Program-made: the position numbers and the translations under genes
The notes under the pieces: model-generated
What the model saw: the letters and a program-made list of their open reading frames with translations, nothing else
Database searches by the model: none
What the model was told of the DNA's origin: nothing
Assembly (NCBI GenBank): GCA_963693285.1
Contig: OY848918.1
Coordinates: 8,497,156 to 8,561,155 of the forward strand
Direction: 5' to 3'
DNA length: 64,000 nucleotides
From: Xestospongia muta
Lineage: Eukaryota > Porifera > Demospongiae > Haplosclerida > Petrosiidae
Shown: piece by piece, positions 1 through 64,000 of the stretch
Layout of the letters: each line of letters starts with the position of its first letter
Position numbering within the stretch: position 1 is the stretch's first letter

Positions 1-776
1 TTAATAATAACTAGTACTAGAGTTGTCATATCCTCATCTAAATATCATGGTAAGACTATTTACATATAGGTAATATTACTTATATAAACTGTAATAGTAT
101 CAAAATCATTGATAATTATACATAGTTCATATTCTACAACAGTAATGATCACAAGTGATTCATACAGAATATGTAAGTGTAGGTGCAATGATATATATTT
201 TTTATAATTAATATAGCGACTACACGTACATGTCCTTTCATATCCTTGTCAACTTCAACAAATACTATGTCTTCACAGTCAACTAGTAGTATGACATACA
301 TAATCTCATTGAACACTATCTTTTTTTTACATTGTAGATACAATTTATTTAAGTTCTTTAATGATTTCTACTTTTAAAGTGACTGTATCTTCAACTGTAA
401 CTACTTCAACTTGTCCAGGTACATTATAATAATAGTTGAAGTTTATATAATTCTCTTGCCCATTACAGCTATTGTAAACCAACAAACATCATGTTTAGCA
501 GGTAATAAAACAAACATGTTACATTAATAAATTATTTACTTAACAGTGAGTATATGTATACCAGTCAGTATGTTCCTCTCTTCTCTATTAACTGCTGTTA
601 TTACTACACTTATTGTCTATCTCATTATGAGGAGGAGGAGCTACAATAAAGACACTCCACCCACTACTACTACCCAATTAGGTCCAATATATGATGATGT
701 TAAGTTACCAGATACCTCAGAACAAAAAGTGATCATTGAATTACAAGGAAATACTGCTTATGGATATATTACTTAG
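1..776 (+). CDS. S1: 3' part of short-tail receptor gene (5' end outside window)
   Basis: Only the 3' exons are inside the window. A first exon ends at about 49 with a GTAAGA donor and matches the end of an FN3-coding exon elsewhere in the cluster. Small Ser/Thr-rich pieces follow (around 230-290 and 400-420, limits uncertain) and probably form a stalk. The last exon is 547-776 after a CAG acceptor. It encodes a hydrophobic helix, an RRR stop-transfer, a Thr-rich stretch, PIYDDV and TAYGYI, ending in TAG at 774-776. The same cassette recurs in S2, N1, F2, S4 and S5. Seen: membrane helix and two tail tyrosine motifs. Inferred: a type I surface receptor whose tyrosines could be phosphorylated. 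An AATAAA at 952-957 could be the poly(A) signal, but the DNA is too AT-rich to be sure. The 46258-47150 copy is a close relative over its whole length. Confidence 0.6.
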
Positions 777-1395
777 AGAATTTCATACTTTATATCATAA
801 AATAGACATTTTTGGACATGATTGTGTCAAGTTTTAAGTGTTACATGTATAAGTTATACATAATATTTGATGAAAATTAGATTTTATTAATTTAAATGAC
901 CTAGAATGCTAAGTATGTTGAGACTAAAGAGAGACTTGCAGTTATTATTACAATAAAAATGGAGATTAATAACTTCAGGTCAGTAAGATTGGTAAATGTA
1001 CATAGTCCTTTCAACAAAAGCAGCAAGATTTAACAAATTATTTTATCTTATAATGTTGATTATGTTAAGAATCTATAAATCCTTTATACTAGACTCTACA
1101 TCTTTATTGCTCAACATATATAATTTTGTAATTTATTCAAACAACACTCGCAGTTATTACTCAATAAACTTCATTCAATTTCTAGTTTGATTGTTTCCAC
1201 TTTCAGAGTGAAAATATTTTAATGAGTAAATAATCTTTATTATTAGTCAGTAAAGTGGAAGTATAATGCAATGTTAATCCCCCTATATATTATTAGTAAA
1301 AGAATTCTCATCAAAGGTCCAGCAATTGATTTAAAACACACACAATACAAGCATGTCAAACTCAAATTTGTATATTGACCAATTAATCCTAATAT
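777..1395. other. Spacer between S1 and L1
   Basis: No coding exon is supported here. The sequence is AT-rich. Parts from about 1100 to 1390 are repeated upstream of L7 (43380-43620), so this is shared 5' flank of L-type genes. Confidence 0.5.
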
Positions 1396-1470
1396 AAACT
1401 CAACCCACATAACACACCACCTCCATGTATAAATAAGTCTAACAGGTATCATTGTCGTTCATAAATCCAT
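1396..1470 (+). promoter_or_regulatory. Conserved L-type promoter block, TATA box of L1
   Basis: A block starting CTCAACCCACA and running through the TATA region is shared upstream of L1, L2, L4, L5, L7 and L9. Here it holds a perfect TATAAATA at 1428-1435, 77 nt before the ATG at 1505. The other copies mostly read CATAAATA at the same distance. The conservation and fixed distance suggest a core promoter; the transcription start is not known. Confidence 0.55.
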
Positions 1471-1504
1471 TGTGTCATAATGATAGTCTACCTATCGAGT
1501 CAAA

Positions 1505-3873
1505 ATGAAAAAGTATAGTACAATATTGATTTGTCTTCTCTTACCAGTCATAAGTGAGTCAATATATTATAACACAATATTTGTAATTTATTTCTTATGG
1601 TTTATATAGAAGCTTCAGTTATAAGTCTAGACTGTAATCATGGAGTATGTCCACAGACACAAGGAGCACTCACTTGTACAATGACAGGAAGTAGAACATA
1701 TTGGTATTCTCTTCCATTTGCTACAGTAAGTTCTGGACAAATAAATAATAATAATACTGTGTTTACTGCTGGTCTTGTGAGTGTTAATAATCCTGGACTA
1801 ACAACTAATTTAAGTTTTATTGCCACTACTGATAAGAATGGAACACAAGTCAGGTGTGTTGATGTAGTAGATACAAACTCAATGATTTGTTATGATGTTA
1901 TGTATGTCGTTAACAATATCATATATAACTAACATGTACTATCAATATAAGGTCCTCCAAGTGATGCTCCTACAGGACTGGTTGTTACAGGTCACACAAC
2001 CATTCAGTCATCTTTACTGGTCACCTCCTACTCTTCATCCTAACTGTATAGTTAACTACACTGTTGAGATCATGACAACCAGTGATAATATATTGATCAG
2101 TAATCTTAATACTAGTAGTAATGTCAGCTGGGTTTATCTACATTATAACAGTGGTACCAGTTAATATACTAGGAGATGGATACCCTAATAAGACTATAGG
2201 TTATTTAAATATTATTATAAAATATGTTATGTTTACTTCTCATACAGTTATCATTCCTGATGAGGAACCAATAATTACTAGTACTAGTATTGTAACAATA
2301 TCATCTGAACATTGTAAAAGTGTTCAATATAACATACAAAATTAATTACATATCATTTGTATTAGTAACACCAGTAAATGTAACTAGTCTCTTTTCTACA
2401 ACTGTAAGTGATACATCAATTATTAGTAAGTGTAAAACATTTATTATCACTTACTTAATGATGAATATAGAAACTTTGGTCCCTTTGATGTCTTTATTAC
2501 AAAGTGCAACTAAAACAGGTACAATATCTTTAAACTCAACAGGTATGTCCTTAGAAATTATTATAATTTAAGTATTACAATATAATGAAATGTCTATTTC
2601 TATTTGACAATAGCAGTAATCTCTACCACAACATCAATAACATCTGCTGAAATGTATTATGTTATTGGGACTGTTGGAAGTATTATTGTTTTCATACTAA
2701 TTGCTGTAGTACTAGTTCTAACTGGTTGTATAATGATTAGAAGACAAAATAAAAGTCAGGTGTTCCTATAATTACTTAATCCTTTAATACTCTCATTATA
2801 GACAACAAAGCAAGTGGTAGTCCAGTAACTGTTTCTCTGAGGTCAGTTCAAATATACTAATATTCATTTTAATGATTATACTTTAGAAGTATTAAAGACA
2901 ATAACAGAGAAGAGGTAAGGTATTGTTACTTATATGTACATAGTTAATACCTGTATGAGTAAATAAATGAACATTTATTGATACAAAAGTTGGATTGATC
3001 ATCATAACTCATTATTAGTTTATGTTATCTAATTTGGAATTACTCATCATTTCTTAAAATAATTTGGTCATTACTATAGTTATTTTCAGATCCCACCTAT
3101 GATGAAGTAAACAAGAAACCACAGCCTCTATCTCTACAATATGATGAGGTCCCTCCTCCAGTGCCTCCTTATTTAGCTGATAATGACCAGCCAACTCCTG
3201 AAACACTGTTCCATTGTGAGGATAATCTTTCTGTACCCCATTATAATGATGAACCTGTGATAGGTCAGTATTCTGAAGTCAAGAGAGAGCATATAGCACT
3301 TCATACAGCTGAAGGAAATTATTCTGTTTTGAAGAGAGAAGAGAGAGAAGTCAGTTAAATGTAGGTACACAATCACATGACCATATTATTATAGAGCAGA
3401 GAGAATAACTCTCAGTTACAACAGACTGGTTTGTATTCAACTCTAAATAATGAAGTAAGAGATAATACAGTCAACTATATCATAATAACTTATATCATAT
3501 TAGACAATCAAACCAATTAGAGCCAGAGCTGAGCCAAGAGGAGCTGGAGGTATAATATATGCTGAACTAGGCAATGTCCCTGAGAACAGACCAATGGTAC
3601 CTCCTACATCAAATTTAGAGCATTCTGTTATCTACTCCGATATCAAAGCACCAACTGATCTTAATAAGGTATCTTGTGTGATATAACAATGTTGCCATAA
3701 TCTTCTTTAATTGTCACTAACAGAGGCTCTCTACAAAAGGTATTATGATACAGGCTCAGTTAGGAGAAATGGAGTTACCTCCACCACATCCTCCTAAACC
3801 TGGTCCCAAACCTGGTTTCCATGGCAGTGGAGGCCAGTCAACAACAGTAATTCCCTCTATACATCACCTGTAA
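1505..3873 (+). pseudogene. L1: long-tail Ig/FN3 receptor, ectodomain damaged
   Basis: Exon 1 (1505-1553) codes a signal peptide starting MKKYSTILICLLLPVI. The Ig-like exon starts at 1610, but its 3' end lacks part of the usual sequence and the normal CAG|GTATGT donor. The first FN3 exon (from about 1952) has a 2-nt deletion that shifts the frame. Near 2120 this exon is fused directly to the middle of the second FN3 exon, removing an intron and two half-domains, and the fusion is out of frame. Downstream the copy is well kept: stalk exons, membrane exon from 2614, and the tail exons with PTYDEV, LQYDEV, QYSEV, NYSVL, LYSTL, IIYAEL and VIYSDI, then a proline-rich end and TAA at 3871-3873. One 39-nt stalk exon present in L2, L4 and L5 is missing, as in L9. 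The pattern fits a gene that lost its ectodomain by deletion; a rescuing splice form cannot be excluded. Confidence 0.6.
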
Positions 3874-4131
3874 AATGATTATAACTCACTTCTGACTTAT
3901 ATAATGTTAAATATGTCACTTTTTAGTTCATTATTTTATTTTGTCATGTTTTATATATTAATAGTTTTTAGCTTTTGTCAAACTAGTATCATTTATTTAT
4001 TAACTATAATATGTTAACTAGTATTTGTTTACATATGAACTTCATATGATCACTTTATATCATTATAGCAGCTGTCAGTATTAATTATTAATCGCTAGTA
4101 TTCTCAATATTCGTTGTGACTTATATATATT

Positions 4132-4163
<32 letters not shown>

Positions 4164-5584
4164 TATTTAGCTAATGTATGTTTATTTAATATATTTACAT
4201 CATCTGATGCATCATCCTTATTTCAAAGGTAAACTTATTTTATCTTCATAAACAAACACACAGTACTATAGACCACATAAAACATAGAACAGTATACAAA
4301 GTAACTTGTGTACTACTTCAAATTAGTGTTAATTGACTGATGATATATGTATGATTAGCATATGTAATAGTGGAAAGGTAAGTGGTAACTGACTGGGTAT
4401 TTTATTCATTATTATTGTCATAACATGAAACTAATAATGATAAAGTTAATCATAAATAGTTTTATCTTACCACAATATATTCAATGAAATATAATAACAC
4501 AGCAAACATGAAACTTACAACAATCATCAAAGGAATTAACTAAAAATGGACCAATTATTTATAAAACAAGCGAGTTAACAAGTTTTGAACTTTTAGTCAC
4601 AAAAACTAATCAGACCATCTTCCAAAATACATACACTTGTACTTGTACAAATATTAATTAAAAGAAGGGTAGCTTATAGAGGCAGTGACTAGACACAGCC
4701 TGCTTCCACCACAATAGACAAAGCCCACCCCACTGAGTCACACCAATGTTACCTTCACCAGATAATGATAAAAAGATGTCTTGTTTATTTTATTTATTTA
4801 TTGACTAATACATCTTATTTTTCTAATGTATATAGTTTAATACTTTTACTACCCCTCACCCAGACCGACTCTCTGTAATGTAACATCTATCCAATGGACC
4901 ATATTGTATGCATTAAAAGCATGACTGAGTGAATTAAATAAAGGAGGGAAATCAGAATAGTAGGTAGTTGTAATGGTGGTCTTGAAACCAGATATTCTCC
5001 TAGTGAAACTTCTGATTTCAAGACTGCTTTATTAAATTTATTAAAGTCATTTGAATTGTTAGGTATATTCATATATATTTCAGTTGTAAAGTAATCCACC
5101 AAATAAGAAATTTTATTTGAAAGTTCTGGCTGTCATTGGCTATCTTCATCAGTAATATTATAAAAAGCACTGAGAGGCAGTCAATAAATAAAACTAAAAT
5201 GAATAAATAAATAAAGATAAGAATGTACTTTTAAACATGAGGACAATATAAGGATAAATAGTTAAGCTATGTATTAGTATTGGACAAAAGGTTAATATTA
5301 CTTGTACGACATAATATATAACAATATTACATACTGAGTTATATTAATGTATGAAGTATATGATATGTACTATCTATATATATTATGTAATACTTAGTTG
5401 GCAAAATTTATTGATTGTGTATATGTTTGTATATTATGAACTCATAATGAAATAAACATTGATGATGTTGTTACATATTTCAACTAATTACTTAATTGTA
5501 AACAGTGTACCTTCTACAAACATTATTTGAACTATAATCAATACCACTTTTATTATACATGTTACATATAAGGTATATAACATA
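3874..5584. repeat. Spacer repeat family, copy 1
   Basis: No gene is supported. The block starts with the L-type 3' flank and contains an (AT)n tract at 4121-4168. It also holds a stretch (4646-5150) repeated near 35760-36250, 42465-42960 and 62230-62720. Most of it matches 61460-63170 and, in part, 20711-21960 and 34076-36660. On the minus strand, 4887-5102 is an open frame related to the one at 35948-36202, but it goes out of register at its C-terminal half. Confidence 0.6.
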
Positions 5585-7340
5585 TAGTATTAGGTGTTGT
5601 TCATGGAACAATGTTACTTTGGGATCCAACTAATCCAGACAATACTTGATGTCTTAACAATAATATGTTGTAATTAAACAAGTCAGGTGTGTTGATGTAA
5701 TAAATATAAAATCAATGACTTGTACTATTATGATATCAGGTATGTCACTAACAGTATCATATATAACTAACAATGTACTATCATTATAAGGTCCTTCAGG
5801 GATACTCCTACAGGACTGGGTTTTACAGATTCTCACAAACACTTTAGTCACTTTCTACTGATCAACTCCTACTCTTCATTCTAACTGCATAGTCAATATA
5901 CTGTCATCACACTGGATGGCAAGAACTAGTATAAAATATTATAAGTTCTACAAGCTATTACATTAGTCACTTATAATATTACAAAGAAATAATAATTATT
6001 ATAAAGAATGCAGTGAACTACAAGTACTATTAGTACATCATTTGGCAATTAATGGTAGTAACAGATTATTCATTGTTTTCACAAACTGTAAGTGAATTGA
6101 ACACAATATTGTTCACAGTCAAGCCTTTAATATATAGCTTATAGCATTAAGTGTTGTTCATGGAACAATGTTAGTTTGTGATCCAACTAATCCAGGCGAT
6201 ACCTGATGTCTTAACAGTAATATGTTATAATAAAACAAGTCAGGTGTGTAGATGTAATAAATACAACTCAATGACTTGTACTATTATGATATCAGGTATG
6301 TCACTAACAGTATCATATATAACTAACATGTACTATCATTATAAGGTCATCCAAGTGATACTCATACAGGACTGTGTTTTACAGTTCTCACAAACACTTC
6401 AATCACTCTTTACTGGTCAACTACTACTCTTCATTTTAACTGTATAGTCAATATACTGTCTTCACCCTCTCCTCTTATCCTCCTCTCTTGTACTATAAAG
6501 TCTATCACAAAATATCAAGTTCACTAACTGTTAATATAACTACTGTTACTAACATTACATTGACTGAAGTACTAGCTGGATATATCTACATTATAACAGT
6601 GGTACCAGTTAATATACTAGGAGATGGATACCTTAATAAGACTATAGGTTATTTAAATATTATTATAAAGTGTGTTATGTTTACTTCTCATACAGTTATC
6701 ATTCATGATGAACCAATGATAATTAGTGTCAACATATTATAGAATATCATATGGGTTTACTGCTGCTTTTGTGAGTAACAATTCTGGACTAACAACTAAT
6801 TTAAGTTTTACTGCCACTACTAATAAGAATGGAACACAAGTCAGGTGTAGTGATGTAATAGATACAAACTCAATGACTTGTAATATTATGATATCAGGTA
6901 TGTCACTAACAGTATCATATATAACTAACAATGTACTATCATTATAAGGTCCTTCAGGGATACTCCTACAGGACTGGGTTTTACAGCCTCTCACAAACAC
7001 TTCAGTCACTCTCTATTGGTCAATTCACTCTGGATGGCAAGAACTAGAATAAAATATTATAAGTTCTACAAGCTATTCCATTAATCATTTATAATATTAC
7101 AAAGAATACAGTGAACTACAGGTACTATTAGTACATCATGTGGGAATTAATGGTAGTAACAGATTATTCATTGTTTTCACAAACTGTAAGTGAACTGAAC
7201 ACAATATTGTTTACAGTCAAACCTTTATTATGCATTGTTGACATTATATTGTGTAGTTCTAAGAATTCTTTATACATAGCATTGTATTTCTTATTACTAA
7301 CAATGTCATTGGTATTATACTAATTTAATATATTTATTCA
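5585..7340 (+). pseudogene. Mosaic of receptor exon fragments
   Basis: Three successive partial copies of receptor exons lie here with no start exon. Copy a has an Ig-exon 3' end (about 5681-5739), a 5' piece of FN3-1 (about 5791-5925) and a piece of the first half of FN3-2 (from about 5943). Copy b repeats this at 6237-6460 and continues into the second half of FN3-2 (about 6463-6740). Copy c has the 3' half of the Ig exon (6745-6898), an FN3-1 piece and a short spacer. Frames are broken by small indels and by loss of the middle of FN3-1. Nearly the same arrangement recurs at 22051-22559, 36756-37380, 56320-56957 and 63241-63830, so the mosaic was duplicated as a block. I see no way to make a complete receptor from it. 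Confidence 0.6.
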
Positions 7341-7420
7341 TTGACTTTGAAATGTGAATCTGTATTAAGAAACCAATTATTGACCAACAACACAAGCCAT
7401 ATTTGTAATTAAAGGAAAAT

Positions 7421-7937
7421 ATGGTTTTGAATTTCAGGTCAGTAATATTAGCAATACTATTACTAGCAGATGGTAAAGAATTACTAAGAATCAAATAGTT
7501 TTAATATATTAAGTAATATGTTTTACTAGTTCTACAAGCTGTACCATTAATTACTTATACTATTACAAACAACACAGAGGACTATACTATTTTTATTGTT
7601 GGGAGGTATAATATTATTAACAATCACTTGATATTATTCTAATTACATTTAGTCTCCTCCTCTTTCCTCTCGTCCTCCTCTCTTGTACTATAAAGTCTAT
7701 CACAACATATCAGGTTCACTAACTGTTAATATAACTACTGTTACTAACATTACATTGACTGGAGTACTAGCTGGATATACCTACATTATAACAGTGGTAC
7801 CAGTTAATATACTAGGAGATGGATACCCTAATAAGACTATAGGTTATTTAAATATTATTATAAAGTATGTTATGTTTTCTTCTCATATAGTTATCATTCA
7901 TGATGAACCAATGATAATTAGTGTCAACATATTATAG
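7421..7937 (+). pseudogene. F1: single-FN3 receptor copy, frameshifted
   Basis: Exon 1 (7421-7472) encodes a signal-peptide-like MVLNFRSVILAILLLADG and ends in phase 1 at GTAAAG. It is followed by the first half of an FN3 domain (7530-7605) beginning VLQAVPLITYTITNNT. That exon is 76 nt instead of 77, having lost one T in the usual TTTGGGAG before the donor, so the frame breaks. The second FN3 half starts at about 7653 and runs to 7937. Compared with F2 at 37383, this copy carries the deletion and no membrane exon follows. It therefore looks like a broken relative, although the signal exon itself is intact. Confidence 0.5.
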
Positions 7938-8690
7938 TATTCTAGAATATCATAGAAAGACTACTTCAAGTCATTTATCTAAGTACAGATTTAGTTAATA
8001 TATATATTTTTAAATGAATATAGTAACTATTTGTCCTTTCATGTTCTTGTCAACTCCAACTTTACTCTCATTTCAGTCAGTAATATTAATATATAATTAA
8101 TATTACTGACTGAATAATATAATTAATATAATTAATAATATAATTAATATAATTAATATATAAATGTACCAACAACACAAGCCATATCTGTAATTAAAGG
8201 AAAATATGGTTATGAATTTCAGGTCAGTAATATTGGTATATAAATGTACCTAGGTTTTTCAACAACTGTAGCAATATTTAATAATTTTTTCATCATATAA
8301 AGTTGAATATGTTAAGAATCCATCAGTCCTTTGATGTTTATTACTAGACTCCACTAATTCTACATATTCACTGCTCACTCTATATATGTAATTTGTTTTA
8401 AGCAAACATTACATTTATGACTCCATACATGCAATTATTAATTTGATAATTTCTACTTTTGTAATGACCAAATTTTTTAATTTTTAAATATTAGGCAGTA
8501 AAGTAAATTTTAATACAATTTCATCTTCCTATATATATCAGTAGAAGACCTCTTGTCTAAACACATTCAATACAGGTAGATCAAAGTCAAACTTGTATGT
8601 TGACAACCATTGTAGTTAACACAGAAGTCAATTTTAAGAACAACATAATTTACAATGAGTAATCTAATACTTGAGTTATCATGTAGACTC
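7938..8690. other. Spacer upstream of L2
   Basis: No gene is supported. It contains pieces repeated in other L-gene 5' flanks (22560-23180, 30371-31000, 56958-57595), an AT-rich run at 8095-8162, and a stray copy of the F-type signal exon start at about 8205-8236 that breaks off before its donor. Confidence 0.5.
8073..8113. repeat. Perfect 18-bp palindrome with 5-bp spacer
   Basis: Left arm 8073-8090 and right arm 8096-8113 are exact reverse complements, separated by ATATA. The left arm derives from a TCAGTCAGTAATATTA sequence that also occurs alone in other flanks. The palindrome probably arose by local inverted duplication; no function is evident. Confidence 0.8.
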
Positions 8691-8790
8691 AACCCACAAA
8701 ACACACCACCTCTTTACATAAATAAGTCTAACAGGTATCATTTTCATTCATAAATCCATTGTATTATAACTAAAATCTACCCATCCAGTC
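8688..8790 (+). promoter_or_regulatory. Conserved promoter block of L2
   Basis: Same block as upstream of L1. The TATA-like CATAAATA is at 8717-8724, 77 nt before the ATG at 8794. Confidence 0.5.
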
Positions 8791-8793
8791 AAA

Positions 8794-11433
8794 ATGAAAA
8801 AGTATGGTACAATGTTGATTTGTCTTCTATTACCAGTCATAAGTGAGTTAATATATAATATTTGTTATACAGCCTTACAGTGAACATAGAAGCTTCAGTT
8901 ACAAGTCTAGACTGTAATCATGGAGTATGTCCACAGACACAAGGAGCAGTCAATTGTACAATAGCCGGAAGTGTAGCAGCTTGGTATTCTCCTCCATCAG
9001 ATAGTACTGCCATTGCTACAGTAAGTTCTGGAGAAGTTGTTAATAGTAAAACTGAGTTTACTGGTGCTCTTGTGAGTGTTAACAATCCTGGACTAACAAC
9101 TAATTTAAGTTTTATTGCCACTACTGATAAGAATGGAACACAAGTCAAGTGTGTTGATACATTTGATATAAACTCAATGACTTGTACTATTATGATATCA
9201 GGTATGTCACTAACAGTATCATATATAACTAATATGTACTATCATTATAAGGTCCTCCAAGTGATGGTCCTACAGGATTGGGTTTTACAGCTCTCACAAA
9301 CACTTCAGTCACTCTTTACTGGTCACCTCCTACTCTTCATCCTAATTGTATAGTTAACTACACTGTTGAGATCAGGACAACCAGTAATAATATATTGATC
9401 AGTAATCTTAGTACTGGTAGTAATATCACCAGTATTAATGTATCTACTGGTCTCAATCAGTCAGTAGAGTATCAATACAGAGTAGTAGGGTCTGATGCTG
9501 TTAATAGATTAGGACCCTATAGTCAATATACTATTTTCACTTTAGATGGTAAGAGTTAGATTATTATAGTTCTCGTGAGGAGTGCTAACTTTTAGTTCTA
9601 CAGGCTGTACCACTAATTAGTTATAATATCACAAAGAATACAGACAACTACACAATTTTTGTAATTTGGGAGGTATGTATTTTTGTTTATAACAACTGAG
9701 TCTAGTTTTTTATTAGTCACTTCCTCTCTCCTCTCGTCCTCCTCTCTTGTACTATAAAGTCTATCACAACATATCAGGTTCACTAACTGTTAATATAACT
9801 ACTGTTACTAACATTACATTGACTGGAATACTAGCTGGATATATCTACATTATAACAGTGGTACCAGTTAATATACTAGGAGATGGATACCCTAATAAGA
9901 CTATAGGTTATTTAAATATTATTATAAAATATGTTATGTTTACTTCTCATACAGTTATCATTCCTGATGAGGAACCAATAATTACTAGTACTAGTATTGT
10001 AACAATATCATCTGAACATTGTAAGAGTATAACATATAAAATTAATTACATATCATTTGTATTAATAACACCAGTAAATGTACCTAGTCTCTTTTCTACA
10101 ACTGTAAGTGATACATCAATTATTAGTAAGTGTGGAACATTTGTTATCACTTACTTAATGATGAATATAGAAACTTTGGTCCCTTTGATGTCTTTATTAC
10201 AAAGTGCAACTAAAACAAGTACAATATCTTTAAACTCAACAGGTATGTCCTTAGAAATTATTATAATTTAAGTATTACAATATAATGAAATGTCTATATA
10301 TATACTCTATTTTTTGTATAGCAGTTTCTATCTATAGCCTGTCAGGTTCATCTCCTACAAGTAATTTAATTAATCTAATATAACATTGCTATTTCTATTT
10401 GACAATAGCAGTAATCACTACCACAACATCATCAACATCTGCTGGAATATATTATGTTATTGGGACTGTTGGAGGTATTATTGTTTTCATACTAATTGCT
10501 GTAGTACTATTTCTAGCTGGTTGTATAATAATTAGAAGACAAAATAAAAGTCAGGTGTTCCTATAATTACTTAATCCATTAATGCTCTCCATATAGACAA
10601 CAAAGCAAGTGGTTGTCCAGTAACTGTTTCTCTGAGGTCAGTTCAAATATACTAATATTCATTTTAATGATTATACTTTAGAAGTATTAAAGACAATAAC
10701 AGAGAAGAAGTAAGGTATTGTTACTTATATGTACATAGTTAATACCTGCATGAGTAAATGAACATTTATTGATACAAAAATGTGATTGATCATCATGACT
10801 CATTATTAGTTTATGTCAATCTAATTTGGAGTTACTCATCATTTCTTAAAATAATTTGGTCCTTACTATAGTTATCTTCAGATCCCAACTATGCTGAAGT
10901 AGACAAGAATCCACAACTTTTATCTCTACAATATGATGAAGTCGCTCCTCCAGTGCCTCCTTATTTAGCTGATAATGACCATTTACCTTCTGAACCACTG
11001 CTTTATTCTGAGGATAATCCTTCTGTACCCCCTTATAATGAGGAACCTGTGATAGTTCAGTATTTTGAAGTCAAGAGAGAGCATATAGCACTTCATACAG
11101 CTGAAGGAAATTATTCTGTTTTGAAGAGAGAAGAGAGAGAAGTCAGTTAAATGTAGGTACACAATCACATGACTATATTATAATTACAGAACAGAGAGAA
11201 TAATTCTCAGTTACAACAGACTGGTTTGTATTCAACTCTAAATAATGAAGTAAGATATAATACAGTCAATTATATCATAATAACTTATATCATATTAGAT
11301 AAAAAAACCAATTGGAGCTAGAGCTGAGCCTAAAGGAGTTAGAAATATAATACATGCTGAACTAGGCAATGTCCCTAAGAACAGACCAATGGTACCTCAA
11401 CAAAAGACAACAAACCTCATGTTTAACAGGTAA
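8794..11433 (+). CDS. L2: long-tail Ig/FN3 receptor with hybrid, shortened tail
   Basis: Exons in phase: signal peptide 8794-8842; Ig-like 8881-9201; FN3-1 9252-9548; FN3-2 9596-9672 and 9717 to about 10125; stalk 10171-10242 and 10322-10360; membrane exon 10409-10549; tail exons 10597-10636, 10682-10709, 10872-11141, 11190-11249 and 11299-11433. About 645 aa if the 45-nt stretch after 10020 is read through. That stretch has no stop and has lost the TAG acceptor seen in L5. The tail keeps NYAEV, LQYDEV, VQYFEV, NYSVL and LYSTL. The usual IIYAEL is IIHAEL, so that tyrosine is lost. The exon then runs into sequence from the S-type stalk and stops at TAA 11431-11433, so VIYSDI and the proline-rich end are absent. 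Ectodomain and membrane helix look functional; the tail end is a chimera. Expected in the plasma membrane as a type I protein. Confidence 0.65.
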
Positions 11434-11698
11434 TTAAACAAATGCGTTATATTACTGAATTGTTTACTTAACAGTGAGTATACCAGTCAGTATGTTCTTT
11501 TCTTCTCTATAAACTGCTGTTATTACTACACTTATTGTCTATCTCATTATGAGAAGGAGGAGCTACAATAAAGACACTCCACCCACTACTACTACCCAAT
11601 TAGGTCCATTATATGATGATGTTAAGTTACCAGAGACCTCAGAACATAAAGAGATCATTGAATTACAAGGAAATACTGCTTATGGATATATTAATTAA
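11434..11698 (+). pseudogene. S-type membrane/tail exon with nonsense codon, behind L2
   Basis: The exon at 11475-11698 matches the S-type membrane cassette, including PLYDDV and TAYGYI, but the helix is cut by TAA at 11510-11512 where other copies have TTA. The preceding stalk-like piece ends in phase 2, whereas this exon needs phase 1. Splicing from L2 would therefore also be out of frame. It is a relic of an S gene whose 5' part was replaced by L2. Confidence 0.7.
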
Positions 11699-14516
11699 AA
11701 ATATTGTTAACTTTATTATACAAATTACTAAAGTCGGTTAAGTTATGTGATGACAATATGTTTAATTATTAAAAGACCCACTTAGAATCATATTAGTGTC
11801 AAAATAGATAATAGAGTTAATAATTCATTTATCTAACTTTATTATTTCTATCGTTGAACTAACAAGTTCACATCAATTTATTATTTAAAGTATATTCTGT
11901 TATATGATGCATATGTAAAATATTGTAAACACAACATGTTACATTAAGTGACTTAAAACTATGTGTACTAATTTCATTGTTATATACAATATGAGCTTCA
12001 TTACAATCATATTAACAACTGTTACTGTTATCATTATTATCTGGTTGAAAATATTGCATTATTTTAATACTTTTAGTTAAGGATTGTTTACTTTTTAAAA
12101 AGTTGATGTTGACATGAGCATCATCTTTTTATCAAATATAAACTATTTTATCCTGATAACTAAACACACCCACATAGCAACAATCATTAATAGTCTTTAT
12201 AATAATAATGATACAATAACAATAAACTATATTACATAATTTACAAACCATTATTATAAATATTACATGTTATCTAGACCTACATGTTGTATAAAGACTT
12301 ATGTCATACAAGTTGATACTTAAAATAATTATAACATGTAGCCTGTTAAACTTACATTTACTATCATAACATATGTACTTCATTTCCTTTTTCATTTTCC
12401 TTCATTTATATACTAAACAATACTAGCAGATTCAATGTTCATAGCAAACAAGACATTGCTATAACACACCAATACATGCAAATAATTACAATATAAAACA
12501 TCAAAGGGCATAGTTTACTAAGAATTTACACAAGACCTAACCAATCAAATATGACTTGGTGATATCAATCCTTTTAAGTGACACCATTTGATATCATTAC
12601 ATTATATATTAATTATTAATCACTAGTATTCTCAATATTCATTGTGACATGTGTGTGTGTGTGTGTATTTAGCTAATGTATGTTTATTTAATATATTTAT
12701 ATTATCTGATACATCGTCCTTATATCAAAGTAAACTTATTTTATCTCATAAACAAACACACATTACTATAGACCACATAAAACATAGAACAGTATACAAA
12801 GTAACTTGTGTACTACTTAAAATTAGTGTCAATTAACTCATGATAGCATATGTAATAGTTGAAAGGTAAGTGGTAACTGACTGGGTATTTCATTTATTAT
12901 TATTGTCATAACATGAAACTGATAATGATAAAGTTAATTATAAATAGTTTTATCTTACCACAATATATCAATGAAATATAATAACACAACAAACATGAAA
13001 CTTACAAAAATCATTAAAGGAATCAACTAAAAATGGACCAATTATTTATAAAACAAGTAAGTTAACAAGTTTTGGAATGTTTATCACAAAACTAATCAGA
13101 CCATCTTACAAATACACACACATGTACTTGTACTAGTAGACATCTACATCTCAACAACACCCACACATAACTAAGTATTATATTATCATATAAGTTTAAT
13201 ATATCATCAAATTCTGGGATTTTTCCCACAAAAGCTGTATTCAGAGCATCTTCACAAGTAACATATAGATGTACTAAATGTATATAGCACTCAACAACAC
13301 CCACACACAGAGTAATTATAACATGTGGTTTGTTCAGTTTACATTAACTATCATAACAAATGTACTTCATTTTCCTCCTATACATCATATATATTTGAGC
13401 ACAATATAGAACAATTCTATCTCAATATGTATGTATCTCAATAGTGTTAGACTATTGACAATTAAAAAATTGACATGTACATTTCATAGTAAGCACTTCT
13501 AATTTGTTGAAACAATTGGCTAAATTACACTAAAGACCAGTATATGTACTTGTATTACATATAGATAATACATAATAGTACAGTTATATAAGTATATTTA
13601 TTATTTATATGTATTATATAATACTTAATTGACAATTTATATTGTGTTTACATGTGACCTACTAATAATATAAACACTGCCAGTGTTGCATTTGTTACAT
13701 ATTTCAATTTAATGTAAACAACATATTTTGTACAAACATTAATTAAAATCATAATCAATATCACTTTTACTATTAAATCAATAAATGTTATAATATTATG
13801 ATGACTTTATACAAAATTGAAATAAATGATTTGGTTAATATGAGATAGAAGAAGGAGAATTTTACAGTATTATTATATTAAAATTTTTCACACAACATTA
13901 CAGCCTATGGTAAAAGTATAATATAATAATGTTGTAAAAGCTACTTTTTCTATTTCATGTTCATCAAATCATTATTTCAATTTGTACCTCTACTCACAAA
14001 TATAGATAGACTGTTTTCATTGTGTGAAAAAATTTATTATTATATAAAAAGTTCCTTATTCTATATCTCATATTTACCAAACTATTGTTTCCTCTTTATT
14101 GGCATTGGTGGAGGATTGGCTGTCATTCAGTGAGTTTCTTGCATTTCACAAACAAGCTAATTACTTCAGCCATAACTATATATCATGTAGATATTAACAT
14201 AATAATGACAACAAAATTCATAAACAATTATAGATCAGCTAACAACTAAAGAAATAACTCATGTATGTATTGTTATATCTTACTTGTGTAGATGATGTTG
14301 TCTAGTCATAAACAGAAAACAATATATGAGTATGCAACTAAGGTTGGCAACATAATAAAAATTGACAATCAATATCCCTCCAAGCAGTCTAAATAGATAA
14401 TAGATTTTCATTATTTTTTTATTATTTAATCAAAAGATGAAGAATTCAACCATGCCTTTAATACTATGTTGTATCGTTCACCTTAGTCTCATTAAAAATT
14501 ACCACACCCAACAAAT
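11699..14516. other. Spacer between L2 and S2
   Basis: No gene is supported. 12600-13090 matches the spacer family at 4080-4600, with a (TG)n tract at 12650-12666. 12170-12420 and 13280-13380 have relatives at 28150-28380, 39600 and 40110. Open frames here are short, unconserved and lack splice or domain signals. Confidence 0.5.
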
Positions 14517-16414
14517 ATGAAGAAGTATGCAAGACTGGTTTACTTTCTCTTTTTTCTTATATGTAAGTTATCATTGAATTATTTTTCATACACACACGCT
14601 TACACATTGCAAAAAATCTGTATACCTACCTACAGGTAGCACAGAAGCTTCAGTTACAAGTCTAGAATGTAATAATGGAGTATGTCCACAGACACAAGGA
14701 GCACTCACTTGTACAATAACAGGAAGTGTAGCATCTTGGTATTTTCCTCCATCAGATAGTACTCCCATTGCTACAGTAACAATCTCTGGACAAGTTAGTA
14801 ATGTTGGTAATGCTGGATTTACTGCTGCTCTTGTGAGCAGTACTTCTGGACTAACAACTAATTTAAGTTTTATTGCCACTACTGATAAGAATGGAACACA
14901 AGTCAGGTGTAGTGATGTAATAGATACAAACTCAATGACTTGTACTATTATGATATCAGGTATGTCACTAACAGTATCATATATAAGTAACATGTACTAT
15001 CATTATAAGGTCCTCCAAGTGATGCTCCTACAAGACTGGGTTTTATAGCTCTCACAAACACTTCAGTCACTCTTTACTGGTCACCTCCTACTCTTTATCC
15101 TAATTGTATAGTTAACTACACTGTTGAGATCATGACAACCAGTGATAATATATTGATCAGTAGTCTTAATACTGGTAGTAATATCACCAGTATTAATGTA
15201 TCTTCTGGTCTCTCTCAGTCAGTAGAGTATCAGTACAGAGTAGTAGGGTCTGATGCTATTAATAGATTAGGACTCTATACTCAATATACTGTGTTCACTC
15301 TGGATGGTATGAATTGAATAATTTTTATCTTAATTAATACTTTATTAGTTCTACAAGCTGTGCCACTAATCACTTATAACAATACAAAAAATATAGAAAA
15401 CAACACTATTCTTATACAATGGGAGGTATAAATATATTATTTATGACTTGATATTATTCTAGTTTCATTTAGTCTCCTCCTCTCTCCTCTTGTCCTCCTC
15501 TCTTGTACTACAAAGTCTATCACAACATATCAGGTTCACTAACTGTTAATATAACTACTGTTACTAACATTACATTGATTGGAGTACTAGCTGGATATAC
15601 CTACATCATAACAGTGGTACCAGTTAATATACTAGGAGATGGATACCCTAATAAGACTATAGGTTATTTAAATATTATTATAAAGTGTGTTACATTTACT
15701 TCTCATACAGTTATCATTCCTAAAGAACAAATAGTTTCAATATGTTTTAATAGTGAGAAAAATAAATAAAGGTATTAACTTTCATTAATGTTGTGTATTC
15801 CATTGTTAGTTTCACAAATAACATCAATAATGCGAAGTGGGTCTTTAACAACTTCAGGTAACATTAGGCTAATCAATGACTACAGTCATACTCCAAATTT
15901 ATAATGACTTATGCTATTATTTGTCTTTAATATATAGCAAATAATATTATGTCATCAATTTCCACTACTAATACATTTATTTCAAGTGCTATCACCAGTA
16001 TTGTTCCATCTGCCACTATAACATCAACCACATTGACAACTACATCAATAATTCTATTGTCAGGTAAATCCATTAATAACTCTGCTATTAAAATTAAATA
16101 TATAATTATGTATGCAGATGAACTGACAGTTACACTTTTATCAGGTAACTAACTTTACAAGATATAATTATGAACTTTATATTATAGTTGCTATACCAGT
16201 CAGTATGTTCCTCTCTTCTCTATTAACTGCTGTTATTACTACACTTATTGTCTATCTCATTATGAGAAGGAGGAGCTACAATAAAAACACTCCACCCACT
16301 ACTACTACCCAATTAGGTCCAATATATGATGATGTTAAGTTACCAGAGACATCAGAACAGAAAGAGATCATTGAATTACAAGGAAATACTGCTTATGGAT
16401 ATATTCATCATTAG
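14517..16414 (+). CDS. S2: intact short-tail Ig/FN3 receptor
   Basis: Nine exons agree in phase and give 483 aa: 14517-14562 (signal, MKKYARLVYFLFFLIC), 14636-14959 (Ig-like), 15010-15306 (FN3-1), 15349-15425 and 15473-15752 (FN3-2), 15810-15857, 15938-16063 and 16118-16144 (Ser/Thr-rich stalk), 16188-16414 (membrane and tail). The Ig-like domain (about residues 16-123) has LEC, VCP, LTC, W, VRC and MTC. FN3 domains lie at about 124-222 and 223-340. The membrane helix follows residue 412, with RRR as stop-transfer; tail tyrosines are in PIYDDV (Y455) and TAYGYI (Y478). Many NxS/T sites suggest N-glycosylation. The 15752 donor (A|GTGAGA) was chosen because it alone keeps frame. The signal exon differs from L genes, and the L-type promoter block is absent, so expression may differ. 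Ligand and function unknown. This is one of the three best models in the window. Confidence 0.75.
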
Positions 16415-16921
16415 TTTTAATAGACTTATAGACTAGTTATTGTTTTACTTTAATCTCACTATGTTTACCCTAAATATAGATAATAATTAAAATGTTGCAA
16501 TGTTATAGATTATTATCATGTTAATGAAAAACATGTTATTTATTAGGATAACAAACAACAGCATCATAATGATTTTAAAGATATTATATAAGTATTGGCA
16601 AGATTACAATGCTTTAAAATAACAGTACAAAATTCTAGACATCACATGCCATTATTCTTTTAACTATAAGAAAATTCATACGTATCAACTTCTAAATTTA
16701 ATTTTGCCCATATATGGCAAAACACACAATTACTAATAATAGTTCTTGTACAGCGTGCAATTATCAAAATGTGTATTTACTATATTTACTTAAAATTACA
16801 TAAAATTATTATTTCTTTTTTCTTAAACAATCCCAAAGTAATCATATTGGCTTTGCAACATCATCTATTAATAAACAAGATTTAATAAAGATATAAACTA
16901 TATGGTGACGTACCTCTTAAA
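16415..16921. other. Spacer between S2 and N2
   Basis: I see no gene, clear repeat or RNA here. It separates two genes in tail-to-tail orientation and so holds both 3' flanks. Confidence 0.5.
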
Positions 16922-18027
16922 TTATTTGTGTTCATGTTGATATTTGCAAATACACACACTCAATATGATCACTAGCACTAGAAGTAAAACTATTACCAGG
17001 ACCAAGATTACCACAGTTACCACAAAAATTATAATACCTATTAGAAAGAATACAGTTGAATAAAAATGTAATGTCAATGTTAAAAGGTCTTAGTTAATTT
17101 TATTGGTTCTAATAGAGGAAACATCTAAACTGAGACTGGTGAATTAGCAGAGGCTATGGCAAACCTTCCAGTTGTATACCAATTGTCATAATGCTTCAGG
17201 TAAGTAATTATATTATTAGTATATTATTCAAAGCTTCTGATAGTCATATATACTTCATGCCATAGTCCATAATAGCAATGGATGTAACAAAAAGTAAATC
17301 ATGCATTTTTCTGTTTTGATCAAACTAAAAGTTATACTCAGTTATTGTGTATGTATGTCATATGTATGTTGGCTAGAACAATATTTGGTTATCAAAACAA
17401 TTCATATCCACAATAAAATAACCATGATAAGAAAAGGGAGACAACAAGTCCCTTGAGGAAATATTAACTGACTTAGCAATTATAACTTGTGTATGTAGTA
17501 CTTGTGTTAAAGCAAATTTAATCAGTTAGGGTGTGTATTGGTAGCAGTTTTTGTCAAATCATGAGAAAACATTATATACTAACCATTTTTTGAAAAATCT
17601 TGACAATCGGATGACTTATTAGGTAAACGACTTGGAGTTGGAATTGGACTTGGACAACTTGATGGAGATGGAACTAAGTTAACCACTGAAACAAATCAAT
17701 AGTATTAATATAATTATTATTATTTCAATGTCTAAGTCTTACAGAAAAATGATGATGTCTGACAGGTTGGTCCTCTTGTTTCTAAGAAATCAATTGGAGT
17801 AATGGTCACATTATAAAGAGTTCCATCAGCCGGAATAGCAGTAATAGAAACAAAAGTCATGTTAGTAATACCCTCAGATACATTTGCAAAAGGTGGATTT
17901 AACTTGTAATGATAAATTACAGCACAGTCTGAAGCAGACCAGGTCACATTTATATTAACTGTATTTGTGTTATCATCATTAATAAGTACATTGTTCAATA
18001 AAGCAGACTCACAGGAATCAGGTTCAG
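16922..18027 (-). pseudogene. N2: inverted, 5'-deleted N-type receptor with its own membrane exon
   Basis: Read on the minus strand, three exons stay in phase. 18027-17743 is an FN3 domain (about 95 aa, starting AEPDSCESALLNNVL), a close relative of N1 exon 3. 17685-17584 is a Pro/Ser/Cys-rich stalk. 17037-16922 is a very hydrophobic helix (GIIIFVVTVVILVLVIVLLL and on) ending CICKYQHEHK and a stop. The membrane exon is unlike the S/N1 cassette, and its tail has no YxxV/L/I motif. The signal and Ig-like exons present in N1 (50172-50631) are missing. N1 flanks on both sides of those exons are joined here near 18200-18220 by a short unrelated piece. Without a start exon it is probably a relic, but the three exons carry no stop or frameshift, so recent truncation or use of a distant 5' exon is possible. 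Confidence 0.6.
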
Positions 18028-18652
18028 CTAGAAGAGAACAAGACTAAATTGTAAAAAATCATCTTAAAATTAATGAAATTAGTAGAAGCTATGGTGTCTC
18101 GGTAGCGTGTAAGATAAGTCATTTCTTCTCGTGAATAATGTTCAGACATACTTTTAAATAATACAACAAAATATGCATGACAGTTTATGTTAAACAATAG
18201 AGACCTTGCACTGAGCCAATTATTTTAGTCATGGGACACCCACATCAGCCATATTGGAAGGCACCATTATAGGGACAAACTATGCCAAGATAGTGTTAAT
18301 AGCTTTTTTAGAAAATGAGTACATTTTAATAAAGTATGTTACACATCTCAAGATGCTGTTTAATATAATATAACAAATAGTTTTAATTCAACTTTGATAA
18401 CTCCAAAAATTGTAAAAGAATAAGATACTATTTTGTCAGTATTTCCCTTCAAAAAAGGTTGCCATGTCCATAAAATGCATAGCTCATGATTTGACGTTTT
18501 TAATATCATGTACAAAGCCTCTATTTGATAGATTGACTTGTATCAGACAATACAGGTTATTAAAATTTTAAATTACTCCTAGCAAATAATAGTCACTTAT
18601 ACTAACTGTCACATGCTGTACGTCATGCCCAATTCAAAGTGCTCTCAGTAAA
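18028..18652. repeat. Inverted copy of N1 5' flank
   Basis: The minus strand of about 18230-18652 matches the plus strand of about 49395-49860 upstream of N1. 18060-18200 matches 50765-50880 in N1 intron 2. Homology stops at about 18652, where L3 sequence begins. So this edge is an inversion or duplication breakpoint. Confidence 0.65.
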
Positions 18653-20710
18653 AGTACTAATACCATTGCTACAGCATTCCATTGCTACAGTAACAATCTC
18701 TGGACAAGTTGATAATATTGATAAAACTGGCTTTACTGCTGCTCTTGTGAGCAATACTTCTGGACTAACAACTAATTTAAGTTTTATTGCCACTACTGAT
18801 AAGAATGAAACACAAGTCAGGTGTAGTGATGTAATAGATACAAACTCAATGACTTGTACTATTATGGTATCAGGTATGTCACTAACAGTATCATATATAA
18901 GTAACATGTACTATCATTATAAGGTCCTCCAAGTGATGCTTCTACAGGACTGGGTTTTACAGCTCTCACAAACACTTCAGTCACTCTTTACTGGTCACCT
19001 CCTACTCTTCATCCTAACTGTATAGTTAACTACACTGTTGAGATCATGACTACCACTGATAATATATTCATCAGTAGTCTTAGTACTGGTAGTAATATCA
19101 CCAGTATTAATGTATCTTCTGGTCTCTCTCAGTCAGTAGAGTATCAATACAGAGTAGTAGGGTCTGATGATGTTAATAGATTAGGACCCTATAGTCAATA
19201 TCGTATGTTCACTTTAGATGATAAGACTTTAGATGACAAAGTGCAACTAAAACAAGTACAATAACTTTAAACTCAACATGTATGTCCTTAGAAATTATTA
19301 TAATTTAAGTATTACAATATAATGAAATGTCTATATATATACCTCTATTTTTGTATAGCAGTTTCTATCTATAGTCCTTCAAGTTCATCTCCTACAAGTA
19401 ATTTAATGAATCTAATATAACATTGCTATTTCTATTTGACAATAGCAGTAATCACTACCACAACATCATCAACATCTGCTGGAATATATTATCTTATTGG
19501 GACTGTTGGAAGTATTATTGTTTTCATACTAATTGCTGTAGTACTGTTTCTAACTGGTTGTATAATGATTAGAAGACAAAATAAAAGTCAGGTGTTCCTA
19601 TAATTATTTATATAATCCTTTAAAACTCTCAATATAGACAACAAAGCAAGTGGTCGTTCAGTAATTATTTCTCTGAGGTCAGTTCAAATATACTAATATT
19701 CATTTTAATGATTAAACTTTAGAAGTATTAAAGATAATAACAGAGAAGAGGTAAGGTATTGTTACTTATATGTACATAGTTAATACCTGCATGAGTAAAT
19801 AAATGAACATTTATTGATACAAAAATGTGATTAATCATCATGACTCATTATTGGTTTATGTCAATCTAATTTGGAGTTACTCATCATTTCTTAAAATAAT
19901 TTGGTTATTACTATAGTTATCTTTAGACCCCACCTATGATGAAGTAAACAATAAACCACAACCTCTATCTCTACAGATTGATGAGGTCCCTCCTCCAGTG
20001 CCTCCTTATTTAGCTGATAATGACCAGTCACCTCCTGAAACACTGTTACATTCTGAGGATAATCCTTCTGTACCCTCTTATAATGATGAACCTGTGATAG
20101 CTCAGTATTCTGAAGTCAAGAGAGAGCATATAGCACTTCATACAGCTGAAGGAAATTATTCTGTTTTGAAGAGAGAAGAGAGAGAAGTCAGTTAAATGTA
20201 GGTACACAATCACATGACCATATTATTATAGAGCAGAGAGAATAACCCTCAGTTACAAGAGACTGGTTTGTATTCAACTCTAAATAATGAAGTAAGAGAT
20301 AATACAGTCAACTATATCATAATAACTTACATCATATTAGATAAACAAACCAATTAGAGCCAATGCTGAGTCAAAAGGAACTGGAGGTATAATATATGCT
20401 GAACTAGGCAATGTCCCTAAGAACAGACCAATGGCACCTCCTAAATCAAATTTAGAACATTCTGTTATCTACTCTGATATCAAGGTACCAACTGACCCTA
20501 ATACAGTATCTTATATGATATAACAATGTTGCCATAATCTTCTTTAATTGTCACTAACAGAGGCTCTCTACAAAAAGTATTATAATACAGGCTCAGTTAG
20601 GAGAAATGGAGCTACCTCCACCATGTCCTCCTAAACCTGGTCCTAAGCCTAATTTCCATGGCAGTGGAGACCAGTCAACAACAGTAATTCCCTCTATACA
20701 TCACCTGTAA
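18653..20710 (+). pseudogene. L3: 5'-truncated long-tail receptor lacking FN3-2
   Basis: The copy begins abruptly in the middle of the Ig-like exon next to inverted N2 flank; no signal peptide, start codon or promoter block is present. FN3-1 starts at 18924 and is open. Its usual GATG|GTAAG donor is changed to GATGATAAG, and the sequence runs straight into the stalk, so both FN3-2 exons are deleted. The membrane exon (from about 19447) and tail exons are open to TAA at 20708-20710. The tail keeps PTYDEV, QYSEV, NYSVL, LYSTL, IIYAEL and VIYSDI, but LQYDEV reads LQIDEV, so one ITIM-like tyrosine is gone. Its proline-rich end has PCPPKP in place of PRPPKP. It is most likely a pseudogene, unless an upstream exon supplies a start. 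Confidence 0.6.
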
Positions 20711-22050
20711 AATGATTATAACTCACTGCTGACTTATATAATGTTAAATATGTCACTTTCTTAGTTCATTATTTTATTTTATCATGTTTTAGATGTCAAT
20801 AGTTTTTAGCTATATTAAACTAGTATCATTTGTTTATTAACTATAATATGTTAAGTAGTATTTGTTTACATATGAACTTCATATGATCACTTTATATCAT
20901 TATAGCAGCTGTCAGTATTAATTATTATTCACTAGTATTCTCAATATTTATTGTGATTTCAGCTAATGTATGTTTATTTAATATATTTACATCATCTGAT
21001 ATATCATCCTTATATCAAAGGTAAACTTATTTTATCTTCATAAACAAACACACAGTACTATAGACCATATAAACCATAGAACAGTATAATATATAATGAT
21101 AAAGTTAATTATAAATAGCTTTATCTTACCACAATATTATCAATGAAATATAATAACACAATAAACATGAAACTTACAGAAAAGTGAATTTAAAAAAGTA
21201 AGTTAACAGGTTTTAAACCTTTAGTCACAAAAAATCTATCACTATCTAAAATCTATTACTCTCCGTAATGTAACATGTATCCAATGGACCATATTGTGTG
21301 CATTAAAAGCATGACTGAGTGAATTAAATTAAGGAGGGAAATCAGAACACGAGGGTAATTGTAATGGTGGTCTCAGAACCAGATATTCTCCTAGTGAAAC
21401 GTCTGATTTCAAGACTGCTTTATTAAATTTATTAAAGTCATTTGAATTGCTGGGTATATTTATATATATTTCAGTTGTAAAGTAATCTACCAATAAGAAA
21501 TTTTATTTGAAAATGGTGGCTGTCAATGGCTATCTTCATCAGTAATATTATAAATAGCATAGAGAGGCAGTCAATAAATACAACTAAAATGAATAAACAA
21601 ATAAAGATAAGAATGTACTTTAAAACATGATGAGGACAATATGAGGATGAATAATTAAGCTATATACTAGTACTGGATAAAAAGTTAATATTACTTGTAC
21701 TACATAATACATAACAATATTACATACTGAGTTATATTAATATATGAAGTATATGATATGTACTATCTATATATATTATGTAATACTTAGTTGGCAATTT
21801 ATATCGATTGTGTATGTGTTTGTATATTATGAACTCATAATGAAATAAACATATTTCAACTAATTACTTAATTGTAAACAGTATACCTTGTACAAATATT
21901 ATTTGAACTATAATCAATACCACTTTTATTATACATGTTACATACATGGTATATAGCTTATAGCATTAGGTGTTGTTCATGGAACAATGTTAGTTTGTGA
22001 TCCAACTAATCCAGGTGATACTTGATGTCTTAACAAAAATATGCTGTAAT
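20711..22050. repeat. Spacer repeat family, copy 2
   Basis: No gene is supported. It matches the copy at 3874-5584 with internal deletions; the L-type 3' flank and the minus-strand open stretch near 21270-21490 can be recognised. No (AT)n tract is present in this copy. Confidence 0.55.
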
Positions 22051-22559
22051 AAAACAAGTCAGGTGTGTTGATGTAATAGATACAAACTCAATGACTTGTA
22101 CTATTATGATATCAGGTATGTCACTAACAGTATCATACATAACTAACATGTACTATCATTATAAGGTCCTCCAAGTGATACTCCTACAGGACTGGGTTTA
22201 CAGCCTCTCAAAAACACTTTAGTCACTCTCTACTGATCAACTACTATATTCATTTTAACTTTATAGTCAATATACTGTCATCACTCTCCCCTCTCATCCT
22301 CCTCTCTTGTACTTAAAGTCTATCACAAATATCAAGTTCACTACCTGTTAATATAACTACTGTTACTAACATTACATTGACTGGAGCACTAGCTGGATAT
22401 ATCTACATTATAACAGTGGTACCAGTTAATATACTAGGAGATGGATACCCTAATAAGACTATAGGTTATTTAAATATTATTATAAAGTATGTTATGTTTA
22501 CTTCTCATACAGGTATCATTCATGATGAACCAATGATAATTAGTGTCAACATATTATAG
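22051..22559 (+). pseudogene. Receptor exon scraps: Ig end, FN3-1 start, FN3-2
   Basis: Contains an Ig-exon 3' end (about 22060-22116), a 5' piece of FN3-1 (about 22165-22250) and most of the second FN3-2 half (about 22290-22559). A missing base in the usual TACTATAAAG and one in CACAACATATC break the frame. It is the same mosaic type as at 5585-7340. Confidence 0.55.
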
Positions 22560-23185
22560 AATATCATAGAAAGACTATTTCAAGTGATTTATCTAGAATA
22601 AGTAAGTACAGATTTAGTTAATATATATTTTTAAATGAATATAGTAATTGCGTGTCCTTTCATGTTCTTATCAACTCTAACTTTACTCTAATTTCAGGTC
22701 AGTAATATTATTATATAGATGTACCTGCTCTTTCAACAACTGTAGCAATATTTAATAATTTTTTCATCATATAATGTTGAATATGTTAAGAATCCATCAA
22801 TCCTTTGATGTTTATTTCTAGACTCCACTAATTCTACATATTCACTGTTCACTCTATATATGTAATTTGTTTTAAGCAATCATTACATTTATGACTCCAT
22901 ACATGCAATTATTAATTTGATTATTTCCACTTTCATAATGACAGTATTATTATAATACTATATTAGTCATTTTTTAATTTTTTTATTAGTCAATAAAATA
23001 AACTTTCATCTTCATATATATCAGTAGAAGAGCTCTCATCAAATTCCAACAATTGATAATAAATGCATTCAATACAGGTACATCAAAGTCAAACTTGTAT
23101 GTTGACAACTATTGTAGTTAACATTGAAGTCAATTTGAAGAACAGCATAAGTATTTACAATGATTAACACAATAGTTGAGTTATA
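22560..23185. other. Spacer upstream of L4
   Basis: No gene is supported. Shared 5' flank of L genes, closely matching 30368-31000 and 56958-57595. Confidence 0.5.
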
Positions 23186-23189
23186 ATAT

Positions 23190-23295
23190 AAACTCAACCC
23201 ACAAAACACACCACCTCTTTACATAAATAAGTCTAACAGGTATTATTGCCATGTATAAAACCATTGTATCATAATAATAATCTACCTATGCAGTC
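23190..23295 (+). promoter_or_regulatory. Conserved promoter block of L4
   Basis: L-type block with CATAAATA at 23222-23229, again 77 nt before the ATG at 23299. Confidence 0.5.
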
Positions 23296-23298
23296 AAA

Positions 23299-25282
23299 AT
23301 GAAAGAGTATGATACAATATTGATTTGTCTTCTATTACCAGTTATAAGTGAGTTAATATATAATATTTGTTAGTATGGCTTTTTAGTGAACATAGAAGCT
23401 TCAGTTATAAGAAATATGAAGAAGTATACATGACTGGTTTACTTTCTCTTTTTTATACGTAGGTAGCACAGAAGCTTCAGTTACAAGTCTAGACTGTAAT
23501 CATGGAGTATGTCCACAGACACAAGGAGCACTCACTTGTACAATAAATGGCAGTGTAGTAGCTTGGTATACGCCTCCATCAGATAGTAGTCCCATTGCTA
23601 CAGTAAGTTCTGGACAAGTTAGTAATGTTGATAATACTGGGTTTTGTGCTGCTCTTGTGAGCAATACTTCTGAACTAACAACTAATTTAAGTTTTACTGC
23701 CACTACTGATAAGAATGGAACACAAGTCAGGTGTAGTGATGTAATAGATACAAACTCAATGACTTGTACTCTTATGATATCAGGTATGTCACTAACAGTA
23801 TCATAATATATAACTATGATGTACTATCATTATAAGGTCCTCCAAGTGATGCTCCTACAACACTGGGTTTTACAGCTCTCACAAACACATCAGTTACTCT
23901 CTACTGGTCACCTACTCTTCATCCTAACTGTATAGTTAACTATACTGTTGAGATCAGAACAACCAGTGATAATATCTTGATCAGTAGTCTTAGTACTGGT
24001 AGTAATATCACCAGTATTAATGTGTCTACTGGTCTCAATCAGTCAGTAGAGTATCAATACAGAATAGTAGGGTCTGATGCTGTTAATAGATTAGGACCCT
24101 ATAGTCAATATACTATGTTCACTTTAGATGGTAAGAGTTAGATTATTCTAGTTCCCTTGAGGAGTGCTAATTTTTAGTTCTACAGGCTGTACCACTAATT
24201 ACTTATAATATCACAAAGAATACAGACAACTACACTATTGTTATAATTTGGGAGGCATGTATTTCTGTTTATAATAACTGAGTCTAGTTTTTATTTAGTC
24301 TCGTCCACTCTCCACTCATCCTCCTCTCTTGTACTACAAAGTCTATCACAATATATCAGGTTCACTAACTGTTAATATAACTACTGTTACTAACATTACA
24401 TTGACTGGAGTACTAGCTGGATATACCTACATTATAACAGTGGTACCAGTTAATATACTAGGAGATGGATACCCTAATAAGACTATAGGTTATTTCAATA
24501 TTATTATAAAGTGTGTTATATTTACTTCTCATACAGTTATCATTCCTAAAATACCAATAATTACTAGTACTAGTATTGTAACAATATCATCTGAACATTG
24601 TAAGAGTGTAACATACAAAATTAATTACATATCATTTGTATTAATAACACCACTAAATGCACCTAGTCTCTTTTCTACAACTTTAATTGATACATCAATT
24701 ATTAGTAAGTGCAAAACATTTATAATCACTTACTTAATGATGAATATAGAAACTTTGGTCCCTTTGATGTCTTTATTACAAAGTGCAACTAAAACAAGTA
24801 CAATATCTTTAAACTCAACAAGTATGTCCTTAGAAATTATTATAATTTAAGTATTACAATATAATAAAATGTCTATATATATATTCTATTTTTTGTATAG
24901 CAGTTTCTATTTATAGCCTGTCAGGTTCATCTCCTACAAGTAATTTAATCAATCTAATATAACATTCCTATTTCTATTTGACAATAGCAGTAATCACTAC
25001 CACAACATCATCAACATCTGCTGGAATATATTATGTTATTGGGACTGTTGGAGGTATTATTGTTTTCATACTAATTGCTGTAGTACTATTTGTAACTGGT
25101 TTTATAATGATTAGAAGACAAAATAAAAGTCAGGTGTTCCTATAATTACTTAATCCGTTAATACTCTCAATATAGACAAGAAAGCAAGTGGTAGTCCAGT
25201 AACTGTTTCTCTGAGGTAAGCTCATATATACTAATATTCATCTTAATGATTAAACTTTAGAAACATTAAAGACAATAACTGA
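23299..25282 (+). CDS. L4: Ig/FN3 receptor, tail cut by a stop after the membrane exon
   Basis: Predicted 486 aa: signal peptide 23299-23347 (MKEYDTILICLLLPVI), Ig-like 23463-23783, FN3-1 23837-24130 (one codon shorter than usual), FN3-2 24178-24254 and 24299 to about 24704, stalk 24750-24821 and 24901-24939, membrane exon 24988-25128, then 25176-25215 and 25261-25282. A TGA at 25280-25282 ends the frame about 20 residues after the helix, where L5 has AACAGAGAAG. All exons before it are in phase. The Ig exon start at 23463 was chosen because the first AG (after 23347) leads to a second, broken signal-like exon and a stop. FN3-2 has a GC donor (GAG|GCATGT at 24255). The product would be a membrane receptor with no ITIM-like motif. 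This could be a decoy or activating-type form, or early decay. Confidence 0.6.
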
Positions 25283-26240
25283 GAAGAGGTATGATGTTAT
25301 TATTTATATGTACATAGTTAATACCTGCATTAGTAAATGAACATTTATTGATACAAAAATGTGATTGATTATCATAACTCATTATTAGTTTATGTTATCT
25401 AATTTGGAGTTACTCATCATTTCTTAAAATAATTTGGTCTTTACTATAGTTATCTTAAGACCCCACCTATGATGAAGTAAACAAGAAACCACAATCTCTA
25501 TCTCTACAATATGTTGAGATCCCTCCTCCAGTGCCTCCTTATTTAGCTGATAATGACCAGCCACCTCCGAAACCACTGTTCCATTTTGAGGATAATCCTT
25601 CTGTACCCCCTTATAATGATGAACCTGTGATAGTTCAGTATTCTGAAGTCAAGAGAGAGCATATAGCACTTCATACAGCTGAAGGAAATTATTCTGTTTT
25701 GAAGAGAGAAGTGAGAGAAGTCAGTACATAGGTACACAATCACATGACCATATTATTGTAGAGCAGAGAGAATAATTCTCAGTTACAAAAGACTGGTTTG
25801 TATTTAACTCTAAATAATGAAGTAAGAGATAATACAGTCAACTATATTATAATAACTTACATTATATTAGTTAAAAAAACCAATCGGAGCCAGAGCTGAG
25901 CCAAGAGGAGTTAGAAATATAATATATGCAGAACTGGGCAATGTTCCTAAGAACAGACCAATGGCACCTCCTACATCAAATTTAGAGCAGTCTGTTATTT
26001 ACTCTGATATCAAAGCACCAACTGACTCTAATAAGGTATCTTATGTGATATAACAATGTTGCCATAATCTTCTTTAATTGTCACTAACAGAGGCTTTCTA
26101 CAAAAGGTATTATGATACAGGCTCAGTTAGGAGAAATGGAGCTACCTCCACCACGTCCTCCTAAACCTGGTCCCAAACCCGGTTTCCATGGCAGTGGAGG
26201 CCAGTCAACAACAGTAATTCCCTCTATACATCACCTGTAA
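25283..26240 (+). pseudogene. L4 tail exons behind the premature stop
   Basis: The L-type tail exons follow with YDEV, YVEI (LQYVEI), VQYSEV, NYSVL, LYSTL, IIYAEL, VIYSDI and PRPPKP, to TAA at 26238-26240. A second stop lies at the start of the large tail exon: TTATCTTAAGAC replaces TTATCTTCAGAC near 25450. Two independent stops make readthrough unlikely, although most tyrosine motifs are intact, so the loss is recent or the exons serve as sequence donors. Confidence 0.6.
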
Positions 26241-26501
26241 AATGATTATAACTCACTACTGACTTATACAATGTTAAATATGTCACTTTTTTAGTTCATT
26301 ATTTTATTTTATCATGTTTTAGATGTCAATAGTTTTTAGCTATTGTTAAACTAGTATCATTTGTTTATTAACTATAATATGTTAACTAGTATTTGTTTAC
26401 ATATGAACTTAATATGATCACTTTGTATCATTATAGCAGCTGTCGGTATTAATTATTAATCACTAGTCTTCTCAGTATTCATTGTGAGATATATATATAC
26501 G

Positions 26502-26547
<46 letters not shown>

Positions 26548-26996
26548 GTATGTATGTATGTATATATATATATATTTAGCTAATGTATGTTTATTTAATA
26601 TATTTACATCATCTGATACATCATCCTTATATCAAAGGTAAACTTATTTTATCTTCATAAACAAACACACAGTACTATAGACTATATAAAACATAGAACA
26701 ATATACAAATTAACTTTGTACTACTTTAAATTAGTGTTAATTGACTGATGATACATGTATGATTAGCATATACAATAGTGGAAATGTAAATGGTAACTGA
26801 CTGGGTATTTCATTTATTATTATTGTCATAACATGAAACTGATAATGATAAAGTTAATTATAAATAGTTTTATCTTACCACAATATTATCAATGAAATAT
26901 AATAACACAACAAACATAAAACTTGCAAAAATCATCAAAGGAATTAACTAAAAATTAACCAGGTATTTATAAATCAAGGGAGAAAATACTGTAAAA
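26241..26996. repeat. Spacer repeat with long (AT)n tract
   Basis: No gene is supported. L-type 3' flank, then an (AT)n/(GTAT)n tract at about 26490-26575, then the common spacer sequence. Confidence 0.6.
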
Positions 26997-27747
26997 TTAA
27001 TTCCATCTACCAGTTAATATACTAGGAGATGGATACTCTAATGACACTATAAGTTATTTAAATATTATTGTAAAGTGTGTTATGTTTACTTCTCATACAA
27101 TTATTATTCTTAAAGAATCAATAATTATTAGTGTTGTCACATTATAATCTAAATCTTACAGTAAGATTACTTATAAATAAGTAACATTATTTATATAAAA
27201 TTATAATCAAAATCATCGATAACTGTGGATAGTTCATATTCTACAACAGTAATGATCACAAGTGATTCACTTAACAATAGTAAATACAAGTTATATGATT
27301 GTGCAAATTTTGGTAATAAATATAGCAACTGTTTGTCCTTTCAAGTCCTTGTCAACTCCAACAAGCACTATGTCTTCACACTCAACTAGCAGTATGTCAT
27401 ATATATTCTCATTGAACACTATCTATTTCTTTACATTACAGATACAATTTATTTAAGTTCTTTATATGATTTCAGTGACTGTATCTTCAATGGTAACTAT
27501 TTCAACCTGTCCAAGTACATTATTAATAACATTATATAAATTAAGGTTATGTTTTTCATTATAAGTAATGAAAATCAACAAACCTCGTGTTTATCAGATA
27601 ATTAATAAAACAAACATGTCCTTCTTCAACCATGCTACTATGACATAATTAGGTCCGATATATGATGATGTGAAGTTACCAGAGACCTCTGAACAGAACT
27701 AGATCATTGAATTACAAGGAAATACTGCTTATGGATATATTAATTAA
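26997..27747 (+). pseudogene. S3: relic of short-tail receptor
   Basis: Starts inside the FN3-2 second half (27009 onward, VNILGDGY motif region). It continues with stalk-like Ser/Thr exons (around 27310-27400 and 27470-27520) and ends with a tail piece near 27655-27747 with the YDDV motif. The membrane helix coding part is deleted, and a stop (AACTAG) precedes the last conserved tail segment. No 5' exons are present. Confidence 0.6.
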
Positions 27748-28470
27748 GAACATGTGTTAACTTTATTATATATAATTACTAAACTTAGTCAAGTTATATG
27801 ACAGCAATATGTTTAATGTCTTGTTATGAAGAGTGAAAATACTAACTTAGAAAACAATCGTAAAGAATCATATTGGTGACAAAATAATTATGCTACATCT
27901 ACTGATACCAAATAATGCTATGAACACTTTATTAATAATAATATAAGGTATAGTGTTCATTGTACTCTAGATAATAGATAATTATATTACTCCTTTATTT
28001 CTATCATTGAACTAACAAGTTCAAAGTATATTTGTTATATGATACACATTTAAAAATATTATAAAGCAATATGTTACATTGTGCGACTTAAACTAAATGT
28101 ACCAATTTATCATTAAAATACTAATATCATTTACTTAGAAAATAATCATTAATAGTCTTTATAATAATAATGATACAATAACAATAAACTATATTACATA
28201 ATTTACAAACCATTGTTATAAATATTACATGTTATCTAGACCCACATGTCGTATATAGACTTTATGTAATACAAGTTCATACTTTACATCCACACATAGA
28301 GTGATTATAACATGTGGTCTGTTAAGTTTACATGAACTATCATAACATATGTACTTCATTTCCTTTTTCATTTTCCTTCATTTATTGGATATAGGGGTTC
28401 AGCAGGAAGTTATACATTGCTTTGTTATGAAATAAGTATCATTTTCTAAAATTTTTTATATATACTTCAT
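27748..28470. other. Spacer
   Basis: No gene is supported. AT-rich; 28140-28380 is related to 12180-12400, and 27760-28020 to 38580-38850. Confidence 0.45.
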
Positions 28471-28880
28471 TAATTAGTTCTACAAGCTGTATCACTAATC
28501 AATTACAACATTACAAATAATACAGTATTGACAATGCTGAACTAACAACTAATTTAAGTTTTACTGCCACTACTGATAAGACTAGAACACAAGTCACCTC
28601 CATATAATTATATATTTCGAACTCCAGGAGGAGTTAAAAATATAGTATATGCTGATTTGGGAAACATCCCTAGGAACAGACCAATGGCACCTCCTACATC
28701 AAATTTAGAGCAGTCTGTTATCTACTCTGATATCAAAGCACCAACTGACCCTAATAAGGTATCTTATGTGATATAACAACGCTTCCATAATCTTCTTTAA
28801 TTGTCACTAACAGAGGCTTTCTATAAAATGTATTATGATACAAGCTCAGTTAGGAGAAATGGAGTTACCTCCACCATGAA
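28471..28880 (+). pseudogene. Scrambled receptor exon scraps
   Basis: In order: a piece of the first FN3-2 half (28480-28525), a 60-nt piece from the middle of the Ig-like exon (28535-28595), the IIYAEL/VIYSDI tail exon (about 28620-28757, here IVYADL and VIYSDI), and the start of the last tail exon (28815-28876), which breaks off at the prolines. The first two are out of genomic order, so this is a composite of deletions or template switches. The tail part is shared with 54830-55056. Confidence 0.55.
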
Positions 28881-30190
28881 CTTCATATGATCACTTTATA
28901 TCATTATAGAAGCTGTCAGTATTAATTATTAATCATTAGTATTCTCTTTGTGACATGTGTGTGTGCGTATAAATATATATATATATATATACATATATAT
29001 ATCTTTAGTTAATGTATGTTTATTTACATCATCTGATACAGCCTCCTTTTGTCAAAATGTAAACTTATTTTATCTTTATAAACAAACACACAGTACTGTA
29101 GACGACATAAAGCATAAAACAGTATATAAATTAACTTGTGTACTAATTCAAATTAGTGTCAATTGACTGATGATATGAGTATGAATAACATATGTAATAA
29201 TGGAAAGGTAAGTAGAATGAACATGAAACTTACAAAAATCATCAAAGGAATTAACTGAAAATGGACCAGTTATTTATAAAACAAGTGAATTAACAGATTT
29301 TGAACTTTTAATCACAAAAAATATAATATATAATACATACACATGTACTTGTACTAGTATACATTAGATCTAAACATAACCATACATAGTTCATGTGATC
29401 AGTTCAGATTACATTGACTAACATAACACAAATACAATACATAGTATATAAACTAAGCTATATATATAATTACATATGTTATACATACATACATACATGT
29501 ATCTAGATAAGTCTATCAGTATGTTGGACTAGTTACAATTAATATGACATATTTCATATTTTAAACATTTGGTATACTCTATGTTTGTGAAGAACTAAGG
29601 GTATTGTTATCCTATTGAAAGATAAGATGTCATAATTTATGATAGTCTCATGTTCTATTGGACACATGTTGTACTGATAGTCTTGATGTGACACATGCTA
29701 GGTACTACCATTAGTTATTATAATACAATTAAGGAAATGTATCTGTAATAATAGTAAGCTGCTTCCTTGTTTGACAACATCTGTTTACTAAAAGATCAGT
29801 ATATACATTTATATTACATATAGATAATACATAACAGTCTGTATGATATGATGTATACTGTCTATAGGTATTAATGTAGTACTAAATTGGTATATACATG
29901 TATATGATACGTATTGTATCTATTATATGTGCTATATAGTATTAATTGATAATTTATATTAACATGTATGTGTTGTATACTATAAATTGATAATGAAATA
30001 AACATTGATGATGTTGTTACATATTTCAACTAATTACTTAATTATAAACAGTGTACCTTGTACGAAGATTACTTGAACTACAATCAATACCACTTTTATT
30101 ATACATGTTATATATAAGGTATAGAGCTTATAGCATTAGGTGTTGTTCATGGAACAATGTTAGTTTGTGATCCAACTAATCCAGGTGATA
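28881..30190. repeat. Spacer repeat family, variant B
   Basis: No gene is supported. (TG)n and (AT)n near 28955-29000. 29320-30110 is closely repeated at 34733-35560 and 55390-56160. Confidence 0.6.
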
Positions 30191-30367
30191 ATTGATACTA
30201 GGTGGGTATACCTACATTATAACAGTGGTACCAGTTAATATACTAGGAGATGGATACCCTAATAAGACTATAGGTTATTTAAATATTATTATAAAGTATG
30301 TTATGTTTACTTCTCATACAGTTATCATTCATGATGAACCAATGATAATTAGTGTCAACATATTATA
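30191..30367 (+). pseudogene. FN3-2 fragment
   Basis: The 3' half of the second FN3-2 exon (VVPVNILGDGYPNK region) is joined to flank on both sides. No donor, acceptor or neighbouring exon. Confidence 0.6.
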
Positions 30368-31000
30368 GAATATCATAGAAAGACTATTTCAAGTGATTTA
30401 TCTAGAATAAGTAAGTACAGATTTAGTTATATATATATTTTAAATGAATATAGTAATTACGTGTTCTTTCATGTTCTTGTCAACTCCAACTTTACTCTCA
30501 TTTCAGTCAGTAATGTTATTACATAAATGTATCTGCTCTTTCAACAACTGTAACAATATTTAATAATTTTTTCATCATATAATGTTGAATATGTTAAGAA
30601 TCCATCAGTCCTTTGATGTTTATTACTAGACTCCACTAATTCTACATATTCAATGCTCACTCTATATATGTGATTTGTTTTAAGCAATCTTTACATTTAT
30701 GACTCCATACATGCAATTATTAATTTGATTATTTCCACTTTCATAATGACAGTATTATTATAATACTTTATTAGTCATTTTTTAATTTTTTAATTAATCA
30801 GTAAAGTAAACTTTCATCTTCATATATATCAGTAGAAGAGCTCCCATCAAATTCCAACAATTGATAATAAACGCATTCAATACAGGTACATCAAAGTCAA
30901 ACTTGTATGTTGACAACTATTGTAATTAACATTGAAGTCAATTTTAAGAACAACATAAGTGTTTCAATAAGTAATACAATAGTTGAGTTATAATGTAAAC
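30368..31000. other. Spacer upstream of L5
   Basis: No gene is supported; shared 5' flank of L genes. Confidence 0.5.
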
Positions 31001-31002
31001 TC

Positions 31003-31100
31003 AACCCACAAAACACACCACCTCTTTACATAAATATGTCTAACAGGTATTATTGCCATGTATAAGACCATTGTATCATAACGATAATCTACCTATGCAG
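31003..31100 (+). promoter_or_regulatory. Conserved promoter block of L5
   Basis: L-type block with CATAAATA at 31029-31036, 77 nt before the ATG at 31106. Confidence 0.5.
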
Positions 31101-31105
31101 TCAAA

Positions 31106-34075
31106 ATGAAAGAGTATGATACAATATTGATTTGTCTTCTATTACCAGTCATAAGTGAGTTAATATATAATATTTGCTAGTATGGCTTTATAGTAAACAG
31201 AAGCTTCAGTTACAAGAAATATGAAGAAGTGCATGACTGGTTTACTTTCTTTTTTTTCTTATACGGAGATAGCACAGAAGCTTCAATTACAAGTCTAGAC
31301 TGTAATCATGGAGTATGTCCACAGACACAAGGAGCAATCACTTGTACAATAACAGGAAGTGTAGCAGCTTGGTATTCTCCTCCATTAGATAGTAGTCCCA
31401 TTGCTACAGTAAGTTCTGGACAAGTTAGTAATGTTGATAATACTGGGTTTACTGCTGCTCTTGTGAGCAATACTTCTGGACTAACAACTAATTTAAGTTT
31501 TACTGCCACTACTGATAAGAATGGAACACAAGTCAGATGTGTTGATGTAATAGATACAAACTCAATGACTTGTACTATTATGATATCAGGTATGTCACTA
31601 ACAGTATCATATATAACTAACATGTACTATCATTATAAGGTCCTCCAAGTGATACTACTACAGGACTGGGTTTCACAGCTCTCACAAACACTTCAGTCAC
31701 TCTTTACTGGTCACCTCCTATTCTTAATCCTAACTGTATAGTTAACTATACTGTTGACATTAGGACTACAAGTGATAATATATTGATCAGTAGTCTTAGT
31801 ACTGGTAGTAATATCACCAGTATTAATGTATCTACTGGTCTCAATCAGTCAGTAGAGTATCAATACAGAGTAGTAGGGTCTGATGCTGTTAATAGATTAG
31901 GACCCTATAGTCAATATACTATGTTCACTTTAGATGGTAAGAGTTAGATTATTCTAGTTCCCTTGAGGAGTGCTAATTTTTAGTTCTACAGGCTGTACAA
32001 CTAATTAGTTATAATATCACAAAGAATACAGACAACTACACTATTGTTATAATTTGGGAGGTATGTATTTCTGTTTATAATAACTGAGTCTAGTTTTTTA
32101 TTTAGTCTCCTCAACTCTCCACTCATCCTCCTTTCTTGTACTATAAAGTCTATCACAACATATCAGGTTCACTAACTGTTAATATAACTACTGTTACTAA
32201 CATTACATTGACTGGAGTACTAGCTGGATATACCTACATTATAACAGTGGTACCAGTTAATATACTAGGAGATGGATACCCTAATAAGGCTATAGGTTAT
32301 TTAAATATTATTATAAAGTGTGTTATGTTTACTTCTCATACAGTTATCATTCCTGATGAGGAACCAATAATTACTAGTACTAGTATTGTAACAATATTAT
32401 CTGAACATTGTAAGAGTGTAACATACAAAATTAACTACATATTATTTGTATTAGTAACACCAGTAAATGGAACTAGTCTCTTTTCTACAACTGTAAGTGA
32501 TACATCAATTATTAGTAAGTGAAAAACATTTACTATCACTTACTTAATGATGAGTATAGAAACTTTGGTCCCTTTGATGTCTTTATTACAAAGTGCAACT
32601 AAAACAAGTACAATATCTTTAAACTCAACAGGTATGTCCTTAGAAATTATTATAATTTAAGTATTACAATATAATGAAATGTCTATATATATACTCTATT
32701 TTTTGTATAGCAGTTTCTATCTATAGCCTGTCAGGTTCATCTCCTACAAGTAATTTAATCAATCTAATATAACATTGATATTTCTATTTGATAATAGCAG
32801 TAATCACTACCACACCATCATCAACATCTGCTGGAATATATTATGCTATTGGGACTGTTGGAGGTATTATTGTTTTCATACTAATTGCTGTAGTACTAGT
32901 TCTAGCTGGTTGTATAATGATTAGAAAACAAAATAAAAGTCAGGTGTTCCTATAATTACTTAATCCATTAATACTCTCTATATAGACAACAAACCAAGTG
33001 GTAGTCCAGTAACTGTTTCTCTGAGGTAAGGTCATATATACTAATATTCATCTTAATGATTAAACTTTAGAAACATTAAAGACAATAACAGAGAAGAGGT
33101 ATGATGTTATTATTTATATGTAGATAGTTAATACTTGCATGAGTAAATGAACATATATTGATAGAAAAATGTGATTGATCATCATGAGTCACTATATTAT
33201 CACGACTCATTATTAATTTATGTCAATCTAATTTGGAGTTACTCATCATTTCTTAAAATAATTTGGTCATTACTATAGTTATCTTCAGACCCCACCTATG
33301 ATGAAGTAAATAAGAAACCACAGCCTCTATCTCTACAATATGATGAGGTCCCACCTCCAGTGCCTCCTTATTTAGCTGATAATGACCAGCCACCTCCTGA
33401 ACCACTGTTCCATTCTGAGGATAATCTTTCTGTACCCCCTTATAATGATGATCCTGTGGTAGTTCAGTATTCTGAAGTCAAGAGAGAGCATATAGCACTT
33501 CATACAGCTGAAGGAAATTATTCTGTTTTGAAGAGAGAAGAGAGAGAAGTCAGTTAAATGTAGGTACACAATCACATGACTATATTATTATTACAGAGCA
33601 GAGAAAATAATTCTCAGTTACAACAGACTGGTTTGTATTCAACTCTAAATAATGAAGTAAGAGATAATACAGTCAACTATATTATACTAACTTACATTAT
33701 ATTAGTTAAAAAAACCAATTGGAGCCATAGCTGAGCCAAGAGGAGCTGGAGGTATAATATATGCTGAACTAGGCAATATCCCTAAGAACAGACCAATGGC
33801 ACCTCCTACATCAAATTTAGAGCAGTCTGTTATCTACTCTGATATCAAAGCACAAACTGACTCTAATAAGGTATCTTATGTGATATAACAATGTTGCCAT
33901 AATCTTCTTTAATTGTCACTAACAGAGGCTCTCTACAAAAGGTATTATGATACAGGCTCAGTTAGGAGAAATGGAGCTACCTACACCACGTCCTCCTAAA
34001 CCTGGTCCCAAACCAGGTTTTCATGGCAGTGGAGGCCAGTCAACAACAGTAATTCCCTCTATACATCACCTGTAA
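31106..34075 (+). CDS. L5: intact long-tail Ig/FN3 receptor with ITIM-like tail
   Basis: Fifteen exons in phase give 715 aa: 31106-31154, 31194-31589, 31640-31936, 31984-32060, 32106-32409, 32455-32514, 32560-32631, 32711-32749, 32798-32938, 32986-33025, 33071-33098, 33279-33548, 33597-33656, 33706-33870, 33926-34075. Signal peptide 1-16; Ig-like domain within 17-148 (LDC, VCP, ITC, W, VRC, MTC); FN3-1 149-247; FN3-2 248-374; Ser/Thr stalk to about 440; helix about 446-467; tail 468-715. Tail YxxV/L/I tyrosines: Y508, Y522, Y565, Y582, Y605, Y630, Y655. LQYDEV, VQYSEV, IIYAEL and VIYSDI fit the ITIM consensus, which in vertebrates recruits SH2 phosphatases. PTPRPPKPGPKP (685-696) is an SH3-type ligand with RxxK. 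Several donors are GTCAG. The Ig exon carries about 25 extra N-terminal residues from an old second signal exon. Role inferred as inhibitory-type surface receptor; ligand unknown. Confidence 0.75.
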
Positions 34076-35630
34076 AATGATTATAACTCACTGCTGACTT
34101 ATACAATGCTAAATATGTCACATTTTTGGTTCATTATTTTATTTTATCATGTTTTAGATGTCAATAGTTTTTAGCTATTGTTAAACTAGTATCATTTGTT
34201 TATTAACTATAATATGTTAACTAGTATTTGTTTACATATGAACTTCATATGATCACTTTGTATCATTATAGCAGCTGTCAGTATAATTATTATTCACTAG
34301 TATTCTCAATATTCATTGTGATTTTAGCTAATGTATGTTTGTTTAATATATTTACATCATCTGATACATCATCTTTTTATCAAAGGTAAACTTATTTTAT
34401 CTTCATAAACAAACACACATTACTATAGACCACATATAGCATAGAACAGTATACAAAGTAACTTGTGTACTACTTCAAATTAGTGTTAATTGACTTATGA
34501 TACATGTATGATTAGCATATGTAATAGTGGAAGGTAAATGGTAATTGATTAGGTATTCCATTTATTATTATTGTCATGACATGAAACTGATAATGATAAA
34601 GTTAATTATAAATAGTTTTATCTTACCACAATATTATCAATGAAATATAATAACACAATAAACATGAAACTTACAGAAAAGTGAATTTAAAAAAGTAAGT
34701 TAACAGGTTTTGAACCTTTAGTCACAAAAAATCTAATATATAATACACACACATGTACTTGTTCTAGTATACATCAGATCTAAACAACACTCACACATAA
34801 TTCATTATAACATGTGATCAGTTCAGATTACATTGACTAACATAACACAAATACAATACATAGTATATAAACTAAGCTATATATATAATTACATATATTA
34901 TACATACATACATACATATATCTAGACATGTCTATCAGTACATTGGACTAGTTACAATTAATATGACATATTTCATATTTTAAACATTTGGTATACTCTA
35001 TGTTTGTGAAGAACTAAGGGTATTGTTATCCTATTGAAAGATAAGATGTCATAATTCGTGATAGTCTCATGCTTTATTGGACACATGTTGTACTGATAGT
35101 CTTGATGTAACACATGCTATGTACTAGCATTAGTTATTATATTACAATTAAGGAAACATATCTGTAATAATAGTAAGCTGCTTCCTTGTTTGACAACATC
35201 TGTTTACTAAAAGACCAGTATATACATTTATATTACATATAGATAATACATAACAGTCTATATGATATGTATACTGTCTATAGGTATTAATATAGTACTA
35301 AATTGGTGTATACATGTATATGATATGTATTGTATCTATAATATGTGCTATATAGTACTAATTGATAATTTATATTAACATGTATGTGTTGTATATTACA
35401 AATTAATAATGAAATAAACATTGATGATATTGTTACATATTTCAACTAATTACTTAATTGTAAACAGTACATGTTGTACAAACATTATTTGAAGTATAAT
35501 CAATACTACTTTTATTATACATGTTACATACATGGTATATAGCTTATAGCATTAAGTGTTGTTCATGGAACAATGTTAGTTTGTGATCCGGCTAATCCAG
35601 GTAATACTTGATGTCATAACAATAATACGT

Positions 35631-35763
35631 TAAGAGCTGACCAAAGAGGAGTTAGAAATATAGTATATGATGAATTAGACAATGTCCCTAAGAACAGACC
35701 AATGACACCTTCAACATCAAATTTAGAGCAGTCTGTTATCTACTCTAATATCAAGGCACCAAC
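35631..35763 (+). pseudogene. Tail-exon scrap (IIYAEL/VIYSDI exon)
   Basis: Matches the L-type tail exon. It reads IVYDEL at the first motif and VIYSNI at the second, then ends before the donor. Flanked by unrelated spacer on both sides. Confidence 0.6.
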
Positions 35764-35947
35764 AAAAGGCTAGCCTGTAGAAGCAGTAACTAGATAAGCC
35801 TGCTGCCACCACAATAGACAAAGCCCGTCTCACTGAGTCACACCAATCTACTTTTACTTAATAATGATAAAAAGATGTGTTGTTTATTTTATTTATTTAT
35901 TGACTAATACATCTTATTTTTCTGATGTATATAGTTTAATACTTTTA

Positions 35948-36202
35948 CTACCCCTCTCCCAGACCAACTCTCTGTAATGTAACATGTATCCAATGGAGGA
36001 TATTTTGTGCATTAAAAGCATGACTGAGTGAATTAAATAAAGGAGGGAAATCAGAACACGAGGGTAATTGTAATGGTGGTCTCTGAACCAGATATTCTCC
36101 TAGTGAAACTTCTGATTTCAAGACTGCTTTATTAAATTTATTAAAGTCATTTAAATTGCTAGGTATATTCATATATATTTCACTTGTAAAGTAATCCACC
36201 AA
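35948..36202 (-). other. Conserved minus-strand open frame in spacer repeats
   Basis: An 84-residue open frame. Related frames occur at 4887-5102, about 21270-21490, 42757-42969 and about 62460-62690. Shared core: FNKFNKAVLKSEVSLGEYLV then RPPLQLPSCSDFPP. The copy near 62590 has a small deletion in the core, and the 4887 copy shifts frame after LQLP. No domain recognised. It may be a decayed exon carried in the spacer or part of an unknown mobile element; conservation may only reflect recent duplication. Confidence 0.35.
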
Positions 36203-36755
36203 ATAAGAAATTTTATTTGAAAGTGGTGGCTGTCAATGGCTATCTTCATTGGTAATATTATAAAAAGTATAGAGAGACAGTCAATAAATAAAACTAAAAT
36301 GAATAAACAAAAAGATAAGAATGTACTTTTAAACACGAGGACTATATGAGGATGAATAGTTAAGCTATATACTAGTACTGGATAAAAAGTTAATATTACT
36401 TGTACTACATAATACATAACAATATTACATACTGAGTTATATTAATGTATGAAGTATATGATATGTACTATCTATATATATATTATGTAATACTTAGTTG
36501 GCAATTTATATTGATTGTGTATGTGTTTGTATATTATGAACTCATAATGAAATAAACATATTTCAACTAATTACTTAATTGTAAACTGTATACCTTTTAC
36601 AAACATTATTTGAACTATAATCAATACTACATTTATTATACATGTTATATATAAAGTATATAGCTTATAGCATTAAGTGTTGTTCATGGAACAATGTTAG
36701 TTTGTGATCCAACTAATCCAGGCGATACTTGATGTCTTAACAATAATATGTTATA

Positions 36756-37380
36756 ATAAAACAACTCAGGTGTGTTGATGTAATAGATACAACTTCAATG
36801 ACTTGTAATATTATGATATCAGGTATGTCACTAACAGTATCATATATAACTAACAATGTACTATCATTATAAGGTCCTCCAAGTGATGCTCCTACAGGAC
36901 TGGATTTTACAGCTCTCACAAACACTTCAGTCACTCTTTACTGGTCATCTACCCTTCATTTTAACTGTATAGTCAATATATTGTCATCACACTGGGTGGA
37001 AAGAACTAGAATAAAATAATATAAGTTCTACAAGCTATTCCATTAATCATTTATAATATTAAAAAGAATACAGTGAACTACAGGTACTATTAGTAGATCA
37101 TGTGGGAATTAATGGTAGTAACAGATTATTCGTTGTTTTCACAAACTGTAAGTAAACTGAACACAATATTGTTTACAGTTAAACCTTTATTATGCATTGT
37201 TGACATTATATTGTGTATTTCCAAGAATTCTTTATACATAGCATTGTATTTCTTATTACTAACAATGTCATTGGTATTATACTAATTTAATATATTTATT
37301 CATTGACTTTGAAATGTGAATTTGTATTAAGAAACCAATTATTGACCAACAACACAAGCCATATCTGTAATTAAAGGAAA
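36756..37380 (+). pseudogene. Receptor exon scraps before F2
   Basis: Ig-exon 3' end (36769-36821), 5' part of FN3-1 (about 36873-36975, then breaks to CACTGGGTGG), a piece of the first FN3-2 half (37026-37130), and an open but unrecognised stretch 37100-37285. The stretch is also present at 7138-7323 and 63553-63738. No start exon. Confidence 0.5.
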
Positions 37381-37382
37381 AT

Positions 37383-38514
37383 ATGGTTATGAATTTCAGG
37401 TCAGTAATATTAGCAATACTAATACTAGCAGATGGTAAGAAATTACTAAGAATCAAATAGTTTTAATATCTTAAGTAATATATTTTACTAGTTCTACAAG
37501 CAGTAGCACTACTGACTTATACCATTACTAACAACACAGAGGACTATACTATTTTTATTGTTTGGGAGGTATAATATTATTAACAATCACTTGATATTAT
37601 TCTAATTTCATTTAGTCTCCTCCTCTTTCCTCTCATCCTCCTCTCTTGGAATATAAAGTCTATCACAACATATCAGGTTCACTAACTGTTAATATAACTA
37701 CTGTTACTAACATTACATTAACTGGAGTACTAGCTGGATATACCTACATTATAACAGTGGTACCAGTTAATATACTAGGAGATGGATACCCTAATAAGAC
37801 TATAGGTTATTTAAATATTATTATAAAGAATGTTATATTTACTTCTCATACAGTTATCATTCCTAAACAACCAATAATCACTAGTGTTGTAATAACATAA
37901 TTTAATGAAAGTAATCAATGTATTATTTATTAGTAAATGTACTTACTACTTTCCCTATTATTGTAGTCATTACAACAAGTGTTGTATTAAATAGTAGTAA
38001 GTATAAATATCTATTAATGTATATAGTTTGTGATATTTATAGAAACTACAAGTTCATTGATGTTATTGTCAATTCCAACAAGTATTACATCTTTTTACTT
38101 AACTGGTAGGACCTTAAAACTCATTTGAATAAATGATTACTTATCTATTTCATAGACACTTACTTGAGTTCTTCAGTCATTCAAATTCCTACAGTCACTA
38201 TAACATCAACTGTTTGTACATGTCCAAGTAATTTATAGTCAAATGTGTAAGTGTACAATTATATTTCCATTATAGTTAATGAAAGACAACAAACATCGTG
38301 TTTATCAAGTAATAAAACAAACATGTTACATTACTGAATTATTTATTTAACAGTGAGTATACCAGTCAGTATGTTCCTCTCTTCTCTATTAACTGCTGTT
38401 ATTACTACACTTATTGTCCATCTCATTATGAGAAGGAGGAGCTACAATAAAGACACTCCACCCACTACTACTACCCCATTAGGTCCAATATATGATGATG
38501 TTAAGTTACCATAG
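37383..38514 (+). CDS. F2: single-FN3 receptor with short tail
   Basis: Exon 1 (37383-37434) codes a signal peptide MVMNFRSVILAILILADG (a second in-frame Met is at residue 3). It is followed by FN3 halves 37492-37568 and 37616 to about 37888, all in phase. There is no Ig-like exon and no FN3-1. Short Ser/Thr-rich exons follow (for example around 37964-38010 and 38155-38225; limits uncertain). The last exon from about 38355 is the S-type membrane cassette with RRR and PIYDDVKLP, cut by TAG at 38512-38514, so TAYGYI is lost. The donor of the second FN3 exon is not clear: the frame reaches TAA near 37898, and the only in-phase GT is weak. A real but small receptor is likely; it shares its domain with L/S genes but has its own signal exon. 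Confidence 0.5.
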
Positions 38515-40580
38515 ACCTCAGAACAGAAAGAGATCATTGAATTACAAGGAAATACTGCTTATGGATATATTAATTAAGAGCATGTATTACATAACTTTAT
38601 TATACATAATTACTAAACTCAGTCAAGTTATGTGATGGCAGTATGCAGTAATAAATAGTGAAAATACTAATTTAGAAAACTATTATAAAGAATCATATTG
38701 GTGACAAAATAATTATACTACATCTACTGATAAATAATGATATGAATACTTTATGAATAATATTATAAGGTGAAGTGTTCATTGTACTCTAGATAATAGA
38801 TAATTATATTACTCCTTTATTTCTATCATTGAACTAACAAAATATTATAAAGCAATATGTTACATTGTGTGACTAAAACTTATATGTACTAATTTATCAT
38901 TAAAACACTAATATCAGATATTTAAGAAATTTAATTATTACTAGTTATATATATTATAAACAATCATTTTAGTTTGCATTGTTATCATTTGTTATCAATA
39001 TTATTTGGTCAACACACATTGTATATTGTTTTTAATCTTTACTTATATTAATGATTGTTTATTTTAGAAAAATGATGCTGACATGAACATCGTCCTTTAT
39101 GAAATATAATCCTGATAAATAATACACCAATATATTAATTAAGTAATAACAATAACATATATTACATTAAAATATAATCCATATTAATATGGCATGCTAT
39201 ATAAACCACATGTTATATATTATATACTATACTCCAATATAAGTTATTACTTAAAACTAGTACTTATATTTTCAATGATGTGATTGTATTATTACATAAT
39301 GTATTAATTAACACTCATCATAACATGGTGAGTGTTACATTACTTAATTTGTTACAGCTAGTAATTGTCTCGATTATTTACTTCTAAAATGTTATTGAAA
39401 CTATGAAAATTATTAAAAAAGGAAAGGTTGATTATCCTTATGATAATGAGATCACCAATGAATTAAAAAATACAACTAAATAATATAATACTAAATAAAT
39501 TTAAACAAATGGTAATATCTCATTAAATTTTACAACTCTTGTAATGAATTATACAATTTGCTTTCATCTTTGTACATATGCATGTACATGTATATATAGA
39601 CCTCAACAACACCCACACAGAGTATTTATAACTTGTGGTCCATTCAGTTTACATTAACCATCATAACATATGTACTTCATTTCCTTTATTACCAACAAAA
39701 TATAATATACAGTAGATAAACAAGGAAAGGTGACTTTACAATATTACTAGTAGATCTCAATGTATGTGTGTGTGTCTGTTACATGTTAAACTAGTAACAC
39801 TTAATATGACATATTTCGTGTTCACTTCATAGCTATTTATCTTGTCAATCTAATTCTTTTATGTACAAAATTACTAACTTACTGCGTGTATATTAATCAT
39901 CATAAAGTATGACAACATCAACATTATAGGTGACATTTACATTAGGAAGTGTCTATTTGTCCAGCAGGAAGTGATGATTGCTGTGTATAGTTAATGTTAA
40001 GAATTGTTAACAATAAATAAATTTAAACAAATGGTTAATATATCACCATTTTTACACATTTTGAAATTTATTTTCACTTTTCCAAGTATGTACACATACA
40101 TTATATATAGTATTCAACAACACCCACACAGAGTAATTATAACATGTGGTCTGTTCAGTTTACATTAACTATCATAACATATGTACTTCATTTCCTTTAT
40201 AACCAACAAAATATAATATACAGTGTATAAAACAAGGAAAGATAACTTTATAGTATTACTAGTACATCTTGATGTGTGTATGTGTGTATCAGTTACATGT
40301 TAAACTAGTAACAGTTATATATTTCAACTTCACTTTATCTTGTCAATCTAATTATTTTATATACAAATTAGTAAAATACTGCATGTATATTAATTATCAT
40401 CAAGTATGACAACATTAATATTATAGATGACATTGATATTAGGAAGTGCCTATAGGTCCAGCAATAAGTGATACATTCTTGTGTATAGTTAATGTTAAGG
40501 AAGAGAGTATAGGTCTGGTAAGAAGTGATAAATTGCTGTGTAATGTGGTAATATCTTCTAAAAAAACTATGCATACTTCA
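38515..40580. repeat. Spacer with tandem duplication of about 500 bp
   Basis: No gene is supported. 39594-40000 and 40100-40500 are two direct copies of one sequence; a shorter relative is at 13140-13380. Remaining sequence is AT-rich without domain or RNA signals. Confidence 0.5.
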
Positions 40581-40582
40581 TT

Positions 40583-40665
40583 GACTAGTTCTACAAGCTG
40601 CATCTAAAATTAATTATAAAAAATAATAATACAGAGAACTTAACCATTGTTGTGATTTGGAAAGA
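40583..40665 (+). pseudogene. FN3-2 first-half scrap
   Basis: An acceptor-like CTAG followed by TTCTACAAGCTG and the TIVVIW-type end of the exon, with deletions and no donor. Confidence 0.5.
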
Positions 40666-40803
40666 GTTTATTTAGTAATATAATTATGTTTCTAAATAGA
40701 CATTACACTAATAATATATAAACTCAACCCACAAAGACATCTTCATCAATTATTCTATTCATTATATTACTATGTCATAAGCTAATAATTCATTTAGCCT
40801 ACC

Positions 40804-41892
40804 AATGCAGTTAAAATAGATAAGTGTTGTGCAACATATTTAATTTCTCTTCTCTTACTTATCATAAGTGAGTTAATATATTATAACACAATATTTGTAG
40901 TTTATTTCTTATAGTTACAAGTATAAACTGTAATTATGGAGTATGTCTCAGACACAAGGACCAGTCATTTGTACAATAAATGGCAGTTTGCAAAATGGAT
41001 ATGTCCTCCATCAAGTAATAGTGCTATTGCTACAGTAACTTCTAGACTAGTTAGTAATGTTGATAATACTGGGTTTACTGCTGCTATTGTGAGGGTTAAT
41101 AATCCTGGACTAAACACTAATTTAAGTTTTACTGCCACTACTGATAAGAATGGAACACATGTCAAGTGTAGTGATTTTATGGATATAAGCTCAATGACTT
41201 GTACTATTATGATATCAGGTATGTCACTAACAGTATCATATATAACTAACATGTACTATCATTATAAGGTCCTCCAAGTGATGTTCCTACAGGACTGGGT
41301 TTTACAGCTCTCACAAACACTTCAGTCACTCTTTACTGGTCACCTCCTACTCTTCATCCTAACTGTATAGTTAACTACTCTGTTGAGATCAGGACAACCA
41401 GTGATAATATATTGAGTAATAGTCTTAGTATTGATAGTAATATCACCAGTATTAATGTATCTACTGGTTTCTCTCAGTCAGTAGAGTATCAGTACAGAGT
41501 AATAGAGTCTGATGCTATCAATAGATTAGTTTCAATATTATCTAAACATTGTAAGAGTGGAAATACTCAATGTATTATATATATTTAATTATTCTAATAT
41601 AACATTGCTATTTCTATTTGACAATAGCAGTAGTCAATGCTGCAACATACAACATGATGATGTCCCTCCTCCAGTGTCTCCTTACTCATCTAATAATGAC
41701 CAGTCATTTCAAATACCTCTGTTTCATGTAGGAGATGAACCTGCTATATTAACCTATAATGGATCTGTGACTGCACAATACTCTGAAGTCAAGAGAGAGC
41801 ACATGACACCTTGTGTACCACCTCATACTAGTACAACAGCAGAAGGAGACTATTCCATCTTAACTTATCTCAATAATGAGACGATCAATTAA
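40804..41892 (+). pseudogene. L6: diverged long-tail receptor relic
   Basis: The signal exon can be aligned at about 40810-40868, but its ATG has become ATA. The Ig-like exon has lost its first residues and two bases near 40947, shifting frame; the rest (to about 41218) is open. FN3-1 runs from about 41269 and then jumps near 41530 to the end of FN3-2. The membrane helix is deleted: the acceptor of that exon is joined near 41635 to the large tail exon. The tail differs clearly from other L genes, with HDDVPPPVSPY, QYSEVKREH, GDYSIL and LTYLNN, ending TAA at 41890-41892. A piece of the last tail exon lies at 42017-42063. This is an older, separate lineage of L gene, now dead. Confidence 0.6.
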
Positions 41893-42063
41893 TTAAAAAA
41901 CATAATGTAATAAAATAGGATGATGAAAACAAACTTTAAATAAATCATTATTATCACATGTCATGATATATCAATGTTGCTAAAGTTACCATTCTCTTCT
42001 TTGTTATTAATTAAGAAAGGCTATCTATAAGAGGTGCTATGATGCAGTTTGAGTTAGGAGACT

Positions 42064-42346
42064 TGGAGACATCAAAGGAATTAACTAGACCATTTACTTA
42101 TATAACAAGTGAATTAACAGGTTTTGGAATGCTTATCACAAAACTAATCAGATCATCTTACAAATACACACACATGTACTTGTACTAGTCTCAACAACAC
42201 CGACACATAACTCAATAATTACTGGTTAGTTTAGTTTACATTAACTATTATAACATAATATGATGTATTTCATTTCCTTTTATATCATATATATACTCCA
42301 TATCTTATTTATCCTTGCAAAAATGTAAATCCTACTGAGAAATAAG

Positions 42347-42410
<64 letters not shown>

Positions 42411-43253
42411 CATGAACTGACAATATACGTTGACAAGCACAGTATATTTGTTTATAATACTAATTAATAGAAGGATAGCCTGTAGAAATAGTGATTAGCT
42501 ACACTCTGCTGCTACCACAATAGTTAGATTAAATTTTCCTTCACCTGATAATGATTAAAAAATGTGTTGTTTATTTTATTCATTTATTTATTTATTGATT
42601 GATTATTGCATTTTATTTTTCTGATGTATATTTTATATTTTTACTACACCTCTTTCTCCTCCCAGACTGTAACATGACCAGTAGAGCATATAGTTATCAT
42701 GTGTGTGTGACCTTGTCTAGTAAAAACATGGCTGAGTACAATTAATAAAGGTGAGATCAAAATGCAAGGGCATCTGTAATGGTGGTCTTGGAACCAAATA
42801 TTCTCCCTTTAAAAACATCTGATTTCAAGACTATTGTATTGAATATATTGAAGTCACTTGAATGGCTGGATATAATATGCATATATAAATAAGTTGTAAA
42901 GTAAGTCACCAAACAAGAAATTTTAATTTTGAAAAGATTTAGCTGTTTATCAAGTGCCTTTATCAGCAATGCAATACAAATCTAGAGCACTATTGTCGTC
43001 ATATCATCATCTAAAAAATAGTAAGTAAGTACAGATTCAGTGATCATACATATTTTCATACATATTATGTGTGTATCATACTGAACTGACCTTCAACTAA
43101 TCTAAAAGCAGTCAAAAAGTTATCCAGTTTAAGAATTCCAGGTTTTCCCTCTCTATAAAAACTTAGACAAATTATTGTAATATCTTCCTCCATGTTTGTT
43201 AAAACAGGAATATCATAAACATGTCATATACTGGTATATATATATATATATAT

Positions 43254-43314
<61 letters not shown>

Positions 43315-43620
43315 CATTATATATAGTGTTATTTTCTTGAAAGGCTCATTGCAACACAACTATATAATGATGTAATTTGCTCAAACAATATTCACATTAC
43401 TCCATAAACTTCATTCAATTCTGAATTTGATTATTTCCACTTTCACAGCGAAAGTATTTAATGTATAAATGATCTTTATCATTAGTCAGTGAAAGTATAA
43501 TGCAATATCTATCTTCCTATCTATTAGTAAAAGAATTATCATCTGAATCCAATTAATTGATTTAAAACAGCCAATACAAGTAGGTCAAACTAAAATTTGT
43601 ATATTGACCAATTAATGTTA
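42064..43620. repeat. Spacer with microsatellites, upstream of L7
   Basis: No gene is supported. (GA)n at 42346-42408, the spacer-family stretch 42465-42970 with a minus-strand open frame diverged from 35948-36202, and (TA)n at about 43232-43310. Confidence 0.6.
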
Positions 43621-43627
43621 ATATAAA

Positions 43628-43730
43628 TTCAACCCACAAAACACACCACTTCCAAGCATAAAAAAGTTTATCAGGTATCATTGTCATTTATAAACACCAT
43701 GGAGTCGTAACAATAATCTACCCATCCAGT
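43628..43730 (+). promoter_or_regulatory. Promoter block of L7, diverged
   Basis: L-type block; the TATA-like element is CATAAAAA at 43657-43664, 78 nt before the ATG at 43735. Confidence 0.4.
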
Positions 43731-43734
43731 CAAA

Positions 43735-45732
43735 ATGAAAAGCATTATATTTGTTTTCTATTCCAGTCATAAGTGAGTTAATATATTATAATGCAATATT
43801 TGTAGTTTATTTTTTATAGTGAACATAGAAGCTTCAGTTACAAGTCTAGACTGTAATCATGGAGTATGTCCACAGACACAAGGAGTACTCACTTGTACAA
43901 TAACAGGAAGTGTAGCAGCTTGGTATTCTCCTCCACGAGATAGTACTCCCATTGCTACAGTAAGTTCTGGACTAGTTGGTAATGTTGATAATACTGGGTT
44001 TACTGCTGCTCTTGTGAGCAATACTTCTGGACTAACAACTAATTTAAGTTTTACTGCCACTACTGATAAGAATGGAACACAAGTCAGGTGTGTTGATTTA
44101 ATAGATACAAAACTCAAGTACTTGTACTATTATGATATCAGGTATGTCACTAGCAGTATCGTATATAACTAACATGTACCATCATTATAAGGTCCTCCAA
44201 GTGATGTTCCTACAGGACTAGGTTTTACAGCTCTCACAAACACTTCAGTCACTCTTTACTGGTCATCTCCTACTCTTCATCCTAACTGTATAGTTAACTA
44301 CACTGTTGAGATCAGGACAACAAGTGATAATGTATTGATCAGTAGTCTTAGTACTGGTAGTATTATCACCAGTATTAATGTATCTACTGCTCTTTCTCAG
44401 TCAGTGAAGTATCAGTACAGAGTAGTTGGGTCTGATGTTATCAATAGATTAGGACCCTATGGTCAATATACTATGTTCACTCTGGATGATATAAATTATT
44501 AGTTTTAATATTTCATTAGGTAATTTCATTTTCTAGTTCCACGAGCTGTGCCAATAATCAACTATAATAATACTAACAATACAGAGGACTTTACTATTTT
44601 TATTTTTTGGTAGGTATAACATTACATATATATTCATTTGATAATATTCTAATTTCATTTAATCGACTCCTCTCTCCTCTCATCCTCCTCTCTTGTACTA
44701 CAAAATCTATCACAACATATCAGGTTCACTAACTGTTAATATAACTACTGTTACTAACATTACATTGACTGCAGCACTAGCTGGATATACCTACATTATA
44801 ACAGTGGTACCAGTTAATATACTAGGATATGGATACCCTAATAAGACTATAGGTTATTTAAATACTATTATAAAGTGTATTATGCTTACTTCTCATACAG
44901 TTATTAGTCCTAAAGAACCAATAATAACTAATACAATTTCTATTTTTGTAATCATATCATCTGAACATTGTAAGTATTGACATGTACAATATAATATATA
45001 ATAGAAATTACATATTATTTAGGATTAATAACTCCAGTAAATGTGTCTAGTCCCTTTCCTACAACTGTGGTCATTACATGTGATACATCAACTATTAGTA
45101 AGTATAAAATGTTTATTATTACTCTTAGGTCATGATGAATATAGAAACTTTGGGTCCTTTGATGTCTTTATTACAACATACAACTACAACAAGAACAATT
45201 TGTTTAAATGTCCTTAAAATTATTATAATTTAATTATTACAACATAACGACATTTAAATTTTGTTTTTTGTATAGCAGTTTCTATTTACAGTCCTTAAAG
45301 TTCATTTCCTACAAGTACTTTTAATTATTCTAATATAACATTGCTATTTGTATTTTTGACAACAGCAGTAATCGCTACTACAACATCATCATCAACATTT
45401 ACTGGAATATATTATGTTATTGGGATTGTTGGAGGTATTATTGTTTTCATACTAATTGCTGTAGTACTAGTTCTAACTGGTTGTATAATGATTAAAGGAA
45501 AGAAAAGTCAGGTTTTCTTATAATTTTTAATGCTTTAAAACTCTAAACGTAGACAACAAACCAAGTGATAGCCAATTAACTTTTTCTCTAAGGTAACCTC
45601 ATATATACTAATATTTATTTAAATAATTATGCTTTAGTAGTATCAAAGACAATAACAGAGAGGAGGATTAGTATTGTCACTTTAATTGTGAAATGAATAT
45701 ACTAATATTTTCTGTAGTAGTACATGTTAGTG
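43735..45732 (+). pseudogene. L7: Ig/FN3 receptor relic without ITIM tail
   Basis: The signal exon (43735-43772) is 11 nt shorter than usual and leaves in the wrong phase. The Ig-like exon (from 43821) has one extra base near its end. FN3-1 (about 44200-44500) has lost its GATG|GT donor (GATGATAT) and reads into a stop, LDDINY. The first FN3-2 half ends TTTTTGGTAG. The second half (44685 on) is open to GAACATT|GTAAGT. Here the following intron has an in-frame stop, which proves that splice site for the family. The membrane exon (about 45367-45512) is open, ending MIKGKK. The two small tail exons remain, but the second has lost its GT donor and ends REED then stop; the large tail exons are absent. 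L8 is a close duplicate with the same FN3-1 donor loss. Confidence 0.6.
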
Positions 45733-46257
45733 ACAAGCCTGATATCATAACACCAAACACCAAACTTCATCCTTACTCTCATTTACAAAAACCTCAACTT
45801 CTTCCCTCATCTCCTGTAAATCAACTTCCTCCCAAATCTGTCACTCCTCAGCAACCTTTTTCTCTTAACCAATTTGTCCGTCATCCTCCGCATCTCCAGG
45901 ACTTAATGAACAATCTAGCTTCTCTGTTGCTAACTCTATTTAGTCCATCTCTCTCTCCTTCAAATCCAGCTCATTAAATATCTTACACTTCAATACCAGA
46001 AGTCTCCTACCTAAATTAGATGATCTTGTTCTTATATGTTCTTCCTCCTCACCTGATATTGTTTGCATTTCTGAGTCCTGGTTGTCTTCTGACATTTCCG
46101 ACAATGAGATCTCTGTACCTAACTATCACTGTGTTTGTAGAGACCATTCCCACCATGGTGGTGGAATAGCTGTTTGTATTAAATCTTCACTTTCATTCAA
46201 AGTAATCCCATCCCCCTTGAATCTTGAACTCATTCTTCTCTCAGTCACTATTTCTAA
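45733..46257 (+). mobile_element. Fragment of a non-LTR retrotransposon (endonuclease part)
   Basis: From about 45970 one frame reads LNILHFNTRSLLPKLDDL, then PDIVCISESWL and HHGGGIAVCI. This is the pattern of the N-terminal part of an AP-type endonuclease from LINE elements. A Pro-rich frame precedes it (45741-45977), shifted by one base, perhaps the end of the upstream coding part. The element stops at 46257, before the catalytic C-terminal half and with no reverse transcriptase. The junction with FN3-2 sequence shares GTGGTACCAG, which suggests microhomology joining. The exact LINE clade cannot be told. Confidence 0.65.
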
Positions 46258-47150
46258 GTGGTACCAGTTAATATAGTAGGAGATGGATACCCTAATAAGA
46301 CTATAGGTTACTTAAATATTATTATAAAATGTGTTATGTTTACTTCTCATACAGTTATCACTAATGATGAGAAACCAATAATAACTAGTACTATAGTTGT
46401 CATATTGTCATCTAAATATCATGGTAAGACTATTTACATATAGGTAATAATACTTATATAAACTATAATAGTATCAAAATCAATGATAAATATACATAGT
46501 TCATATTCTACAACATTAATGATCACAAGTAATTCATCCAGAATACGTAAGTATAGGTTCAATGATATATATATATATATATTGAATATAGCAACTACAT
46601 GTACATGTCCTTTCATGTCCTTGTCAACTTCAACAAGTACTATGTCTTCACACTCAACTAGCAGTATGTTGTAGAAAACCTCAATGAACAGTGATCTATT
46701 TCTTTACATTGCAAATACAATTTATTTAAGTTATGTAATGATTTCTACTTTGAAAGTGATTGTATCTTCAACTGTAATTACTTCAACTTGTCCAAATACA
46801 TCATAATAATAATAGAATTAGTTTAGACAATTATCTTGCCATTACAGCTAATTTAAACCAACAAACATCATATTTAGCAGGTAATATATAAAGCAAACAT
46901 GTTACATTATTGAATTATTTACTTAATAGTGAGTATACCAGTCAGTATGTTCCTTTCTTTTCTATTAACTGCTGTTATTACTACACTTATTGTCTATCTC
47001 ATTATGAGAAGGAGGAGCTACAATAAAGACACTCCACCCACTATTACTACCCAATTAGGTCCGATATATGATGATATTAAGTTACCAGAGATCTCACAAC
47101 ATAAAGGGATCATTGAATATACAAGAAAAGTCTGCTTATGGATATATTAA
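46258..47150 (+). pseudogene. S4: 3' part of short-tail receptor
   Basis: Begins in the FN3-2 second half directly after the LINE piece, then follows S1 closely through the stalk exons to the membrane cassette (from about 46931). The helix, RRR and PIYDDI are intact. Near 47115 a base change and insertion turn the usual TAYGYI end into a shifted VCLWIY and stop. No signal, Ig-like or FN3-1 exons. Confidence 0.6.
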
Positions 47151-47304
47151 TTAAAGAATTTCATACTTTATATCATAAAATAAACATTTTTGGACATGAT
47201 TGTATCAATTTTTAAGTGTTACATGTACATGTTAAATACACTATTTGATGAAGTTTAGATTTTATTAACCTAGGATTGTAAGCATGTTGTAGTTTATTTC
47301 ATAT

Positions 47305-49219
47305 AGTAAACATAGAAGCTACAGTTAATTACCAGTGTAGACTGTAATCATGTGGAGTATGCTCACAGACACAAGGAGCACTCATTTGTACAATAACAGG
47401 GAGATTTACAGCTTGGTATTCTCTTCCATCAGATGATAGTCCCAATGCTACAGTAAGTTCTGGACTAGTTGGTAATGTTGATAATACTGGGTTTACTGCT
47501 GCTCTTGTGAGCAAAACTTCTGGTCTAACAACTATTTTAAGTTTTATTGCCACTACTAATAAGAATGGAACACAAGTCAGGTGTGTTGATTTAATAGATA
47601 TAAACTCAAGTACTTGGTACTATTATGATATCAGGTATGTCACTAACAGTATCATATATAACTAACATGTACTATCATTATAAGGTCCTCCAAATGATGC
47701 TCCTACAGGACTAGGTTTTACAGCTCTCACAAACACTTCAGTCACTCTCTATTGGTCATCTCCTACTCTTCATCCTAACTGTATAGTTAACTACACTGTT
47801 GAGATCAGGACAACAAGTGATAATATATTGATCAGTAGTCTTAGTACTGGTAGTAATATCACCAGTATTAATGTATCTACTGCTCTTTCTCAATCAGTGA
47901 AGTATCAGTACAGAGTAGTTGGGTCTGATGTTATCAATAGATTAGTACCCTATAGTCAATATACTATGTTCACTCTGGATGATATAAATTATTAGTTTTA
48001 ATATTTCATTAGGTAATTTGATTTACTAGTTCCACGAGCTGTGCCAATAATCAACTATAATAATACTAACAATACAGAGGACTTTACTATTTTTTTTGGT
48101 AGGTATAACATTATATATATTCATTTGATAATATTCTAATTTCATTTAATCGACTCCTCTCTCCTCTCATCCTCCTCTCTTGTACTACAAAATCTATCAC
48201 AACATATCAGGTTCACTAACTGTTAATATAACTACTGTTACTAACATTACATTGACTGGAGTACTAGCTGGATATACCTACATTATAACAGTGGTACCAG
48301 TTAATATACTAGGATATGGATACCCTAATAAGACTATAAGTTATTTAAATACTATTATAAAGTGTGTTATGATTACTTCTCATACAGTTATTAGTCCTAA
48401 AGAACCAATAATAACTAATACAATTTCTATTTTTGTAATCATATCATCTGAACATTGTAAGTATTGACATGCACAATATAATATATAATAGAAATTACAT
48501 ATTATTTAGGATTAATAACACCAGTAAATGTGTGTAGTCCCTTTCTTACAACTGTGGTCATTACAAGTGATACATCAACTATTAGTAAGTATAAAATGTT
48601 TATTATTACTCTTAGGTCATGATGAATATAGAAACTTTGGGTCCTTTGATGTCTTTATTACAACATACAACTACAACAAGAACAATTTGTTTAAATGTCC
48701 TTAAAATTATTATAATTTAATTATTACAACATAACGACATTTAAATTTTTTTTTTGTATAGCAGTTTCTATTTACAGTCCTTAAAGTTCATTTCCTACAG
48801 GTACTTTTAATTATTCTAAAATAACATTGCTATTTGTATTTTTGACAACAGCAGCATCATCATCACAACAACATCATCAACATCAGCTGTAATATATCAT
48901 AATATTGGGACTGTTGGAGGTATTATTGTTTTCATACTAATTGCTGTAGTACTAGTTCTAACTGGTTGTATAATGATTAAAAGAAAGAAAAGTCAGGTTT
49001 TCTTATAATTTTTAATGCTTAAAAACTCTAAACGTAGACAACAAACCAAGTGATAGCCAATTAACTTTTTCTCTAAGGTAACCTCATATATACTAATATT
49101 TATTTAAATAATTATACTTTAGTAGTATCAAAGACAATAACAGAGAGGAGGATTAGTATTGTCACTTTAATTGTGAAATGAATATACTAATATTTTCTGT
49201 AGTAGTACATGTTAGTGAC
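47305..49219 (+). pseudogene. L8: duplicate of L7 without signal exon
   Basis: Starts at the Ig-like exon (about 47308), where small insertions break the frame (CATGTGGAG for CATGGAG). No signal exon or promoter block precedes it. From about 47590 it follows L7 almost base for base: extra base at the Ig exon end, lost FN3-1 donor, shortened TTTTTTGGTAG, same small tail exons. The membrane exon (from about 48853) has its own frameshift after the acceptor. It ends where L7 meets the LINE piece, in an inverted repeat. Confidence 0.65.
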
Positions 49220-49290
49220 ATAATATATAATATATTATGATATCAGGCTTGTCACTAACATGTACCATATAGTACAAGTCATTGAGTCAT
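49205..49290. repeat. Inverted repeat at the L8 end
   Basis: GTACATGTTAGTGAC at 49205-49219 and its exact reverse complement at 49251-49265, with 31 nt between. Following sequence to 49287 includes the reverse complement of ACTCAATGACTTGTACT from the Ig-like exon end. It looks like a snap-back or inversion scar. The L7 copy lacks the left half of this hairpin and has the LINE piece instead. Confidence 0.7.
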
Positions 49291-50171
49291 TCAAGTTAAA
49301 TCCACCTTACACATGTTACAAATGAAAATATTTCAAATACTTGCAGTATCACTGATGTACATAGCAATTAATATATATTAATATCCTTTTACTGAGAGCA
49401 CTTTGAACTGGGTATGACATACTGCATGTGACAATTCATATGAGTGACTATATTACTTGGTAGAAGTAATTTAAAATTTTAATAACCTGTATTGCATGAT
49501 GTAAGAGATAGAGGCTTTGTGCATAACACTATTAAAAATATCAAATCATACACTTTTTTGTACATTATCTGGACATGACAACCATCTTTGAAGGCAAATA
49601 CCTAAAAATAGTACTCAAAAGTTATTCTGTCAGTATTTTTGGAATCATTAAAGCTGTTAGCTAATTATTAAATATACATTAAACAGTACCTGGAGATGTG
49701 TAACATACCGGTACTCAAACTTATAGTACTAAAAGTAGTTTTCCAGAAAAAAAGCTGCAAACATTATCTTGACATAGTTTGCCAAGGTTTCTTTCTAACA
49801 TGGCTAATGTAGGTGTGCCATCACGAAATAACCGATTCATTGCTCAGTACAAGATCTCTAAAATATTAATATTATATCCTAGACCCTAAACTCTAAAAGT
49901 GTAGTAACATACATGACAAAAATACAGCTAATGGAATTTATATCACTAGATATTGTATTAAATGCTAAGTTAGCCGGGAACGCTCTAATTGATAGACTTT
50001 TATTTTTAGATTTTAAAAATGAAAATAATAATTATTATGTGGGCGTACACAATGATATTAATATTATAACTATTATAACCCACGTAGGTGGGTTATTCAA
50101 GAGACTTTCGACATAGAGTTGGAGTAAACTCGAGGTGGGTCCGGCGTTAGCTTGACGGTGGCACCTTAGAG
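49291..50171. other. 5' flank of N1
   Basis: 49395-49860 has an inverted copy next to N2 (18230-18652), so it is older N-type flank. 49860-50171 lacks a counterpart there. GC content is slightly higher near 50090-50165. No TATA box is evident; the small open frame at 49913-50116 has no supporting signal. Confidence 0.45.
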
Positions 50172-51582
50172 ATGTATCTACTTTCTGTTCTACTGTTGAC
50201 TGTCGGTAAGTCTTAAATCATCATTGGTATTATTTTTTTATTTTCTATGCTACTGTTAGGCTTCTGTGAAGGGGTTGTAAAAGATCTTAGTGTGCTACGC
50301 AATGGACATTATGTGTCTTGCCCAAACGAGCTCTGTCCAGCCTCAGAACAAGTATTCAGATGTACAATTGATGGTCAAGTGCTACAATGGCGATCTTTCT
50401 TCAATGATACAAGTATAGGACAAAGTCTACATCCATTTTCTACTGGCAATTCTGTTAATTCTAATGTGACACAAGGAAATTTTACATTCATTCTAACTAA
50501 CAATACAATACCAACTGTTACATCCATTGCTATTGTGAACTATGGTATTTCTCGTTCTATTGGTAGTGACACATTGAGGTGTACTGATGTACTTGCTGTA
50601 TCCAGTTTGGAATGTTCCTTAATTCAAAAAGGTTACTCAATAATGTAGAGTATAATTATTATACTGATGATACTAGTTTTATCTGACAATTATTCTACCC
50701 TGGTATGCACAAGGTCCAGGTAGTCCTAAGATTATTTTTGACAATTGTCATACATCTTTTTTTTTCTTATATTATTTAAAAGTATGTCTGAACTTATCTC
50801 ACATACTACTGAGACACCATAACTTCAGCTGGATTTTATTAACTTTAGGATGATTTTTTACAATTTAATCTTGTTCTCTTCTAGCTAAATCTGATTCCTG
50901 TGAGTCTGCTTTATTGAGCAATGTACTTATTAATGAAGATAATGCAAGTGCAGTCAATATACATGTGACCTGGTCTACTTCAGACTGTGCTGTAATGTAT
51001 CATTACAAATTAAATCCACCATATGCAAATGCGTCTAATGGTACTACCACAGAAAATTTCACCTCTATTATTGGTATTCCAGCTGATGGAACTCTTTATA
51101 ATGTGATCATAACTCCAATTGATTTTTTGGGAACAAGAGGACCAACTTGTCAGACATCATCATTTTTCTGTAAGAATTAATCATTGAAATGATAATGATT
51201 ATATTAATACTATCGATTTGTTTCAGTGTTAGTTCCATCTCCATTAAGTTGTCCAAGTCCAATTCCAAGTCCAATGATAGGTAATAAAAAACAACTAACC
51301 TCATGTTTATCAGGTAACAAAGCAAACATGTTACATTACTAAATTGTTTACTTAACAGTGAGTATACCAGTCAGTATGTTCCTCTCTTCTCTATTAACTG
51401 CTGTTATTACTACATTTATTGTCTATCTCATTATGAGAAGGAGGAGCTACAATAAAGACACTCCATCCACTACTACTACCCAATTACGTCCCATATATGA
51501 TGATGTTAAGTTACCAGATACTTCAAAACAGAAAGAGATCATTGAATTACAAGGAAATACTGCTTATAGATATACTAATTAG
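50172..51582 (+). CDS. N1: intact N-type receptor, Ig-like plus one FN3, short tail
   Basis: Five exons agree in phase and give 322 aa: 50172-50205 (signal, MYLLSVLLLTVG), 50260-50631 (Ig-like), 50885-51169 (FN3), 51227-51280 (Pro/Ser stalk), 51359-51582 (membrane and tail). The Ig-like domain (about 12-135) has the same landmarks as L/S genes: VSC, LCP, FRCTIDG, W, LRC.D and LEC, but little other identity. The FN3 domain (136-230) keeps W and the LYNV region. The last exon is the S-type cassette with RRR, PIYDDV (Y295) and TAYRYT in place of TAYGYI, so the terminal motif is weakened. The Ig donor (G|GTTACT) is weak, but the phase fits. Codon use and flanks differ from its neighbours, so it is an older branch that acquired, or shares, the S membrane exon. 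Ligand unknown. Confidence 0.7.
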
Positions 51583-52270
51583 TTAATTGCGTGCTTTATA
51601 TCACAAAATAGGGTGTTTTTGGACATTGTTGTGTCAATTTTTAAATGTTACATATAGCAGTGCTATGTCAGGATGGCCTGGATTGTCCATTGAAATATAT
51701 TTGCTTAAAACAATAAATATCTCATTCAAAAACTGATCATATCGTTCAATTCTTTAGAGCATTTTTTTCTATGATAATCACTTTGTTATAACTTAGTTAC
51801 AGATTAAGACAGTTTCTAAGCTTCGTAGACATAAATGGTCAAGTACTGAATTTGTTCTTGTAATTTAGTGAGCTCTGTCAATATTGTCACTTGTAATAAA
51901 ATAAGTATTATTTAATTTTCCATACCAATTTTCTTTGGTCTTCCTCTAGTTACTACTCCTGCATAATCTGTTATATAATATAATTTTTTCAAAGAATAAA
52001 ATTAAGGCATATATCGATCGATATATATATATATATATATATATATGTCTAGAGTGCTGGTGTCATAAGAAGTATGACATCCCATAATTTTGGTATCCCT
52101 GTGTAACATATCTGATATATTGCACTTTCATTTAATATTTCCTAAAGATATTCAGTGTCCCTAATAGTACGCCTTAGGAAAAATTGGGTAACACTTATAT
52201 AATATATATGTAACAAATACATCAATTATGAAAACGTTATTATGAATAACACAACTAATTAAATGAAATT
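51583..52270. other. Spacer unlike the rest of the cluster
   Basis: No cluster repeats, no receptor exons. An (AT)n tract lies at about 52018-52047. Not otherwise interpretable. Confidence 0.45.
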
Positions 52271-52278
52271 ATAATGCA

Positions 52279-52368
52279 TTATCTTGAATTTTTCTGACAT
52301 TCTCTACAGAACCAATACTTAGTTTTTGGTACTGCCTTCAACCCAATGCACTTCAAGTGAAACCAAAT
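52279..52368 (-). pseudogene. PHD-finger-like C-terminal half
   Basis: On the minus strand one frame reads WFHLKCIGLKAVP, then YWFCREC and a stop at 52279-52281. W-F-H-x-x-C-x-G-L followed by W-F-C-x-x-C is the second half of a PHD zinc finger. Upstream the frame is broken by stops, though a CRIRPE-like piece may be the decayed first half. It may belong to the integrase relic to its right (same strand) or to a separate old gene. Confidence 0.5.
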
Positions 52369-52959
52369 CAATCAAAACTCACAAACTATGGTGGCCCAGA
52401 AGGACAATCCGTTGACAAGTACATCAAAAATTCAGGGCGGATACGACAAATAATCTGACGATTATTATAATAATTTGTGCCCAGGCTGGGTTAGTAGGCG
52501 GTATGTCAATATGGCCATTTCAAGGAACAGCATAGTCTCTGGCTTAATGTATGTAAAACATACTAATAGATGACCATTTCTCAGCACATGTTATTTGTGT
52601 GGGAACTCCTACAATCTGTATCTGGCCATACAATGGTTATTGCACCCATAATAGCCAGGATTGAAGGTTACTTTCCTCCTGAAATCCTAACTGGCAAAAC
52701 ATCACCACTTTATGATGTATTTGGCTATTGAGTAGTAATGTCCTTAATAGTGATGATGTCAATTCTAAAAAATAGCTTTTGTCATATTCTATGAGAGTTC
52801 CAATACTCTTTAAATTCCTATCTCCTCAACTGATTCCAGATAAAAATGAGCTATGACTTTGGATTATGATTTGTAGGTTAGAGATGTAAGTTCATGTAAC
52901 CATAAGATTTTACAAGAAAAACTAATAGAGTAAACAATACAAAATCATAATTATTCTCA

Positions 52960-53667
52960 TTTTTCATATATGTGCCCATCAATGCATCCATGAATGGCTA
53001 ATCCATATATAATTTGTCGTACCCATCCATATGCCAGACATAGTTAGGTCCCTTTGATGAAAGTCCAAGTACAATTAACATTATTAGTATACTAATAAAC
53101 AAATATCATACTTTGTTACAATAAACTCTTCATTTGAACCTTCTCTTTTTTTGAGCCATCACCACTTCTTGAAGAACTTTCATCACTGTATTCCTATAAA
53201 TATGTAATTATAATTACCAAAATAAAATGAACATACCTTCTAACAATGTAGCCATATCTGTCTCATAAAAGTTTACAAACATCTCTATATCCTCTCAGCC
53301 TATCTGAAGTTTCCAGAATTTTTCTGAGCAATGCCTTTGTAACATAATTGGAGTCAGGTAAACGTTGTTTCAAATGTAACCTTTTCAATGTTAGTTTCAA
53401 CCAACTTAAGCTAAGTAGGATATGGTTAAATATATCATCACAAATAATGATACATTGTAATACAAAGTAATGTGATTACCAACTCCTCACACCATGAACT
53501 TCCCTCACTCTTGTTAAAATTTCTTTATAACTCCTCCAAGAGTAAAACATAGTCCTTATAATATCTACAATTACACTAAAATTATGACGATCAAATTTAA
53601 ACTGGCTACCATCTAATTCATCCATTTTTTTAATAAGTAACCACGCTACTATTAAAAGCAAAACCAA
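52960..53667 (-). mobile_element. Decayed integrase-type (DDE) gene
   Basis: Three pieces on the minus strand, in order. 53625-53476: MDELDG..., with YSWRSYKEILTRVREVHGV resembling a helical DNA-binding start. 53400-53263: LKLTLKRLHLKQRL and then DRLRGYRDV. 53056-52972: GPNYVWHMDGYDKL, then after a frameshift GLAIHGCIDGH. This series is familiar from integrase-core proteins common in aquatic invertebrates; the Asp in HMDGYD would be the first catalytic residue. The remaining catalytic region is missing, and pieces are separated by gaps and stops. Assignment rests on motif memory, not a search. Confidence 0.5.
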
Positions 53668-53853
53668 GGAGTTAAATTTGTTTAGGAAATACTCTCGTAT
53701 CCTGGCGTTACATACCGTAGTCTTCTAACATGGGCTTGAAAATGGCTGTATCCATCCGTATTTATTCCTCGTATCCGGGTGGAAATTCAGACAGAAAATC
53801 CACGTATCCGCCCGGATGCGACGAATCCAGGTATGTCACTAACATCCTCCTCT

Positions 53854-54707
53854 CATTACATTGACTGGAGTACTAGCTGGATATACCTACATTATAACAG
53901 TGGTACCAGGTAATATACTAGGAGATGGATACCCTAATAAGACTATAGGTTATTTAAATATTATTATAAAGTGTGTTATGCTTACTTTTCATACAGTTAC
54001 CATTCCTAAACAACCAATAATCACTAGTGTTGTAATAACATTATTTAATGAAAGTAATCAATAGTAAATGTACTTACTACTTTCCCTATTATTGTAGTCA
54101 TTACAACAAGTGTTGTATTAAATAGTAGTTAGTATAAATATCTATTAATGTATATAGTTTATGATATCTATAGAAACTACAAGTTTATTGATGTTACTGT
54201 CAATTCCAACAAGTATTACATCTTTTTACTTAACTGGTAGGTCCTTAAAACCCATTTGAATAAATAATTACTTATCTATTTACAGACACTTACTTTAGTT
54301 CTTCAGTCATTCAAATTCCTACAGTTAATGTAACATCAACTGTTTTTTTCGTGTACAAGTTATAGTCAAAAGTGTAAGTGTACAATCATATTCAATTATA
54401 GCTAATGAAAGACAACAAACATCATGTTTAGCAAGTAATTTATAAAACAAATATATTACATTACTGAATTGTTTATTTAACAGTGAGTATACCAGTTAGT
54501 ATGTTCCTCTCTTCTCTATTAACTGCTTTTATTACTACACTTATTGTCTATCTCATTATGAGGAGAAGGAGCTACAATAAAGATACTCCACCCACTACTA
54601 CTACCCAATTAGGTCCGATATATGATGATGTTAAGTTACCAGAGACCTCAGTACCAAAAGAGATCATTGAATTACAAGGAAATACTGCTTATGGATATAT
54701 TAATTAA
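53854..54707 (+). pseudogene. S5: 3' part of short-tail receptor
   Basis: Opens inside the FN3-2 second half just after a GTATCCG-rich stretch. It then follows F2 closely: stalk exons near 54097-54130 and 54290-54350, and the membrane cassette 54483-54707 with complete PIYDDV and TAYGYI and stop. The last exon is fully open. A 5' end is missing, so it is inactive alone, but the cassette could serve as an alternative last exon or donor. Confidence 0.55.
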
Positions 54708-54829
54708 AAACATGTGTTAACTTTATTATACATAATTACTAAAGTCAGTCAAGTTATGTGATGACAGTATGCTTAATGTTTTGTTATGAAGAGTGAAAAT
54801 ATTCACTTAGAAAGTTTTTATGACAATAC

Positions 54830-55056
54830 ATAAGGCAATGTCCCTGAGAACAGACCAATGGCACCTCCTACATCAAATTTAGAGTAGTCTGTTATCTACT
54901 CTGATATTAAAGCACCAACTGACCCTAATAAGGTATCTTATGTGATATAACAATGTTGCCATAATCTTCTTTAATTGTCACTAACAGAGGCTCTCTACAA
55001 AAGGTGTTATGATACAAGCTCAGTTAGGAGAAATGGAGTTACCTCCATCATGAACA
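54830..55056 (+). pseudogene. L-type tail exon scraps
   Basis: 3' part of the VIYSDI exon (from about 54841, with a TAG where others have CAG or CAT just before SVIYSDI) and the start of the last tail exon (about 54987-55050), which breaks off at the prolines as at 28876. It is a duplicate of 28650-28880. Confidence 0.6.
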
Positions 55057-56190
55057 TCATATGATATCTTTAGTTAATGTATGTTTATTTAAAATATTTA
55101 CATCATCTGATACATCCTCTTTATGTCAAAATGTAAACTTATTTTATCTTTATAAACAAACACACAGTACTGTAGACAACATAAAGCATAGAACAGTATA
55201 TAAATTAACTTGTGTATTAATTCAAATTAGTGTCAATTGACTGTTGATATGAGTATGAATAGCATATGTAATAATGGAAAGGTAAGTAGAATGAACATGA
55301 AACTTACAACAATCATCAAAGGAATTAACTGAAAATGGACAAGTTATTTATAAAACAAGTGAATTAACAGATTTTGAACTTTTAATCACAAAAATATAAT
55401 ATATAATACATACACATGTACTTGTACTAGTATACATTATATCTAAACAATACCCAAACATAGTTCATGTGATCAGTTCAGATTACATTGACTAACATAA
55501 CACAAATACAATACATAGTATATAAACTAAACTATATATATAATTACATATGTTATACATATATACATACATATATCTAGATAAGTCTATCAGTACGTTG
55601 GACTAGTTACAATTAATATGACATATTTCATATTTTAAACATTTGGTATACTCTATGTTTGTAAAGAACTAAGGGTATTGTTATCCTATTGAAAGATAAG
55701 ATGTCATAATTCATGATAGTCTCATGCTCTATTGGACACATGTTGTACTGATAGTCTTGCTGTAACACATGCTAGGTACTAGCATTAGTTATTATAATAC
55801 AATTAAGGAAATGTATCTGTAATAATAGTAAGCTGCTTCCTTCTTTGAAACATCTGTTTACTAAAAGACCAGTATATACATTTATATTACATATAGATAA
55901 TACATAACAGTCTGTATGATATGTATACTGTCTATAGGTATTAATGTAGTACTAAATTGGTATATACATGTATATGATATGTATTGTATCTATAATGTAT
56001 GCTATATAGTACTAATTGATAATTTATATTAACATGTACGTGTTGTGTATTATAAATTGATAATAAAATAAACATTGATGATGTTGTTACATATTTCAAC
56101 TAATTACTTAGTGTAAACAGTACAAACATTACTTGAAGTATAATCAATACCACTTTTAATATACATGTGATATATATAGCTTATAGCATT
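55057..56190. repeat. Spacer repeat variant B, copy
   Basis: No gene is supported. Closely matches 29000-30130 and, in part, 34733-35560. Confidence 0.6.
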
Positions 56191-56319
56191 AGGTGTTGTT
56201 CATGGAACAATGGTAGTTTAGAATCCAACTAATCCAGGCAATACTCGATGTCTTAACAATAATATATTGTAATGGAAAACAAATAAATAATCATGGACTA
56301 AAAAATAATTTATGTTTTA

Positions 56320-56957
56320 CTGTCAGGTGTGTTGATGTAATAGATACAAACTCAATGACTTGTACTATTATAATATCAGGTATGGCCTTAACAGTATCAT
56401 ATATAACTAACATGTACTATCATTATAAGGTCCTCCAAGTGATGTTCCTACAGGACTGGGTTTTACAGCCTCTCACAAACACTTTAGTCACTCTCTACTG
56501 GTCAACACCTACTCTTCATTCTAACTGTATAGTTAATATACTGTCTTCACACTGGATGGCAAGAACTAAAATAAAATAATTTAAGTTCTACAAGCTATTC
56601 CACTAATCACTTATAATATTACAAAAAAAAGTGAACTGCACTATTGTTGGGAGTTGGGATTGTTTACAATAGCTGAGTCTACATTTCATTTAGTTATCTC
56701 CTTTCTTGTACTATAAAATCTATCACAGCATATCAGATTCACTAACTGTTAATATAACTACTGTTACTAACATTACATTGACTGGAATACTAGCTGGATA
56801 TACATACGTTATAACAGTGGTATCAGTTAATATACTAGGAGATGGATACCCTAATAAGACTATAGGTTATTTAAATATTATTATAAAGTGTGTTATGTTT
56901 ACTTCTGATACAGTTATCATTCATGATGAACCAATGATAATTAGTATCAACATATTA
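56320..56957 (+). pseudogene. Receptor exon scraps
   Basis: Ig-exon 3' end (about 56324-56379), 5' FN3-1 piece (about 56432-56540), a reduced first FN3-2 half, and most of the second FN3-2 half (56697-56957). Same order as at 5585-7340; no start. Confidence 0.55.
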
Positions 56958-57595
56958 TAGAATATCGTAGAAAGACTATTTCAAGTGATTTATCTAGAAT
57001 AAGTAAGTACAGATTTAGTTAATATATATTTTTAAATGAATATAGTAATTGCGTGTCCTTTCATGTTCTTGTCAACTCCAACTTTACTCTAATTTCAAGT
57101 CAGTGATATTAATATATAAATGTACCTAGCTCTTTCAACAACTGTAGCAATATTTAATAATTTTTTCATTATATAATGTTGAATATGTTAAGAATCCATC
57201 AGTCCTTTGATATTTATTACTAGACTCCACTAATTCTACATATTCACTCTATATATGTAATTTGTTTTAAGCAATCATTACATTTATGACTCCATACATG
57301 CAATTATTAATTTGATTATTTCCACTTTCATAAATGACAGTATTATTGTAATACTTTATTAGTCATTTTTTAATTTTTTTTATTAGTCAGTAAAGTAAAA
57401 TTATAATACAATTTCATCTTCCTATATATCAGTAGAAGAGCTCTCATCAAATTCCAACAATTGATTATAAACACATTCAATACAGGTACATCAAAGTCAA
57501 ACTTGTATGTTGACAACCATTGTAGTTAACATTGAAGTCAATTTGAAGAACAGCATAAGTATTTACAATATTTAACACAATAGTTGAGTTATAAT
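56958..57595. other. Spacer upstream of L9
   Basis: No gene is supported; shared L-gene 5' flank. Confidence 0.5.
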
Positions 57596-57597
57596 GT

Positions 57598-57700
57598 AAA
57601 CTCAACCCACAAAACACACCACCTCTTTACATAAATAAGTCTAACAGGTATTATTGCCATGTATAAAACCATTGTATCATAACTATAATCTATCCATGTA
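57598..57700 (+). promoter_or_regulatory. Conserved promoter block of L9
   Basis: L-type block with CATAAATA at 57630-57637, 77 nt before the ATG at 57707. Confidence 0.5.
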
Positions 57701-57706
57701 GTCAAA

Positions 57707-59759
57707 ATGAAAAAGTATGGTACAATTTTGATTTGTCTTCTATTACCAGTCATAAGTGAGTTAATATATAATATTTGTCAGTATGACTTTATAGTAAACA
57801 TAGAAGCTTCAGTTACAAGACTAGAATGTAATCATGGAGTATGTCTACAGACACAAGGAGCACTCACTTGTAAAATAAATGGCAGTGTAGCAGCTTGGTA
57901 TTCTCCTCCATCAGATAGTACTCCCATTGCTACAGTCTTTTCTGGATTAGTTAGTAATGTTGATAATACTGGGTTTACTGCTGCTCTTGTGAGCAATACT
58001 TCTGGACTAACAACTAATTTAAGTTTTATTGCCACTACTGATAAGAATGGAACACAAGTCAGGTGTGTTGATGTGATAGATACAAATTCAATGACTTGTA
58101 CTATTATAATATCAGGTATGTCATTAACAGTATCATATATAAGTAACATGTACTATCATTATAAGGTCCTCCAAGTGATGCTCCTACAGGACTGGGTTTT
58201 ACAGCTCTTACAAACATTTCAGTCACTCTTTACTGGTCACCTCTTACTCTTCATCCTAACTGTATAGTTAACTACACTGTTGAGATCAGGACAACCAGTG
58301 ATAATATATTGATCAGTAATCTTAGTACTGGTAGTAATATTACCAGTATTAATGTATCTACTGGTCTCTCTCAGTCAGTAGAGTATCAATACAGAGTAGT
58401 AGGGTCTGATGCCGTTAATAGATTAGGACCCTATAGTCAATATACTATGTTCACTTTAGATGGTAAGAGTTAGATTATTCTAGTTCCCTTGAGGAGTGCT
58501 AATTTTTAGTTCTACAAGCTGTACCACTAATCACTTATAATATCATAAAGAATACAGAAAACTATACTATTGTTGTGATTTGGGAGGTATGTATTTCTGT
58601 TTATAATAACTGAGTCTAGTTTTTATTTAGTCTCCTCCTCTCTCCACTCATCCTCCTCTCTTGTATTACAAAGTCTATCATAACATATCAGGTTCACTAA
58701 CTATTAATATAACTACTGTTACTAACATTACATTGACTGGAGTACTAGCTGGATATACCTACATTATAACAGTAGTACCAGTTAATGTACTAGGAGATGG
58801 ATACCCTAATAAGACTATAGGTTATTTAAATATAATTATTATAAAGTATGTTATGTTTACTTCTCATACAGTTATCATTCATGTTGAGGAACCAATAATA
58901 ACTAGTACTAGTATTGTAACAATATCATCTGAACATTGTAAGAGTGTAACATACAAAATTAATTACATATCATTTGTATTAGTAACACCAGTAAATGTAA
59001 CTAGTCTCTTTTCTACAACTGTAAGTGATACATCAATTATTAGTAAGTGAAAAACATTTATTATCACTTACTTAATGATGAATATAGAAACTTTGGTCCC
59101 TTTGATGTCTTTATTACAAAGTGCAACTAAAACAAGCACAATATCTTTAAACTCAACAGGTATCTCCTTAGAAATTATTATAATTTAAGTATTACAATAT
59201 AATGAAATGTCTATTTCTATTTGACAATAGCAGTAATCACTACCACAACATCATCAACATCTGCTGGAATATATTATGCTATTGGGACTGTTGGAAGTAT
59301 TATTGTTTTCATACTAATTGCTGTAGTACTATTTCTAGCTGGTTGTATAATGATTAGAAGACAAAATAAAAGTCAGGTGTTCCTATAATTATTTATATAA
59401 TCCTTTAATACTCTCCATATAGACAACAAAGTAAGTGGTAGTCCAGTAACTGTTTCTCTGAGGTCAGTTCAAATATACTAATATTTATTTTAATGATTTT
59501 ACTTTAGAAGTATTAAAGACAATAACAGAGAAGAGGTAAGGTATTGTTACTTATATGTAGATAGTTAATACCTGCATGAGTAAATGAACATTTATTGATA
59601 CAAAAATGTGATTGATCATCATGACTCATTATTAGTTTATGTTATCTAATTTGGAGTTACTCATCATCTCTTACAATAATTTGGTCCTTTCTATAGTTAT
59701 CTTCAGACCCCACCTATGATGAAGTAAATAAGAAACCACAGCCTCTATCTACAATATGA
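57707..59759 (+). CDS. L9: Ig/FN3 receptor with frameshifted tail
   Basis: Predicted 484 aa. Exons in phase: signal peptide 57707-57755, Ig-like 57795-58115, FN3-1 58166-58462, FN3-2 58510-58586 and 58631-58937, stalk 58983-59042 and 59088-59159, membrane exon 59231-59371, tail 59423-59462, 59508-59535 and 59697-59759. In the large tail exon two bases are missing (TCTACAATATG for TCTCTACAATATG near 59750), giving TGA at 59757-59759. Only PTYDEV remains in the tail. The 39-nt intron 1 is a multiple of three without stops, so retention would add 13 residues in frame. The 39-nt stalk exon of L5 is missing, as in L1. FN3-1 has WSPLTL for WSPPTL. The ectodomain and helix look functional; the tail resembles the L4 situation. 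Confidence 0.65.
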
Positions 59760-61459
59760 TGAGGTCCCACCTCCAGTGCCTCCTTATTTAGCTGATAATG
59801 ACCAGCCACCTCCGAAACCACTGTTCCATTCTGAGGATAATCCTTCTGTACCCTCTTACAATGATGAACATAGGCGGCTGCAGGCCCGGGCATACACGGG
59901 CAATGACCGGGTTGACTTGACCAAGCAATTCTAAATAATACCCTGAACAGATGTTATTACATCATAATTTACATAATAATAAGTGTTTGTTATTACAATA
60001 TTAGTACCCTCAAAGTTATTATGGCTAAACGTCAGGCTTCCTTACTCTCTTTTATTAACAACACCACACTGACTACTAAGAGGTTGAGGATAACAGATTC
60101 CCAAGAGGAAGATACTGATAGTAAGAATAACTTGTACAAACAAGCCTGGAGCATGTTGCATGTTGCATGATCAAGATTCAAGCACAGCATGCACTGATGC
60201 ACAGGAGCACAAGGTCACTGTCACACAGTATGAAAAATCATACAGTACATCTTCCATGTCTAAAATTGCAGTGATTTTATGACTTCATTTTAGTTTATCT
60301 ACCCCTGTAGTTGAACACATTGAGAGAGGATCATCAAATGAAGTTGCTACAGTACTTGATGCACTTCCTTCTACTAGTCTTTCCAGGGATATAGCAAAGA
60401 ATAAAAGTGACAGACCAGTTCAGCCTGAAGGCATTACCTTTCCTTCTAAGATGTATGGGACAGTTAAAAGGTCCTTCCAATCAAGCTGGTATCAGATATT
60501 TCCATGGATCGAGTATTCAGTAGAGAGAGATTGCGTATTCTGTTTTTCTTGCTGTTTTTTTGGAGTTAATGCTGATAGATGTCTAACGTACAGTGGTTTC
60601 TGTGATTGGAAACACGCAGGAACATCTCTGTAACTTGGCTCTACTGCACATCGAAAGAGATGTGTCTAGCAAACTTTGGGACATTCTTGACGAACTAGTT
60701 TTAAAGTTTTCACAGACTCATAAAAACAGTAGCTCCTTTCACATTAATAATATTAATAAATAAACTTAACCACACCCCAATGTGGACCACACCCCTTTTT
60801 CTGCCCGGGTGGAGTTGCAGTTCTGCAGCCGCCTATGATGATGAACCTGTGATAGCTCAGTATTCTGAAGTCAAGCATATAGCACTTCATACAGCTGAAG
60901 GAAATTATTCTGTTTTGAAGAGAGAAGAGAGAGAAGTCAGTTAAACATAGGTACACAATCACATGACTATATTATTATAGAGCAGAGAGAATAATTCTCA
61001 GTTACAACAGACTGGTTTGTATTCAACTCTAAATAATGAAGTAAGATATAATACAGTCAACTATATCATAACAACTTATATCATATTAGACAATCAAACC
61101 AATTGGAGCCAGAGCTGAGCCAAGAGGAGTTAGAAATATAATATATGTTGAACTAGGCAATGTCCCTAAGAACAGACCAATGGTACCTCCTACATCAAAT
61201 TTAGAGCAGTCTGTTATCTACTCTGATATCAAAGCACCAACTGACATTAATAAGGTATTTTATATAATATAACAATGTTGCCATCATCTTCTTTAATTGT
61301 CACTAACAGAGACTCTCTACAAAAGGTATTATGATACAGGCTCAGTTAGGAGAAATGGAGCTACCTCCATCACGTCCTCCTAAACCTGGTCCCAAACCTA
61401 TATCCCATGGCAGTGGAGGCCAGTCAACAACAGTAATTCCCTCTATACATCACCTGTAA
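59760..61459 (+). pseudogene. L9 tail remainder, split by a hAT element
   Basis: After the frameshift the tail exon continues to 59868, is interrupted by the hAT element, and resumes at 60838 with QYSEV and NYSVL (two codons lost, VKHIA for VKREHIA). The LYSTL exon, the IIYVEL/VIYSDI exon (about 61087-61253) and the last exon with SRPPKP to TAA 61457-61459 follow. All are out of reach of the 5' frame unless an alternative splice restores it. Confidence 0.6.
59869..60837 (+). mobile_element. Internally deleted hAT transposon with intact ends
   Basis: 969 bp flanked by an 8-bp target duplication ATGATGAA (59861-59868 and 60838-60845). It has exact 15-bp terminal inverted repeats CATAGGCGGCTGCAG (59869-59883 and 60823-60837) plus a subterminal CCCGGGCA repeat in inverse order. 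It carries a transposase start: exon 60021-60120 (MAKRQASLLSFIN) with donor GTAAGA, and exon from 60311 in matching phase with WYQIFPWIEYS, FCFSCCFF and CDWKHAG, a TTF-type zinc finger region. Near 60629 the sequence jumps to NLALLHIERDVSSKLWDIL, the end of the hAT dimerization domain, up to TAA at 60761-60763. The catalytic middle is deleted, so the copy cannot move itself but could be moved by a full-length relative. The TSD is perfect, so insertion is recent. Confidence 0.88.
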
Positions 61460-61702
61460 AATGATTATAACTCACTGCTGACTTATATATTGTTAAATAT
61501 GCCACCTTTTAGTTCATTATTTTATTTTGTCATGTTTTATATATTAATAGTTTTTAGCTTTTGTCAAACTAGTATAATTTATTTATTAACTATAATATGT
61601 TAACTAGTATTTGTTTACATATCAACTTCATATGATCACTTTGTATGATTATAGCAGCTGTCAGTATTAATTATTAATCACTAGTTTCTCAATATTCATT
61701 GT

Positions 61703-61750
<48 letters not shown>

Positions 61751-63240
61751 GCTAATGTATGTTTATTTAATATATTTACATCATCTGATGCATCATCCTT
61801 ATATCAAAGGTAAACTTATTTTATCTCATAAACAAACACACAGTACTATAGACCACATAAAACATAGAACAGTACACGAAGTAACTTGTGTACTACTTAA
61901 AATTAGTGTTAATTGACTAATGATATATGTATGATTAGCATATACAATAGTGGTAAGGTAAGTGGTAACTGACTGGGTATTTCATTTATTATTATTGTCA
62001 TAACATGAAACTGATAATGATAAAGTTAATTATAAATAGTTTTATTTTACCACAATATTATCAATGAAATATAATAACACAACAAACATGAAACTTACAA
62101 AAATCATCAAAGGAATTAACTAAAAATGGACCAGTTATTTATAAAACAAGCGAGTTAACAAGTTTTGAACTTTTAGTCACAAAATCTAATCAGACCATCT
62201 TCCATAATACATACACATGTACTTGTATAAATATTAATTAAAAGAAGGGTAGCTTATAGAAGCAGTGACTAGATATAGCCTGCTGCCACCACAATAGACA
62301 AAGCCCACCCCACTGAGTCACACCAATGTTAACTTCACCAGATAATGATAAAAAGATGTCTTGTTTATTTTATTTATTTATTGACTAATATATCTTATTT
62401 TTCTAATGTATATAGTTTAATACTTTTACTACCACTCACCCAGACCAACTCTCTGTAATGAAACAGCTATCCAATGGACCATATTGTATGCATTAAAAGC
62501 ATGACTGAGTGAATTAAATAAAGGAGGGAAATCAGAATAGTAGGTAGTTGTAATGGTGGTCTTGAAACCAGATATTCTCCTAGTGAAACTTCTGATTTCA
62601 AGACTGCTTTATTATATTAAAGTCATTTGAATTGCTAGGTATATTCATATATATTTCAGTTGTAAAGTAATCCACCAAATAAGAAATTTTATTTGAATGT
62701 TCTGGCTGTCATTGGCTATCTTCATCAGTAATATTACAAAAAGCATAGAGAGACAGTCAATAAATAAACCTAAAAAGAATAAACAACTAAGATAAGAATG
62801 TACTTTAAAACATGAGGACAATATAAGGATGAATAGTTAAGCTATGTATTAGTATTGGACAAAAGGTTAATATTACTTGTACTACATAATATATAACAAT
62901 ATAACATACTGAGTTATATTAATGTATGAAGTATATGATATGTACTAACTATATATATTATGTAATACTTAGTTGGCAATATTTATCAATTGTGTATGTG
63001 TTTGTATATTATGAACTCATAATGAAATAAACATAGATGATGTTGTTACATATTTCAACTAATTATTTATAGTAAACAGTATACCTTGTACAAACATTAT
63101 TTGAACTATAATCAATACCACTTTTATTATACATGTTACATACATGGTATATAACATATAGTATTAGGTGTTGTTCATGGAACAATGTTAGTTTGTGATC
63201 CAACTATTCCAGGCGATACTTGATGTCATAACAATAATAT
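61460..63240. repeat. Spacer repeat family, copy 4
   Basis: No gene is supported. Close match to 3874-5680, with (AT)n at about 61706-61748 and the minus-strand open stretch near 62460-62690 broken by a deletion. Confidence 0.6.
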
Positions 63241-63830
63241 GTTATAATAAAACAAGTCAGGTGTGTTGGTGTAATAGATACAACTTCAACGACTTGTACT
63301 ATTATAAAATCAGGTATGTCACTAACAGTATCATATATAACTAACAATGTACTATCATTATAAGGTCCTTCAGGGATACTCCTACAGGACTGGGTTTACA
63401 GCCTCTCACAAACACTTCAGTCACTCTCTACTGGTCAATTCACCCTGGATGGCAAGAACTAGAATAAAAAATTATAAGTTCTACAAGCTAATCCATTAAT
63501 CATTTACAATATTACAAAGAATACAGTGAACTACAGGTACTATTAGTACATCATGTGGGAATTAATGGTAGTAACAGATTATTCGTTGTTTTCACAAACT
63601 GCAAGTAAACCGAACACAATATTGTTTACAGTCAAACCTTTATTATGCATTGTTGACATTATATTGTGTAGTTCCAAGAATTCTTTATACATAGCATTGT
63701 ATTTGTTATTACTAACAATGTCATTGGTAATATACTAATTTAATATATTTATTCATTGACTTTGAAATGTGAATTTGTATCAAGAAACCAATTATTGACC
63801 AACAACACAAGCCATATCTGTAATTAAAGG
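63241..63830 (+). pseudogene. Receptor exon scraps before F3
   Basis: Ig-exon 3' end (about 63257-63311), 5' FN3-1 piece (about 63365-63440), first FN3-2 half piece, then the unrecognised open stretch 63553-63738 also seen at 7138 and 37100. Same block as before F1 and F2. Confidence 0.55.
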
Positions 63831-63835
63831 AAAAT

Positions 63836-64000
63836 ATGGTTATGAATTTCAGGTCAGTAATATTAGCAATACTAATACTAGCAGATGGTAAGAAATTACT
63901 AAGAATCAAATAGTTTTAATATCTTAAGTAATATGTTTTATTAGTTCTACAAGCAGTAGCACTACTGACTTATACCATTACTAACAACACAGAGGACTAT
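63836..64000 (+). CDS. F3: start of single-FN3 receptor (runs off the window)
   Basis: Signal exon 63836-63887 (identical in protein to F2: MVMNFRSVILAILILADG) and the start of the FN3 exon at 63945 (VLQAVALLTYTITNNTEDY). Phase is kept (52 nt, phase 1). Whether the gene is complete cannot be seen. Confidence 0.5.

What the first reader, a model, noticed from the sequence alone, without database searches (positions are those of the whole stretch)
1..64000. Tandem cluster of Ig/FN3 receptors with ITIM-like and short tails
About 19 receptor genes or relics in 64 kb share one Ig-like/FN3 ectodomain plan but carry different membrane/tail cassettes. Three are intact by phase (S2, L5, N1), and several have intact ectodomains with altered tails. 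Array expansion, chimeras and abundant pseudogenes are typical of rapidly evolving recognition loci (paired leukocyte receptors, Hydractinia Alr). In a probable sponge this would be a candidate immune or allorecognition locus. The function is inferred.
Basis: partly seen in the sequence, partly recalled or inferred. Interest (0 to 1): 0.9.

Follow-up and report, generated by a model that had tools for sequence, protein, structure and literature searches.

The report
Giant sponge receptor array with ITIMs
A sponge, probably the giant barrel sponge, carries a 1.4-million-base cluster of about a hundred or more cell-surface receptor gene copies that share and swap their outer recognition parts but carry two kinds of tyrosine-motif tails, a layout known from vertebrate immune receptors and a testable candidate for how sponges recognise self, neighbours or microbes.

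Summary
The array is real and much larger than reported. The window lies inside a 1.4 Mb cluster (C2 7.37-8.75 Mb): 104 near-full Ig-like exon rows, 99 open, and 106 S-type TM/tail rows, 95 open (transcribed). Contig lengths fit Xestospongia muta. Apparent frameshifts and stops in the L stalk fall in two short segments that I model as introns. The L tail has two canonical ITIMs 25 residues apart, the PD-1/BTLA spacing; the S/N tail has an ITSM-type motif. The genome has an SHP2 orthologue and three tandem SH2-SH2-PTP frames. Ig exon and Ig-FN3 intron are as similar between tail classes as within them, while other segments are class-specific. So ectodomain sequence is exchanged between tail types, the hallmark of paired receptors. 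I infer a self/non-self or microbe recognition system with SHP2-type signalling. The Ig fold, expression, polymorphism and ligands remain unshown; allorecognition is a hypothesis.

The parts
14517..14562 (+). S2 exon 1, signal peptide (MKKYARLVYFLFFLIC)
   Evidence: spliced model
14636..14959 (+). S2 exon 2, Ig-like domain
   Evidence: tblastn; model
15010..15306 (+). S2 exon 3, FN3 domain 1
   Evidence: Pfam fn3 was scanned on the S protein of another copy, C2:8650914-8652814
15349..15662 (+). S2 exons 4-5, FN3 domain 2 (15349-15425, 15473-15662)
15711..16144 (+). S2 exons 6-9, Ser/Thr-rich stalk (15711-15752, 15810-15857, 15938-16063, 16118-16144)
16188..16414 (+). S2 exon 10, TM and short tail with GPIYDDV and ITSM-type TAYGYI, tyrosines 23 residues apart
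31106..31154 (+).
31273..31589 (+). L exon 2, Ig-like domain (exact acceptor ambiguous by a few codons)
31640..31936 (+). L exon 3, FN3 domain 1
   Evidence: Pfam fn3 E 9.3e-13
31984..32295 (+). L exons 4-5, FN3 domain 2 (31984-32060, 32106-32295)
32344..32631 (+). L exons 6-8, Ser/Thr-rich stalk (32344-32409, 32455-32514, 32560-32631); the in-frame TGA lies in a modelled 45-nt intron
32798..32938 (+). L exon 9, transmembrane segment without charged residues
33289..33548 (+). L exon 10, tail: TYDEV, LQYDEV, VQYSEV, YSVL and proline-rich stretches
33597..33656 (+). L exon 11, tail: YSTL
33706..33870 (+). L exon 12, tail: ITIM pair IIYAEL and VIYSDI, tyrosines 25 residues apart
33926..34080 (+). 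L exon 13, tail end, proline-rich PRPPKPGPKP
50172..51582 (+). N1 gene, 5 exons (50172-50205, 50260-50631, 50885-51169, 51227-51280, 51359-51582): signal, Ig-like, FN3-like by pattern, Pro-rich stalk, TM plus S-type tail
   Evidence: no Pfam Ig or fn3 match
8794..11463 (+). L gene, open through tail exon T3, tail cut inside exon T4
23299..26245 (+). L gene, open frame if the stalk is read without introns; one GC donor
57707..61464 (+). L gene broken by a roughly 0.95 kb insertion in tail exon T2 (about 59869-60820)
1505..3878 (+). L pseudogene: Ig exon frame broken, FN3 deletion
18554..20715 (+). L relic: Ig 5' part and FN3 domain 2 lost, tail exons open
40901..42068 (+). chimeric relic with a divergent L-type tail exon
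43824..49077 (+). two L-like pseudogenes (43824-45592, 47311-49077), 95% alike, broken Ig exons
558..770 (+). S-type TM/tail exon of a gene that begins left of the window

Best explanation
The window is part of a 1.4 Mb multigene complex of type I membrane receptors in a sponge. Each receptor shows an Ig-like head on one or two FN3 domains and a Ser/Thr-rich or Pro-rich stalk. It signals through one of two tails: L, with seven YxxI/L/V motifs in the window gene including an ITIM pair 25 residues apart, or S/N, with IYDDV plus an ITSM-type TxYxxI motif. Most likely ligand contact triggers phosphorylation of the tails by Src-type kinases and docks SHP2-type tandem-SH2 phosphatases, so the receptors set an inhibitory or threshold signal in a recognition response. 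Ig-FN3 segments are copied between L and S genes, so receptors with the same specificity carry different tails, as in vertebrate paired receptors. Shown here: anatomy, intact genes, motif conservation, sequence exchange between classes, contrasting pN-pS of the Ig-like and FN3 exons, SHP2-type genes. Inferred: Ig fold, surface expression, phosphorylation, SHP2 binding, inhibitory output, recognition role.
For: Complete genes with canonical splicing: 5 of 21 L loci with a full TM exon in the fetched 200 kb, plus one open with an AC acceptor, and 5 of 11 S loci under one stalk model. ITIM pair: all 15 open T4 exons have two canonical ITIM hexamers; 14 give exactly 25 residues, and in the 15th the script counted a hexamer overlapping VIYSDI. 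Five of six T2 tyrosine columns are kept in 27 or 28 of 29 sequences, the sixth in 22, against a mean column majority of 81% (median 86%); two of the five (PPYL, PPYN) are outside YxxI/L/V motifs. S tails, 17 full copies in 200 kb, 3 with stops: TxYxxI in 15, YDDV in 15. Exchange: between-class equals within-class distance for Ig (delta -0.003, p 0.82) and the Ig-FN3 intron (+0.001, p 0.33) but not for upstream sequence, F1-F2a and F2a-F2b introns (+0.17 to +0.29) or exon F2a (+0.06), all p<0.0005. Ig distances are uncorrelated with the six segments tested (r -0.24 to 0.09). Ig pN 0.088, pS 0.065, adjacent intron 0.044; FN3-1 pN 0.052, pS 0.104; contrast of pN-pS: fraction <=0 of 5000 bootstraps 0.0022. 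SHP2 orthologue E 8e-196 to PTPN11, plus three tandem SH2-SH2-PTP frames.
Against: The Ig fold is not confirmed: pLDDT 39.5; Pfam Ig_7 in 2 and Ig_2 in 1 of 13 members, best E 0.02-0.03; best PDB profile match is a sushi-domain protein at E 0.03. Pfam finds neither domain in N1. pN>pS for Ig alone is not significant (fraction <=0 0.0675), and TM, T2 and T4 also give pN slightly above pS. F1 and F2b show small but detectable class differences. No RNA evidence and no demonstrated polymorphism. Opposing activating partners (charged TM, ITAM) were not seen in the tails read. A 17 kb near-copy at 98.96% could be a retained haplotype, which would inflate copy number. The intron model of the stalk is by inference: in some copies the first acceptor TTAG is TTAA and CCAG must serve, and two copies lack both.
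Confidence: 0.6

Rival explanations
1. Allorecognition complex: the ectodomains differ between individuals and mediate self/non-self fusion or rejection, like Hydractinia Alr or the Botryllus fuhc receptors.
For: Large clustered family, rapid turnover, ITIM-type tails, stalked receptors. Sponges distinguish self from non-self grafts (PMC5450542, start of abstract in listing), and a review notes ITIM-type motifs in cnidarian and ascidian allorecognition receptors (PMC12065747 passages). On a 1,454,069-base contig of an unnamed assembly, 28 of 32 listed Ig clusters have a single member at 90% clustering, although this contig is the closest to the 1,554,166-base contig of the present assembly.
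Against: No haplotype of known origin was compared; the origin of that contig is not stated. No grafting or binding data. The Amphimedon graft transcriptome paper holds no mention of immunoglobulin or receptor in its main text (word search). The sponge aggregation factor is the older candidate.
Confidence: 0.3
2. Microbe or symbiont receptors: the array recognises bacteria, and variation is driven by pathogens or symbionts.
For: Sequence exchange between tail types is what CEACAM and Siglec paired receptors show (PMC2832619 passages; PMC5701461 abstract). [quoted passage not shown]
Against: No ligand data; nothing here separates it from allorecognition.
Confidence: 0.3
3. Ordinary adhesion receptors: the copies are near-redundant products of tandem duplication, with tails that bind adaptors in adhesion or growth signalling.
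For: FN3 modules, proline-rich SH3-type tail stretches, FN3 conserved; tandem FN3 arrays are common elsewhere in this genome.
Against: pN-pS is higher in the Ig exon than in FN3; ITIM pair at SHP2 spacing in the T4 exons; exchange concentrated in ectodomain blocks.
Confidence: 0.25
4. Decaying or artefactual array: copy number inflated by retained haplotypes and mostly non-functional relics.
For: Many fragments, an insertion in a tail exon, a 17 kb 98.96% near-copy and a 5.3 kb 97.5% one; only 5 of 21 L loci are complete.
Against: 101 of 106 near-full Ig rows and 95 of 106 S-tail rows lack stops; in the 200 kb five L and five S loci are complete under the models, one further L has an open frame, and N1 is complete.
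Confidence: 0.1

Closest known systems
Vertebrate paired receptors (SIGLEC11/16, CEACAM, CD300)
   Same: Near-identical ectodomains on different signalling tails, maintained by gene conversion; clustered genes; ITIM tails; type I receptors.
   Different: Two FN3 domains under one Ig-like head, no charged TM, both tail types look SHP2-binding rather than opposing, far more copies, sponge host; no Siglec, CEACAM or CD300 chain among the 32 PDB matches of the L ectodomain.
Hydractinia allorecognition complex (Alr family, 41 members)
   Same: Clustered IgSF receptors, ITIM-type motifs.
   Different: FN3 domains and Ser/Thr stalk; sequence homology, allorecognition role and polymorphism not tested. 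Alr details are from review passages and recall.
Botryllus fuhc fester co-receptors (FcoR)
   Same: Type I receptors with Ig domains and ITIM or YxxL motifs in one locus of about 800 kb (review passages).
   Different: Sushi plus C2-type Ig domains instead of FN3; hemITAM forms (motif recalled) not recognised here.
PD-1/BTLA-type SHP2-recruiting receptors
   Same: Two tyrosine motifs 25 residues apart in the L tail; ITIM and ITSM consensus.
   Different: More motifs per tail; binding untested; likely convergent rather than related.
Sponge aggregation factors and sponge adhesion molecules
   Same: Sponge cell-recognition proteins; some sponge adhesion molecules have Ig-like repeats (review passages).
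   Different: Aggregation factors are secreted proteoglycan cores with other domains (recalled); the receptors here are transmembrane with ITIM-type tails.

Membership tests
ITIM/ITSM-bearing inhibitory receptors | S/I/V/LxYxxI/V/L or TxYxxV/I in the cytoplasmic tail | tested here: met
   consensus from PMC8631942 passages; T4 exon 15 of 15 with two ITIM hexamers; S tail TxYxxI 15 of 17
ITIM/ITSM-bearing inhibitory receptors | phosphorylated motif recruits SHP1/SHP2 and inhibits | not testable with these tools
   only the presence of SHP2-type genes was shown
Vertebrate-type paired receptors | similar ectodomains on different tails kept alike by sequence exchange | tested here: met
Vertebrate-type paired receptors | activating partner with a charged TM residue or ITAM | tested here: not met
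   no charged residue in the L or S TM segments read, no ITAM spacing in the tails read; most of the 1.4 Mb was not read
Immunoglobulin superfamily | Ig fold or significant match to an Ig profile | tested here: inconclusive
   Cys-Trp-Cys pattern conserved; pLDDT 39.5; no significant Pfam Ig match
FN3-containing receptors | significant fn3 match | tested here: met
   Pfam fn3, two stretches, E 9.3e-13 (L) and 1.8e-13 (S); titin FN3 pair E 7e-26; not met for N1
Allorecognition genes (Alr, fuhc) | extreme polymorphism between individuals and co-segregation with fusion or rejection | not testable with these tools
   one assembly; other contigs of unstated origin
Hydractinia Alr family | sequence homology of the ectodomain to Alr | not tested
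   no Alr sequence was compared

The most novel reading that the evidence does not exclude
This is the histocompatibility complex of a sponge: over a hundred ITIM/ITSM-tailed Ig/FN3 receptors whose recognition heads are shuffled between tail types and differ between individuals, signalling through an expanded SHP2 set. It would place SHP2-type inhibitory control of self recognition in the common ancestor of animals or show a further independent invention.
Probability: 0.28. Interest if true: 0.95.

Novelty: new variant of a known kind. Interest (0 to 1): 0.82.

Why it matters
A review states that candidate allorecognition proteins show no conservation between sponges, cnidarians and ascidians, yet cnidarian and ascidian receptors converge on ITIM-type signalling (PMC12065747 passages). 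A sponge array with the same signalling logic, SHP2-type effectors and exchangeable recognition heads would extend that convergence to Porifera and gives named genes for graft, expression and binding tests. I saw no paper on such a locus in the listings (25 of 30 shown; 20 of 120; 11 of 12; 10 of 10; 10 of 22; 12 of 528, none of the shown naming Porifera); the library is open-licence PMC only, so prior description elsewhere is possible.

Tried and rejected
AlphaFold2 on eight window Ig exons gave mean pLDDT 39.5; no fold search was run on it. The Ig profile against PDB gave ten matches at E 0.03 to 8.5, nine of them a sushi-domain protein over about 35 residues, treated as chance. A full-length L protein found nothing at E <= 0.001 in the protein database, I think because entries there are exon-sized frames; the exon profile found 143. 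Reading the L stalk as one exon made many copies look broken; the aligned copies show that length changes not divisible by three, and the stops, fall in two short segments with GT starts and AG ends, so I took them as introns. The first frame used for the Ig exon was wrong, corrected. Charged-TM pairing was rejected. The contigs 1,454,069, 1,600,931 and 726,659 could not be assigned to a haplotype or species, so no polymorphism claim is made. The insertion in the tail exon looked like a hAT element; Pfam gave no match, so its kind is left open.
Full report
What is there. The window is G000:C2:8497156-8561155 in a 158.03 Mb, 28-contig genome. Contig C2 is 22,145,118 bases, C5 8,747,271 and C1 35,349,711. 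Chromosomes 2, 5 and 1 of the Xestospongia muta assembly odXesMuta1.1 are 22.15, 8.75 and 35.36 Mb and its total is 158.52 Mb in 298 scaffolds (PMC12398682, passages). I infer that species; no tool named it.

Extent. The Ig-like exon of the window's L gene gives 150 listed rows out of 251 candidates, of which 150 were scored. 106 of them cover at least 90 of 106 residues at 70% identity or more; 5 of these contain stops; 104 lie at C2 7.37-8.69 Mb and two elsewhere (C1:33166671, C2:14852219) (counted). The L tail exon gives 97 rows: 34 cover 87-88 of 89 residues at 82% identity or more, none with a stop, at C2 8.23-8.63 Mb. The S tail/TM exon gives 150 listed rows out of 211 candidates; 106 cover at least 60 of 71 residues at 77% identity or more, 11 with stops, at C2 7.37-8.74 Mb (transcribed, which also counts one row at 68%). 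N1's Ig exon has one further copy, 97% identical, at C2:8661742, and two distant relatives at 40-41% on C3 near 11.25 Mb.

Gene models. I read 200 kb (C2:8460001-8660000) exon by exon. L: signal, Ig-like, FN3, FN3 in two exons, three stalk exons, TM, four tail exons; 9 of its 12 introns are 45-55 nt (coordinates). Alignment of the stalk region in 21 copies showed that length differences not divisible by three, and the in-frame stops, fall in two segments with GT starts and AG ends. With these as introns, 5 of 21 L loci with a full TM exon are complete with canonical sites, and one more has an open frame with one AC acceptor. Two of the five use a CCAG acceptor where others have TTAG, and two further copies lack both. 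An isolated copy at 14.85 Mb ends its TM exon in the same phase, which supports the TM donor used. S: 5 of 11 loci are complete under one stalk model; of the other six, two are broken and four were not modelled by the script. Of 29 full-length + strand Ig exons 23 are open. In the window, S2, L and N1 are complete.

Domains. Two fn3 matches are significant in L and S and the FN3 pair matches titin in PDB (E 7e-26). The Ig-like head keeps a Cys-Trp-Cys pattern and three further cysteines in all 13 sequences aligned, but no Ig profile gives a significant match and the structure model is of no use. In N1 Pfam finds neither domain. The name Ig-like is a pattern judgement.

Tails. The ITIM and ITSM consensus and the 25-residue spacing in PD-1 and BTLA are from PMC8631942 (passages). 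All 15 open T4 exons carry two ITIM hexamers; in 14 they are IxYxxL and VIYSDI, 25 residues apart, and in the fifteenth the script took a hexamer overlapping VIYSDI. In T2, LQYDEV is canonical in 13 of 17. In 17 local plus 12 distant T2 exons five of six tyrosine columns are kept in 27 or 28 of 29 and one in 22; mean column majority 81%, median 86%; two of the five conserved tyrosines are not in YxxI/L/V motifs. Distant T2 exons add up to two further YSVL-type motifs. S tails: 17 full copies in 200 kb, 3 with stops; YDDV in 15, TxYxxI in 15, and IYD/LYD and TA[YC] 22 or 23 residues apart in all 17. Of six distant S-like tails fetched (39-69% identity), all keep a YD motif and NTAY, five as NTAYxxI. 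Neither TM has a charged residue.

Exchange between tail classes. I compared 16 L and 11 S genes with four full ectodomain exons, then 24 after dropping three recent duplicates. Between-class distance equals within-class distance for the Ig exon (0.083; delta -0.003, p 0.82) and the Ig-FN3 intron (0.047; +0.001, p 0.33). For the F1 and F2b exons the difference is small though detectable (+0.006, p<0.0005; +0.003, p 0.02), as is that of the segment after F2b (+0.017, p 0.008). For exon F2a it is +0.057 and for upstream sequence, F1-F2a intron and F2a-F2b intron +0.17 to +0.29 (all p<0.0005). An intron is among the shared segments, so shared protein constraint cannot explain it; patchy gene conversion or recombination can. 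Ig distances do not correlate with the six segments tested (r -0.24 to 0.09), while the class-specific middle block is internally correlated (r 0.66-0.71). One S gene's Ig exon is 1.6% from an L gene's.

Selection. Nei-Gojobori: Ig pN 0.088, pS 0.065; FN3-1 0.052 and 0.104; FN3-2b 0.050 and 0.080. Adjacent intron 0.044. The Ig excess alone is not significant (0.0675), the Ig-FN3 contrast is (fraction 0.0022 of 5000 bootstraps). TM, T2 and T4 also give pN slightly above pS, not significantly, which weakens a claim of selection on the head alone.

Effectors. The genome has four frames with two SH2 domains whose matches start 318 or 312 bases apart, followed by a PTP domain: C5:8741067-8742560 and three in tandem at C3:11956215-11961741. 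The C5 protein matches PTPN11 at E 8e-196 and PTPN6 at 6e-174. The C3 three were placed by domain order only.

Relatives elsewhere. The Ig profile finds 143 exon-sized proteins, 120 listed. The listed ones come from nine long contigs and 17 short ones. Contigs of 841,867 and 1,554,166 bases hold exact copies of frames read here (12 of 120 matched exactly). The 1,554,166 and 1,454,069 sets are closest to each other, with median best identity 84-85%, no closer than copies within a contig, and few pairs above 92%; 28 of the 32 listed clusters of the 1,454,069 contig have one member. If that contig is the alternate haplotype, the two haplotypes share little; it may instead be another individual or species. 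The database is clustered at 90%, which hides close alleles.

Interpretation. Clustered, fast-turning-over receptors, heads exchanged between two tyrosine-motif tails, and SHP2-type effectors fit a recognition system with inhibitory or threshold signalling. The closest working parallel is the paired receptors of vertebrates, where gene conversion keeps the ligand-binding exons of SIGLEC11/16 and CEACAM pairs alike (PMC5701461 abstract; PMC2832619 passages). I do not file it in those families: the activating-partner feature was not met. Earlier work on a congener reported SRCR and NLR-type domain counts; the passages I saw mention immunoglobulin and fibronectin domains only in combination with SRCR or in microbes (PMC4772301 passages). 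Whether the array serves allorecognition or microbe recognition is open.

Noticed in passing
G000:C3:11956215-11961741 and C5:8741067-8742560: Three tandem SH2-SH2-PTP open frames and one SHP2 orthologue: an expanded SHP2-type set in a sponge.
   Followed up: partly
G000:C7 0.3-0.7, C11 3.7-4.0, C12 0.97-1.33, C2 9.4-9.7 Mb: Large tandem arrays of tyrosine-phosphatase domains, which near C7, C11 and C12 coincide with FN3 arrays, suggesting expanded receptor-type phosphatases.
   Followed up: no
G000:C8:6531713-6583593: Tandem array of SH2-bearing frames of about 400-510 residues, possibly Src-type kinases.
   Followed up: no
window 59869-60820: Insertion of about 0.95 kb with short inverted ends in tail exon T2 of the L gene at 57707; its 116-codon frame has no Pfam match.
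   Followed up: partly
window 45944-46273: LINE-type endonuclease fragment (Exo_endo_phos, E 1.2e-6) between receptor copies.
   Followed up: no
G000:C2 7.49-7.85 Mb, - strand: A further class of S-like TM/tails (39-42% identity, IIYDLP and NTAYEHI-type) on the opposite strand.
   Followed up: partly
G000:C2:8507167-8524110 and 8562764-8579685: 17 kb near-copy at 98.96%, either a recent tandem duplication or a retained haplotype.
   Followed up: no
window, upstream of several signal-peptide exons (e.g. 6232-6647, 22051-22464, 56286-56865): A recurring relic of Ig end, FN3 start and F2b about 0.8 kb or more before the next gene, as if part of the duplicating unit.
   Followed up: no
G000:C3:11250836-11261432, - strand: Two open frames 40-41% identical to the N1 Ig-like exon, outside the cluster.
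   Followed up: no
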